64,000 nt of DNA from Heliocybe sulcata (lineage: Eukaryota > Basidiomycota > Agaricomycetes > Gloeophyllales > Gloeophyllaceae): positions 584,929 through 648,928 of the forward strand of contig ML213512.1 in the NCBI GenBank assembly GCA_004369045.1. Reading direction: 5' to 3'. Below the pieces are notes generated by a model. The model ran no database searches. It was not told the origin of the DNA and saw only the letters and a program-made list of their open reading frames with translations. The position numbers were made by a program, and so were the translations under genes. Shown piece by piece: positions 1-64,000 of the stretch (the stretch's first letter is position 1; every line of letters begins with the position of its first letter).

Positions 1-807
1 CTTGTCCAGCCAGCGAAACACTCTCGGATTCCCTAAGAAGTGGCAGAGGGTCGTTGGTGTACACTTCAGAGTGTGAAGTTGAGACTGAAGCCTCCGACCA
101 ATGAATTGCTTCTTCATGCCCTTCGGGTCTTCAAGGAGTGTGAGAGACCTGATGCTCAGATGTCGCCGGAGGAAGCGATGGAGGGCCGTGAAATTTAGTG
201 CCTTCGCTCCGAGCACCAGCAGAGTCAAGTGTGGTAATGTCAGGGGTTCAAGGAGCTTCCTCCATTCTCCCCGCCCCAGGTCCCTAGCACAAATATTTAG
301 CTCCCGCAGCGGACTCATGTTCATGGACGCGATCGTCCAGTCCCGGAAGGGAGGCAGTAACAACATCTGCGTCGAAATATAGAGGCCATCCAAGGTCGTG
401 ACTGGCTGGAGATCCGGAGGCGCTTGAAAGTTGGTCGCTCCGGGGCAACGGAGAAGATGTGCTGGTCGACGCTCGACGAACATCAGTGTCTTGCAAGATG
501 TATGATGGATGACTCGAAGAAGCTCGGAGATGTGATACAGAACACACTCCTTGGATTTTCCGGGAACCAAAACCGCTCTCTTTGGAAAGCTGAACCACAT
601 ATATAAAGTTTGGATGGAGGCCACTGCCTGGAGGAATTGCGCGACGCGGGGAACATATTCCAGTTCGTTTTTCGTAACCAAGAATTTGACTATGTCGAGT
701 TCGTCACGGTTGTGGGCGTGTCCGTGGCTGGTATTCAGCGCAACGATCTGCTCCGGCAAATCAAGCATAATTGAAGGCCGAAGCACTCCGTTTGTTGCGT
801 CCGCCAT
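1..807 (-). CDS. LRR/F-box-family-like protein, cut by the left window edge
   Basis: An open frame of 269 codons runs without a stop from an ATG at 807 down to base 1, so the C-terminus lies outside the window. The protein has leucine-spaced repeats (PLRELNICARDL, PHLTLLVLGAK, SIRSLTLLED) resembling the irregular LRR half of Agaricomycete F-box proteins. No clear F-box (LPxELL...) is visible after this ATG. Either the F-box lies in an upstream exon I did not find or the protein lacks one. Proteins of this type recruit substrates to SCF ubiquitin ligases, but that role is inferred only from resemblance. A bona fide F-box gene lies at 48998-50449. Confidence 0.6.
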   Translation of the reverse strand, partial: MADATNGVLRPSIMLDLPEQIVALNTSHGHAHNRDELDIVKFLVTKNELEYVPRVAQFLQAVASIQTLYMWFSFPKRAVLVPGKSKECVLYHISELLRVIHHTSCKTLMFVERRPAHLLRCPGATNFQAPPDLQPVTTLDGLYISTQMLLLPPFRDWTIASMNMSPLRELNICARDLGRGEWRKLLEPLTLPHLTLLVLGAKALNFTALHRFLRRHLSIRSLTLLEDPKGMKKQFIGRRLQSQLHTLKCTPTTLCHFLGNPRVFRWLDK

Positions 808-2033
808 GATAAGAGAGTCAGACACAAGTGAAGGGGAGTGTACGGGAGGAAGGTCGGATTCATGCCACAACTAGTGTTCGTGAGGACTACAGTAAGATAG
901 CACTAAGGTCCCAGTCAGTGCGGATACACAAAACAGCCATTAAAATCACTTGCCCTTGGAAACTGTATATGGTGGCAGAATATTCTGATATCCGTAAGAA
1001 TCAAGGGTAGTACAGGCTCTGAAACCTTCGACTGGAGCCAGTAGACGGGTCTGCCTTCAAGGCCAAGGTGTTCTGAGGTAGGAGAGTAGTTGAGCTGTCA
1101 AGAACAATGGGTATTCATAAAGGGACGGAGAGACAAAGATGCGCGCGTCCCCATGCCACGGATTGGCGATGAATCAAGAGTGTACCGGAAGAGGAAGCTT
1201 ATGTTTACATCATCCAAGTTTCCCACAGATTTGTCCAAGCTGGACCGAAACGTGGCTCTAGTTGTGACTAAGCAACCAAAAATCCACTGATAAAGCTTTG
1301 ACAACATTAACCACTCAATTCACTAGCTCCAGAAAAATAAGTGTCTCTCTACGAGGCAAGATGAAGGCGTCGTAGCCCGTTTCAACAGCAGTGCTGCGGA
1401 TCTCCTCTGTCAGCTCAAAAAAGGGCTTACTAGCGGGCAGTACCTGAGACAAAACTCAGAGAAGACTCCAATTATACAGCTGAATATGGCGTTATGGAGA
1501 CCCAAGGCTCTATCGTTGTCGATGTCGAGAGTGTGGCACAGTCTGTGGCTTGAGAATGAGCGCGCGCACGCGGGACACGTGCATGGACCCCGAGCACTTG
1601 GCCTAGAGGAGACGAACGCGAGTCCGCCAGACCAAAGTGTGGACATTAACTAAGATTTACGGGCTTAACCTGAGAATATTGTGTATGTATTGCTATACCC
1701 ATTATGAGTAGCTGAGACGTCCTTTGGGTTGTCTGTTTTTCGATTAGACAGTGAATAGTGCGGCCCGTAGAGGTAACGTTGCCTCCCTGAAACGCGTTAG
1801 TACTGGTCCGGACACTTGATGCTAAGCTGCAGTGGTTCTTGAAAGCTTACCTGCCAGCGCCTTCGACCGCGCCTTGACTAGCCCCACCGTCTGAGGGTCT
1901 CTTCCCGCAATCTCAAGTTCAGTGTACGACGTCTTATATTCACCTGTTTCCGCTAAGCTTTACCGGATTTACTGTCTAGGTTCTCCATCTAGCATACATT
2001 TGTCTATCAAACAAGTTGTTCAGGACCAACATT
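808..2033. other. Gene-poor stretch
   Basis: Only short open frames below 80 codons occur, on both strands, without recognisable domains or a consistent splice pattern. It presumably holds the 5' flank of the LRR-like gene and the 3' flank of the gene ending at 2034. I see no repeat or RNA gene. Confidence 0.5.
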
Positions 2034-2846
2034 TCATTCGGTCTTCCAGTTCTGCGCGAACTGCATATGCTCTTCAGGATCCTGCTTTGCATGCCATCCA
2101 ACTGACCACCGCGGGACAAGCCCGAGCCGCTCAGCTGCCTCCTCGGTCAGTCTGTATACCCTAGGGGGCCTCGGCATAAAGATGCCAGTATCCTCAGGAT
2201 CATCCGACACAATATACGACCTAGGTGATGCCGAGACATAAGCCGGCGGTGGCGGCTCCTTTCTCCAATCAGCGCCACCGTCCTCGACGGTCGTCAGGGG
2301 CTCGTTAGGATCGAACGGGTACTTGTAGGATTCTGGGATTCCAACGTTGGCAATCGATAGATTAACCCATAAGACCGGGGCACTGGCGAAGAAAAGCGGT
2401 TAACATAGTCCTCACGATGTTCGGCAGCGGCCTACTCACTAGTGCATGTGAATACGAAGCTTATGTAGAAATGGAAGCTTACCCTCCTTGGGCCAATCTG
2501 GAGATTCGACCAGGGCGCCCGGGTAGAAGTCATCACGCCTGGCCCACCGGGAAGCGTATACGACACTGTTATCACGATTAGTCTGCTCGTCCGCGACTAA
2601 GAAATCATTCCCGTGTATGCCGTCCTGTCCGAGTCCTTCTCTCTCGAGCTGCCGCCTGATTTCTTCCGGTGAGTATCCTTGGAAATCAGTGCGCTCCGAG
2701 ATGTGCAGCTTGACGAGCGGATTATACCGGTCATTCGCGGCCAGAGCGAAATCGGACTTCAAAGCCTGGATGGTGCTCGGATCAAGAGGATGCGTGCAGT
2801 ACAAGATGAGTATATCTGGAGGAGAACCTTGTAGAATGTGCGGCAT
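2034..2846 (-). CDS. Unrecognised two-exon protein
   Basis: Exon 1 starts at ATG 2846 (MPHILQGSPPDILILYC) and reads to about 2480 at a GTAAGC donor. Exon 2 reads from about 2339 to the stop at 2034-2036. The phase-compatible acceptor is the CAG just before the codons for ESYKYPFDP. A nearer CAG would break the frame, giving an intron of roughly 140 nt, long for this genome, so the junction is uncertain. The product is about 220 aa, soluble, with an alpha/beta-looking N-terminal half (ILILYCTHPLDPSTIQALKS) and a proline-rich, acidic C-terminal half. The N-terminal part faintly recalls small fungal/bacterial DUF6924-type proteins, but I cannot assign a function. A longer start at 2894 would add a hydrophobic leader; I judge it less likely. 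Confidence 0.55.
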
Positions 2847-3007
2847 GGTGTGAAGCAGAGGGAATGCGACGGGTAGGAGCACGGCGACCACCAAGTGATG
2901 TGGTCGATGAAATCAGAGTGGGACCACGTGGTACCCCGGTGTTGTGATGAAATGCCGTGACTAAGGAAGAACACCGGAGGTGCGTGACCCTGAAGTTCAA
3001 CGTAAAC

Positions 3008-3772
3008 CTAGCGACGAGAAGTCGCCTTAGACTGGACGAAGAGTCTTCGTCGGAGTGGATGTGATCGGGGCCATGGAGAGGCCGAGCAAGCGGTGTGGAG
3101 ACTAGTCATTCTGGGCCACACTCGATGGTCAGGGTACATCATACCAATAACCAGCCCAGTCGCTGTTCGTAAGGACAAATTCAAAGCTAGAGTGAGCATG
3201 CCGGCAACATTCAGAACGAAGCTGAAGGAATCCAAACAGACCCACGCAGGCTTCCCAAAATGCCCAGACTCTCTTAAGGTCGTCCAGGAGGTTTCGCCGC
3301 CGGCAGATTCCACATAAGAGGCCATCTCGTGCAGAGCCCTAGCAGGAGCCGAAGTCGCTGAGGAGGAGCCATAGTCAAGTCGCAGCTGGACAACCCAGGA
3401 GGTCCTGGTACACTGTCTGCTGCAGATGCAGCTAAATTGAAGTAAGGCACGCAAGGCAAAGACTTGGCTGGCTTGACTCGACCTTGGCGCGTTGGATATC
3501 GAGTCGGGTCGACCTTGCTCCGACATTATATACGCCACCAGGTATTCATGAAAGGCAGGTCAGAGCACAGTTTGGAGATGGATAGCTTGGCAGGCCTCCA
3601 TCTGCTCGAAGAAGGGAATATAATTCCTGTAGGCGATGTTGCGGGTTCTGAAAAGTCGGCCAGTAGCTGAATCGTAGGGAGGATAGCTAACGACTATCAT
3701 GGGCCGATCGATGCATGGTAGAGATCCCAATAGATACGGCTGCATCGAAGCTAAGGTCTCATGGACGTGCAT
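3008..3772 (-). CDS. Doubtful small open frames
   Basis: Two minus-strand frames follow one another: 3560-3772 (70 aa, including SYPPYDSATGRLFRTRN) and 3008-3538 (176 aa) with one hydrophobic stretch (SFVLNVAGMLTLALNLSL). They could be exons of one short membrane-associated protein or a decayed gene. I find no splice pair that joins them cleanly and no family resemblance. Kept only as a low-confidence candidate. Confidence 0.2.
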
Positions 3773-6203
3773 TCCGGAGCAGAGGAAACATACTTTAGTA
3801 TCCTAGGGCAGCAAGGTAGAAGCGTGCAGTCCCTTGCTCGCATCCCAACAAGCAGTAATGTCGCACTTTACGTCGATTCACAAGAGAAACGCGTGCAGGA
3901 CTCTATTGATGTCGCTGGCCCGTCATCGAGTGAATATGTGAAGGCGGTGAAAAGGGAGAAGTATGTTGACATGCCAAGCGGTCATCGGTCAGAACAGCTT
4001 GATTTGTCGGCGATAAGAACATGGCACTGGATAGGTGAGCGGAGAATATCTTGCCAGCGTGGACGTCATTAACGGTGCCGTGGACTCGGACATCACTACA
4101 TTTGAGGGATTGCCAGAAATCAGGACTCTTGCGGCACCGAGTACGGGGTGATATGGTAAGAAGGCGGGAATAGATCGGGCTGTTCGGATTGGAAAATATC
4201 GGTCGGCCGCTTGATGCTAAAGTTAGGATCGGGGCATTACCATCGTGCGGAGAGAACCTTATCGACCTAATCAGAGGCAGGCTCGAAAGCATCCTGCTTG
4301 GCGTGAAATACTGTGTTGAGCTGAGTTATACAGGGAATGTTACCCAAGGATGCGTTGCGACCCGCACACACTCCTGGTGCCCGTATCGCTTCCTCGCGTA
4401 GCCTAGAATTCGCGTGCGCTAAGTAGAGACTGGACCAAGTCTAAGTCAGCGACAACTTGGGCGGTATTCTGAGTAGGTACGTACCACAGCTCCTATCGTA
4501 AGGACGGAGAAAGTCAGTCCATGCTCAATGAGTGATACGGCTGCCCAGCACATCGCTGACGACGAGCCAAGCATGCGCAGTGCGCATGATGCGGGCCACA
4601 ATGGGCGTATGGCACTCCTCATCGACGATGGGTCACCGGATCCCGTTGAGTTCACAACGTTAGTATCACAGCGCACGAGTCCTCAGATTTGTTCCAGCTG
4701 TCAAGCATCGAGCGTTCCGAGGGCCACAAGGGAATGAGGTCCGCCTTGGCAGTCTTTCGAGACAGTAAACTTTCTACCTGCGAGGAGCGAAGAGATATCA
4801 CTCCCCTGGTAGTGCCAAGCAGCCGGTCCAGAATGCATCCTCACCTGCTACACAGGTCCTTAATTTCCCGTGAAAAAGTCTAGGCGACTGCATACTCAGC
4901 TTAGTCAAAAAATGATGCTAAAATCATACAACGTTCAGTAGTGTCCGGATGGAGAGACTCAATTCCTCGAATATCGTGGGTGGTCCTTGGCGATCCTCCG
5001 CTGACCATCAGAAATGTTGCAGGCTACCAACCTGCTGTCAGCCATGAAGTCGATTAGGTCGTATGAACAGTTTCCAGGCTAGCGAAAAGCTTGTTACTGG
5101 CACATTACGGCGTTTGAAGATATGCATGGTCGGTTTTTGGCGGCTGTCGACTGTCAATGGAAACCCGGGTTGATCCGAACACATGCTTTACTACTTGAGC
5201 CACATCCTTAGGAATACGTTCGCCATTCGCCATGAACACCGCAGTTTTTTGAATCCATTGGGCTCATTGCTGGCGAAGGTTGCCTAAAAAGTCATGCTCG
5301 ATGTTCGAGGAGACGAGCTTTACCTGGTATCTGGTCCGGAAAGCAAGATTCACTCTAGCACCGCTTTCTATCGCCGCATGCGGGTTTAAAGGACTGGCGG
5401 ACGGCTCGAATCTGATGTCCGATCCGTACCTGCTTGGACGGTGCCACAAGGAAGTCGTTCTGACAAACTAGGTTCTTTTGACTCTCTGGGTCCTGTTCTC
5501 ATGGTCAATGTTCTCGATTTTCTTCTCGGTTGATCTAGGAAAAAGCTGGCCTACAGTTGTTCACTTGGCAAGAATCCTTGTCGGTGATATTCACCCATAT
5601 TCTAACGTTAGCTGTCATTGGCATATCTATTTCTCAGTGACTCAGAGCTGATTTCTTCGGCTCGGAAGCTTTGGACTGCTGTAATGGTTTCTGCTCGATT
5701 TCGCCAGGATCTCTGAAATGGCGCTAACCGGCGCGTCGCGAATTCCTATGTCGTGTTGTTTCTCAGGTCCTACTGCCACGAACGCTTCGGATGATTAGAA
5801 GCAGATTCACTTCGTTGCGTTCTCGCTTGGCATCATGTGGACTTGGCGCCATTTTTCAGCCGTACGCAGGTTTCCTACAAGGCTCCTGTATAGACGCTTT
5901 TAGAACAACAACATCGATACCCTCCATATGGATCTCTGTGTGAGTTGTACCTGTCAACTTGCGGGGCACGGAATGTCAGGGAAAGACGCGTCCGATTTGC
6001 CTGAAGGATTTCAACTGCGCTCTGGGTCCAAAGCGCTTGACCGTCGGAGCGGGCCTAAGCAAAGATTTCCGACAGACGGCCTCCCCACGCCCGAAGGAAA
6101 CATATATATATGCCGTGATCCCTGCTCATATCCCTCAGCTCCTCCACTCCCAACAACCAAGCTCTACTAGCCTCGTCACTCTTAGCCTCTACCCACATCA
6201 ACC
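3773..6203. other. 2.4 kb without a recognisable gene
   Basis: Short frames on both strands, none over about 130 codons, and no domain, tandem repeat or terminal repeat visible. The right end is the promoter of the enzyme gene at 6204. The rest may be decayed sequence; nothing here identifies a source. Confidence 0.45.
6103..6110 (+). promoter_or_regulatory. TATA box candidate
   Basis: TATATATA about 94 nt before the ATG at 6204, followed by pyrimidine-rich leader sequence (cctcagctcctccactcccaac is part of it). Position and orientation suit the oxaloacetate-hydrolase-like gene. Confidence 0.5.
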
Positions 6204-7614
6204 ATGCCTGGCTTCGACTTGTTCAAGACTGCTGAGCCCCCGGTCACGGTTGTGGAGGTTCCGCCGAAGGATGTCAGTGCCATGGTGGCGGACATCAAGG
6301 CCGACGAGAACGGCCTTTCTGAGGGGCGCAAGGAGGGTGCCTACTACAACCCTCGCTTGGACCCGAAGAACTACCTTGAGGGTGAATTGTCCTGGAACCC
6401 TGCCACGCGTCTCCGGCAGATGCTGGCTCGCCCAGGTATCATTGTAAGTTGATGCCACATCATAATCTTATAATGAGTATTGATACCATTCTGTCTACTC
6501 AGGCTGCCCCCGGTGTCTGCGATGGTATCAGCGCTCGCTGCGCTATTGAGGCTGGCTTCACGTGCCTCTACCAGAGGTGAGCCATACTCTCAGTCACAAT
6601 CCGAAGCAATGACCAACTGCCGAATTAGCGGAGCTGCCACCACTGCTTCTCGCCTCGGTCAGCCTGATGTTGCGATTGCGACTCTGAATGACTTCGTCGA
6701 GGTAATATCCGGTGCTTCCTGAGATCTCCGACACTGGACTCATCTTCGATTTTAGAGCGCCCAAATGATCTGTAGCTTGGACCCTACGATGCCTGTCATC
6801 GCCGATGCGGACACTGGGTAAATTAGATCGGCACTGGCATTGTCAAATTTGTCTGACTCCTTCTGGCAGCTTCGGTGGCCCGGCCAATGTTGCGCGCACC
6901 GTCTACCAATACGCCAAGGCTGGTGTCGCCGGTATGCACATCGAGGACCAGGTCCAGACCAAGCGATGCGGTCACTTGCTTGGCAAGCAGGTCGTCTCCC
7001 GCGAGGAGTTCGTCACCCGCATTCGCGCCGCTGTCATCGCCCGTGACTCCATCCCAGGGGGCTCAGACTTCGTATGTTTAATCCATCTACAACGAGTGTC
7101 ATGCACTGATCCCTCCGAACAACAGGTCATCATCGGCCGCACTGACTCGGCGCAGGTCTTGGGAATGGAGGAGGCCCTCATCCGGCTGAAGCTCGCCGCT
7201 GACGCCGGTGCCGACGTCTGCTTCATCGAGGGCGTCAAGACCTCGGAGCTTCTCAAAAAGACTGTCGCTGAGCTGGCGCCGAGGCCCGTCCTCGTCAACG
7301 TCATCTCCGGCGGCCTGACGCCCTCGTTCACGTACCAGCAGGCCGAGGAGATGGGCGCGAAGATCATCATCTATTCGCTCGTGTCTTGCGTGGCTGCGAC
7401 TCACGCGATCAGGAATGCCATGCACCTGCTCAAGAAGACCGGTACGGACTTCACGTCCGCGCAAGGGATGGACCCCAAGGCATTCTTCGAGGTCATGGGT
7501 GAGTATTCTCGCCTACAGTCTGCCACATACAAGGAGTCTCACATCGGCTCAGGTCTCAAGGACGTCATCGAGCTCGACGCTGCAGCAGGTGGCTCAGCCT
7601 TCAAGCAGGTGTAA
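6204..7614 (+). CDS. Isocitrate lyase/PEP mutase superfamily enzyme, oxaloacetate acetylhydrolase-like
   Basis: Seven exons: 6204-6443, 6503-6576, 6629-6701, 6756-6817, 6870-7071, 7126-7498, 7553-7614. All have GT..AG introns and keep frame, giving 361 aa. The ICL-superfamily signature is KRCGH, preceded by HIEDQ. Upstream is ADADTGFGG, with the metal-binding acidic residues, and downstream GRTDS. Length and lack of the ICL insertion domain fit the oxaloacetate hydrolase / 2,3-dimethylmalate lyase / petal-death-protein branch. Fungal OAHs split oxaloacetate into oxalate and acetate in the cytosol, supplying oxalate for wood decay and metal chelation. Fungal OAHs are known for a marker serine near the active site. 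The GGSDF segment before IIGRTDS may carry it, but I cannot confirm this without an alignment. A carbon-phosphorus or methylisocitrate lyase role remains possible. Confidence 0.85.
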
Positions 7615-9270
7615 AAGATCGCCTTGGGCCGTGCAATGTTATATAGACCTTCCCTCTGAATTATTGCTCTCCGTTTTTATTTCTGTAGAACCACAAGTAT
7701 CCCCCACTGGCTCTGTATCTCACGCATTGTATCACTTACGCCGCACGCTGCACGCATAATGTTCTCATGCATGTCCACCATCTATCATCATAGGGAATAT
7801 ATGGAATTTTCTTCGGGTATCTGCCTGAGAAGATGCAGTCGTTGAGCGTGCCACTGGCCGGCGGTTCGCTTTACATTCCGCACGTCCGCCTTCTCTCGTT
7901 ATTAGCAATTGTTGAAGCCATTTCGGCTCCCTGAGTGTGCATGTTATCGGTGATAGAACTCGCCGCTCCTGGGTACTTGTTGAAGAGGGCCATTGCAAGC
8001 ATGGCATGGATTTCGAGTCCTGAGGTTATCTAAATTATTTCCGAATATATTGCCAGTGTGGCAGTCTTGTTTCTGCTTGAAGTAGTGTCCCTATCGACAT
8101 ACACTTCAGATTTCTGACAAAGATCAAATCAATGCATGCAAATTCAAGGCGATACATGTCCAACCAAGCTGGCCCAGATGAAAGATACACATTTTATTAT
8201 AATCGGAGGTAGAGGTATCTAACACATGTACAATGAATTGATCACAAGAGAGTGTGAGAGCACTCAGTACAAAGGAGAATTCATAGTATTTAAGGTACCG
8301 CAGACGAGCAACCGCTTCGTGAACTTCCAAGCGACCGACATTCCGAGCGCATGGAGAATTATTAATAGCTGAGTAAAGGGTCTTCATTACATATGAGTAA
8401 TTTGATCTTAAACTAAACAGCATAGTACACAACCAACACCCTGTATTAAGACATGGATAGATCATAGGATGGTGCACACAGCAATACCACATAAAAACCA
8501 CGGAAGTGAGATTAGACCGAAAACAAGAGACGCCACAACTGAACGAAGGATCAGCCAACAGCCAATGAGACGAGAGGATTCTCAATCCGCGCGGAAATGT
8601 GGCGCCAGAAAACTGTTCCCACGATAACAAACCATGTTGTAGTGCCTGCCACACGAAACGATTATCCACAAGCTGGATACAAACCTTATATACATGAAAA
8701 TATTCCTACAGTACCGCATGTGCGTGTATATGATATATTTTAAACATGAAAAATATCCGTGCGATAGGAGTGGAGCGAGAGGGAAAACGGAGAAAAATGA
8801 GACTACAAAATGGGCGCGTAGTGGCCACTACAAGCGGACTTTCAATCCAATACAAAAAAATGAACGCAGACTACAAACAGGGTTCCCGCGACTTCTCGGC
8901 ACAATTTCTCACGGATTACAAAGTTCGGCACACGACTGGCCAGATTTCTCTGGCTAAAGACGCTCCTTCGTAACCTCAGGACTCGTAATTACGGCTGGAT
9001 AACAAAGGTAGTTACAATCGCTCGGGCCATTTCAGTGCGTCCTACGCTGCGAACTTAGAGGTGCACGGCCTCCTCATGAAACACCGATACCGTGACTAAT
9101 CCATGAAACTACGCGATACTATTACAAGGCAATACATGCAACTAGATGTAGCAGGAAAAAAGGAACATTGATGACATGCTCCGCGGGAAACGAGCTGACT
9201 GCAGGTATACAAGACATCGATATATCCGTCATACATATAGCTCCTCCATGTATATATTCGTAAACCGTGA
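7615..9270. other. Gene-poor interval between convergent genes
   Basis: This holds the 3' flanks of the OAH-like gene (+) and the cytochrome b2 gene (-). A 181-codon minus frame (8124-8669) and overlapping plus frames near 8694-8973 show no domain or credible splice structure. No repeats noticed. Confidence 0.45.
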
Positions 9271-11616
9271 TCATAGCTTGGCCTTGACCTCCTTCAGGGT
9301 GGCGGCCTGCATACTCTCGTCTATTGCCAACAATCAGCACCACAGAGAAGATGAAATAGAACAGGAGCCACGCACAATTCGAGTCGTATAACCGATCCCC
9401 GGGAACAGCAACAACATGCTGATGAATGTTATGCGCATCCACCATCTCTGGTACGACCTCCTTCATGTTTCTCGCACCCAACAGGCGCATGTTCATTTCG
9501 AACTCATCCTACGTATCCTGAATCAATGACTGAATCCTGGGTTCCATGTGGTCAGAAGTACCTTAAGAATCTGCAGCGCCTTATCGACACCGTCATACCC
9601 ATACGCCGAGAACGCGTAAATCATCGGCCGCCCGATACCGACTGCAGCACTCCGCTTCAACAACACATCAGGACGCCACGAAGAGCGAATAACTCACCAG
9701 CAGTGGCGCCAAGAGCGACAGCCTTGAGCACATCTGTCGCCCTCCTCACGCCTCCATCCACGAACAGTTGGAACTTCTCGTTCGGGAATGTGATCCCCTT
9801 CAGTTCCTTAAACTTCGTCACCACCTCGACGAGAACCTCGATACCCGACCGCGCGAACTCGAGCTGTCGACCGCCGTGGTTTGACAGGACCACGCCCTGG
9901 CAGCCCTGGTCGTATGCCTCGAGAGCGTCCTCATAGCATTGCACACCCTTCAGGATGATCGGCACTGTAAGCGGAATTAGCAAGCGGGGAGAGGGGAGGG
10001 GGCTAGGAGGCCATGGACACACTCTTGGTAATGCTCTGGAACCACTTGAGGTCGTTCCAGTTCAGACCAGGGTCAATGAAAGACTGCAATGCTGATCGTC
10101 AGTGCACGCCATATCTATATTGGAAGTAGCACCGACGCTAATAGCTCTCGCAGCACCCTGCGACCGATCGACACTCCCAGACTGCCCACTCGTAGACACA
10201 TTGTCCGGGTCCTCCGCATCGAATTTTTGCCTCATATCCTAGACCAAAGCATTTAGTTAGTCTTTGTCTTCGAACCAGGAAAAAATGATTTACCTTTTCA
10301 CGACGACCGAGCTGAGGCGCGTCGACGGTGATGAACAGACCCTTGATACCGCGCTTCTCAGCATGTTGAACGATTCGCTTCGTAATTGCCTTATCCTTAT
10401 TGACGTATCTGCGTCACCTCAGTCGCAGTTTGTGCATACGAATTCCAGTAGATCGACGTACAGTTGCAGGAATTGGTTCTGCCCTGGTGCGGCTTCATTA
10501 ACAATCTCGTCAAAACCATACGAGGCCAACGTAGGGATCTAAAAGCAACCATTACAACGATTTCGCGTCACTTCTGGTCCAAGTTCGACGCACCATCTGA
10601 ATGACACCATGCTTTGCAGCAGCCCTGGTCAAGTTCAGCTCACCATCTGGATGGCCAAGCTTCCCAAGTGCTGTCGCGGTCTACGGTGAACAAGTTCAGC
10701 GCAAATCGCTCTTCCCCAGGACCACGCATATACTCACAATATACACAGGCATACTTGTCGGGCATCCCAGAATCGTCGAGGAATAGTCCACCGTAGTCAC
10801 ATCACGTAGGATCCGCGGTCTAAACCAGATGCGGTGGTAGGCGGCATGATTCTCTCGATTCGTGATCTCGTCGTCCGCCGCCGAAGAGTAGTAAGCCCAC
10901 GCCTTCTCTGTCAACACGAGCTTGGCAATAGTCTACAAACCACATCCGGGATTGAGTGAGGCAAGTAGATTCGGTGAGCGCGGCACGTACCTCAAAATCG
11001 TGCAAGTTGAGGATCTCTTCGAGGGACGGTCTTTGGCTCATTCGCTCCTGCCGAGCTTTCTCCGCGTCTGTAATGGTGACCTCTACCTTCTCCACCGTGT
11101 TCATGTCAACGCTACCTAACCTGATGAGAGCATCAAAATGTGGTGGTGCCTGATATAGCTGGGAACATACTGTTGTTCAGGCTTTAGATGCGTAGTAATG
11201 GCATCAGGCGGGTGGATCGGGTCGTATTCTTCACTGGTGTAGGATCGTCAGTACTAATAACTGAATGCGTGAGGGGCGGACGTACGTGGCGTCCTTTCCA
11301 GCGTACTTCAAGATGATTTTGCTTCCGCCTGTAAACCTGTAAGATACAGAAAATTCACTAGGAGTCGATACATACCAGGGTGGTCTGCAAAGTGCGTGAG
11401 ACCTGAGTCCTTAGCCTTGTGCACTAAGTATATAATACGCACCGTCCAAGAAATCCGTGACGTCGTATACCTTGCCTGTCCGCACCAGTCACTACTGCCC
11501 GCTCTCATTCGAGTAGAGTCCGAGCTGCACTCACCATGCACAATAATCCAGCAGCTCTCTCTCGAGTTATGCGTCGCAACCTCCTTCCCAGATATCGTAC
11601 GGTCGGATGTCGACAT
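9271..11616 (-). CDS. CYB2: L-lactate dehydrogenase (cytochrome b2 type), cyt b5 + FMN domains
   Basis: A many-exon gene of about 500 aa. The N-terminal cytochrome b5 domain has CWIIVHGKVYDVTDFL and the heme-ligating HPGG, split over tiny exons, with a 9-10 nt exon near 11370. The FMN-dependent alpha-hydroxyacid dehydrogenase domain follows: ITNRENHAAYHRIWFRPR, a TVDAPQLGRRE segment, and the active-site signature LSNHGGRQL (about 9865) with catalytic His and Arg. The last exon reads YESMQAATLKEVKAKL and stops at 9271-9273. The enzyme oxidises L-lactate to pyruvate and passes electrons to cytochrome c, normally in the intermembrane space. From ATG 11616 there is no obvious presequence. The same frame stays open upstream to an ATG at 11838 and would add 74 residues, including an Arg-rich stretch, so the start is uncertain. 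A related 2-hydroxyacid oxidase specificity is possible. Confidence 0.9.
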
Positions 11617-12360
11617 TGTCGCTGCTGGAGATGAAGGGAGAGAAAGGCAGGGGTTGTATTTGACCTTCCCCGGACTCTGTGGGGCGGAATAGCAGACGGA
11701 CCGTGGCTGCCGTCCCCTTCCAAAAGGGGTATCGGAGCGCCGCATATCAACCCAGCACGGCCGGCATTCCCCTTCGGCGGTCATGCCATTGGTCCGGAGG
11801 GACTCCGAGATCCCGAGTCCCTGAGGTAGCACAGCCACAGAGCAATGTAATCTCGGCTGTGATAACTTGATAAGTAGCGAAGATCTACGATTAGGATCCG
11901 CTGAACTGAGGGTCTTATGAGGGCTGTTGACTGCCCAGCAGAATCCAGACGTGCACGCGTGAACGTTGATTTAACGTTGGTATGTTTTGAGAATCTGGAT
12001 TATCCCAAAAGCTACTGCTCCAGCGAGAAGACAATCATTAGTGGATTATGGCAAGTGGATTCTGAGGCGCAATACATATTAATCTGTGGCACGAAACATC
12101 ACAAGTATAGTACGCGCTGGCGTCAAAAGCTGCAACCATGTATCGACATATCGCAACGTCTTGAAGAATGATCACGGGTGGCATCGCAGTCTGCCAACTC
12201 CTACATTTATCTGCAATACTTCCCTTTATCCTATCACTTCGCTGTGCCAGCGCCCATAGTCCCGGATCAATGATAGCGTCTTGTTTATCCCGTCCTAAAG
12301 TCCCTTTAACAAGAATAATACACACCGTTCTGTGGACCAAATGTCCAGCTTCCTTTTCAT
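11617..12360. other. Intergenic, tandem minus-strand genes
   Basis: This is the 5' flank of the cytochrome b2 gene and the 3' flank of the esterase. The first 220 bp may be coding if the dehydrogenase starts at 11838. Nothing else recognised. Confidence 0.5.
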
Positions 12361-14510
12361 TCACGAATCGCCACCCTCCAACTTCCCCGCAATCCTCATC
12401 AACTCCTCCCACCTCCCATCCTCCGCCCACCCAATCGCCCTATCCTCCTTCAAGGTCAACACTTCCTTCAAATCCTTCTTCTTCAGAGCCTCTCCATCCT
12501 TCCCTTCTAATTTTTTAATTTCGCTATCAATCCGATCGAGCCAAGCGGTTGCAGTTACCGCCTGATCGTAGTTTAGAGAAGGGAGGCGAAGGGCCCAGAG
12601 AACGCGGTCCGTGCCATGCGTTACGTAGCCTACCAAACCAGCACACAAGATGTAGAGTTAAGGCAAGGACGGAGAGAGGAGACTATAAGGTAGACGCACC
12701 GAACGGCCTACCCTGTTCCGGCGTCCATCTGATAATGTACCGCAACGCGGGGTATCCATGGGAGAGCAAGTCCCTGGCGAGGAGGCGCACGGGGATATAC
12801 ACCTGCCCGTCACTCAATATCTCCCCAAACAATTTCTGGATATCCTCCTGGCTTGCATCATCAGGCAGTGTCCTACTCTCCGTCAGCCACCAAATTCATT
12901 GTTCTTGTGGAAGGTGAAAGGGACAGACTTGTAGCATGCCAACATCTTCTTCACATCCCCCTTCTCATAGTACCTATCCAAATTGAACTCGATGTCCCCT
13001 GGCTTTTGAACCGGGTGAGCGATCGAGTAGAGGTACCACTCCTCCGCGAGCTCGCCCACTACGACGCTCTTCACGCCGTGCTCCAGCAGCCCCTTTGCAA
13101 AGCCTCCAGAGCGTTGCCACTCCATGATATCAACTTTATCAGTGTCGCCTAAGGAGTACCCGAACCACCCGGGCTCGAGGGCACCGCGGAAGGTGCCGTA
13201 GATCCCGAGCTGCTCGGCCTCGATTACCTCTGTGAGACGCGAGGCAGGGATTTTGGAGGGGTCGCGCAGGGTGGAGAGGGAGGAGGGGGAGGAGGGGTCA
13301 AGAGAGAGCGCGGTGCAGACGGAGGTGTATTGGGCACGGAGTTCTCGGGGGGTCTTGGGGTTTGCGCTATGCGAGAGACAGAGCTAGTTAGATGAGCGCA
13401 TAGAGGATGAGAAGTGAGGGCATACATGATCGAGTTGGATTGCAGGATCGCAGAGTGGAACGGCGCTTTCTGGCCAGGTGGTAACCGTGAGGCATGATGC
13501 AGCAGCTGGTGAACTGAATGTGCACCTATCGCGTCCCACCATCAGCATCACCATTCTCCCCAATCACATCGTTCTCACCTGCGGACAAGCCCGTCAAAGT
13601 AATATCCCCCGGATCGCCACCAAAATCGGCGATATTATCCCTAATCCACTCCAAGCCCAACCACTGGTCCTTGAACCCGAAGTTTCCCGGAATGGAGGGT
13701 TCGTCTGATGCGAGGAAGCCGAAGACGGATAGGCGGTAGCCGATGTTGACCCAGATTTCGTTGCGTGCAGCGGAGATGTATTGGGCTTGGGAAGAGAGGG
13801 AGTGCGGGGAGCCGAATTGGAGGAAGCTAGTGGGAGGATCGGGTATTCAGTGGGGAAGGGCGGAATCCGACTGGGCAGGAGGGGAAGGACGGACTTACCC
13901 CCCATGAATGTAAACCTTCACTGGGAATCCTTTCTTCTCTGGGTAGGACGGTGGCGACACGATGTTGGCGAATAATCTGGCAGACCACCGTGATCAGCTA
14001 ATCTGATAATATGGAGAGGCGTATTTTCTTACGGATTTTCCACTGGTTTGCCATAGCCGACTTTGTCCTCAAATGGGGTACCTGGTTAGCGTCAAGACGC
14101 TCAGACTAATTCCAGATGGTGAAAGCACGACCGGCACGTACTCGCAGCCTGTCCATCATTGTTTGGCTGAGCGCAGTCTAGTAGGGCCGATAGATAAGCC
14201 CATTGTCTGATGAAGACTCCGATTCCTTACAGAGGTCCTCCCGTATATACTCCTTCTGCTCGTAGCGGTACGAGTCCGGTAACGGTTTAGGATCTTCGAA
14301 GCGTCCCGGTGGAAGGCCAAAAGGGATCTCTGGAGCGTGGTTACATCGGCTTCAGACATGAACAAACGATAGTCCTCTGGGATGCACACCTAACCACACC
14401 GCCGCTCCGTTCGCAGCTCTCCCTCCAGTGACCGGGCCAAACTGGGTCTCTACAGTCACCCGCGCCCGGTTCTCCGCGAGTTCGTCGTGCAAATGCCTGA
14501 TTCCGGACAT
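12361..14510 (-). CDS. Carboxylesterase/lipase type B (alpha/beta hydrolase)
   Basis: A multi-exon gene of roughly 550 aa, starting at ATG 14510 (MSGIRHLHDELAENRARVTV). The order of family landmarks is complete. VETQFGPVTGG and IPFGLPPGRFEDP form the N-terminal type-B motif, and VKVYIHGG is the oxyanion hole. IWVNIGYRLSVFGFL and GNFGFKDQWLGLEWIRDNI are typical blocks, followed by FGGDPGDITLTGLSAGAHS with the nucleophile Ser in GLSAG. A GELAEEW segment may carry the acid residue, and YVTHGTD contains the expected catalytic His near the C-terminus. Leu replaces the usual Glu in GESAG, which is tolerated in the family. No signal peptide is visible, so the enzyme is probably intracellular. It should hydrolyse carboxylic esters; the substrate is unknown. 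The C-terminal tail is Lys/Glu-rich and ends at 12361. Confidence 0.88.
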
Positions 14511-15317
14511 GTTGCGGCCGGTCGCGCACGTCCTGGTGCTTGAACGTCGTATAAGACGACGAGCAGATGGTCCCAGATAGCGCATTCCATTTCGCCTTCG
14601 TGAGCATGGACTGCAATTAGAGTCAGCGGCATGTGACCGATAGAGGGAAAGGGAAGTGGGTATCGCGGGCCGAATCGTGAGAACTGCAGTTGTGGCAGAA
14701 CGCGTTTGTGGCTCAGTGCACGAGAGCAGGACTGGGCTTTGTCGGAACCTAGAATACACGTTCTTGCGCCTATGCAAATGCCCAGCTCAGCTGGTGAGAC
14801 GCACTATTTCATTTTTCAGCAGGAGATTAGAATTGGGGAATTAGTCGATACTCAGCTAAGTATGCACGCACGATTCCCTTCCGCATCATCAATCGATGAT
14901 ACCGGTGCTGCGCCTACTTGGATGTCTCAGTCTGGCTTACATTGGGTGGACCACCCGACGATCTGATATCTAGCACTCGAAATCTCGAACCGACCAAGTC
15001 ATCATCAAATGAGTGCACTTCAAGTCTCGAGAACCCGACAGCTGGGAGGATCGCAAGGGAAGTCGGATGAAGTAGGTAATGCTCTTTGAAGCCACACATT
15101 CTCCAGTAATATTCCAAAAATTCCAAGGACTTTCTCATTGCAAAAAAGGCGGGGAAGCAAGGATAAGAGGCTCTAATAAGAGGGCGCAAATATCTAGGTG
15201 CATAGGCGCCCTATATGGATCTCAAGTAAAGTACCCCGGACACTCGATCCTCGAGATTTTCCGAGGTTGCGTTTGCATAAGGCCTTCCTCTCTCCGCCGT
15301 CGACCTTGCTCTCCACC
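14511..15317. other. Divergent promoter region
   Basis: Lies between the esterase (-) and TIM22 (+). Short frames only. CTCTCCACC just before 15318 gives a good start context for TIM22. No TATA box stands out. Confidence 0.5.
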
Positions 15318-16046
15318 ATGGCCCTACCAATGGTGACACCTATCTTTCCAGCGGGGAAGGAGCCTCTACCCCCAGGCATATCCGAAGAAGAACGTCAACA
15401 GATGTTGCAAATGAAAAAGTGGCAGGACTTCATGACCACCGGCATGGAGTCGTGCGCTGCAAAGACAGTCATCGCGGGCGTCGGTGGTATGTCTCTCTAT
15501 CTCTGAAGCACACGCAGCTTGGAATGTGTTTGCAGAATTCGTTTGAATAAATATAGGGTTCGCGATTGGCGGGTTCTTCTCGCTCATGCAGGCGTCGTTC
15601 GCGTACGAGGATCCGCTTATGCGGCAGCAAACGCAGGCAGGGTGGAGTAATACCCAGAAGGCGAGAGAGGTGTTTAAGGAGATGGGGAGGAATATGTGGA
15701 GGAGCGGGAAGGGGTTTGGAAAGGTCGGGGCGTTGTTCGCAGGAATTGAATGCGTGATAGAGTCGGTGAGTGCGTATGGTCGTCCGGTTGCGTCGTGCTT
15801 TGACATTACGGTATGATAGTATCGGGCGAGAAACGACATGGTCAATCCTGTTGCAGCGGGATTTGTTGCAGGAGGTGTCCTAGCGCGAAATGCAGGACCG
15901 AAAGCGGTGGTCGGAGGTGGTCTCGCGTTTGCAGCGTTCTCGGCTGCTATAGATCTGTTCCTGAGGAGGGAGACACCAGAGTATGTCCCTGCTCTTCTCA
16001 TCTGGAGTACCACGCTGTTGACGCCCTTCACTTTAGAGAGGACTAG
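15318..16046 (+). CDS. TIM22: Mitochondrial import inner membrane translocase subunit Tim22
   Basis: Four exons: 15318-15486, 15557-15765, 15820-15980 and a 10-nt last exon 16037-16046 that adds only the end of EED and the stop. The product is 182 aa. The Tim17/22/23 family is shown by ESCAAKTVIAGVGGFAIGGF (first membrane helix), the loop with MGRNMWRSGKGFGKVGALFA, IECVIES-YRARND (the conserved RxKxD-like signature in fungal Tim22) and the Gly-rich helix AAGFVAGGVLARNAGP. Tim22 is the channel of the carrier translocase and inserts multispanning proteins into the inner membrane. Length and topology fit the family. Confidence 0.95.
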
Positions 16047-16722
16047 ACTTCGATATTGAACCTAACTTATGCTCTTATAGTTGTACATGCCCACTACATG
16101 CTTTTCAATCCCAGCACACATCTCATTCGACTTCTCATGCACGGAATGCTTCATTTGAAGGATAACCGATGTTCAAGACAAGGGCTTGTGGACCCTCTAC
16201 CGGCACGCCTCCTCCTTCATTCTGCGTGGACTAGTCCATACCGGAGCCTAATGAGCTGGCAGGATCACGCGAAGCTGATAGTGCTTGAGTGTTTTCTCAT
16301 GAATCTTCACGGCGCGTTTACTATGTCCTGCGCTGATCGAAGAGTGCGTGGTCGTCAGGACTGTTTCTCAAGTGCGTATTCGTCTGTCTTTCCTGCTGCC
16401 GAGACATATTTCTTCCATTTTACGGCAGTAGAATTTGTTCTATCCTTGCGCAGGCTTTTGTTCGCTCCTTGTTCCGTTCCAGGCTCGGCAGTGGGAAGTC
16501 ACATTATAGTCACGTCACATCGTGCGAACAGGCACACAGGACGCGCCGCATTTGCCCCTGCTCAGCGCTCATTTACGACCACCACCCTCTGCTCAGCGTG
16601 CCCCATCTGCTGTCTCCGGCGGCGTAGTCTCTCCTTTCTCGCTTAAAGACCACTACACTCGTTCCTGTGGTCCTGCACTCGTTTCACAACAGTCTTTCCT
16701 CAAAGAAAAAACCTTATCTGAG
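16047..16722. other. Intergenic/promoter region
   Basis: Contains a 196-codon plus frame (16056-16646) and the start of an overlapping one, with no domain. I take it as the 3' flank of TIM22 plus the promoter and leader of the wall-enzyme gene. The stretch before 16723 is pyrimidine-rich. Confidence 0.45.
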
Positions 16723-17960
16723 ATGGTCTCAGCATCCGCCGCCCTCTCCAGCCTCTCGCTCGCGCTTGCAGCGCTCTCACCCTCGCCCTCTACCCTCGTC
16801 GCTGCCTCGTCTTCCTCGTCTCAGACAGGTGCCCTCTCTTCGTTGAAGTACACCAATGTCGGTGGGACGGGGACGTACCAGCAAGTTACGAACCTGCTAC
16901 CGGGCACGTTCCCAAGCTGCGATGTGAACCCGTCGTGTATCCAGACGACCAAGACCGTCTCCGGAAACCTCGCGCCCTTTGACGAGGACCTCACGATGGT
17001 GTTCCGCGGTCCCATGACGCTGCACAACATCGCAGTGTACCAGCCCGCGAACGCGAGCGGTACGTCGGCGTGGAGCAAGGTTAGCTCGTGGGCTGCCGGA
17101 GGAGATGGGGATAACTTGGTGTTTATGAATAATAAGGGCGGGTCGACAAGTGGGACTTGGTCGAGTACGCCTTCTTCTCCGGTTCGCGGCCGTGTGCCTG
17201 AATATTGACTGATATACGTCATGTACTTGATTTCCAGTTTGCGGCGGCTCAAGTCAGTCGTATGCCAATGCTGCATTCTCTGATGCGGCGTCATCTCCTA
17301 ATGGACTCGCATACGCTGGCAACCTTCCTGACGGCCAGGAAGTGGTACGTACAGCACATTTTCACGGGCCAGATTGCGACAATTGATGGTGCCATGCAAT
17401 TTTAGAACATCATGACCAACACCGAATGCACCTCCTCCACCTGTGACGGCTTCTTCCGGGGCACTGCCAACGAAGCATGGGCTGGCTCGAAGATGTTCGT
17501 CATGGAAGTTGAGATGCCCTCGGGTGGCTCTACGCCGCCCGCCATCTGGGCCCTCAACTCACAGATCGTGCGCTCCGCCCAGTACGGCTGCAACTGCCGT
17601 GGTGTCGGATCGCCCGGTGGCTGTGGAGAGCTGGACATTGTCGAGGTCATCACCGGCCAAGATCAGAACCAGGGCATATCGGAGCTGTACTCGTTCAAGG
17701 GCGCCACTGGCAGCGGGAGTGCGTTTTTTACAAGACCGACGAGTGGGAGCGCCACGTATGCAGTGATATTCGACGTGAAGACGGACCAAATTGCGATCCA
17801 GCAGTGGGATAGCTTCGACTTTGGGACCGGCTCCGTATCGAGGAGCGAGATCGATGGGTACCTCACGACATCCGGGAAGGTCGTCTCGTTCGGGTCGACG
17901 AATAGCCGGAGGAGCCATCGGCCTGTGGGTTTCATGGGTGCGAAGCGTCGCGGCCTCTGA
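16723..17960 (+). CDS. Secreted TOS1-like cell-wall glycosidase
   Basis: Three exons (16723-17164, 17238-17344, 17406-17960) give 367 aa. A signal peptide is likely: MVSASAALSSLSLALAAL followed by a Ser/Pro/Ala stretch. The N-terminal domain (NVGGTGTYQQVTNLLPG, GNLAPFDEDLTMVFRGPM) and Cys-containing C-terminal domain (TNTECTSSTCDGFFRGTANEAW, YGCNCRGVGSPGGCGELDIVEV) match the fungal YJL171C/Tos1 N and C domains. ELDIVE is the GH16-style catalytic motif ExDxxE. These proteins sit in the wall and are thought to act on beta-1,3-glucan. No GPI attachment signal is seen; the C-terminus is basic (SRRSHRPVGFMGAKRRGL). Confidence 0.88.
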
Positions 17961-19149
17961 GCGCCTTACGTCCCAATCTCTCGAAGTCAAGAGTGATATA
18001 ATTTATTAACGGTCTGTTTCCTGTTTCCTGCTTCCTTACGAGTGCTATTTCACGTTGCGATTAGTTGGATAGCTCTCTGTTGTACGTGCGCTAGTCGCAG
18101 CTGCTGTGCCAGAGTTACGGTCTCGTCTGCTGGTTTGGAAGGCGAGCTTGTGCATTTGTTGTGTTTATGGTGTATTTACGGATGTATCGAGTACATCACA
18201 AGCTAGAAGCTACGACGAGTGGAAATTCTCAGTCCTGGCCGTTTGGAATCCTATTTTCTCAGTGCTATTCAGTGGATGCGCAATGGCTGAATGCAATGTG
18301 GCGCTTAGAAGCTCGTTGACTCTACAGAGCTCAACCTTACGTTGGTTCCGACCATCTCCTGCATGTGGACTGAACTTCTATGACATCTCGTAAGCTCTCT
18401 AACATCCAACGCTTTCCCCTGCAGTTCTTGATCATTGCAGCCTTTATCCCAATAACAGAAGACAGATATCAGTAATACCGGTATGAGACGTCCAGGGTTG
18501 TACTATGGTAAGTGGCTACACAACGTGCCTGTCAAAGCCTTAAGTCTCCCATAAATTCTTCACAGTCACTAGCCTCTCGCAAATGAGTGACCTCCATCTG
18601 CTGGTAGAGACTATAGCTACGAGGTTCTCGGGAAAATAATCCCATCAGGTGCGTACAGGTTGAGCTTCTCGCGTTACGGTATCCCAAGATCCCCAATTTT
18701 CCGGCTACCTTTACCGTCGTCTGCGTTCATGCCTATTTCCGACTACTATGCGTCAATACTGATTTTATAGGGTTTTTGTAGCGGATGGTACATCGCTAGT
18801 GCTATACTGCGCGCTTGGCTCTCGGAGGCCTGCTCCGCTGATGAAGATGGTGAGTCCGTTGTATCTCTCGTGATCAATGCCCTATTCAAAGATGCATCGA
18901 GTAGGTCACGGCTTACGTGCGCCTGCTATTTCGTTCTCGATTTGTCTAACAAATGCATGTCCCAGTGACAAGTAGGGTTCTGCCAGTGTGCATCCTACGA
19001 GAATCGGTACAACTTTGGCTCTTCACTCTGTCCTTAACCAGGACCAGTCTCCCGAATCAAGTTATTAATATGACCTTCTCTAGACGCAAAGTCTTCGTCG
19101 GTTCGAGGTCTGACAAATGCATATATTGGGTATATGCGCCTCATATGGC
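17961..19149. other. Intergenic, no gene seen
   Basis: Short frames only. It lies between the TOS1-like gene and the first eIF4G fragment. No similarity to other parts of the window noticed by eye. Confidence 0.45.
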
Positions 19150-20030
19150 CTCCATCCCCCGCGGACAACGACCGGAGATCCGTCAGCAAGCAAGCTCATT
19201 TGTGCTCGCGTTATGCCGTAGCTTAACCCGTGTTTTCAGGCTGCGAAGGAGCAGGCTACGAACGAGCGCGAATCTGCCCAAAGAATGTCGAATTTTGGAA
19301 AGATCAGCAAGCGGTCACCGATGACCTTTGGGCCGATTGATATTTCGCGGGCAAGCGGGACAAGAACAAGCGCGACTCGGCGATCTCACGGTTGGCGTCT
19401 GGCAACATGTTTGCTATGCTTACTAGTGCTGAAGTGGCGGAGTGGGCGGCTAAGCTTAGTCAACCATCAGTCCGGAAGCCTAGCATTGACTGGTTGCAGG
19501 CAGAAACTCCTTGTGAGCTGCTCCGGCGGAGGAAGATTCAGGTGCTGCTTCGGTCAAACCCTCTGACAGATGAAAAGTCGAAGGAAGAGATGCCTTCTGT
19601 GCCTCGCGCTGGATGCGAACCTATCATGTCCGAGGAAGAGGCCAAGCGAAGGATCGCAGAGGACTCGAAGGAGTTCTTCGCTGTCCGTGAGCTGAACGAA
19701 GCCGAGGGATACTTTACCAAGCTGTCTCCGGGACATCGGTTCCGTCTTGTCGACTCTTTGCTTAACAAGGCTATCGAGTCAATCGCTATCGACGCCGAGC
19801 TCGTCACTAGCCTCTTCCGTCGCCCTGCAGAGAAGCACCCAGGGTGCCCGAGCTGTTTATTATCATGATGAAAGGCGCTGGCTTGGACAAGCCCGTCCTC
19901 CGTTCTGTTATCCAAGTGAACCATGTTTTGCTATCGGCTGGACTGCTGGTCGCCCTGCCAAAGGTGGTGAACGCTCCGATTTGGTAAGATTAGCAAGCAG
20001 CGCTATACCCAGGAATGAGGGTCCACATGG
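19150..20030 (+). pseudogene. Broken eIF4G C-terminal copy (copy D)
   Basis: Similarity to the full eIF4G gene starts near 19150, in the exon coding for AEIHQQ, and runs through the following intron (GTAAGCTCAT-like start lost; acceptor tttcag at about 19237-19242) into the exon beginning AAKEQA-NERESAQRM. The Arg/Gln-rich segment after that is deleted. An open frame from 19392 carries a diverged linker and the MA3 start (MSEEEAKRRIAEDSKEFF, EGYFTKLSPGHRFRLVDSLL). A deletion of roughly 85 nt after LFRRPAEK removes part of MA3 and shifts frame. The end (about 19932-20000) repeats the GWTA-RPAKGG linker segment, as downstream of copy B. Retained intron sequence means a DNA-level duplicate. I consider it non-functional. 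Confidence 0.82.
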
Positions 20031-21175
20031 TTGAAGTACACCGGCGACGGGTATGGATGAGCTCAGCACTCCCGTATGTAACTTCTATCTTTTATTCATA
20101 ATAGTCAGGTCTTCCATTTATATATTTGTACACCAGGTACTGGGACTTACATGCAGCATGCTCTCCTGTAATCGGTCCCAAGTCAACGCCGCGCTCCGGT
20201 ATGGCAGCTGATGTTCCCCGACCTGCATGCTAGAAGGATTACGAGACCGAACAACGGTGCGGGTCTGGATTGGCATATCCGATCTCCTGATGTTCTCCTG
20301 ACAATAGCACACTGACGTTCGACTCGCAGACATACCCTTAATCCGATAATCCGAGGTGCCTGCTAAAATCTCAGACAACAGTACATCGAGGAACGTGGCG
20401 CCCGTGACAATGCGCTTCCTGGCTACGCCAATTGCGTAGAATGAACCACCTCCGCGTTTATGCCATCGACCTCCAAGACAATCTTTCGATCGGGACCGGA
20501 ACGCAGACCCCATCCCAGTGATCCCAGTGAAGTATATTCCACCGGACGCTTGTGGCATAACTCGCTCCCGTACCCGTCAGTTCCCGGTCCGCCAGTGGTC
20601 GGGCCTGGCAAGCACCGAAGGAAAATCGTGAGTGGCAACTTCGTTCGCATGGTGGCCACATTGCCGACGGCAAAAGAATTAGATGCAGTTCTCCTGCAGT
20701 CGTCGCTAGCAGCTACCGTCGCAGTCATGCGAGACGTGATTACGGTTTTCTGGGCGTAGAGGCCTGTCCTGACGATGTTGCCTTCAATGGAGTATTTCGG
20801 GTCGTGCTTTCCGTTCGACAAAAGCAGGTTCCGGCGGGAGACCCGGACCACTCAGGGTGGCAGTGCATCAACCCAAAAGCCTAATGGATCCAGGCACGCC
20901 AGTTTGCATATGCTGGGGACCGCACCGGCTCAAATTTCCGACGTATAAAAAGCGGCTGTTTCTTTCTCTCTCCCCCTCAGACATCCTATAGCCCTGAAGG
21001 CGAGAAACAAAGTATCCTCTAGAAAAGGCTCTTTCTTCCTGGAGTGACATCAGAAAGAGGCCAAGTATAGTAGGACCGGTGCGTAAGCAGGTTATTTACG
21101 TCTGACTGAAGCTTGTTCTTATCTGTGGCCGTCGACGATAATGCATGTTGCAGACACTCCTCCGACCCTGACGCA
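20031..21175. other. Intergenic with two overlapping minus frames
   Basis: Minus frames 20118-20558 (146 aa) and 20423-20851 (142 aa) overlap. The first contains RKRIVTGATFLDVLLSEIL, vaguely like the dinucleotide-binding start of an NAD-dependent epimerase, but lacks the GxxGxxG spacing and a full domain. They may be relics. The right end is the promoter of the arrestin gene. Confidence 0.35.
20944..20950 (+). promoter_or_regulatory. TATA box candidate
   Basis: TATAAAA followed by a C/T-rich stretch, about 230 nt before the arrestin ATG at 21176. Distance implies a leader of some 200 nt. Confidence 0.35.
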
Positions 21176-23873
21176 ATGGCGACCAAGCCCAGCAAAAACT
21201 CCCTGTCAATACGCTTGACCGAGTCAGTAGTGTTTCTCCGTGCTCCGGACGCCCTTGGCAGACGCCGTGCACAGGACTACGATGCCCCGCCTGCCCAGCT
21301 GCGAGGGCTTTTGACGTTGGACCTTGTCAAACCCACTAGGATCAAAAGCATTGAAGTCGAGTTGCAGGGAAAATCTAGCACCGCCTGGCCCGAAGGTGAG
21401 TGTCTTCTCCGACGAGTTGTGGCGCAAGCGGTGGCCTGAATCTTCAGGCTCTCGTAGGAGTGGGCGCGCGGCGGATAGAGGTCACGGAAGTACACAAGGT
21501 TTTCACGGCGTCGACGGTCTTCTTTCGTGCCGGTGCGACGCCAACGACGTCCTCGCGCCGCACGCTCTCAGTCGGTCCCGGGCTATCTCTGTACCACGAT
21601 GAGGAAGCTGTCATCAATGCGTTTAGACAGGACACGCCGCACGGAAGCCCTTCGAGAGAGCGCAGCCCGAGTCGCGGCGAGCGGGCGTCAAGACGGGTTA
21701 GCATGGATTACTCCCACTTCTCGCGCGACACCGTCTCGCATCGCGAGGAGACGCATGCTACGCCGCCCTACACACCGAGGCCGTCGTCGCCGGCTGTCAC
21801 GGAAGTCCAGCACCCTATGCTTAGTCCGACGTCGTCCACGGGTCACGTCGCCCAGGTCAGCCCTACAGCCTCGACGGCGCACGTAAACACCCCTGCGAGG
21901 TCGGAAGAGTATGCCTATCATCTGGAGGACTCTAGAGACAGATTGCGCGAGCAGCTGGAGGATCATCCAAGTGAGCCATCGCCTTTAACTCCACTGATCC
22001 AACGAGTAATGGATTTCATGCAGGCCCTGGTCGTCCAAACCCGCCGACTACGAACTCGTCCGCCTCGTCTCTCCACTCGTACCGCGGCGAGAGCTCCTCA
22101 CGGCGTGCGAGCCTCGACGCCGACCGCGATCCCTACCTCTCCTCGCGCGAGCCCAGCCGCATCCGCTCGCCCTCGCCACCCCCACACGGCGACGAACGTG
22201 GCCGCGCGAAGAGCAAGCGGTTCACGTTCGCCGCCGTCACGAACGTCATGGACCGGTTCCGCTCGAGCTCGCCGCGGATGCGGGTCGCGCCCTCGAGAGA
22301 CAGGGGGACGGAGCAGAGTGCGGATCGGGAGGGAGAGACAAGAAGAGGGAGGACGATGGAGAAGGGGAAGGGGAAGGAGACGACGGCGGATGAGACCGTG
22401 GGGAGGAAGGAAAAGTCGGCGCTGGGGAGGGTGGGAGAGCTGCTTGGGCTGGAGGAGGACAGTGATGAGTATGGGGATGGGTGGAAAGAGTTTAAGAAGG
22501 GTAAGTCGTATACCACTTCGATCTGCACAACGCCCTCAGTGTGGCCTTCCAGGCACCTACACCTACCCCATCTCCTTCACCATCCCTGCCGGATCGCCTC
22601 CCACACTTCAATGCGAATACGGCTCCGTCACCTGGCGGCTCAAGGCGACCGTGCATAGGCCGGGCGCGTTTAAATCCAAACTCACTGCGCAGCGGGAAGT
22701 CACGCTCGTCGCGTGCCCCGAGGAGGACGCGGAGGACAACGAGAACATTATTGTGGAACGGCAGTGGGACGATCAGTTGCAGTATTTCATATCGATAAGC
22801 GGGAGGACGTTCCATATCGGCGGGACGATGCCCGTGCATCTGACGTTGATGCCGCTGGCGAAGGTGAAGGTGTATCGGATCTCGGTGTTGCTTGAAGGTT
22901 AGCATCGTGCTCTCTGATGTGTTGGTGCTGGAGGCTGATGAAATCATCGCAGAGCGGGTAGACTACCTCGCCAATATGAAGCGCATCGTCCGCACAGATC
23001 CCATCAGGCGCTGGACCCTCCTCTCTCTCAAGCACGCTGACAAAGACGGGCCTCCACTACTCCCTCTAGATTCCGACGACCCTGACGCCTTCGCTCAATC
23101 TCCCCTCTCCACTGCCCTCATATCTTCTTTCCCCCGTGAAACCGACTCCTCCGAACTCGCCTCGTCGTACATGGGTCCCGGGCCTTGGGACTTCCACGCG
23201 GACCTGCAGCTACCCAGTTCGTGCGACCAAATTAACTTCACGAATAAGAACAAGAAGAGCAACATCAGCGTGAGCCACACGCTCAAGGTAGTGTTTAGGG
23301 TGGAGAGGGGGGATGACCAGTTCGTGGACCCGAAGACAGGGAAAAGAAAGATGTTCGATATTGTGGTGCAGACGCCGGTGCATATCCTTTCGGTGAGTGC
23401 CCAATCTCGTCTCGGTCGATGCGGTGAGATAGATGCTGATGGTGCTTTACGGTTCATAGTGTATGTGTAATCCTGACTGGATTGTGCTACCCCCGTACTC
23501 TGAGGCCGTCGGCAGCGACATCTTCTCCCAACCCCAAGCATGCCCGTGCAGGCGGAATCCTGGCCCACCTCTTGCCGCGGATGGCGAGGTCGTAGAAACG
23601 CCCGTACGTCCGAGACCAAGCCATCTCCATCACAACCACCTCGCATCCACCTCTGCAACGCCGACCCTCGAGCGCATCGACTCCCGTCGGTCGAGCGATT
23701 CATCGGAGGGCGAATCGCGGCCTCCGCCAATAGACCATTCCCCGTCACCGTCACGAGGCGATACTCTCGTCGAGCGTAGCAGGAGGTTCGAGCGCCTTGT
23801 AGCTGGGCAAGAGAGTGAGATGGGCGAGGCGCCCCCTCCTTACCAGGAGATCACTCGTGACCGCACCGCGTGA
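21176..23873 (+). CDS. Arrestin-related trafficking adaptor (ART/creD type)
   Basis: Six exons (21176-21395, 21458-21970, 22024-22500, 22553-22897, 22953-23392, 23460-23873), all in frame, give 802 aa. The arrestin N-terminal strands (LSIRLTESVVFLR, LRGLLTLDLVKPTRIKSIEV) are followed by a Ser/Pro/Arg-rich insertion of some 270 residues. Then come the second half of the N-domain (YPISFTIPAGSPPTLQCEYG, VTWRLKATVHRPGAF) and the arrestin C-domain (YFISISGRTFHIGGTMPVHL, KVYRISVLLEE). Near the C-terminus PPPY (in GEAPPPYQE) and LPPY are PY motifs that bind WW domains of Rsp5/Nedd4 ubiquitin ligases. Such adaptors direct ubiquitination and endocytosis of plasma-membrane transporters. The insertion, rich in SPSRERSPSRGER-like sequence, is a likely phospho-regulatory region. 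Confidence 0.92.
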
Positions 23874-24112
23874 GCTTCTCTTCTCCTTTATTTCAATGTT
23901 GCTTGGGACAACTCGGAAGACTATGTTTATTATGACTTATTTGCATGTATCGTAGAATACGTTCAATGGATGGCGTGTAGAGAGAGGTTTCTCCGTGAGA
24001 TTTGTAATGCATAGGGTGGCTAGAAGTACAATCTAATGAAGTTCTAAGAAATTTACAAGATGCGTGAATGTATCATGATACTCGTCGTATTGTCCGTAAG
24101 CGTCCTTCATGA

Positions 24113-27100
24113 CTATGTAGATTTTGTCCGAACATGACCGTTGGGGCTTCCTACAGCTGCGTCTTCTGGGATGTCCCCCATAGGGATATCCTCAGGAAAA
24201 CTGAAGTTCATGTTTGTCGCGCGCGACCGTCGGTAGTTGCTACTGCCGCTTCGCATGCTCCGTATACTGCGCGTTTCTGCCATAGTACCATCCGCCGCTG
24301 TCGCTTCGTCGCTCTGGGGGCGAAACTCGAAGGGTAGCATGACAGCCCGGTCGATGGCGACAGGGAGCCCTCTATGACGGCCGCGAAGCATCACGATGCA
24401 GATGATCAACTTGGATAAAGGCTGCAGCGCTCCGGAGAAAGAGTAGTTTGCCTGGAGAAGATGGTCAACCGCGGACGCAACATGTCCTGAAGGAAAGAAC
24501 CATACCGTCGGTAGTCCCAAACTCAGGCCCACCGTACCGTACGCGGATACGAGCTCGAAGACTGCGATGCACGATTATCAGTTCGAGCGGCCGTATGCAA
24601 GTGAGGACACTAACTGATAGCAAATATGGTGAACCAGGATTGATTGTCTTCGGCGTCCAGGTTGTGGCGCTATAACATCATCAATGAATGCCCCGGTGCT
24701 AGGGGACGTCGTCCCATACCTCGATGATGCATAGCAGGACCAGAGCCAGGCCCAGCCACCACATATCTATTCACGCGTCAGATACGATAATCAAGTGCAG
24801 AGCATTCCACTTACCGAACGCGAGCTGTTTCCGAGCATGCCAGGCAAGATATCGGCTCCATACAGCGACGCGGGGCCCGCTGGCCTGGAAATCGATATCA
24901 TTCTCTGACTCGTCATCATCTTCAAAGACTCCGAGCGACTGTTCTTCGTATACGTTGGTGGACCGCACGCTTCGCTTCAATCAGAGCACTGCCACAGCAT
25001 GACGAGTGCATACCAAATACCTCATCGCGATCGGATCTAGGGCAAGAGGATCAGTGGCACTTTCGAGCGCAGGGTACTGGGGTGCTTACAGACGCTGACA
25101 TACATCATAATCACGTAGAGGACTCTACCCATCGTATTCTGTCAGCAATCGGCTCCATTGACAGCAAGTTTGAATCCCTACTTGACAGCAGGAGCCAAGG
25201 CAGACAAAGCCACCGCGGAGAACCCGGCTGCTCGTACAGCAGTGGCTTGTAACAGTCCAACAATCACCCGTGTTCCTACAGGGACAGCTTGGATTTCCGG
25301 AGTGCCGATGTCTAGTACTAGGAATGACACCCAGTCCGTGCAGCTAAGCAGATATTTCATCAGGTCCGATTCAGCCTTGATAGAAGAATTTCGTACGTAA
25401 GTCCAAGGAGGACTATTAGGAGAAACCATGTCTGATGCGAAGGAAATAAATAGATGAAACAACGACGTGGGTGATCGAGCAAGAAGTGCAACGTCTCGTT
25501 TAACCTTGATTCCACAGGGACTAGTTTTGTCATTGTCCAACTTAGTGGCGACGTCAGCTTGCGATAAAGGAGAGATCACGAGAGGAAAGGGCTCACATTG
25601 TCAGGCGTAGACTGAGTGGCGTTGGTAATCTCAGCACCATGCGTACACGTTGAGACTCGAGCGCTTTACTCACAAGATGGGCTATATAAGGAGAAGTCAG
25701 TCGTACTATATTCATAGAGACGAAAAGCCAACACCCACAAATGCAGTATTACCGGCTAGAATTAGAAATATCATGAACACAATCATGGGATAGGCTGTCT
25801 GGAAGGGTATCATAGACTGATCCACGAGCGACATTCCGGTATTCGTGTACGTGGAGACCACTTGGAACAGGGCAAACCAGGGTGGAGGAAGGTCCCGATG
25901 CAAGGCAGGGGTCTTGAAGTCTGAACTCCAGCGGCTTTCCGACATGTACGGGCCGATGATGATGAAGCAGATACCTTGCACGAGGATGTGGTACTGCGGG
26001 CAGAAAATTGAGATGCGTCGAACGGGCGAGAGCCCCAAGCTTACCAATGCAACGATCCAGAGCAAGGCATTCAAGGCACGGTACTCAACCCCGCCAAGCT
26101 CCTCGAGCTGCTCGTTCGTAAGCTCATAGAACGCCGAGTTCCGCCCCACAATCGCATCAAACGAGATATACGGCACGGGCTTGACACCTGCTGGCACCTC
26201 TCCACGTTGCGAAGCAATAGTGGTCGTCATTGGCATAGTCATCGTCCTCTGCAGTTTCTGCTGCACCTGGGGAAAGAAATACCGAAACATGCGCGAGAGG
26301 ATCTCGTGCGGCATGGGGAAGCCTCCAAAGCCGCGATGCTTGGTGCGCACGCCATTGAGATAGGTCGGGGCGTGGATCGTATGTGCAGACATTGTCGGAC
26401 GGAGAGCTACGGAAGGTCGTCTTCCCGGTCCTGCGGCGTCGTCATGATGCGGATTATGGATAGATGAAAGGATGCTTACTTCGCTCCTCAGGTATGTAAG
26501 GGTCGATACTGGGTCTTCTCTGGCCGATGCTTTGTTCTGAGATGACAGATCCCCGCCTGCCTTTTTCTCGGGTTTCTCGTTGCCGACGGGGATCTGGCGC
26601 AAATTCGACGGTCTGTGTCCTAGGAAGCGGGGAAGCCTCCCGGGTCGTGTATGCTGCTACATTGACAGTAGGGAAGCGGCGAAAATGGGACTCGGTGGCT
26701 AAATACTGCGCGTGAAGGTCAACTCAGCGACTAAGTTGCAGCACCCACCAGAGACTGAACCAGATCGGAAACGGCCTGCCATCCCAGGATCAGATAGACG
26801 GCGGCCTCTCCTGAGATGAACAGCTCAATAAGGTAAACTGGGCACAAGCGTACGAATAGTACTACCTTGACTGTCCTTTTAACGACTCGGTCTCGGTGAT
26901 GTCGCCATCATGTTCTGAGCTGTCCGAACTCATGACTGAGTCCTGTCCCGGACTAGGCGGCAACTGGTCCGCGAAACTAAGTTGGTGATTCTGCTTTTGG
27001 CCTTGTACGTCGCGTGTATCTACCCGTCCATCGTTCGAAGAGGGCACTGTCGACTCCGTGAGCCCCTCACTTATCCATCCGCTAGGATCAACGAGTTTGG

Positions 27101-27835
27101 GTGCATCGTCCATCCTACGTATCATGTCTGGCCGTAGTTTTTTGACAGAACCAGGCTTTGTTCGCTCCTTCTGGGCACTTTCCGTACTATTCTCCCTGAC
27201 GGTGGTCAGCCGTTTGCGCCGTCGGAGCATATTGACCATCTTGCTATGCCACGGCACGACGGCCGCCTCGACGTCTATCTTAACTTCCGCGTGCTTAGCA
27301 GCTTCTGCTTCGAGCATGTGCTCAAAGGACTTGGCGAAGAAATACCTAGAACAGGTGATTAGATGAGTCGCCCAGTTAATATCGGGAATTGGATGCACTC
27401 GCCTCCGTATATAGACCATAACCCATGAAACCAAGACCTGGGGGATAATTAGCAAGCACCTGAGTATTTCAGAGTGTGACGCACCGGACTCCCGAGGCAC
27501 ATCTGAATGAAGATGAGGGCCTGCTGCCATGTTGTCAACTGACTAAGGTCGACCGTCGCCAGACCGCAGACTGCCATAGCGCTGATGGAGTTGAACAGTG
27601 CATCGATGTATGAGATCGGATATTTGCCATTGCTGCCGTACAGAATTACTGAGAATATAATAGGCGTGAAGGTGCTTCACGCCGACGTCAGCCTTAAATC
27701 TCTTTAGGTATAAAGAAACACGCACAAGACAATGATATGAATGCGATAGAAGTTCAAGTGACTCCGTAGATACCTCCAAAAGTCTCTTTTAGGTGGATCT
27801 TCAGTCTTGGGAAGGGTATCCGAACGCGATTGCAT
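24113..27835 (-). CDS. TRK1: Trk-type high-affinity potassium transporter
   Basis: A multi-exon gene of roughly 800-900 aa starting at ATG 27835 (MQSRSDTLPKTEDPPKRD). Four M-P-M units are recognisable by their pore loops: ISAMAVCGLATVDLS, YTNTGMSLVD, TAVRAAGFSAVAL and GTVGLSLG, each with the filter glycine. Between units 1 and 2 lies the long hydrophilic loop typical of fungal Trk1, rich in charged and Ser residues. VRSTNVYEEQSLGVFEDDD matches the conserved stretch in the last loop. The protein imports potassium at the plasma membrane. The C-terminal tail after VAIDRAVMLPFEF is Ser/Arg-rich and ends at 24113. Exon borders in 24.6-25.7 kb are only approximate. Confidence 0.92.
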
Positions 27836-29490
27836 TATAGACCGCCTCCTGGAGGTCCGGAAAGGGGTAAAAACGACCCAAGTCGGAGTCTGTGCACTGT
27901 AGTGATGGAATCCCGCTCTGCAAGGCCCTCAGCGCAAAAACACGAGCAGATGAGCAACGCGGGGAGTGTTATTCGAAGCCGTTCATAAGGGAGCGTTGGG
28001 AGGGCCGGTGGCTGAACTTGGTAAGTCTCTTCGAACGATCCCCACCTGCCAAATCCGTCTATGTCACAAATAGGTAATGAAATAGCCGACTCACCGTTGC
28101 TTGTGATTTGCAGTGTACAACACAACTGTTATGTCTTAGGTGGGTTCCGCGAAATCAAATTGATCCTATAACTTGAAAGAAATATCTGATATACAAATCT
28201 GAGATATGCAGGCACGCTCTTCTGGTGTTACGCACCTTGTCGCCGAACCGCATGGTGGCTTGGTGGAACGGTAATTTCCGTCGCTGGCAAAGAGGACAGT
28301 CTAGCACCTTGAATAAATGGTCCGCCAGACTGGGTGGACCACTACATCTCTAATCGAAGTCCAGGATGGTAAAGCAGATCGCTATGTGCCCTTCAAGTTT
28401 CCTAGGACCTAGCGGTCAGAACTGGGAGAGGCAGAATATTCCACGCGCATCTTCCAGCCAACCGTGCTTTTATACTGTAGCATACACTAGACGCGCTGCG
28501 ACAATCCATCCACCTCCGGTGTCTTTCCCAAGAAAAGACCCTAGCGTTATCGCCGCACACTTTGATCGACAGTGAGTCTTTATTGCTACTCGTTTTGTGC
28601 TGATTCTGCTTCCTCTAGTCTACCTGTGGACCCTCGCCCGGCCAGAACGTGCGAGCTAAATTTACTACGGTTTATTCTGATGCACGGATCTTCAAAGACA
28701 TCCGAATGGCCGTCGTCGCTCCCTGAAGCGACATCGTCCTCCATGCATCGACTATCGCGCTGCGTCTTGGACCGCTGCTGCGATGTTTGGAGACACCCTT
28801 CGGCGATCATGAAACACGCTATTGCGTTGACTTCTCAGATGAACGCTGGGTGACAGGATGCTTGTCAGCTCCGTCTTGTAGAAGATTAAATCTTATTCGT
28901 AGACACCGGCGGAAAGAGTCACAAAAGAGTCGATATCTCTCAGCTTGCTCTCCTTGGAATGCCATTGGCTTGCCATACTAAAAATTCCACATCCGTATCC
29001 GAACTCAAAGGGCGTACGCGAGCAGCAATTCCTTGCACAATCTGGCGACAGTATATTCGCACCATCCGACCCGCTAGACTTTTAAAGGCTGCCAGATTTG
29101 GAGAGGGACTCCGAGAGTGCCTTCACTCGCTACAGTGACTATTGAAACTGGACGACCGTCAAAAAGCACCTGCTACTCAGCACTCTAGCTGTAAAACCCA
29201 GCATGCTGCAACTATAACCGTGTTAGTACTGCGGCTCACTGCTCGTGGGGATCCTGGTAGAGGAGCATAGGAAGTACTATTTCCCTTCGCTGAAGCCACA
29301 CAAAGAGAGGACTTTGCTGCGGGCAGGTCATAAGGAATATTAATGGACTGCATATGTTTTCAGAGTCCAGGTGTATGCTTGTCGGACAGGTAAGGAAAGA
29401 ATTCATATGTGCGGTAGTAGCGTACTGGTCCTGATACATGGTCAGATTTGCAGTCGTCTACTCGGGATGCTATCAGCCTTGTCCGCGCCC
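27836..29490. other. Intergenic; one weak spliced candidate
   Basis: This is the promoter side of the Trk gene and the 3' flank of eIF4G copy A. On the plus strand a frame from 28366 can be joined at GTGAGT (28572) to an acceptor TTCCTCTAG near 28619, then read to 28853, giving about 150 aa without a recognised domain. The splice signals are good but I have no other support. The rest holds nothing I recognise. Confidence 0.3.
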
Positions 29491-29733
29491 CACCCCTGAG
29501 TGACATATCATAATGTCCCTACTGCGCTTGACGAGGATGTTGTAAAAAAAGTGATCAGGGGCTGCAGCAGGCGAAGGAGGGCACAAGACATCTTCGGAGA
29601 TGAGCACAAACAATCGATACATCGAGAAAGAAATGCATGTGAGACTACAGCGTGACGCGTAAATAGCGAAGAAACAGTCGCGCAGACAAATCGCGCTCAA
29701 CAGGGGAATTCGAGTGAAGCCGTTGACATAGGT
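29491..29733 (-). repeat. Copy-A 3' flank, diverged repeat of about 32200-32480
   Basis: Sequence after the copy A stop resembles the region after fragment C. Both contain a near-identical core (tgtccctactg-gcttgacg and gcagcaggcgaagg-gggc) and encode similar nonsense frames, for example PPSPAAAPDHFF versus PPSPAAVSDDFL. The similarity extends beyond coding sequence, so the duplicated unit includes the 3' flank. Confidence 0.6.
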
Positions 29734-31847
29734 TTAGTTGTTGGTGTTCGTCCTTCTCTTGTTTATGGCACGAGCCCAATCGCTATCAGGCTCGGCTGCC
29801 GCCATGGCTATCATCGTCCTCGCTAACATGACCTTGAAATCATTCTCCTCGCCATTATGCTTGGCACGGCCAGCAGTCTGAAGCATGCTAGTAGACGCCG
29901 ACCCTGAGATGGTTGAACTTCCCGGCCTGGGCTTGCCTGCACGCGCATTCACGGAGGGAACGATAGGCCTGAGTGTTGTCGTCGGCTGCTTGCTGATCTC
30001 GCCAAAGTTGGAGAGGTCACCAGCTTTAGCAAGATGAGCAGCAGTCCAGTCGTCAGCCTGTGGCTGGTCCTGTCGGTCTTGTCCGCGTCGCGAGCCGCCG
30101 TGCGACATGGTATCCATTCTTTGGGAAGATTCGCGCTCGTTCATAGCCTGCTCCATCGCAGCCTGAAAGCACGGGTTAAGCTATAGAATAACACCAGCAC
30201 ACATGAGCTTACCTCTTGGTGGATCTCAGCGATTGTCTTCGGAGCCGCCATCGCGTTACGGGGTATCCAATTGCGGTGGCGCAATTCAACGACATCCTGG
30301 CAAGGCAGATCAGGAACGTCGAGACCGTCGAGAATAAAGACAACATACTTGTAACATGAACTGCAGACGAGGAGGAACTTTCGGGTTCTTTGCCAGCTCC
30401 TTCATACGAGCGAAGTAGATATCCATATATTGCTTCGCCCGCGGTGTGTCGAAAATCTGACCGATCGTCGTGAGCAGCTGGCACAAGCTTTCGATTTCCT
30501 CCTCCTCGGGGTTGTCGACATTGCTCAGCAGCTTCTTGATACACTCGTGCATGATACGCTCCGTCAGCATCTGTAGCTTGAACAACTCGCCAATGAACTT
30601 GACGAGACCAAGACCCTGCCGCTTGGCCTTCGCCGCAGCATAGTACTCCTCGGAGTACAACTCAGCCTCCTCCTCCTCCTTGCCTTCATTTGCTGCGGCG
30701 AGGGCGGCATCAGCAGAAGCCTTGCCCTTTGCAGCAGCAGCGGTACTCTCCTTCGCAGCCCAACCACGCTCGAAGTCTTCCTGACACCGGTTGAGGAGGT
30801 ACTTCCTGAACAGCTGCCCACCCGTGATGGGTTTGCCTTCCGTGTTCCGAATACCCTCGTCTTGCACATCGGGACTGATCTGCTCCATCATCTTCCGACA
30901 CAGTCGCGCATACATCTCCGACCAAGCAGCCTCGTCAGTGGCTTTCTCAAAGACCAACCGAATGACTTGGATGAGGGTCCGGCCATCCTTCTCCTTCTTA
31001 GACTTGTTCGCCCAGCCAATGATCTGGTCAGAAATGGACTCGAACCGCTCCATCGTGAGCTTGTTGAGCAGGCCACAGACCTTACGGTCCACGACCTCGG
31101 GCGAGTCGTCATTAACAGGCTTTCGTGCTGAGCTCTGTGGTACGCAGCGGTTCGCCGACGCCTGATGAGGCGCAACAGGCTCCAGTGGAGGACCCATAGG
31201 TGCACGTGGGTTCCCGGGCGTCTTCTGTATTGTAACAGGAGAGGATGTCGGTACAATCTCGCTGGGGACAATTGTAAAAGCACGTACGAAGGGTTGTGGC
31301 ATCTCCCCACTAAGCCAAAGCTCACTCAGGAGCTTCTGAACATCACAATGCGTGTACAATTTGGGTGATGCGATTGGCCTTGTCTTCGAGAGGGCCGCGG
31401 GAGGTATTGTAGGAGAAAGAGAAAGCGATGTGTAGTGCTTGGTAGGGAACTGCGCAAGATTTACGACCGGGCCCGAACTCGAAGTGGGAGTCTTTGGCGC
31501 AATTGAACACGGCTGGACATATGTCCCATTGCTCTCTTCCGATACAACGGGACCAGAGAGAACCTGAACGTTGTTCTGTGGTGAGTTATCAGCAGTAGAG
31601 TGCGTATGACCCTCTACAGCGGGCTCAGCAACTTTGCGTTGGGGGAAACGCGTTCTCAAGATCAGAGTCTGCAAGAATATGCTGAGTAGGATTTCAACAA
31701 ATGGATTAGCGTAGATACCGCTGGTTCCGTCGCACCCGAATTTTTTGCCGTAATTGCGACTTCAATAACAACGTCACCGTCCTGCCATTGCGTCTGGGTG
31801 CGGACGACGTCGTCCCCATGCAAAATCTGATACTGGATGGGGGGCAT
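29734..31847 (-). CDS. eIF4G paralog reduced to its MIF4G domain (copy A)
   Basis: Exons 31847-31719, 31668-31288, 31224-30349, 30296-30213 and 30162-29734 join in frame to about 632 aa. Residues 1-130 are new: MPPIQYQILHGDDVV, then a Ser/Pro/Thr-rich stretch. YTHCDVQKLLSELWLSGE-PQPF resembles the first exon of copy B. MIF4G occupies about 214-485 (VVDRKVCGLLNKLT to RLQFMLQ) and is almost identical to the full eIF4G. In that protein MIF4G binds eIF4A and RNA/eIF3. The tail keeps the NERESSQRM linker but then diverges and ends in INKRRTNTNN, so MA3 is absent. The segment holding the eIF4E-binding YxxxxLL motif is also absent. The 63-nt intron 31287-31225 is in frame and stop-free, so retention would add 21 residues. 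Likely a translation modulator; the function is inferred. Confidence 0.75.
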
Positions 31848-32199
31848 ATCCAGATACAAAACCGTCAAGTATGATAAGGTACGAACTATTCCACGCAGAT
31901 TACGCAAGGAACCTCGTGAACGTGAAGTGCGAGGCAGAGTTCGAAGAGGAGGAACTTGGCGAAGTGCGATGATCTAACCGAGATAAACCGCAGCAGATCA
32001 ATGTACTGTATGACCACGTGCCTCGCCTAAGTGATTTATTCAATGAAAAGCAAAAAAAAACCAAAATATTATATTCTGACACTTTGTCCTGCATCTGAAG
32101 CTGAGCGCTGAGCGCTGAAGCTCAAAGAATAGGGTCGTAGCTAATTGTACAGCCGTCGGGGCAGAGTGTCGGTAGAACTTCACGACAGCGTACTCGTCT

Positions 32200-32799
32200 A
32201 CCTAGGATGACTTCGCTTGAGATTAGACTGTCCCTACTGCCCTTGACGGAGATAATGCCGAGAAAGTCATCAGATACAGCAGCAGGCGAAGGCGGGCTCA
32301 AGAGGTATTCGGACATAGGATGATTCACGCGATGGGATGAGAAAACGGACACATTAAGCAAGAAACGAATGGGAAGCTGCGACGTGAATATCGAGGTCAC
32401 TGCCATGCAAACAGTCGATCTGAGCAAGAGGATCCAACTGAAGCTGCGACATGGATAAACATGAAGCGTTGCATTCAGCTCTTGCTGCCCGTCCATCTCT
32501 TGTTATGCGACGCGCCAATCGTTGTCAGGCTCAGCTGCGGCCATGGCCAAGATCATTCGTGCTGCTAAGAGCCTGCGCTCGCTTTCCTCGTCATTAGGCT
32601 CGGCAGTGTCAGCATTCTAAAACATGCTACTGGAGGCCAATCCTGGGATAACTGGACTGCCCGACCTCTGATCGCCCGCACGTGCATTTGCGGAGGAAGC
32701 GCTAGGCGTGAAGGTCATTGTTGACTGCTCGCTGATCCTGCCAAAGTTGGAGAGATCACCACCTTTGGCAGGACGAGCAGCAGTCCAGCCGTACGTAAC
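32200..32799 (-). pseudogene. eIF4G linker fragment (fragment C)
   Basis: Directly after the copy B stop, the minus strand reads GWTAARPAKGGDLSNFGRIS, a second copy of the linker that copy B already has internally. It continues with a relic of the copy-A-type tail (ANARAGD, then a stop after SSSMF, then AMAAAEPDNDW). The final part and 3' flank match that of copy A. It has no start and is interrupted, so it is a remnant of another duplicated unit lying between B and A. Confidence 0.7.
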
Positions 32800-35747
32800 C
32801 TACAAATCAAGTGGGGTTGACAACATGGAGATGAGCTTATCCTTGTCCATCGACTTGTCAACAATGCGATCACGCCGCTCCAGATCCTTGTCCAAGCCAG
32901 CGCCTTTCATCATGATAACAAATAGCTGGGGCGCCTTGGGTACATCGACAGCAATATCGTCGATGAACTCGGCAGTGTCCATGAAACCCTCCTCAAAAGC
33001 AGCCGATGAGCACAGGCCCTTCTCAGCAGCCCGAAGGAAGAAGCGAGCGACGAGCTCGGCGTCGGCAGCCTTTGACTCGATAGCCTTGGTAAGCAAAGAG
33101 TCGACAAGACGGAACCGATGCCCCTGAGGCAGCTTGGTAAAGTATTCCTCGGCTTCGTCCAGATCGCGGATAGCGAAGAACTCCTTCGAGTCCTCCGCGA
33201 TCCTCCGCTTGGCCTCTTCCTCGGACATGGTAGGTTTATATCCTGCGCAAGAAGCAGAAGGCATCTCCCCCTTCGACTCTTCATCTGCCAAATGCCTCGA
33301 CTGAGGCAGCAGCTGAATTTTGCTCCCCTCGGTTGGTTGAGGGGGAGGGCCTGCCTGCAGCCAGTTAACGCTAGGCTTCCGACTTCGTGGCCCACTGGGC
33401 TTAACCGCTTCAGGAGCATTAAGCATAGCGGAAATGTTGCCAGACGTCGACCATGAAATCGCCGGCTCGGACATCCTCGGTGACTGCATGCTGATCTTGC
33501 CAAAGTTCGTCAGGTCCCCAGCCTTGGCAGGACGAGCAGCAGTCCATCCGTAAGCCCGTTGCTGGTCCTGTCGGTCTTGTCCGCGTGGTGAGCCGCCGCG
33601 CGACATGGTGTTCATTCGTTGGGCAGATTCACGCTCCTTCATAGCCTGCTCCTTCACGGCCTGGAAACGGGGGTTAAGTTATGGCATAACACCAGCACGC
33701 ATGAGCTTACCCGTTGATGGATCTCAGCGATCGTCTTGAGAGTCGCCATCGCGTTACGGGGTATCCAATTGCGGTGACGCAATTCAATGATATCCTGGCA
33801 ATGCAGATTAGGAACGTCGAGACCGTGGAGAGCAAACACCACATACTTGTAACATGAACTGCAGACGAGGAGGAACTTTCGGGCTCTTTGTCAGCTCCTT
33901 CATACGAGCGAAGTAGTTATCCATATATTGCTTCGCCCGCGGTGTGTCGAAAATCTGACCGATCGTCGTGAGCAGCTGGCACAAGCTCTCGATTTCCTCT
34001 TCCTCGGGATTATCGACGTAGCTCAGCAGCTTCTTGATACACTCGTGCATGATACGCTCCGTCAGCATCTGCAGCTTGAACAGCTCGCCAATGAACTTGA
34101 CGAGACCAAGACCCTGCCGCTTCGCCTTCGCCGCAGCATAGTACTCCTCGAAGTACAGCTCGGCCTTGCGCTCGGCACCGGCACTCTTTTCAACCGCCGA
34201 ACCACGCTCGAAGTCTTCCTGACACCGGTTGAGGAGGTACTTCCTGAACAGCTGGCCACCTGTGATGGGTCTGCCTTCCGCGTTCCGAATACCCTCGTCC
34301 TGCACATCGGGGCTGATCTGCTCCATCATCTTCCGACACAATCGCGCATAGATCTCCGACCAAGCAGCCTCATCAGTAGCCTGCTCAAAAACCAACCGAA
34401 TGACCTGGATGAGGGTCCGGCCATCCTTCTCCTTCTCAGACTTATTCGCCCAGCCAATGATCTGGTCAGAAATGGACTCGAACCGCTCCATTGTGAGCTT
34501 GTTGAGCAAGCCCCGGACCTTACGATCCACGACCTCGGGAGAATCGTCATTAACAGGCTTGCGTGCTGAGCTCTGCGGTACCCAGCGGTTCGCCGATGCC
34601 TGGAGAGGTGCAACAGGCTCCAGTGGAGGACCCATGAGGCCACCTGGCGGCTGGTGCTGGAAGGACATCTGACCAGGACCGCCATTCTTGTCTCCCGGGC
34701 GCTTATTGCCCCGATGACTGCGTGTTCGTCCAGAGCCAGACGCGCCTGGGCCGCCTTGACTGGGTGTGCGGGATATCGCAGGAGGACGGCCACCAAACGC
34801 AGATGCACCACCCGGGCCGCTGGGGCCAGGGCGAGCACCACTTGCCATGGCAAACCGCTCCTCGCTGGACAGTTTACTCGTGGGTGTTGCGAACTGTCCC
34901 ATAGCGAAGCCACCTGGCTTGCCGAAAGACGAGATACCAAGACCAACGGAGGCCTGGCGGGAGAGAGCGGGAGGTGTAGACATCGCCGCCCCGCGGTTGC
35001 CACGTTGAGAGCCACCCTGGGACATGTAGTGCTCGCTAGCAGGCTCGATACCCATCGCGTCCAAGGGCGGAAGGCGGTCGGGCTTCTCCTTGCAAATCGG
35101 CATGAACTGCAGGAGGAAATTGCGGTCATATCTACCAAAATTCGTCAGAACCTACTTCTACAACACGCGACAAGTTGAGTACGCACACGAACTTGCCGTC
35201 CCTCGCGTTCACATTGAGCTCGGGTTTGGGCCTCTGTATGCCTTCAGGATAGCTAATACTATTCAAGTCAACAATGCTGCGCGCGGCAGCAACCGTAAGT
35301 GAGAAGGGCTGGGAAATATTGGTTTGTCGAGTGCTGGAAAGATCAAGAGGTCCAGGGCGGTGTTTCTGCTGAGAAGGAACAGCGGTGTCGATCAGTAGGA
35401 GTTCTTTGTCCTTTGAGTCCTGCTCCTCGCTATTCTTATCCTTGGTCGCAACAGGTGCCAGCTCCTTCACCTCCATTTCAGGCTCGGCAGGCTTCTCCTC
35501 CGCAACCCTGGCCTTACGATTCGCGGATGCCTGAAGAGAAGGAAGGAGGTGCAGCGCAACATCCATACGGGCATCTGAGGGAGAGGCCATCTTCTGCACA
35601 GTAACAAAAGCGACAATCAGTAAGTACCATTTGCTTGCAGCCCACAGTAATAATACGCACGAAGGGCTGCGGCGTCTCGCCAGTCAGTGAAAGCTCATCC
35701 AGGAGTTTCTGGACCTCATGGTTCGTGTAAGCTTTTCGTTCTGTCAT
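32800..35747 (-). CDS. Short eIF4G paralog with eIF4E motif, MIF4G and MA3 (copy B)
   Basis: Exons 35747-35661, 35593-35187, 35131-33847, 33794-33711 and 33660-32800 keep frame, giving about 907 aa. Residues 1-29 (MTERKAYTNHEVQKLLDE) form a new first exon shared in diverged form with copy A. Residues 30-165 correspond to the acidic and HRPGPLDLSSTRQTNISQP region of the parent. YDRNFLL (about 166-172) matches the eIF4E-binding consensus YxxxxL-phi. MIF4G lies at about 363-620 and MA3 at about 763-876 (TMSEEEAKRRIAEDSKEFF to IMMKGAGLD). Lost against the parent are the roughly 500-residue Pro/Ser-rich N-terminus and the long Glu/Lys/Arg helix. The acidic/Ala-rich insertion inside MIF4G is shortened (SAVEKSAGAERKAELY). 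Domain content resembles plant eIFiso4G. All junctions have usable GT..AG signals, although the donor after residue 164 has changed to GTGCGT. Confidence 0.78.
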
Positions 35748-36303
35748 ATTGCTTGGCTCTGTGAGCTGGTGAAGTGGATCCAGCAGAACGAGGATGAAGC
35801 GTGGAGAGAGGGCGCTTATCTGGCTTGCATCAGATGAAGGGCGCCCCGTGTTTGCATTCCTAATCCAGTCAATGCGCAGTGAATGAATACTTGACTAGTC
35901 CCCACGCTTCAGAGAACATGTATCAGGTTCATATTTAGTCCTCGAATCATGACAATTACTAACTGCACCTCGTCTTTCATGTACGGTATCGCACCGAGTG
36001 TTATTAGAGTGGAATAACTCGAATATAGCTCGGAAAACCACGCATAACTTCATGGCCCTATAACAGAACATATTCATGAGAACAATAAGCGTTGAGAAGT
36101 CATTTTGATGATTCTTTCTCTGGTTTGAAGCGTTTAGAAGATGCTGCTCCGAGCGTGTCGTATAGGACCATTCACATTCACCTACAGGTTCAAACTCCGC
36201 GGCAGTCCGCTTCCCTAAACCGGTGCCACGTTGAACGCGCCTCAATCTGCCTCAATAAATTCGAGTCCGTTTCCACCTCTCTTCTTCCTTAGGCCTTCCG
36301 GCC
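35748..36303. other. Head-to-head promoter region
   Basis: Shared upstream region of copy B (-) and the dynactin subunit gene (+). No TATA box recognised. Short frames only. Confidence 0.45.
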
Positions 36304-37044
36304 ATGGAGGCGCCCATCTATTACTCCAAGTCAGAGTTCATCGAAACCGTAAGAAATACCTTTTACAATCCCGCGTGCTGGCAGCCTGACAGCGCAGCAG
36401 GACACAGGGAACAAGGTCTCGCGTCGTGCCACGATCGCAGGTCCGCAGAACATCATCCTAGGCGGAAAGACCGTCATCGCAACCGGCGCAATCATCCGTG
36501 GCGATTTGAGGCGGACGGGACCTGGCCATGCGGTCGTGATTTCTCTGGGGAGGTATTGTTTGATCGGGGAGGGGTGTGTGATGAGGTAGGTGGCGTGTAG
36601 TGAAAATTGTTTGAGCGCGTTTATGCATAGCAGATGGATGGAAAAGGCCGCCTTACAAGACATACCGGGGTAACTTCAACTACTATCCTATGAAACTTGG
36701 TGATCACGTCCATATTGGCGCGAACTCGGTCGTGGAGGCGGCTACTATTGGGAATCATGTTGAGATTGGGAAGAACTGTGTTATTGTTGGTATTCCCTCC
36801 GCTCTGTCTGCTTGGCATAGTAGTTGACGTTGCGAGCGCGTAGGGGAAGTTCACGATCATAAAGGACTGCGCGAAGATTGCGGACAACACGATCATTCCG
36901 CCGAATACCGTTATCCCTGCGCTGTCCCTCTTTGCCGGCTCGCCTGGGCGTTATGTCGAAGACTTACCGGAGTCGACGATGGAGGTCGTCGAATCGCGGA
37001 CAAAGTCGTATTATAGACGCTTTATGCCCTTTGAAGGACGATGA
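36304..37044 (+). CDS. Dynactin subunit 5 (p25)
   Basis: Four exons. The first is 36304-36348 (MEAPIYYSKSEFIET), the second begins at 36398 or 36401, and the stop is at 37042-37044; the product is about 190 aa. The body is a left-handed beta-helix of hexapeptide repeats: NIILGGKTVIATGAIIRGDL, YCLIGEGCVMR, VHIGANSVVEAATIGNHVEI, GKNCVIVG, CAKIADNTIIPPNTVIP. This is the arrangement of p25 in the pointed-end complex of dynactin, which adapts dynein to cargo such as early endosomes in hyphae. The junction before PPYKTYRGNF needs the acceptor GGAAAAG rather than the nearby GCAG, which breaks frame. Confidence 0.92.
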
Positions 37045-39316
37045 TCCTCCGCACTCCTGTATCAAGATCGTCCCAGATACCCGCAAGCTTAAGATACAGG
37101 ATTGATGACATAGGGTGTGGTTCCTCAGTTGCGAAATCGTTTCGTCTGAGCTGACACATCTTTCAGATGGGATGCGTATCCTCTACGTGTCAGCGCTAAT
37201 TGTACTTTTACATGTCTCATGGAATATGCTTGTAACACGATGAACTCTGTATACAACCAGGTGCGTGAGTAGGAACCGTATCTGAGACGGGACATCTGTC
37301 TGATGTATCTACTCAAGCTTGGTCATGCGCGACCTGTTCTGCAAAGATTGCCTGCTCTGAGGATCTGTCCGAGTCTAACTTCATGATGTCCAGCGTGGTA
37401 ACGATGTGAGTCTTCTTACCGACCACATATCTCGGTGATGAAAATACATCGCTGCGTTCTTTCGGAGTTTTCTTTGACGATAGCGAATAACCCATGTCTT
37501 CTGAGCATTCATCTTCCCATCCTTCCTTCATGAGATTCTAACTTCGTCCTCTTATCTAGTCTTCTCTCTGTCGCTCGCATCATCCAAGGAGATATCCAGC
37601 CATGTGAGTGTCGGCTTGCTCGCGTGCTTCCCAGTCGTGCGAGTGCCATATGATGCATAATATCCCATTATTAACCAGACTCTGATCCCTGAGATGAGTC
37701 GTGATCACCACCCTCTGACTTGGAGTGGTTTTCTTCCTTCTCCGTCTCCTCGTTTCGTTCGGGCACTGACCTTCACTTCTAGGCTGCTTAAGCACTACTA
37801 CCAACTTAAATTTTGATGCCGGTTGATATCCCAGTATTGATGGTGAGAGTCTACGTGCATGTTCATGATGCCATCGTGCTATGTTTTCGAGATGATAACC
37901 TTTCAACGGCGCACATACGCACCTCCACGGAGATGTCATGGTGACTTTGTTGTTTATGTACCATCAAATTCTGAACTTTTCCTCAGAGTTCTGGTCTTCC
38001 TTCGCTGCATGAGCTGACCTGGACTTCCACTTTTGTTAGATGACGGGTTAATTCGGCCTGTTCGGAGGTGACTATTGGATGCTGTTGGTACGTCTCATAA
38101 TGGAAGCTGTTGAGAACAATGTTTTGATTTTCCAAACCAGTCTTGGCGAGGTTTTTGTCCTGCAGATTACCGATATCGCTGGATATACTTCGTTTGTACG
38201 GGCTGATGGGTGCCCTGTACCACCCTCGGGTACTTGTCAGCGTTAGACCTTAGAATGTATCGAGCCGGACACTTTAGTCAAATCCAAGTGACCTGGATGG
38301 CTGGCTCGATACGCTCTAAGGTACCCGGTTCCGCGGCCGTCCTCTGAGTGTCGGTCTCAGGACGCACATTCCCCGGAGATATTTTTGCTCGTATCGCCGT
38401 TATCGCCTCTGATGCGACGGCTTCTGAAGGTATGGTTTTGGAAGAAGAGGGTGCTGAAGCGTTTGCCCAGGTGATCTCCGGATTTGGCGTTACAAGACGA
38501 TGACATCGTGTGGGACCCTGGGAACCTTGGGCACGGCAACGGTGTTGCGCCGGTGTTCAGTCGGTAGTAAGTTCGGGGCCGCGGATTGCTGTGAACTGAC
38601 TCGAGAGCATCGCCTCCTGACATGGCAGCAATGCCGGAGGGAATGCGCGTACACATAGGGCTAGTTTGCGGGAGCGTCGGTACTTGGTTTTGTTCCTCCT
38701 GTGGCGGACGTGCTGTCACGTCCCTAGACGGATGCTGGTATGGGAGTGGCTGGTTAATAGCGCTTATGTGAATGCCCCCGTGTTTCGCATTTTAATTTCA
38801 TGGAGAGTGATTCTGCCTGCTGCCTGTTGCCCACCTCGATGCGTGTTGCCATAAGTAGAACTGAATTACTGTTACATGCGTACTGAGCATGGTAGCCTCG
38901 CGATTTCATGACAATGGTCGCGACCCGAGGTATCTGGGGCAGACGAACACCATTATTTGATCTGGGCCATTATATTGCCGGCCGGGGCTGGGGGTGACCC
39001 GGGTCTTCCTGGTGACGCCGAATGTTTTACAGGCGTCGCACGGAGCCGGGCATACATCTTTCGTCCTTACTCGTAGGACAGGATTGAGCGGACCGCTATA
39101 CTCAGCGTCCGACCCTCTTTTCCCGCCAACTTCCACTTGCGACTGTTTGTTCGCCTGCTGGCAGGTCATATTTACGACCGACCCACACGCGCGACGTACT
39201 CCCTGATATCTGACAAATCACCGCAAAATCCAAAATTCGTACGTCGTCGCAGTCGAAGAGCGCGCGCGCGACACTCACGCTTTTCTCCCGAATTTTTGCC
39301 ATTTTTTGAGCCCAGG
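37045..39316. other. Long upstream region of eIF4G
   Basis: 2.3 kb without a supported gene. Minus frames at 37313-37531 (72 aa) and 37580-37939 (119 aa) have no domain. The last 200 bp before 39317 are rich in CG dinucleotides (cgcgcgcgcg near 39262) and probably form the eIF4G promoter and leader. Confidence 0.45.
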
Positions 39317-42300
39317 ATGAGCAAGGTTTCCTCTAGTTCACAATCGAAGATTCCTTCCCAGCTTCCGTCAAAGTCAGCTTGGGCACGGGGACCCCCTCAG
39401 AGCACTTCCTCAGCTTCCTCGCCCCGCACTCAGTCGCCTGCTCCAACCAGCGCGACCCCGCCAGCCACTGCGACACATTCTAGACGTCCTAGTGCTCTTA
39501 CTGGTCAGGGTGTCTCGATAAAGGATGGCGTATCTGTACCTAGGAGCAATGCCGGGCATGTCAAGCAGGGTGAGTACGATGCAGTTTATTGAAGTAGGGC
39601 GTTGATTGTTAATCCTGCACCAGCATCGTCCGTTACGTTTGGTTCGATAGATGACGCGTCTTCGGCGCCCATATCCTCTTCCCCAGCCAGCATACCGGCT
39701 ATAAAGGCCGAAACCGTAAAATCGTTCGGGACTGTACCCGCGTCACCGTCGCCGACGTCCGTAAATGGCAAGCAGCCCGTAGGATCTGTACGAGGAGCCA
39801 ACGGATCATCTAATGGCACATCAACCTCATCCACAAGCGAGGCTAAGAAGCCATTCAGCAAGTTTGACGTCAAACAGCTCTTCCAGAATCCAAGCTCGAG
39901 CTCTCCTACACCTTCTGTATCATCACCACTGCCATCGTCCTCTCCATCCGTTCGACCATCGGCATTGCCCCCTCAGCACACTCCGCCTGCCTCGCAGCTG
40001 GGCAACGGCCCGTATACCCCCTTTACACCTAGCGCGCAATTTAGAACACCTACGACTCCTGCTAATGGACCTGCCGGACCTGGCCAGCCTCCGCGTTCCC
40101 CGGTGTCTTTCAGACCGATGGCGAATGGCGCAGGCGGCGCTGGCGCTCGGCCGTCGACGGGTCCCACACCTCCTGCGGGTCCGCCCCAGGGCATGCCCGC
40201 TGCTATGCCTAGTCCGCGCATGACACCCCACCCTCACCCTGCGACACCGGCGGGGTTGCCGCCTGGTACACCCGTTGGTTGGCAGCCGTATGCATACGTG
40301 AGTCCACGCTATTCGAATTGGTTGCAATACTAGACTGACGTCTTCTCCAGTCCTACTATGTACCTGGTCTTCCTGCGGAACACTACATGCAGCCGCACTC
40401 GCCATACGGCCAATGGATGCCTCCGCAAGGCTTCCAACCTCCTCCGCAACATCCCCAAGCTCATATGCCCCATGTTCCGCCTGGTCCGCCAGGACCTCCT
40501 CACTCCGGTATGCCTATGTCCCCACGAAATCCTCCGCCACCGTTACAGGGACCCGGAACGCCCACGCCTTCACATGCTGTCCCTGCCCAACATCAACACG
40601 TGCCCTCGAGTACTGCAAGTACCATCTCCTCTCCTCCCTCCACTCCCTCTACCCTTGGCCCAGCCGGGCCTACCGGCAACGCCCGCTTAAACTCCGGGGC
40701 CAGTGCATTCGTTCCTCGGCAGTCAAAGATCGTCATCAAGAGTATTGATGGCCAGGAAGTCGACTTGCGTGCATTGGGAAAGACGCCATCGCAGTCTGGT
40801 GCACCGGTTGCCCCACCTTCACCTGCTCCTAGCCCTGCTCGGCGGTCCACCATCCGTATGGAGACGGAGGAGGCGAAGAACAAGCGGCTAGCGGAGGAGA
40901 AGGAGAAGGAGCGAAAGAAGGAGGAAGAGGAGGAGCGGAAGAGGAAGGAGATCGAGGAGAAGGAAAGGAAGGAGCGCCAGGAGGTGGAAAAGAAGAAGAG
41001 GGAGGAAGAGGAGCGCGTGCAGCGGGAGCAGGACGAGAGGAAGCGGAAGGAGGAGGAGGAGGTGAGGAGGAAGGAGGAGGAAGATAAGGAGAGGATGCGG
41101 AAGGAGGAGGAGGAGAAGGAGAGGGTTAGGAAAGAGGAGGAGGAGAAGGTGAGAGTTGAGGAGGAGAGGAAGAAGAAGGAAGAGGAGGAAAAGCAGGTTA
41201 AAAGGGAAGAAGAGCAGAAGAAACGGAAGGAGGAGGAAGAACAGCGGATGCGTGAAGAGGAGGAGAAGCGGAAGGAGGAGGAGGAGGCGGAGGCCGCCAA
41301 GGCCAAGGCCGAGACACCGGCCCCGCCACCTGAGGAGAAGCCTGCCGAGCCTGAGATGGAGGAAGGCGAGGTGAAGGAGGAGGCACCTGCTGCGGCTGAG
41401 GAAGAGAAGAAGGACGAGGAGCAGAAGCCAAAGGACAAGGGACCCTTGCGGATCGATACCGCTATTCCTTCTCCGGAGCAGAAACGCCGCCCTGGGCCTC
41501 TTGATCTTTCTAGCACTCGCCAGACCAATATTTCCCAGCCCCTCCCCTCCGCGCTTGCTACTGCGCGCATTATTGATGACTTGGGGAGTGTCACCTATCC
41601 TCAAGGTATCCAGAGCCCGAGGCCGGAACTTAATGCGAATGCGAAGAACGGCAAGTTCAGGTGAGTCTGAGATATGTCGCGTGGTCCTGGGACGTCCACA
41701 GATGATCTTTTGTAGATATGACCGCGATTTCTTGCTCCAGTTCATGTCAATCTGCAAGGAGAAGCCCGACCACCTTCCACCCTTGGACGCCATCGGTATC
41801 GAGCCTGCTAGCGACCACTACATGTCTCGTGGTGGCTCGCAACGTGGCAGTCGCTCAGCAGCGATGTCTACACCTCCCGCTCTCTCCCGCCAGGCCTCCG
41901 TTGGTCTTGGTATCTCGTCTTTCGGCAAGCCGGGTGGCTTCGCTATGGGACAGTTCGCAACACCCACGAGTAAACTGTCCAGCGAGGAGCGGTTTGCCAT
42001 GGCAAGTGGTGCTCGCCCTGGCCCCAGCGGCCCGGGTGCATCTGCGTTTGGTGGCCGCCCCCCTGCGATGTCCCGCACACCCAGTCAAGGCGGCCCAGGT
42101 GCGTCTGGCTCTGGACGAACACGCAGTCATCGGGGTAATAAGCGCCCCGGAGACAAGAATGGCGGTCCTGGTCAGATGTCCTTCCAGCACCAGCCGCCAG
42201 GTGGCCTCATGGGTCCTCCACTGGAGCCTGTTGCACCTCTCCAGGCATCGGCGAACCGCTGGGTACCGCAGAGCTCAGCACGCAAGCCTGTTAATGACGA

Positions 42301-44179
42301 TTCTCCCGAGGTCGTGGACCGTAAGGTCCGGGGCTTGCTCAACAAGCTCACAATGGAGCGGTTCGAGTCCATTTCTGACCAGATCATTGGCTGGGCGAAC
42401 AAGTCTGAGAAGGAGAAGGATGGCCGGACCCTCATCCAAGTCATTCGGTTGGTCTTTGAGAAGGCCACTGATGAGGCTGCCTGGTCGGAGATGTATGCGC
42501 GGCTGTGTCGGAAGATGATGGAGCAGATCAGTCCCGATGTGCAGGACGAAGGTATTCGGAACGCGGAAGGCAAACCCATCACGGGTGGGCAGCTGTTCAG
42601 GAAGTACCTCCTCAACCGGTGTCAGGAAGACTTCGAGCGTGGTTGGGCTGCGAAGGAGAGTACCGCTGCTGCTGCAAAGGGCAAGGCTTCTGCTGATGCC
42701 GCCCTCGCCGCAGCAAATGAAGGCAAGGAGGAGGAGGAGGCTGAGTTGTACTCCGAGGAGTACTATGCTGCAGCGAAGGCCAAGCGGCAGGGTCTTGGTC
42801 TCGTCAAGTTCATTGGCGAGTTGTTCAAGCTGCAGATGCTGACGGAGCGTATCATGCACGAGTGTATCAAGAAGCTGCTGAGCAATGTCGATAACCCCGA
42901 GGAGGAGGAAATCGAAAGCTTGTGCCAGCTGCTCACGACGATCGGTCAGATCCTCGACACACCGCGGGCGAAGCAATATATGGATATCTACTTCGCTCGT
43001 ATGAAGGAGCTGGCAAAGAACCAGAAGGTTTCTTCTCGTATGCAGTTCATGTTACAGGTATGTGGTGTTTGCTCTCCACGGTCACGACTTTGCTGATTTG
43101 CATTGCCAGGATGTCATTGAATTGCGTCACCGCAACTGGATACCCCGTAACGCGATGGCGGCTCCGAAGACGATCGCTGAGATCCATCAACAGGTAAGCT
43201 CATAGGTGTTGGTGTTGTTCCATAGCATAACCCGTGCTTTCAGGCTGCGAAGGAGCAGGCTATGAACGAGCGCGAGTCTGCCCAAAGGATGAACACCATG
43301 TCGCGCGGCGGCTCACGACGCGGACAAGACCGACAGGACCAGCAACAGGGTGACGGATGGACTGCTGCTCGTCCTGCCAAGGCTGGCGATCTGTCGAACT
43401 TTGGCAAGATCAGCAAGCAGTCACCGATGACGTTCGGGCCGAGTGGTATCTTCGCAAGCAAGAAGGAGATCAAGGAGAGCAAGCGCGACTCGACGATTTC
43501 GCGGTCGACGTCTGGCAACATGTTCGCTATGCTCAATAATGCTGAAGCGGCTGAGGCGGCGGCTAAGCCCAGTAGGCCTCCAAGTCGGAAGCCCAGCGTT
43601 GACTTGTCGCAGGCAGGCACTCCCTCTGAGCCATCCCAGCGGAGGAAGATTCAGCTGCTACCTCGGTCGAAGCCTCTGGAAGATGAAGAGTCGAAGCCAG
43701 AGACGCCTTCTGCTTCTCGCGCTGGATCTGACGATGGGGAGGAGGCTGATGGCGAGCCTACCATGTCCGAGGAAGAGGCCAAGCGGAGGATCGCAGAGGA
43801 CTCGAAGGAGTTCTTCGCTATCCGTGATCTGGACGAAGCCGAGGAGTACTTTACCAAGCTGCCTCAGGGACATCGGTTCCGTCTTGTCGACTCTTTGCTT
43901 ACAAAGGCTATCGAGTCAAAGGTTACCGACGCCGAGCTCGTCGCTGGCCTCTTCCGTCGCGCTGCCGAGAAGGATCTGTGCTCACCGGCTGCTTTTGAGG
44001 AGGGTTTCATGGGTACTGCCGAGTTCATCGACGATATTGCTGTCGATGCACCCAAGGCGCCCGAGCTGTTTGCTATCATGATGAAAGGCGCTGGTTTGGA
44101 CAAGGACCAGGAGCGGCGTGATCGCATCGTTGACAAGTCGATGGACAAGGACAAACTCATTTCCATGTTATCATCATAG
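39317..44179 (+). CDS. eIF4G: Translation initiation factor eIF4G, full length
   Basis: Six exons: 39317-39569, 39624-40297, 40351-41660, 41716-43057, 43110-43193, 43244-44179; about 1532 aa. Residues 1-470 are Ser/Pro/Gly-rich and disordered, with aromatic patches, probably the Pab1/RNA-binding part. A long Glu/Lys/Arg helix follows at about 480-660. RRPGPLDLSSTRQTNISQP precedes the eIF4E-binding motif YDRDFLL at 747-753, which is split from its Arg by intron 3. An Arg/Gly-rich stretch comes next (SRGGSQRGSRSAAM, RTRSHRGNKR). MIF4G, about 945-1215, binds eIF4A. MA3 lies at about 1394-1507. The protein bridges cap-bound eIF4E, eIF4A and the 43S complex. It is the only copy in the window with all parts and is presumably the essential one. 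The second intron acceptor was chosen at 39623 because nearer AGs lead to stops. Confidence 0.95.
40858..41320 (+). other. ER/K-type single alpha-helix coding tract in eIF4G
   Basis: About 150 codons almost wholly Glu, Lys and Arg with few hydrophobics (for example EEEERKRKEIEEKERKERQE), encoded by a nearly pure purine strand. Alternation of E4 and (R/K)4 fits a stable single alpha-helix rather than a heptad coiled coil. The extreme A/G bias also creates long meaningless minus frames (40593-41594 Ser/Phe-rich and 40888-41793 Leu-rich). Confidence 0.7.
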
Positions 44180-44380
44180 TAGATACTGTTCATACTGTAT
44201 ATTAGCGTATATTTTATTCGGTTCGCTCTCTGTTGCATTTCCTCACTGCGTCTTTTCTGTACCTGCACTGGCTTTTCTGTTTGTTTCAATATTATTCTTG
44301 GCTCGAGGTCGAGCACGTCCACGCACTGTCCAACCTCCAATGATATTTAATCGCGATCGATAGGCATCGCCCTGAACCCT

Positions 44381-44440
44381 GCAAAGTGTACCGTCAGAAT
44401 ATGTGCGCCTGCAAAGCGTACCGTCAGAATATGTGCTCCT
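44381..44440. repeat. 30-bp tandem duplication, two units
   Basis: Units 44381-44410 and 44411-44440 share the core accgtcagaatatgtg and differ at two positions. Noncoding. Confidence 0.85.
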
Positions 44441-44713
44441 CCAGCATCTTGTGCTGGCGTTCTCAGAGATCCACGACATGACGCGTGATGCTCCGCGACT
44501 AGAGCGGTTTGACATAGCCGCAGCAATGGCATGTGCGTAAATCTCTGCTGCGCCATCCAGTATATGCCTTATGGGTCGAGACTGACTGCGAAAGGTAGAG
44601 ATGGGAGGGGCGAACGCCCGAATGAGGCAGCCATGAGGGAACTTGCAGTCTCCAACGACGAGGAGGACCGAAACCTGTGTTAGACGGGTAAGGAACACGA
44701 AGTACGGGCACGT

Positions 44714-44785
44714 CGTCGAGCATATACGAGTACGAGCATATACGAGTACGGAAACTCCACATTCCGTGCTAGTATATGCTCGACG
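44714..44785. repeat. 16-bp tandem repeat with 14-bp inverted partner
   Basis: gagcatatacgagtac occurs twice head-to-tail (44718-44733, 44734-44749). cgtcgagcatatac (44714-44727) is exactly inverted at 44772-44785 (gtatatgctcgacg). The group lies about 190-260 nt before the MFS start and could be a binding site for a dimeric regulator such as a Zn-cluster factor; that role is inferred. Confidence 0.7.
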
Positions 44786-44976
44786 TTATGTGCCCGATAC
44801 GCCAGCAGGAACCGCCAGATGGAATTTCAAATTCTCGGTGGTTAGTATGCCCGCTCCGGCCAATCGAGTCTCTTTAGTGTAGAAGCTATGCATCTGCTGT
44901 GCTGACGCCCAAGTCGGTTTAAGTATCAGATGCACCTCGCACCTTATCTCATTCTTCTCCTGGACGCTTGCGCACC

Positions 44977-47197
44977 ATGACCCTAGGATGCTTTGGGGGC
45001 ACGAGCAAGTCGGGTCAAAATGGCCAAGGAACAAGCCTTGCCACCAAGATCTCCCTAATGATCGCATTATGCATTCCAGTCATTTTGGAAACACTGGATT
45101 ATACTGGTAAGCACTACCTTAGGCCTGAGATGGAAGGGAAGACCACTCACAATTAATTGACCTTAAAGTTGTCGCTACGGCACAACCTCACATTGCAGTA
45201 TGTGTATATGCGATAGGGAAAAAATCGCGAAGATTGACGTTTATCGCTCCAGTCTATCTTTCATTCACTAAATCTGCAAAGGTAAGCGAATCTTGAGACC
45301 CCAATGCGACCCCGACTCACAAATGTCACTTAGTTATATCGGAACCGCCTATCTCCTCTCATCCACCGTATTCATCCCATTCTTCGGGTCACTAGCAGAC
45401 ATATATGGACGCCATCCCACCTTGCAACTTTCGCTCCTGTTCTTCATGATCGGCAGTGCTCTGAGCACAGGCGCCCACGACATGCCCACCATGCTTGCAG
45501 GGCGAGGGATCGCCGGCATAGGCGCAGCGGGTTTGACTGCTGTGAGCCCATGTTTGATGCCTATTGCGTCCAGCACTCTGACCCCAGATGCGGACCACAG
45601 GTGGTCCGAATTATCCTTGCCGACTCGAGGTCACTGGACGACAACAACTGGCAGACGACCATGCTCATGATCTTGTACACCATCGGGTACTGCGTCGGTC
45701 CAGTTATCGGCGGTGCGCTCGTTTCAGTCTCGTTCCGCTGGATATTTGCTATCAAGTGCGTTCACGACCGTGCCGTGTACCGAAACTCGTCAATCGCTAA
45801 CTGAGATCCAGTCTGCCAGCATGTACGGCCGCGGCCATCCTGTGTTTCTTCATCCTTCCGAGAATAGCGCAGAAGGGCAAAGCCCCCGAGCGCCTGCCAG
45901 TCAAGTTCGGCCAGAAAGAGTCGTGGTTTGATAAACTGCTCCGCATCGACTGGGTCGGTGCTGTGCTCTTCATGGGGGGCGGCATCCTCCTCCTGCTCGC
46001 ACTCAACTGGGGATCCACTGAAGCCTGGCGATCGGCCAAGGTCATTGTTTCGTTCGTCGTCGGAGGCATCCTGTTCATCGCCTTTGGGAGTTACGAGGTG
46101 ATGCTCGTGCACTACCGCGATTCTCCGGTACCTCCGCCGTTACGGATGCTCTGGGCGGACCCGCTGGTCCCTATGAATGTGTTCTTGTCGTACGACGCGT
46201 GCGCAGTACTGTACTCGAACTTCGTCCAGGGGATGGTCATGATGGTCATGTTCTACTTTGTTGCTATCTTCATGGTCATCGTGGAGGGCGTGTCGGCCAC
46301 CAAAGCGGGCGTGCAGCTGATATACTTCGCACCGGGGATGGTGAGTTGTTCTCCTACCCGAAATGAGTCAGGGCTGAAACACCACACCAGGGTGCCGGGT
46401 CTTTCCTGTCCATGCAGATCATCAGGATCACTCGCCAGCCTCGCCGGGCAGTCCAACTTGGAAGCCTGGTCATGGTAGTTGGCCTTGGCTTCGTATCCAT
46501 GGGTGTCGACCAGAACAAGCGCGCGCTCGTCGACGGGTGAGGCGTGCCCGCATCTCAACCGATGTCTGTGTCTAATCGCAATGTAGCTTCATGGTCATGA
46601 CAGGCGCCGGCGTTGGCCTCTCCGTGGCCTCTTCCATCCTGCAGGTCCGCTTTACGCAGTCTGAGGCGAAGCAGGCACGCGTCACTGCGCTCACGCTTTT
46701 CGTCCGTACCAGCTCGCTCCCAGCTCTCTGCTTCAGCCGCTGATGATATCTCGCAGATGCGCTCCTTCGGCGGCACCGTCGGCCTCGCGCAGTGTGGCGC
46801 CGTCATGAACGCCAAAGTCTCGGCACACATCGTCTCAGCAGTCAGGTCTGGGGCCCTCAGCGCGACCGGCATCGGTGCATTGGGGTCGGGCACCTGGAGC
46901 TCGGGCAGTCTCGGTTCATTGCAGACCATTGACGCGCTGCCAGGGGCTGTGCAGGATGTCGTCCATACAGCATTCACGATCGGGACAAGATACAGCTTCA
47001 TTTCGTTGGTACCCTGGGCCGGGTTAGCGTTCATCACGTCGATGTTTTTGGGACGGATTCCGGCCACGGATGAGAAAAGTAACAAGGTTGATGTGGAGGA
47101 GAGCAGTGGTGGGAAAGTGAAGCCAGATGGAGACAGCACGAATGCTCTTGAGATGCAGGAAGTGAGGAGATCTTCTGTCGAGGGTCGACGAACCTAG
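44977..47197 (+). CDS. MFS drug:H+ antiporter (DHA2, 14-TM type)
   Basis: A multi-exon gene of about 560 aa from ATG 44977 (MTLGCFGGTSKSGQNG). LETLDYT-VVATAQPHIA is the DHA2 motif D1-like start, GSLADIYGRHPTLQLSLL is motif A, and GYCVGPVIGGALVS is motif C, the antiporter signature. Further helices follow: VLFMGGGILLLLALNWG, VSFVVGGILFIAFGSYEV, GSLVMVVGLGFVSMGV and SFISLVPWAGLAFITSMFL. The C-terminal tail is charged. Such pumps export toxins or drugs from the plasma membrane. A 28-nt exon near 45256 (SIFHSLNLQS) is needed to keep frame. The junction before RSFGGTVGLAQ requires a weak GTCCGT donor at about 46700. No secondary-metabolism genes adjoin it. Confidence 0.87.
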
Positions 47198-47379
47198 ATA
47201 CCTGGTTGTGAGACTGGCTATCGTAAACTCCAGGGTTATATGGTATAGTCATGGCACGATATTTGTGATACCCGCATAAAGTCGTATTCATACATTGCAC
47301 TTCGAAAACACTCTTCTCAGTGACCTCTTACAACCATATGTAAGGTGCGAGATATGCACCTGACGTAGCGATGCAAGCT

Positions 47380-48622
47380 TCATTCATCTTCACGTAGTGA
47401 GTTGCCTGGGTTCCTTTTCTGTTTCAAGCCCCATTCTGTCCAGGGCGCCTTCAGGGAGTTACTGCTCTCAACCAACCGGACGCCCCATGTAATCGCGTAG
47501 TGACCGAGGACAAGCTCCAGTTCTTCAATTTCATCCAGCATCTCCAACGTAGATATCCTATACAAACATGTCAGTGAATCCTTGAGGGTCAAAACGTGAA
47601 TAACCGCACCTCTCCGCTTCCGAAGAGCTGATGTATGTTCTTCGGATGTCACGCAAAGTCAGCGCGTGTGCCATCGTGAAGCCGTGTTGGAGGAACCGGT
47701 TAGGGAGAGACGCAACGTCGGGGTAGGGTACAGCACCAGGCAAAGAGACTCCACGAGCCTTCAGGTTTTCATGCATGACGCGGCCAAAGGAGTCGGATAG
47801 ACCGAACATCTCGTAGACTATCCCGCCCAAGGGACCCGTGCCGTGAGAGAAGTACTCAACGAACCACTGAATGAGGGAGAACGAGGCTTCGGGTGACATG
47901 TATACCAGTACGCATTCCCACAGGAGAAGGGTTGGCAGGTTGGGTGAGAGAAGAGAGGAGTCTGACGCCGCAAGTGCGGGACCAAGAGTCGCGGCCGGAG
48001 GGAGACGCAGATCAGCAGGGATAAGGTGATAGATAGGCGAATGAAGAGCAATTCCGCCGCTCTCTTCAGTCCGTACGCGCAGATTTATTAGCACAAAAGA
48101 CATCACCAAGGAAAGCGTACTCACCCAGCTTGATGTCTTCCGATTGTCCAAGTATTCCACATAAATCCTTGCTCTTCTTGATAGCCATGGCCTTCTTCGT
48201 CGTCACTTCTGCGAAGTCGACCTCTATATAAGCCGCTAGACGTCCCTTTCTGGGACCGGTCTTTACTACAACTCATTGGCATCAATCCAATAGTGTACGA
48301 GAATTGAAATCCTGCTAACCTCGATTCTCCAGAACCTAGTGTCACTACCGGCGCCCATACTAACTATCTGGGCCTTCTTTCCCTCCTGCTCTGCCAGGTC
48401 TAACCATCCACCGACTAATTCGTCGATGCCTTCAGAACGAACATATGTGCCCACATTGATCAGTGGCGGGCGTGCCTGCAAATGGGCACGAGGTACGAAT
48501 GCCTTCACAAAGGAGTCTGGTAAGTAGCCTTTCTGCACAGAGGAAAGCCTAGCGCCTGCAGCATCTGTGTCTGTTTGGCGAATAGCAGAGTCGGCATCTC
48601 GGGCATTGGACTGTGGCAGCAT
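47380..48622 (-). CDS. PPM1: Leucine carboxyl methyltransferase 1 (PP2A methyltransferase)
   Basis: Four exons, the first 48622-48320, ending at 47380; about 370 aa. Signature parts are INVGTYVRSEGIDELV, the SAM-binding QIVSMGAGSDTRFWR, TGPRKGRLAAYIEVDFAEVTTKKA, the LLWECVLVYMSPEASFSLIQ block with the acidic residue typical of the family, and YEMFGLSDSFGRVMHENL. The enzyme methylates the C-terminal leucine carboxylate of the PP2A catalytic subunit and so steers B-subunit assembly. The second exon uses an acceptor TAAAG before TGPRKG. ATG 48622 is preferred over 48655 because the protein then begins MLPQSNARDAD, as in other fungi. Confidence 0.93.
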
Positions 48623-48997
48623 GGTGGTTGCGACTAAGATGTGGCGCAGGGTCACCGCGCTAGCCGCATGGTTTCTACCGCAGACAAGGCCAAATGTACT
48701 ACGACAATGACACTCTTTACTGTATCGCGTCGTGTCATATTTCTGTACAAATTAGCATAAAGGTTCGAGCTGAACCAGGGTTACTACAGCCATACTTATT
48801 GGTGTCACCGCACAGTGGCGGCCCAGGCTCAAGCCTGATACAATGGAATAATGAACTCATCGGCAAAAATGAGATATTCAGCGCGCCAGAAAGTAACTAC
48901 CAGTGGCTTGTTACTGCTCGGAGTATAGCGGGTTTGCTAAAAACATGTGCGTATTCGCCTGATTCCATATCCTTGGTTTAAGCACCTTTCTGCAGAG
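48623..48997. other. Intergenic
   Basis: Short plus frame only. 5' flank of PPM1 and 3' flank of the F-box gene. Nothing recognised. Confidence 0.5.
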
Positions 48998-50449
48998 CTA
49001 TACATTGAGACTCACCGCTAGGCCATCTTGCCACCAACTCTCGCGACACTCCGCCTCGGTTCGCACGGAACGTGTTCTGGAAATATAAACATCGTGTGTA
49101 TGGCAAGCCAACTCTTCAATTGTCTTCTGAGACTCTGATACATCGTCGACGTAGGCGGTTACGGACCGTAAAGTCGGTACATCGTCGGATTCGGCCCTTG
49201 CCTGTGCAATGGTTATCAAGTCCTCGACCGGAAAATTGACGGCCAGATGTTTCAGTTTTGGATAGGGCCAGCCCTCTGCATTGGAAAAAGAACTTGGTTC
49301 CTCCTGCATAAATTGGGAGGGTACCAGGAGAGTCTTGACGTCGTGAGGGTGGCCGGTGATAATCAATGTCTCGAGGGCTTTGAATAGAGCTAGCGTAACG
49401 TGGAGCTGGTAAGGTGGGGTCTCCCATACCGAGTCCTCGTAAGGATTCTCTGGATCTTGAGCGCGAAGCAGATCCACCTTAAGCAAACGTACATCTCCCC
49501 AGGAAGGCACCCTGAACCCAAGCGCAGCAAATAATGCCATGAGTTGCACCCATATGTGGTAGCGTTGAGGTGAATGCCAAAAACACATGGAAAAAGATTG
49601 CAGACTTGGTACAAGCAGACCTAAGCAGAGAGTCATCGTGACGGTAGGGTCTTCGAAGCTGATGGACAGATCGGATAGGCAAGGTAGAGATGCACAGCCG
49701 TTTACCCTTGACTCCCAGGTAGAATCAAAGCCAAGAGCTGTGCATGAGAAGCTTTCTAGCTGCTGCATGTCGTTGAACATATCGACTACTTGGTGGCACT
49801 CTTCTGCAGATATAGACACGCTGAGACGGCGCACGCGAGAGTATATCTGGGGATTAGCTCCACGGATGGCCCAGGGTATATTGACATGGCGCAGAATGAC
49901 ATCGTCAGAGCTCAAGACATTAAACCACGTCTCATCCCCCAGGATATTCTCTTCTGGTATCGGTGAGCCGACGAGAGCAGGCCAGTGAATATGAAGATCC
50001 TGAACGTAGGGAAGAGCGGATCGGCACAGTGAAAGGAAGTTGTGGAAGACTTCTTCCGTACAGCAGCCAAGACTGACACGGAGCGTCCTCCATCTGTGAC
50101 GTTCTGACACGGCAAGTCCGACGGCGTTCGCCAAAGACATGGCTGGTTGGTGGGCGTGTTCTGGTCCTGATTCGGAGTGGAACTGAAGGAGCAAGACAAG
50201 ACCCGCATTGCCGGACCGCTGAAGATGTCTAGTGATTCGAGACGGTGTCCAACGGAAGTCGATGGAGGACCAGAGGCAGCAATTAGAGTCAGTTAGGGTT
50301 CTCCACTTGCGGCAGACGAGCTCGCAAGTCTCCAGGAAATCCGCATCTTCACTCTTGCAAACAGAGAACACCAGGCTGAGAAGCTCCTCAGGTAGACGAT
50401 TTACGGCGACAGCAGGAACAGTAACTCCTTCTTCTGCCGATCCTGCCAT
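48998..50449 (-). CDS. F-box protein
   Basis: An uninterrupted 483-codon frame from ATG 50449. The F-box lies at about residues 17-65: NRLPEELLSLVFSVCK, ETCELVCRKWRTLTDSNCCLWSSIDF. The remainder is an irregular LRR-like array ending near 470. It is a presumed substrate adaptor of an SCF ubiquitin ligase, binding Skp1 through the F-box. Lack of introns, unlike its neighbours, is common for the large Agaricomycete F-box family, which expands rapidly. Substrate unknown. Confidence 0.9.
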   Translation of the reverse strand: MAGSAEEGVTVPAVAVNRLPEELLSLVFSVCKSEDADFLETCELVCRKWRTLTDSNCCLWSSIDFRWTPSRITRHLQRSGNAGLVLLLQFHSESGPEHAHQPAMSLANAVGLAVSERHRWRTLRVSLGCCTEEVFHNFLSLCRSALPYVQDLHIHWPALVGSPIPEENILGDETWFNVLSSDDVILRHVNIPWAIRGANPQIYSRVRRLSVSISAEECHQVVDMFNDMQQLESFSCTALGFDSTWESRVNGCASLPCLSDLSISFEDPTVTMTLCLGLLVPSLQSFSMCFWHSPQRYHIWVQLMALFAALGFRVPSWGDVRLLKVDLLRAQDPENPYEDSVWETPPYQLHVTLALFKALETLIITGHPHDVKTLLVPSQFMQEEPSSFSNAEGWPYPKLKHLAVNFPVEDLITIAQARAESDDVPTLRSVTAYVDDVSESQKTIEELACHTHDVYISRTRSVRTEAECRESWWQDGLAVSLNV

Positions 50450-51205
50450 TGTTTGCCTGCCTGCAAGAGATGGACGTTCCCGACGAGCACCGTAGGTACA
50501 GTCACCGGAGAGGGATCCAAGGGATCTACCCGCCTATGGGATACCAGATATTGTAACAAAATTCCGCTTGACGATGTTTTAATGCCAGATACCTATAGTG
50601 TGATTAATGCCCGCAATATAGTTGCCAAACGTCACTTGTCGAAGTCTTCACATTACTTACCGATCCAGCTAAACACTAGCACTCATTTCTGCGTTACTAG
50701 CCAGTTTGAGGAATACATTCACGAGACGTTACAGTGGACTGTTGAAGATACCAGCAAGAGCGACCCAGGAACTTTTGGGCTAAGGGTCAACGTTCAACGC
50801 GGGAGTTGCCGGCGGTGCGTTTCCAGAACAGTGCCCGCGTCTCGAAAATATGGTGTATGGAGTATGACATTTGTACGTAGTTTATGCTGTTTACAAGGAT
50901 TCCGAAGATAGGCCACAGGGCATATACAGTACTGAAGCGTTACCAAGCTAGGTCCCAGGCGGTCTACCACGAACTCCAGTCGAATGCAAGACGGTGAAAC
51001 ATGTCTTCTCGAGAACATGAGTTACCCAAGAAGTAAGGTATAAACGTAATCCACGAATAGTCCGACTGCGTCACAAAAATAAAGATAAGAACGTCATGGA
51101 CGGTCGTGCTAGAAGACCAGGGTATTCTCTACGAAAGAGGGCTCGTCAATGCTTCAGGCAAATTGAAACGGTGGCGCAACTGACCACATAGGATAAAGGG
51201 TATCA
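50450..51205. other. Intergenic
   Basis: A 152-codon plus frame (50453-50911) has no domain and overlaps the F-box promoter. I regard it as chance. The right end is the 3' flank of the next minus gene. Confidence 0.45.
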
Positions 51206-51844
51206 TCATGCGGCACGGGCTGAAATAAGAGCACTCTCGACGGGATCTCTGGAAAGCAATCCGAGAAGAACCGCTTCCCGTAAGACGGCCTCGACCCAGT
51301 CCTGCCCATTCCAATCCGTACTGGCTGGAGACGTAGGCGTACGGGAGGCAATAACCTCCAGTTGGTGCCTCGCAGTCAAATTGATGACGCCGAGCGCCAG
51401 CTCCCTAGAGCTCCACCTATCTTCTTCGCTCACGAACTTCGTCAACGGCCCATAATTGACAAAGATCTTCTTCCCCTGGTCAGCGACGACGTGGAGAATC
51501 CGGTTCGCTCGGATTTTGCTGTCTTGGTAGGGCACGTCCCAGAAGATGGCCCAGTGCCTAGAACGAGACTGGAGGGAATGCGTGTGCGAGACGCGGAGGC
51601 ACACTTGGAGGGGCACGTCGGGGTCGGGGGCACGCCAGCTCATGTCGATTGGCGGTGGCATGCGGTCTGGACGGCCTAAGCTGTCCATACGAGTAACGGG
51701 AATGGCGCTAGGCGCGATGCTGCTCTGTGGATGCCAAATTCCATGAGTAAGTTGGCCAGACTGTGGAGAAATTCGACTCACAGGACACGACAGCGCCATT
51801 GTAGAAGGTATAGTGGGGGCGCGGGATATCGTAGCGTCGGGCAC
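51206..51844 (-). CDS. Small hypothetical fungal protein
   Basis: A 212-codon open frame. The centre and end look protein-like: PLQVCLRVSHTHSLQSRSRH, RANRILHVVADQGKKIFVNY, FVSEEDRWSSRELALGVINL, then NGQDWVEAVLREAVLLGLLS, reminiscent of the QDWV...VL-E-LV end seen in small uncharacterised basidiomycete proteins. The first 40 residues are less convincing, so the true start may be a later Met or an upstream exon. No function assigned. Confidence 0.5.
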   Translation of the reverse strand: MPDATISRAPTIPSTMALSCPVSRISPQSGQLTHGIWHPQSSIAPSAIPVTRMDSLGRPDRMPPPIDMSWRAPDPDVPLQVCLRVSHTHSLQSRSRHWAIFWDVPYQDSKIRANRILHVVADQGKKIFVNYGPLTKFVSEEDRWSSRELALGVINLTARHQLEVIASRTPTSPASTDWNGQDWVEAVLREAVLLGLLSRDPVESALISARAA

Positions 51845-52835
51845 TCGCTTTGTTCACTCTCGGAGCACTGCACTTTAGAGTGCGTTAGGCGTCGAGTCAC
51901 ATAGGAATAGACAATGGGCGGCCAGGACGAACAAAGACGCTTAAAAGGGGATGTGAGTCATTCATGCTTGAAAGAAGCGGTTTAGAGCGCCTGCGTGCAC
52001 GGGCAGATGATGAGAGATCTACACGTTTTCAGTGCCCTCGATGCGGAGCCAAATGAACAGCATATATAAGGGCGGGGAGGCGTTGGATTCATGTTACTGA
52101 CATGCGCGCGTCATAAGGCATCGCAGAGCTGAATCGCCGGTGTTCATCCTGAAACCACGTAATAGAAACTTGACTGCAAGCCGGAGACATAGCGTTTGTT
52201 GGCGCCAAGATCAACGTTTTCCTATGCTGGAGAAGATGAAAACACCGGAGTTACGCCATCACTGACGAAGAACCACCTTAATGGTTATGGGTACGGGCGC
52301 ACCGGGGATTTGTTGTCTGACTTGTGAAGGTTTCCGGGGAGGAAAGATGAAATAGGATAACAACATCGGATTTTTCGAAGAGCCCTCAAGCTTCGCGAAG
52401 ACCGTTGTGAAGCGCTGGCTCCTGCTACGAGCAGATAGTCTGCGTTCATTTTGTCACCCAGTGTGGCACGTTGGGAACGTGCGCTGCAAATAAGAGGATA
52501 ACCTCCCGTGCAGTTGGTTCTGGATGCATACCGTCATACATTAATGCAGCGCCGTGCTGTCGTTTCCTGCGCATGATCCGAGACCTAACTTTCAGCAGGT
52601 ACGTTGAGCGATTACGTCAACAGGGCACGATATGCGCAGACGTGACGGATGTTGTAGCATCTGATTCTGGCGGCTCGGTACATGGTAAAACAAATACATT
52701 AGAACAAACGCCGAGGGACTTCTTCGGAATGGAGAGCGACATGCTTACACCGATCACAAAGGAAGTGGCGTTCTCTACCCTTCACTGTACACCAACTCAA
52801 ACCCGATCCTGCGGACTAGGGAGAAGGCTCGAAAC
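51845..52835. other. Intergenic, about 1 kb
   Basis: Contains catatataagg on the plus strand near 52062 and a 122-codon plus frame (52471-52839) without features. No supported gene. Confidence 0.45.
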
Positions 52836-53322
52836 CTAGTACATCTCCAAGCTCATCCCGTCGTGAATCTCGTAGTCCGCAAGGGTTATATGATCCTTGT
52901 AGATTGTATACCTGTGGAGGAAAAGGGAGAGTAAGATATCGATTCGCCATAACGAGCGTTCAAAGAGATGGGAGGCTGATAGGCTACCATATCTGATGGC
53001 AAAAGCGCCGGAGGCGATAGAGATCGGATAGTCCTGGGAGTACAATGGAGAAGCACACACCATTTCTTTAACTGGATCTTTGACGAGTCCGTCCCCGTTT
53101 GCGCAGCGATCAGTTTCTTCAAATCTCCGACGGTGTCATCTGGGCTACATTTGACACGCACTGATATCCGCAAGATCAGCTTAGGAAGGATACGGTGAAT
53201 GTCTGGTCTTTCACGAACCTTTGCGGCCCAAACGGTCATTCGCGATTACCTAGAGAGGCAGGCGTCACTACATGCAAGCTACAAGCACCACGGTATCCCG
53301 GTCTCACCTCAATCAAAGCCAT
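52836..53322 (-). CDS. HUB1: Ubiquitin-like modifier HUB1/UBL5
   Basis: Four small exons reconstruct a 73-aa protein, the standard length. The first is only 15 nt (MALIE, 53322-53308), followed by [10 protein letters not shown], the core [20 protein letters not shown] and [13 protein letters not shown], and last [24 protein letters not shown]. It ends in a Tyr-containing tail instead of di-glycine, as usual for Hub1, so it is not conjugated. Hub1 binds spliceosomal proteins such as Snu66 and Prp5 and affects splice-site choice. Every intron carries normal GT..AG borders. The continuous frame 52886-53239 partly reads intron. Confidence 0.95.
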
Positions 53323-53852
53323 TGGTTCACAGAGTAGAAAAAGTACAAGCAAACGGGACGGAAGGAGATGGAAAGCAGCAGAGCACTGCTTTGGTGCTTC
53401 GACTCAAGCGTCGGCTCCGTGTCCGAGTCTATTTGACCTTATTTACGGTACAAATATTCTGCGCCACATCAGTCCCACCGCAAGAAACCCGGAATAATGC
53501 TCATAACCAAAGTAATATGCTGACTACCGTACGTGTGCAACACTCTTATTGACTTGCCCCGTTCAGCACACAGCATTCGTCGTTTTCCGAAGGTGTTGGC
53601 ACACTCAGTGAGGGGGAGGGCACCGAGGTAAGGAGAACACGCGTTGCTCTAACGATACACCCGCGCAACAAAAAAACGAGGCGACATGTTTGCGAGAAGG
53701 GAGTTTGGGTTCAGGGGTATAATGTAGCGTGAAGGAAGTGAACGTGAGAGTCGTAAGATCGTAAAGTTCCACCAAAAAGCTGATTTCGGGACTTGCGAAT
53801 GTCAAGCATCCCGGAACCTGAACAACTACCAAAACTCCACACAAAAAGCTCC
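53323..53852. other. Intergenic
   Basis: 5' flank of HUB1 and 3' flank of the SUR7/PalI gene. Short frames only; nothing recognised. Confidence 0.45.
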
Positions 53853-54691
53853 TTAATATCTGCGATTGGCTTTCCTATGCATAAGGTTTAGTATCGTACC
53901 AATACGAAGTGGGAGTAACTTACAATTGTCCGTCGTCCGCAGGGCGCACGCCACAGCAATAACACACTCTGGCGCTTAAGGCAATAACCCCTGCCCACGT
54001 TAGCACCATACCCGCGAGGACCATCCACACCGCATTGCCGAACGTGATGCTGAAGTTCCCAATGGTGATACCCTTCACCACATTCATCGCCACAATCACC
54101 AGGGCCAAGTCAATGGCGAAGACTAGACTGCTCAAGAGCGCAGTGATAATGGCTATGACGAGCGAGAGCGTTGACATAACATGCGACTCGAGGAACAGGG
54201 ACGTGGACGCGACAACGAGGGAGAGGCCGGCGACGACTGGATGGAGGACAAGGATGACCGTAAGAGTCTCGGTGATTGCGTTAACAATATCGGGGTAGCC
54301 AGTTAAAAGCAGTATATCCTGCCCGAGCGTCGTGCTGTTGTCGACGCGGTAGCCTAACTGCGGTCCCACGCAGTCCCCGGGGTTGGTAAACCATGTCGGG
54401 GGATTTAGAACGCTGCGTTCATTCCGCGTTACCATCTGCACATTTCTCCGCTGAGTGCTAGGCTACTTACCTGGTCGCGCAGAACCCCCACACGCCGAAC
54501 TGCAGTTCCGTGGCTACATTCGTTGCTGGCTGATCTGCCCGAGGCTCGGCGTGTAAAGTCAGCAGATAGATGGTCTTGATGATCGGGAGTGAAAGAGCGA
54601 CCAGGAGGAATAGGAGGAAGGCAACAAAGAAAAGGCCGTGGATGAAGAGCGACAGGGTACGGTGGTGCCTCAGTGGGACGAGGAGGGCCAT
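53853..54691 (-). CDS. SUR7/PalI family membrane protein (Rim9-like)
   Basis: Exon 1 starts at 54691 with a membrane helix (LFFVAFLLFLLVALSLPII). The first extracellular loop (LQFGVWGFCAT-SVLNPPTW, then CVGPQLGYRV) has the paired cysteines and W-GxxC pattern of the family. Three further helices follow: LILVLHPVVAGLSLVVAS, LVIAIITALLSSLVFAIDL, AVWMVLAGMVLTWAGVIAL. The frame stops at 53920 inside a GTAAGT. Using that as a donor and a CATAG acceptor near 53877 gives a short last exon ending KANRRY at 53853, a typical basic tail. Members act at the plasma membrane in pH sensing (Rim9/PalI) or eisosomes (Sur7); which applies is unclear. Confidence 0.82.
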
Positions 54692-55320
54692 GGTGGTGGT
54701 CCGACGGGAAGCGCGACGACCTCTAGAGTCTAAGAATACGGTATATGTCGCCAGAAGCGAGAAGTAATTAGAGCTTTCCCAGCGCTTGGACTCGCACCAC
54801 CTCGCGAGACTTCCCTATTCTTGGTCGACCACGTTCGCAGCGCAAGAAACTGTTCCGAGTATATGTCGACTTTGCCAAGACGGCATCAGAATAAGCAGCG
54901 CGACGACCGACTTCGAGAACGCCCTACGCATAATCAAGGACAGTCTCCGGTGGACCAAGAACACGCACGACCGGAAGTCAAGCAGAGCATTCTATACGGA
55001 GGATCGCGAGGACAAGCGTTCAGACTGCGGGCAGTAAAATGAGGACAGGGAGAAGGAGGAAGAGCAAGGTACTGGACTTTATGCATATGCCGCACAATCG
55101 AATGTAGGCTACTTCTCGCCGTATGGGAGCCTCTGCGAGTGCGTGGTCCGCCTACGGTCCAGTGGACCGGCGGCGTGGACCGTCCGATGCAGAGCTTGGC
55201 TCGACACTTGCACTTCAGTGAATGCATTCCATTGGCACTAGTCGGCTACAGTATTGCTATAGGAATAAATCTACATCTCCTTCAAGAATTCTAGCAATAC
55301 GATACTCGAGCTCGGGCGCA
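54692..55320. other. Divergent promoter region
   Basis: Between the SUR7/PalI gene (-) and PTRHD1 (+). Short overlapping frames without domains. Confidence 0.45.
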
Positions 55321-55986
55321 ATGTCAGCTGCGACTACCTCCAATGAGACCAGCAAGAATTCGCAGAAGGCTCCAGAGCAACCGCTCGTCATGCAAATCGT
55401 GGTAAGGCGGGACTTGCTTGATGTGCGTTGTTTACTTCAGATCAAGTCTGTCAAAGCTCAGAGCCGCTCATGAAGAGTTTCTTGTTTGTAGGCAGAGGGG
55501 TGGGGTTTCGGGCCTTTGATGGCGCAGGTAGCGCACGCAACAGCTGCTGTCAACAGATCCTGCATTACATTGTGGAACTATACTCAACTTGGGCATTCCA
55601 GGCGCTGCATGAAACCCGAGACCGTCCAGAGACGATTGAGTACCTTGGCAATCTGACAGAGATGCGCAAGGTAGGTCAACCGCCGAATCCGTCGACGTAT
55701 CTTACTATTCTGTTATTTATATTGTCCAGGCAGTTCTCCAGGTAAACAAGCGATGCAGACGGTGCACGCCATCTCTCTAATTTTTGTTTTTGAGTAGACA
55801 GCCAACGAAGACTCGTTAAAGAAGCTCGCGAACCTGCTAAGCTCCTCGACACCACCTATACCACACCACCTCTGGATAGAGCAACCAGAGAACATCCCCA
55901 CATGTCTTGCTCTGGCGCCGAACCACAGAGAGTCGGCCATCAAGAAGGCACTGGATAAGAGTGGCGCTCGATTATGGAAGGGCTGA
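55321..55986 (+). CDS. PTRHD1: Peptidyl-tRNA hydrolase domain protein (PTRHD1-like)
   Basis: Five exons: 55321-55422, 55492-55548, 55602-55670, 55730-55741 and 55798-55986; 142 aa. The 12-nt fourth exon codes AVLQ and is required to keep the family sequence MRK-AVLQ-TANEDSLKKLA. Landmarks are VMQIVVRRDLL, GWGFGPLMAQVAHATAA, the substrate-facing HLWIEQPENIPTCLALAPN and the C-terminal SAIKKALDKSGARLWKG. The fold is that of Pth2-type peptidyl-tRNA hydrolases; eukaryotic PTRHD1 proteins are little studied and activity is not assured. Length equals that of animal PTRHD1. Confidence 0.93.
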
Positions 55987-56422
55987 GATCTGCGCATTTT
56001 TTGTGGAGGGAGCTATGACCGTGATCTTCGGAACAGATCTTTGTGGGTGAATGGAACACTTGGTGCGAAATTCTGTCTCACGTTTCCGAGCTTTTTGTAG
56101 AGTACCCGTGAACCCTCGGTCAGAATGCAACGAATCTTCTGCTCTCATAGGAATCTTCCAGGAAGATCTGGTGGTATACTGTGGCTTGGATCATTTCCGT
56201 GACCTAGTGGCCTCTCGCTCTTTACTATGTGCTTTGACAAACAAAGAGTCCACATACCGAAAGGTGCAACACCACTATTGTGGCGTAACGACCGATCACG
56301 TGACAGCGCTTTGGCCTTCACTGCTATGCGCTTTGGCCAGTGCCACAAAAGCTGTGGTGTCCTACCACATATAAAGAACATCTGTTGAAGCATGCCACTT
56401 CCATTTTCACCGTGCGCTAAGG
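55987..56422. other. Intergenic with TATA candidate
   Basis: 3' flank of PTRHD1 and promoter of the phosphotransferase gene. TATAAAG at 56370-56376 is about 50 nt before ATG 56423. Confidence 0.5.
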
Positions 56423-57759
56423 ATGCTGAACAAGAAATTGGAGCTAGCCCGGGGAGTCTCGACGGACGTCCCTCTCGACACAGATATTCTCCTGGAAAGG
56501 ATCGGGAATCACCTCGGTCGAAAAGTGAAGAGCATGAAACCACATGGAGAAGGTGTGTTTATCACTTGCAGCTCGAAGCTCTACTGATGAATATCACCAC
56601 ATTGCAGGCCGGCATCACAAGGTATATCATACTATATAACGCCTAATGACATCTGGTTCCAATCTTATTTATCTCCCAAGACCCTCGTTGTACAGCTGGA
56701 CGACAGAAGCCAAAGACTCATACGCATTCACTGCCCCGCATCCAGGCAATTCGGATCGGGCATAACGCCCAAATCCAAGATGCGCTCGGAAGTAAGTGGT
56801 ACCTTCTGTTGACGCATCACCTGCGGCTCACGCTTCCATGATAGATTGCTACCATCAAGTACGTGCGGAAATATACAATGGTACCAGTTCCCGATGTATT
56901 AGCGTATGACGCGGACGAGGACGGTGCAGTCGGTGGCGAGTGGATGATCATGGAATTCGTTCGTTTTCTGCTTCTCTGCATGCTGTAGAGAACTAAAAGG
57001 CGGTGCTAGGTAGACGGTGTACCTCTTGATGAGGTATGGCGGGGCATGTCCAACAGAAACCGTTACCAGGTGGCACTATCCATCGCAGGTTGCCTAGCAC
57101 GGCTTATCGAGCTCCGGTTCTCACACATCGGGAGCTTGTACGAAGACGAAGGCGGCTTCCGCGTGGGCGCTATGACCTTCCTGCCGTCCAAAAACGTATT
57201 CCACACCGGAGCTCCAGTTGAAACGCAATGCGGCCCTTTCGATTCGCCAAAGGACTGGCTTCTGGCCACGGCGAGGCGGCGACTCGAGTTCACGTCGAAG
57301 AGGGAACTCACCCAGGCTCAGCGGGCTCGCATGAACCAAGTGATATCCGACCTGCTATCTGATCCAGCACTCAAGCTTTGCGGCTCAAGTCGTATGTCTG
57401 CTATCGCTCTCGAGCACGTCGATCTTGGCCCTAGCAACATTCTAGTCGATCCGGCGAATCCTGACCGTGTGTTGGCCATCATTGACTGGGAGGGCGCTAG
57501 GACTGTTCCTCTGTGGGCCATCCAACCGCATCCTTTCGGGCATCTGAACAAGGAAGAGGTATCCCCCAAGCAGAAGTGTGCTCTGCAGCATATTATCCGC
57601 CATGCTATCGCATCTCAGGTGCCTCAGTGGCTGTTCGCTACTGGTGATGAAGGTCGCAGTTTCCGAGTTTTGCTGCAGATGGCGAGAAAGGGCACTGCAC
57701 CATTTGATGAGGAAGACTTCGAGTCCAGAGATCAAATTCTCCGGGGACTTAAGGTGTAA
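56423..57759 (+). CDS. APH/choline-kinase-like phosphotransferase
   Basis: A multi-exon gene of roughly 390 aa beginning MLNKKLELARGVSTDVP. After the first exon (KSMKPHGEG) the frame is kept by an ACAAG acceptor before ISYYITPNDIW. Then come IRIHCPASRQFGSGI, SEIATIKYVRKYT-VPVPDVL, GEWMIMEFVDGVPLDEVWRG and the catalytic loop ALEHVDLGPSNILVD, with the Asp and Asn of HxDxxxxN. The metal-binding IIDWEGA follows. Numerous fungal members phosphorylate unknown small molecules. The Lys of the N-lobe is not evident (RLIRIHC), a common variation in fungal APH-like proteins that may mean altered or no activity. Confidence 0.83.
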
Positions 57760-58383
57760 AGCAGGATCCTGTTGTATGTAGTCGTGTCAGCCTATCTCGA
57801 ACGGGAAAGATCCTCATAAGGCGGCTTGTTAGGTCCTGCGAGCATAATCTTGTTGTTAAGGTCGAGCATATGGGCTCGAAGAACCCTGAGAACGATTATA
57901 TCACGAGGCGCGGTTGCGCACTTTGTCCTCGTCCTCGGCCGCCAGTCCGACGGTGCCTGAAATTCACAAGCAGCGGTAACGCAAGGGATCTCTTTACCCC
58001 GCGCGCTTCAGGCACATAGATATCTTCGCGGAACCGTGCGTCGTACAATATATTACCGTGTGTTGATGCTGCTGCTGTTGAAGCTTGATTCCTGAAGCCT
58101 GCAACGCGGACGGGTCTACCGGCCCGGCATTGCCAAGATAACTGTATGTGCAGTCGGCGGACATCAAAAGGCCAGCTGAGAGAACACCATGCGTGCTTCA
58201 GCGCACATGTGGTCAATAGGACCATGGTGACATTCCAAGTAACTATAGCGAGACCGAACCATGGCTTGTTGCCCGCCGCTACACTGTACTCCGACAGGCC
58301 CGTAGACTGCTCTTATAAAATGCATAATGTATTCCGAGCTTGGTTCACAAGGTTCTCATATTCTCCACCCCCTGCGCGCCATC
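57760..58383. other. Intergenic/promoter of the arabinanase gene
   Basis: TATAAAA at 58314-58320 lies about 64 nt before the ATG. A 109-codon minus frame here has no domain. Confidence 0.5.
58314..58320 (+). promoter_or_regulatory. TATA box of the GH43 gene
   Basis: TATAAAA at 64-70 nt before the start codon of the arabinanase gene, correct orientation and typical distance. Confidence 0.65.
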
Positions 58384-59578
58384 ATGAAGCTCCGAGTTCT
58401 CGCGTCTCTGTTCGCTTTATGCGTCGCGTTTGTTGGCGCCACTCCTAACCCTATCTCCGGCAGCGGTAAGCTATCCTTCTTCGCATCGGCTTTCATACTG
58501 TCTAACAATATACTGTGTAGACAATATTTCCGTTCGGGATCCCGCCATCTGGTATAACCCTGACACCAGGAAGTACTATGTTTTCAGTACCGATGATGGT
58601 ATCAAGATATTCACCGCAACAGCTTTGACGGGGTGAGCTCTACATACTAGCATTGTTCACAAGCTAGATCTGAGCCGTACCTCCTAGGCCATGGACCCGT
58701 TCCGGATCTGTCCTGCCCAACGGCTCAAGCATCAACTTGTCGAGCAACCAGGGCCTGTGGGCACCCGATGTCAACTACATCCAGGGTCTCTACACCGTCT
58801 ACTATTCCGTCTCCATCATCGGGAGCCAGAACTCTGCCATCGGTGTCGCAACCAGCCCCTCCATGGAGCCCGGCACATGGACAGATCTCGGCCAGGTAAT
58901 ACGGTCGTCACCAAGCGACGTCTTCAACGCCAGTACGTGTTATTGTCTCCATGGCTCACCGCACGTCTTTGACAAGTCCTGGCAGTCGACCCGAACATCA
59001 TCGACGACAACGGCCTCAAGCTCTCCTTCGGCTCGTACTGGCAGGGCATGTACCAGATCGGCTTGTGGCCCGGCGTGAAAGACCAGGCATCAGTGAGTGC
59101 CCTCCGCCCACACCTCTAACTTGCCTTCCTTACAATCAAGCCACAGGCTCTCCCGGGAACCCACCTTGCTGGTGGCAACGGCCGCGCCGCCGAGGGCGGC
59201 TTCGTCTACAAGCCCGCCAGCTCCCAATACTTCTTCATGTTCTTCTCCGCCGGCATCACGCCCCTCGCGGGCTCCACCTCCCGCCCCGCCGCTGGCCAAG
59301 AGTACAAGGTCCTCGTCGGGCGCGGCGCGAGCGCCATGGGGCCTTTCTACGGCCAGCTGGGCAACCAGCTCACTCAGGACAACACAGGCACCCTCGTCCT
59401 CGGCTCGCATGACAACATCTATGCACCCGGTGGTCAGAGCATATTCCGGGACCCCGTCAGTGGCAGGGATGTCATTGTCTACCACTATGTTCGCAACAGT
59501 GATCCAAATGGCAGTCCCAGCTACCTTGGCATCAACTATCTCGACTTCTCTTCTGGATGGCCCGTTGTTGTTAGCTAG
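58384..59578 (+). CDS. Secreted GH43 endo-1,5-alpha-L-arabinanase
   Basis: Exons 58384-58465, 58521-58632, 58688-58932, 58986-59092 and 59147-59578 give 325 aa, the usual length. The signal peptide is [19 protein letters not shown]. The five-bladed propeller is indicated by [10 protein letters not shown] with the catalytic base Asp, [40 protein letters not shown] with the pKa-tuning Asp, and [10 protein letters not shown] with the catalytic acid Glu. [14 protein letters not shown] and SSGWPVV follow. It cleaves alpha-1,5-linked arabinan of pectin side chains outside the cell. A TATA box is present. No carbohydrate-binding module is seen. Confidence 0.93.
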
Positions 59579-60131
59579 ATGGGCGATGTCTGTCGTATGT
59601 CACCGGTGTAGATCAGCAGCATGTACTTCGGCGACAATGTCTTCACTTCTCGGGTTTTAGGATGCTTCATTTCTGTGTTTCTGTAATGAAATCAATCTAC
59701 GTGGATCATGATCGATACTGGCGCTCGCCTACTTACCGGACGCTCCACAACGCCTCTTACCGAACGCTCCACAACGCCTCGTCGAAGATCGACCAATCGG
59801 TGCCCACAGGTATACCACACATTTCTATTATGCACTTGCATTATGAATTCTACTCCTTTCTGGATACATTGCTGCGATGCTGAGAGACAGGACTATAACA
59901 CAATATACAAAGACCAAAACAACTATAAAAGCGTGCTGAGCGGGGAGGCAGAGTGAGTAAATGCGTCGTGAAAAGCAGATCATAACTAAGACAGTACGTG
60001 GTGTATGCGCTAAATACTACTTTTGGACGACTCTAAAATGCAGATGCGACGATACGGGCGGCATTATGGAGGCGAGGAAGGGCGGGTAGGACGTGCAAGG
60101 GGAAAGAGAACAGGAGGGACCAAGTTGGAAC
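59579..60131. other. Convergent intergenic region
   Basis: Between the 3' ends of the arabinanase (+) and mtHsp70 (-). It contains the 24-bp tandem repeat at 59732-59779. Confidence 0.5.
59732..59779. repeat. 24-bp tandem duplication, two units
   Basis: Units 59732-59755 and 59756-59779 share cttaccg-acgctccacaac and differ at one base. Noncoding. Confidence 0.85.
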
Positions 60132-62388
60132 TTAGTCCTTCTTCTCCTCCTTGTTCTCCGAAGATTGTGACGCTGTCTCCTCCTGGTTCCGCTTCTCGTA
60201 CACCTTCTGGAAGAGCCCAAGCGACGCCTGCTGCGTCTCGCCAATCTTCGTCTTCACCTGCTCAGCCGTGACAGAGGCGTCACCAGCCTGGCCCTTGATA
60301 GCGAGCTCACGGAGCTCAGCAATGTGCTTCTCGACCTTCTCCTTCTCCGAGGCATCGAGCTGGTCCTTGAACTCGTTCATGGCTGCAAGCAACATGCATA
60401 AGCATCAACGACGCCTACGGTAGATAACTCGGAAACGTACCCTTCTCAGTGTCGGCGCAGATAGAGTCCGCCTTGTTCGACTCCTCAATCAGGTCCCTGC
60501 GGGCCTTGTCCTGCTCCGCATACTGCTCCGCGTCCGCAACCATCTTCTCGATATCCTTGTCGTTCAAACCGGACGAGCTGGCAATCGTCATCGACTGGTC
60601 CTTGTTTGTCGCCTTGTCCTTCGCCGTGACATGGACGATACCATCAGCATCGATGTCGAACGTGATCTCGATCTGGGGGACACCCTTCGGCGCCGGGGGG
60701 ATGCCAACAAGGTTGAACGAGCCAAGAAGCTTGTTGTCCCGGACAAGCTCACGTTCACCCTGGAACACCTTCACCTCGATTGCGGTCTGCCCGTCCGCAG
60801 CCGTCGAGAACGTCTGCGACTTCTTCGTCGGGATCGTAGTGTTACGCGTGATGAGCTTCGTCATGATACCACCAAGCGTCTCGATACCGAGCGACAGGGG
60901 CGTGACATCGAGCAGGAGAATGTCCGTGACGTTGCCAGCCAAAACCCCACCCTGGATGGAGGCACCGATGGCAACAGCCTCATCGGGGTTGACACCCTTG
61001 TTGGGCTCGCGGCCGAAGACGCTCTTGACAGTATCGACGACGCGCGGCATACGGGTCATACCACCAACCAAAATAACCTCGTTGATCTCGCTCGCCTTCA
61101 CACCGGCGTCTGTCAGTGCCTTCTTGCAAGGGTCGATCGTCCGCTGAACGAGGGGAGCGACCAGGGACTCGAACTGCGACCGCATGAGCTTGTGGTTGAT
61201 GTGCTTCGGTCCAGTAGCATCGGCCGTGATGAACGGCAGGTTGATGTCCGTCTGAGACGTTGACGAGAGCTCGATCTTGGCCTTCTCCGCTGCCTCACGG
61301 ATACGCTGGATAGCCATGCGATCCTGGCTCAGGTCCGTGCCAGTCTCCTTCTTGAACTCCTGAAGGATGTAGTTCACGAGGACAGAGTCGAAATCTTCAC
61401 CACCCAAGTGAGTGTCACCGTTCGTCGACTTGACCTCGAAAACACCCTTCTGCATCTCGAGTATGGAGATATCGAAGGTACCGCCGCCCAGATCGTACAC
61501 AGCAATAACTGAAGAATCTGTCTTTTCCAGACCGTATGCGAGTGCAGCGGCCGTGGGCTCGTTGATCACACGTAGAACATCGAGACCAGCAATAGTACCG
61601 GCGTCCTTCGTCGCTTGCCGCTGAGCGTCGTTGAAGTACGCAGGAACCGTTATGACAGCATGGCTACAGAAAGATGATCAGCATCGAGTTACACAGGTCC
61701 CGTTTGCATTACTCACCTGACTTTCTTGTTGAGATACTGCTCCGCCGTCTCCTTCATCTTGACCAAAACCATCGACGACAGTTGCTCGGGCGACTACAAA
61801 CACGTCAGCACAATCTTCCTCTTTTAAACATTCCAGGACTTACGTATGTCTGCTTCTGCCCGCCATCCTCAACCTCAACAGCAGGCCGCCCATCCGACTT
61901 GGACACGATCTTGAACGGCCAGTGCTCCATATCCGTCTGCACCTCCGGGTCCTTGAACTGACGACCGATCAGCCGCTTAAAGGCGTATACCGTATTGGCA
62001 GAGTTGACGATCGCCTGTCGCTTTGCGGGAAGCCCGACTAAGCGCTCCCCGTGCTTCGTAAATGCGACAACCGACGGCGTCGTCCGTGCACCCTCGGCGT
62101 TCTCAATCACACGCGAACTCTTTCCCTCCATGACGGAGACACACGAGTTCGTCGTACCCAAGTCAATACCAACGACAGGGCCTGGCAGGAGAATAAGTTA
62201 AGAGTGTCTCAATCCAGATTCAGCTTACGCACCTTGAACTTTCGAGTTCATATTCCGCGCAATCATGGACCGCGGAATGCCCTATTACAATTGTCAGAAC
62301 AAAAGAAGAGCGCGTCCACAGCGTTACCCACCGAGTAGTTGCCCGCGCGGGGCACAAAGGCGCGCACAGAACGGAAGGCGGAGAACAT
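60132..62388 (-). CDS. SSC1: Mitochondrial Hsp70 (Ssc1)
   Basis: A multi-exon gene of about 660 aa. The start [19 protein letters not shown] is a basic, Ser-rich presequence. ATPase motifs are [17 protein letters not shown] (phosphate 1), [15 protein letters not shown] (phosphate 2) and [12 protein letters not shown] (adenosine). [20 protein letters not shown] and [19 protein letters not shown] are also typical. The substrate-binding domain follows [17 protein letters not shown], and the lid ends in [19 protein letters not shown]-like sequence. DnaK-type features ([20 protein letters not shown]) mark the mitochondrial branch. It drives the presequence translocase motor and matrix folding. The heat-shock element at 62482 suggests Hsf1 control. 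Confidence 0.96.
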
Positions 62389-63590
62389 GATAGATGAGAG
62401 AGAAGACGAGAGTTGCTCTGAAGACTCGCGCGTCCGAAATTTTGAAGTGTAAGCGTAAGCGTGGGACTTCCTTGTGCCGATTTCCGGAAGCTTCCAGTGC
62501 AGCCGGTCACGGCCGACTCCGGGGGAATTGTTACAGCGATGCACCGCGTAGCTTGCGCTTCGTAGCTGAACAGACTCTGACTACTTGGCACTTATTGCGA
62601 ACACTAGTACTCAGTACTCAGTACTCAACGTTGATGGAGGACCTGTCTCCCATGACCTGGCCCAGTTGAGGTAGAGGGTGTACTATTCTCTTGACTAACT
62701 TAGAGGAAAGCGGAACTGCAGATAACATTCACCCAAGTAAATGTCATCCGATTTCGAGTGGTGCATATATATAAACCCAGTCAGTTCCGTGAACATCCGC
62801 AACGAAACTGTGCCGCCACTGCAGGAGCCAGGAGCCGGCTGCGCGAGGAGCAATAATCGGTGACTCACGCGCACAAGGGAGGCGGGAAGGAGTGATGGCA
62901 TATCAGCGAAAGACTCTGTTTCTCATAAGCTTTGACAGCGCAGAACTGTGAGGTAATATGTGCGTGTATTATGAATGACCACGGCACGCAGAAGGAAAGT
63001 GCAGAAGCAATACGAAGTCGCGTGAGAAACCGTAACAGGAAGGGAAACTCTAAAGCCATATTTATACAAAGCCACGTGTACTTGCCTGTTTTTACCTCCG
63101 CTAACTTTTGCTTGTGCTACGTGAGTCTAGCTCGGTCGTTCAGTGGAAGGACGAAACGGTGGCATGAGCAAAAAGTCATGGTTCACTCTCTTTGACAACA
63201 TTCTGCGGAGTGGATATATAAAGTCGATAACGCAGCTGGCATCAGGGTTCAGACACAAGCTTGCAGTCATCATTCACAGACCGGACACCCCTGCACAATT
63301 GACCCGGAGTACGCTAGACATATCGCCATTGGCCACGGATTTTCAGAAGCCAGCATCGTTGCCCTAAACGTGGCTCTTTACGCGTGACGTCACGCGTACC
63401 ACTACGCGTTATGTTTCGGTGGCTGATGTTCTAATTCCACATGTGCCGAGACGGATTTCTGGAAGATTGTGATCGTTTCTTATAATGATGATTTACGATA
63501 TTATGTTGTACGCATTAAGGCGACTGAGGCCATTAAGAATACGGCTACATCTTCTGGGTGTATGAGAGATAAATACTGAATAAGAATATT
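62389..63590. other. Upstream region of mtHsp70, no gene seen
   Basis: Short frames only. Contains the heat-shock element and several TATA-like stretches (for example near 62766 and 63214) that cannot be tied to a gene. Confidence 0.45.
62482..62494 (-). promoter_or_regulatory. Heat-shock element
   Basis: TTCCGGAAGCTTC is a perfect three-unit TTCnnGAAnnTTC array, about 95 nt upstream of the mtHsp70 start codon. This is the binding pattern of trimeric Hsf1. The reverse strand reads GAAGCTTCCGGAA, equally a perfect element. Confidence 0.8.
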
Positions 63591-63783
63591 GGAGACGAGA
63601 GGAGAGAGGAAGAGAAAGACGGAGAAAGAGAGGAAATATGACTCCGAGATTGAGAGAGATGAGAGAAAAGGAGATGATAGAGATCTAATCCAGTAAGAGA
63701 TGAGAGAGAGAGACTTCAAGAAAATCCGAGTCCATATGAGAGAGATATTAATCCGCAATCGAATAAGAAAAGAGAGAAGAGAT
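63591..63783. repeat. GA-rich low-complexity tract
   Basis: About 190 bp of (GA)n-like purine sequence, with repeated gagagag and gaagagag blocks. A minus frame of 85 codons through it is Ser/Leu-rich by composition and not a gene. Confidence 0.75.
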
Positions 63784-64000
63784 GGGAAGGCATATAAAGG
63801 ATCACATATAAAATTCTCGTCCGCAGGTCACCCCTAAGGCCGCCAATGCTTCGGGAGCTCCTTCAGACGACGCGAGGACACTCGAGGAGCATCGCTGTGG
63901 TGGTTGCTGCGAACACATGCTGCGTCTTCTCCCGTTGGCTGCGATATCGTCGGCGACCGAACACTTCGTGATGCGGCAAAGGCGGCAGTTGGCCTTGTAG
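63784..64000. other. Right edge, possible gene fragment
   Basis: TATAAAG at 63793-63799 (+) is followed by a 43-codon frame from 63847. On the minus strand a frame is open from the edge to a stop near 63811 (NCRLCRITKCSVADDIAANG). Neither can be judged without the neighbouring sequence. Confidence 0.25.

Follow-up and report, generated by a model that had tools for sequence, protein, structure and literature searches.

A cluster of partial, putatively chimeric eIF4G copies beside the complete eIF4G gene of Heliocybe sulcata

Introduction

The translation initiation factor eIF4G is commonly regarded as a slow-changing scaffold. Plant eIFiso4G has an eIF4E site, MIF4G and MA3 and no long N-terminus, and it is conserved across plants with signature motifs of its own (PMC3352336). 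Animal DAP5/eIF4G2 keeps MIF4G, MA3 and W2 and is missing the eIF4E site; its MIF4G alone bound mRNA and did not restore reporter translation (PMC9726905). Kinetoplastids and dinoflagellates have duplicated eIF4G independently, and their copies are described as duplicated isoforms (PMC5862402). Gene fusion, for example in Oryza, creates new genes from parts of two genes (PMC9199173).

The window analysed here, 64,000 nucleotides from Heliocybe sulcata (Gloeophyllales), holds four eIF4G-derived loci: a parental eIF4G, paralogs A and B, and copy E (Table 1). A has the domain plan of eIFiso4G, but it is 85-88% identical in DNA to its parent, begins with orphan-family sequence, and has been seen in H. 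sulcata only. B resembles DAP5 in keeping MIF4G and missing the eIF4E site, but it carries a fused orphan N-terminus, and it was rejected as a DAP5/eIF4G2-like protein because MA3 is absent. Like the kinetoplastid and dinoflagellate duplications, the cluster is a lineage-specific expansion, although its copies are partial, clustered and apparently chimeric. A and B also appear to combine parts of two genes, as fusion genes do. They differ from such fusions in that an orphan family supplies the partner and a core translation factor the body, and in that the copies may be homogenised with the parental gene.

Organization of the cluster

Table 1. Coordinates of eIF4G-derived features in the window
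Feature	Coordinates	Strand	Description
Parental eIF4G	39317..44179	+	1532 aa, six exons; eIF4E-binding motif YDRDFLLQF (YX4L-hydrophobic), MIF4G, MA3
Parental eIF4G exons	39317-39569, 39624-40297, 40351-41660, 41716-43057, 43110-43193, 43244-44179	+	
Paralog A	32800..35747	-	907 aa, five exons, complete reading frame; orphan-family motif, eIF4E-binding motif YDRNFLLQF, MIF4G (20-aa deletion), MA3
A exons	35747-35661, 35593-35187, 35131-33847, 33794-33711, 33660-32800	-	
A exon 1	35661..35747	-	End of orphan-family exon 2 (YTNHEVQKLLDELSLTGETPQPF); intron immediately 3' of PF
A exon 2 start	35516..35593	-	Divergent relic of B-type junction (KMASPSDARMDVALHLLPSLQASANR), precedes longer eIF4G piece
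3' remnant of A's ancestral B-type gene	32190..32799	-	In-frame stops present
Paralog B	29734..31847	-	632 aa, five exons, complete reading frame; orphan-family exons 1 and 2, MIF4G, diverged linker with new end
B exons	31847-31719, 31668-31288, 31224-30349, 30296-30213, 30162-29734	-	
B exons 1-2	31288..31847	-	Orphan-family N-terminus, both family introns intact, phase 0
Copy E	19175..20000	+	Pseudogene of eIF4G 3' part: intron, linker, MA3, then B-type tail; several deletions

Intact, spliced A and B lie beside the complete eIF4G in inverted orientation, and E lies about 24 kb away. A first-pass annotation of this DNA had described the complete gene, A, B and a broken C-terminal copy, and all four were recovered: A is free of internal stops, and the matches of E run from 19175, with a tail to about 20000. 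Its count of five loci did not hold. The fifth, a 'linker fragment' at 32200-32799, starts directly past the stop codon of A, aligns with the 3' end of B and beyond, and is 74% identical to the B tail over about 320 nt. It was rejected as a separate locus and assigned to locus A, as the remnant of an older gene that received A's eIF4G segment. The annotation also overlooked the non-eIF4G first exons of A and B. Its central proposal, a local expansion in which each copy keeps a different domain subset, stands, and two of the copies look functional from their sequences.

DNA identity to the parent is far beyond chance for every copy: 94% over 1212 nt in B, 88% over 1344 columns and 85% over 1436 columns in A, and 80% over 581 columns in E. 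Pfam MIF4G (PF02854) matches parent, A and B at 168-171 bits (cut-off 30.8), and MA3 (PF02847) matches parent and A at 37.0 and 39.4 bits (cut-off 23.2). About 640 aa at the N-terminus of the parent are missing from A. B lacks the eIF4E motif and MA3, and its last open stretch has no Pfam match. The full-length plan of the parental gene also occurs in Neolentinus (P0123) and Gloeophyllum (P0124).

All 13 introns in the three models are GT-AG, and shared introns match in place and phase. Of the parental introns, A retains numbers 3-5 and B numbers 4-5, with lengths and phases unchanged, and a processed retrocopy origin was rejected on this ground. Intron 2 of B (63 nt) likewise keeps the frame open, and an intron-retaining form would read through (653 aa). 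The NCBI model P0001 (453 aa) spans B only from MGPPLEP onward.

Searching the H. sulcata genome (31.6 Mb, 51 contigs) with the 3' part of eIF4G as a DNA query gave seven matches, all within the cluster. A MIF4G family search gave three matches in the cluster and four on contigs C4, C12 and C28. Comparing the window with itself (low-complexity filter on, >100 nt, E 1e-10) turned up the eIF4G pieces and the B-type tail and nothing else. For eIF4E (PF01652), the genome has five matches in three places (contigs C14, C8 and C1), with no local cluster. An assembly artefact, in which repeats were collapsed or misjoined, is extremely improbable: no sign supporting it was found, A and B are about 6-15% off the parent and have their own 5' exons, tails and flanks, and the cluster sits within a 1.12-Mb contig, the length also of the contig that carries the NCBI proteins P0001 and P0005.

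Orphan-family exons and the origin of the copies

Sequence comparison indicates that A and B are chimeras whose 5' exons derive from an orphan gene family. The family has five free-standing members in the H. sulcata genome, and none was found outside it. Its plan is exon 1, a phase-0 intron, exon 2 ending in P-x-[PA]-F, and a second phase-0 intron. B fits this plan fully, and the same plan is predicted for C6, C31, C20 and C10-5k (no splice model for C30). The NCBI models P0121 and P0122 back the exon joins of two free-standing genes. A further candidate, C21:276896, was rejected since no family exons were seen around it. The structure predicted for P0121, an orphan protein, together with P0122 was of poor quality (mean pLDDT 46).

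Of the family plan, A retains no more than the last part of exon 2 and the second of the two introns. The KMASPSDARMDVALHLLPSLQASANR segment that follows in A resembles the block preceding MIF4G in the parent and B: its local DNA score is 42 for the parent, where none of 500 single-base shuffles exceeded 36, and 38 for B, where none of 500 exceeded 35. E and A have the MA3-to-tail junction in common.

We consider it fairly probable that the locus is a birth-and-death cluster built from eIF4G, with exchange with the parent, in which A serves as a short eIF4G and B as a competitor or adaptor. The sequence itself shows that in B an eIF4G piece starting just 5' of LEPVAPL, with its introns, lies behind the first two orphan-family exons, inverted beside the parent. 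At locus A, B-type relics lie on both sides of a longer piece, which begins at EEKPAEPEM and extends to around the stop codon of the parent. E has the 3' junction of A and is decaying. A common fusion breakpoint at LEPVAPL was rejected as evidence for the mechanism, because the preceding stretch is poorly conserved and alignments tend to begin there anyway.

Selection and possible sequence exchange

Amino-acid changes are scarce in the MIF4G of A and B. The dN/dS values (NG86) for MIF4G are 0.039/0.180 between parent and A and 0.016/0.136 between parent and B, and 0.038/0.210 for MA3 between parent and A. In a neutral simulation of substitutions (4000 runs), A MIF4G has 24 amino-acid changes against 39.6 expected, B MIF4G 11 against 26.5, and the eIF4E-site region of A 42 against 62.6; no neutral run was as low in any of the three. 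These results indicate purifying selection on the MIF4G of A and B. The MA3 of A is also below the neutral level, with a signal that falls to P 0.036 once the parent is credited with 30% of the silent changes. Two ungapped blocks of E fit neutrality (29 changes against 31.9 expected, and 16 against 15.7).

A and B share 25 sites that differ from the parent, 21 of them at or past 42952, and these sites are clustered (adjacency P 0.0058, 5000 shuffles). The mosaic of A, B and parental sites is suggestive of gene conversion, through which the core of A and B may have exchanged sequence with the parent. Uneven rates could be the source of the mosaic instead.

Several residues have changed in each copy. 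The comparison used 78 full-length fungal eIF4Gs (>1400 aa with an eIF4E motif; P0177 omitted). A is altered at five residues found in all 78 (M1005I, W1056S, A1063G, S1092F and P1212L), which could reflect loss of function; the W1056 and A1063 changes adjoin its deletion. B carries W928C, at a Trp present in 77 of the 78, and L921H, at a Leu present in all. A literature search on Trp 579 found no paper.

A and B might be recent, dying duplicates that are readable by chance or through conversion with the parent, with E and the tail remnant showing the end state. The decay of E and of the 3' remnant agrees with this, as do the linker of A, which is compatible with neutrality (40 changes against 41.5 expected), the changes of A at otherwise invariant residues, and the absence of the eIF4E site, MA3 and W928 from B. 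The chance of meeting no stop codon, 0.10-0.52 in each of four simulated segments, also agrees. However, the MIF4G changes of both copies are far below neutral; conversion erases differences but cannot render the remaining ones mostly silent, and the orphan-family introns of B are intact. We regard dying duplicates as a possible but doubtful account.

Under the birth-and-death model, A would work as a short eIF4G, having the eIF4E site, MIF4G and MA3 without the long N-terminus. Its H1-CT region (PRNAMATLKTIAEIHQ) is, by eye, the parental one with P1212L, and the plant iso4G H1-CT signature is absent. B may bind eIF4A, eIF3 or RNA via MIF4G. Since it would not reach the cap via eIF4E and lacks MA3, it may be a competitor or a dedicated adaptor, its partner set by the orphan N-terminus. 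Having lost the eIF4E site, MA3 and a Trp that is nearly invariant elsewhere, B would fit a competitor or decoy better than an initiator. The first-pass annotation had proposed either tissue- or stress-specific control of translation or a decoy role for the copies, and either may apply.

eIF4G copies in other Agaricomycetes

The first-pass annotation had assumed that fungi normally have one eIF4G gene or two, lying dispersed, and this premise finds no support among the proteins compared. We hand-chose 14 same-contig sets, defined as proteins within one species on equally long contigs, from the best 120 of 1694 and the best 120 of 1983 database matches. Among these matches, 13 sets (H. sulcata and 12 other Agaricomycetes) contain distinct paralogs. 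Somion was excluded, since its two proteins resemble alternative predictions for a single gene. The closest retained pairs are in Armillaria gallica (93%) and Pleurotus pulmonarius (92%). The contigs range from 104 kb to 4.1 Mb, so same contig does not mean neighbouring, and consecutive locus tags occur only in Sanghuangporus baumii. Within the same best 120 of 1694 and best 120 of 1983 matches, no protein was recognisable as A.

In a tree of 92 database proteins, hand-picked from 223, most short copies fall with other proteins of the same genus, and A lies with the eIF4G of H. sulcata. Three short copies cluster together inside the genus in both Sanghuangporus and Paxillus. For certain genera, such as Armillaria, the tree includes no full-length protein and so cannot reveal own-genus grouping. 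No ancient 'short eIF4G' clade across unrelated genera was seen in the tree. The distinct same-contig proteins in 12 other species and the own-genus grouping suggest that the H. sulcata cluster is one instance of a recurring pattern, as judged from eIF4G alone, and partial copies appear to have originated independently in other mushrooms. The eIF4E motif is absent in 76 of 221 database proteins; we drew nothing from this figure, as many models, including H. sulcata P0005, start at about parental residue 756. In the titles and abstract openings of the literature searched, nothing bore on eIF4G paralogs or fusions in fungi or in Agaricomycetes, and by title none of six papers found to name H. 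sulcata concerns this locus.

The copies could also be decoys that mimic eIF4G against a mycovirus or another eIF4G-exploiting element, diversified by fusion and conversion. Separate short copies in many Agaricomycetes fit this idea, and some database models attach a dynamin-like GTPase (P0042, P0044), BTB (P0079) or a kinase (P0114) to the eIF4G core, although these may be gene-prediction merges. In Arabidopsis cum2, a change of the H1-CT proline inhibits Cucumber mosaic virus (PMC3352336). P1212L in A is, by alignment, at that proline, but as one residue among 24 changes it is weak evidence. No virus was seen, and the core shows no sign of positive selection (dN/dS well below 1). We hold a decoy role against such a virus or element to be improbable.

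Implications

The birth-and-death reading of the H. sulcata cluster can be extended, speculatively, to a view that we rate as rather unlikely: eIF4G may be a recurrent source of new genes across Agaricomycetes, its MIF4G cores being copied repeatedly, often on the parental contig, joined to unrelated N-termini (the orphan module in H. sulcata; dynamin-like, BTB and kinase domains in models from other species) and kept by selection. Such copies would be kept because coupling an eIF4F-binding core to a new targeting or sensing domain pays off, for instance in a decoy against eIF4G-exploiting elements or in a dedicated translation switch. The orphan family clearly illustrates how exons restricted to one lineage are joined to a core gene with introns retained. 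If true, the selected, shortened and fused copies of this lineage would be natural tests of how far the functions of eIF4F (cap binding, helicase coupling and ribosome recruitment) are separable, and of whether translation factors get copied as decoys.

Locus count and gene structure

The window holds four eIF4G loci: a complete parental gene, two intact spliced paralogs, A and B, and a decayed copy, E. The first-pass annotation had counted a linker fragment (32200-32799, -) as a fifth. That fragment starts directly 3' of the A stop codon and aligns to the 3' portion of B and on into sequence past the B stop codon, with 74% identity over ~320 nt, which removes it from the count. KMASPSDARMDVALHLLPSLQASANR, at the start of A exon 2, is similar to MGPPLEPVAPLQASANR, the pre-MIF4G block; DNA scores for this region were 42 with the parent and 38 with B, compared with maxima of 36 and 35, respectively, over 500 shuffles each. 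Given this relic and the B-like tail after A, A looks like a B-type gene in which the middle was swapped for a longer parental piece, starting at EEKPAEPEM and reaching approximately the stop codon. A and E have a common ancestry, as shown by their shared MA3-to-tail junction and by the same 24 nt that both lack relative to the parent.

Locations of eIF4G loci, orphan-family genes and neighbouring features
Feature	Location	Strand	Description	Source
Parent eIF4G	39317-44179	+	six exons, 1532 aa	gene model of this analysis
Paralog A	32800-35747	-	five exons, 907 aa	gene model of this analysis
Paralog B	29734-31847	-	five exons, 632 aa	gene model of this analysis
Copy E	19175 to ~20000	+	MA3-to-tail junction same as A	
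Orphan-family gene	C31:166220		free-standing	genome search
Orphan-family gene	C6:1239369		free-standing	genome search
Orphan-family gene	C20:225532		free-standing	genome search
Orphan-family gene	C30:40657	-	free-standing; exons alone seen, no splice model	genome search
Orphan-family gene	C10:5237		free-standing	genome search
Glu/Lys/Arg-rich repetitive stretch	40877-41292		parental N-terminus, upstream of part found in A and B	
Two tandem 30-nt repeats	44378-44437		93% alike, just 3' of parental gene	
Major-facilitator transporter exons	45272-46475		downstream of eIF4G; MFS_1 and TRI12 matches	

All 13 introns in the models of the parent, A and B are GT-AG and 50-67 nt long. Parental introns 3-5 are common to A and introns 4-5 to B, in agreement of position and phase. 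B intron 2 is open in frame, so a retained form would read through too. A domain search found MIF4G in all three proteins and MA3 in the parent and A only. The eIF4E motif reads YDRDFLLQF in the parent and YDRNFLLQF in A, and is absent from B.

The NCBI models differ from ours. The model for B (P0001, 453 aa) has the sequence of B, without differences, from MGPPLEP through the C-terminus, and that for the parent (P0005, 772 aa) matches parental residues 756-1532 at 99.4%. P0005 lacks the first half of the parental gene, and a number of eIF4G models in other species likewise begin at about residue 756. Among the matches listed (120 in each of two protein searches), none could be recognised as A.

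A foreign 5' end

A and B open with a motif of approximately [YW][ST]xx[QED]Vxx[LF][LF]...P-x-[PA]-F, directly followed by an intron and absent from the parent. Genome searches traced this motif to an orphan family of five free-standing H. sulcata genes. Intron 2 lies directly after PF, in phase 0, in the C6, C31, C20 and C10 genes, and the exon joins of the C6 and C31 genes match NCBI models P0122 and P0121, respectively, through the end of exon 2. B also has exon 1 of the family, and its introns 1 (31718-31669) and 2 (31287-31225) are at orphan-family positions, both in phase 0. Of exon 2, A retains just the final part; in the sequence preceding it, the best exon 1 score was 32, near the bottom of the 31-125 range between members and with no shuffled control, and we claim no exon 1 there.

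A three-member profile searched against 5.8 billion proteins (E up to 10) gave two matches, both from H. sulcata (P0121 and P0122), although such a search could miss fast-evolving relatives outside this species. A Pfam search with the same three members gave no match. The family is small, with exon 1 predicted as strands, then a helix motif ending PxPF, and several genes have a basic third exon. Database proteins were returned for the C6 and C31 genes only. Parental exon 2 contains a motif, AKKPFSKFDVKQLFQ, similar to the helix motif, which may reflect chance or distant kinship; it is partly retained in Neolentinus and Gloeophyllum.

Substitution patterns

In a neutral simulation (4000 runs, every difference assigned to the copy and none to the parent), amino-acid changes were fewer than expected in A MIF4G (24 vs 39.6), B MIF4G (11 vs 26.5) and the A eIF4E-site region (42 vs 62.6), with 0/4000 runs this low for each, and in A MA3 (12 vs 20.3, P 0.0005). 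Moving 30% of silent differences to the parent gave P values of 0.003, 0.00025, 0.005 and 0.036, in the same order. The A linker (40 vs 41.5) is compatible with neutrality. Both E blocks are likewise compatible (29 vs 31.9 and 16 vs 15.7), and the simulation therefore distinguishes the A and B cores from an internal pseudogene.

In a three-way alignment, A and B agree against the parent at 25 sites, A agrees with the parent at 60, B with the parent at 65, and all differ at 5. Sites with A=B lie at or past 42952 in 21 of 25 cases and neighbour one another more often than in shuffles (P 0.0058). Between 42204 and 42379 there are 1 A-only and 17 B-only differences. We infer patchy gene conversion of A and B with the parent.

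Residues were compared with 78 full-length fungal eIF4Gs. B carries L921H (L in 78/78) and W928C (W in 77/78); A carries M1005I, W1056S, A1063G, S1092F and P1212L, each at a residue found in 78/78; and L1159F occurs in both (L in 77/78). The Trp lost in B (yeast W579) presumably contacts eIF4A; literature searches returned no paper on this contact. Yeast eIF4G (2VSO) has SANRW vs SANRC in B. By eye, P1212 aligns with the H1-CT motif proline that is altered in Arabidopsis cum2, an alteration that inhibits Cucumber mosaic virus (PMC3352336).

eIF4G copies in other fungi

Distinct eIF4G proteins, with 47-93% identity within a set, were found in 13 of 14 same-contig sets compared, representing H. 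sulcata and 12 other species; the remaining set (Somion) was left aside. A shared contig was inferred from equal contig size (104 kb to 4.1 Mb), and closeness of the copies is established for S. baumii only (consecutive tags ACEPAG_3282/3283). In the topology of a tree built from 95 MIF4G cores, A pairs with B as its sister, adjoining the H. sulcata parent, and the group around them also includes Neolentinus and Gloeophyllum. Short copies of other species cluster by their own genus or near relatives, and no clade of short forms spans unrelated genera. No Neolentinus or Gloeophyllum short copy was among the 120 matches listed in one protein search. The database proteins P0042 and P0044 (Hermanssonia), P0079 (Armillaria solidipes) and P0114 (Marasmius) combine an eIF4G MIF4G core with a dynamin-like GTPase, BTB or kinase domain, and may be real fusions or merged gene predictions.

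Proposed function

The MIF4G domain of DAP5 alone bound mRNA and did not restore translation (PMC9726905). The roles of both paralogs are inferred. The most probable role for A is that of a short eIF4G. Lacking the eIF4E site, MA3 and W928, B more probably serves as a competitor or a dedicated adaptor than as an initiator.
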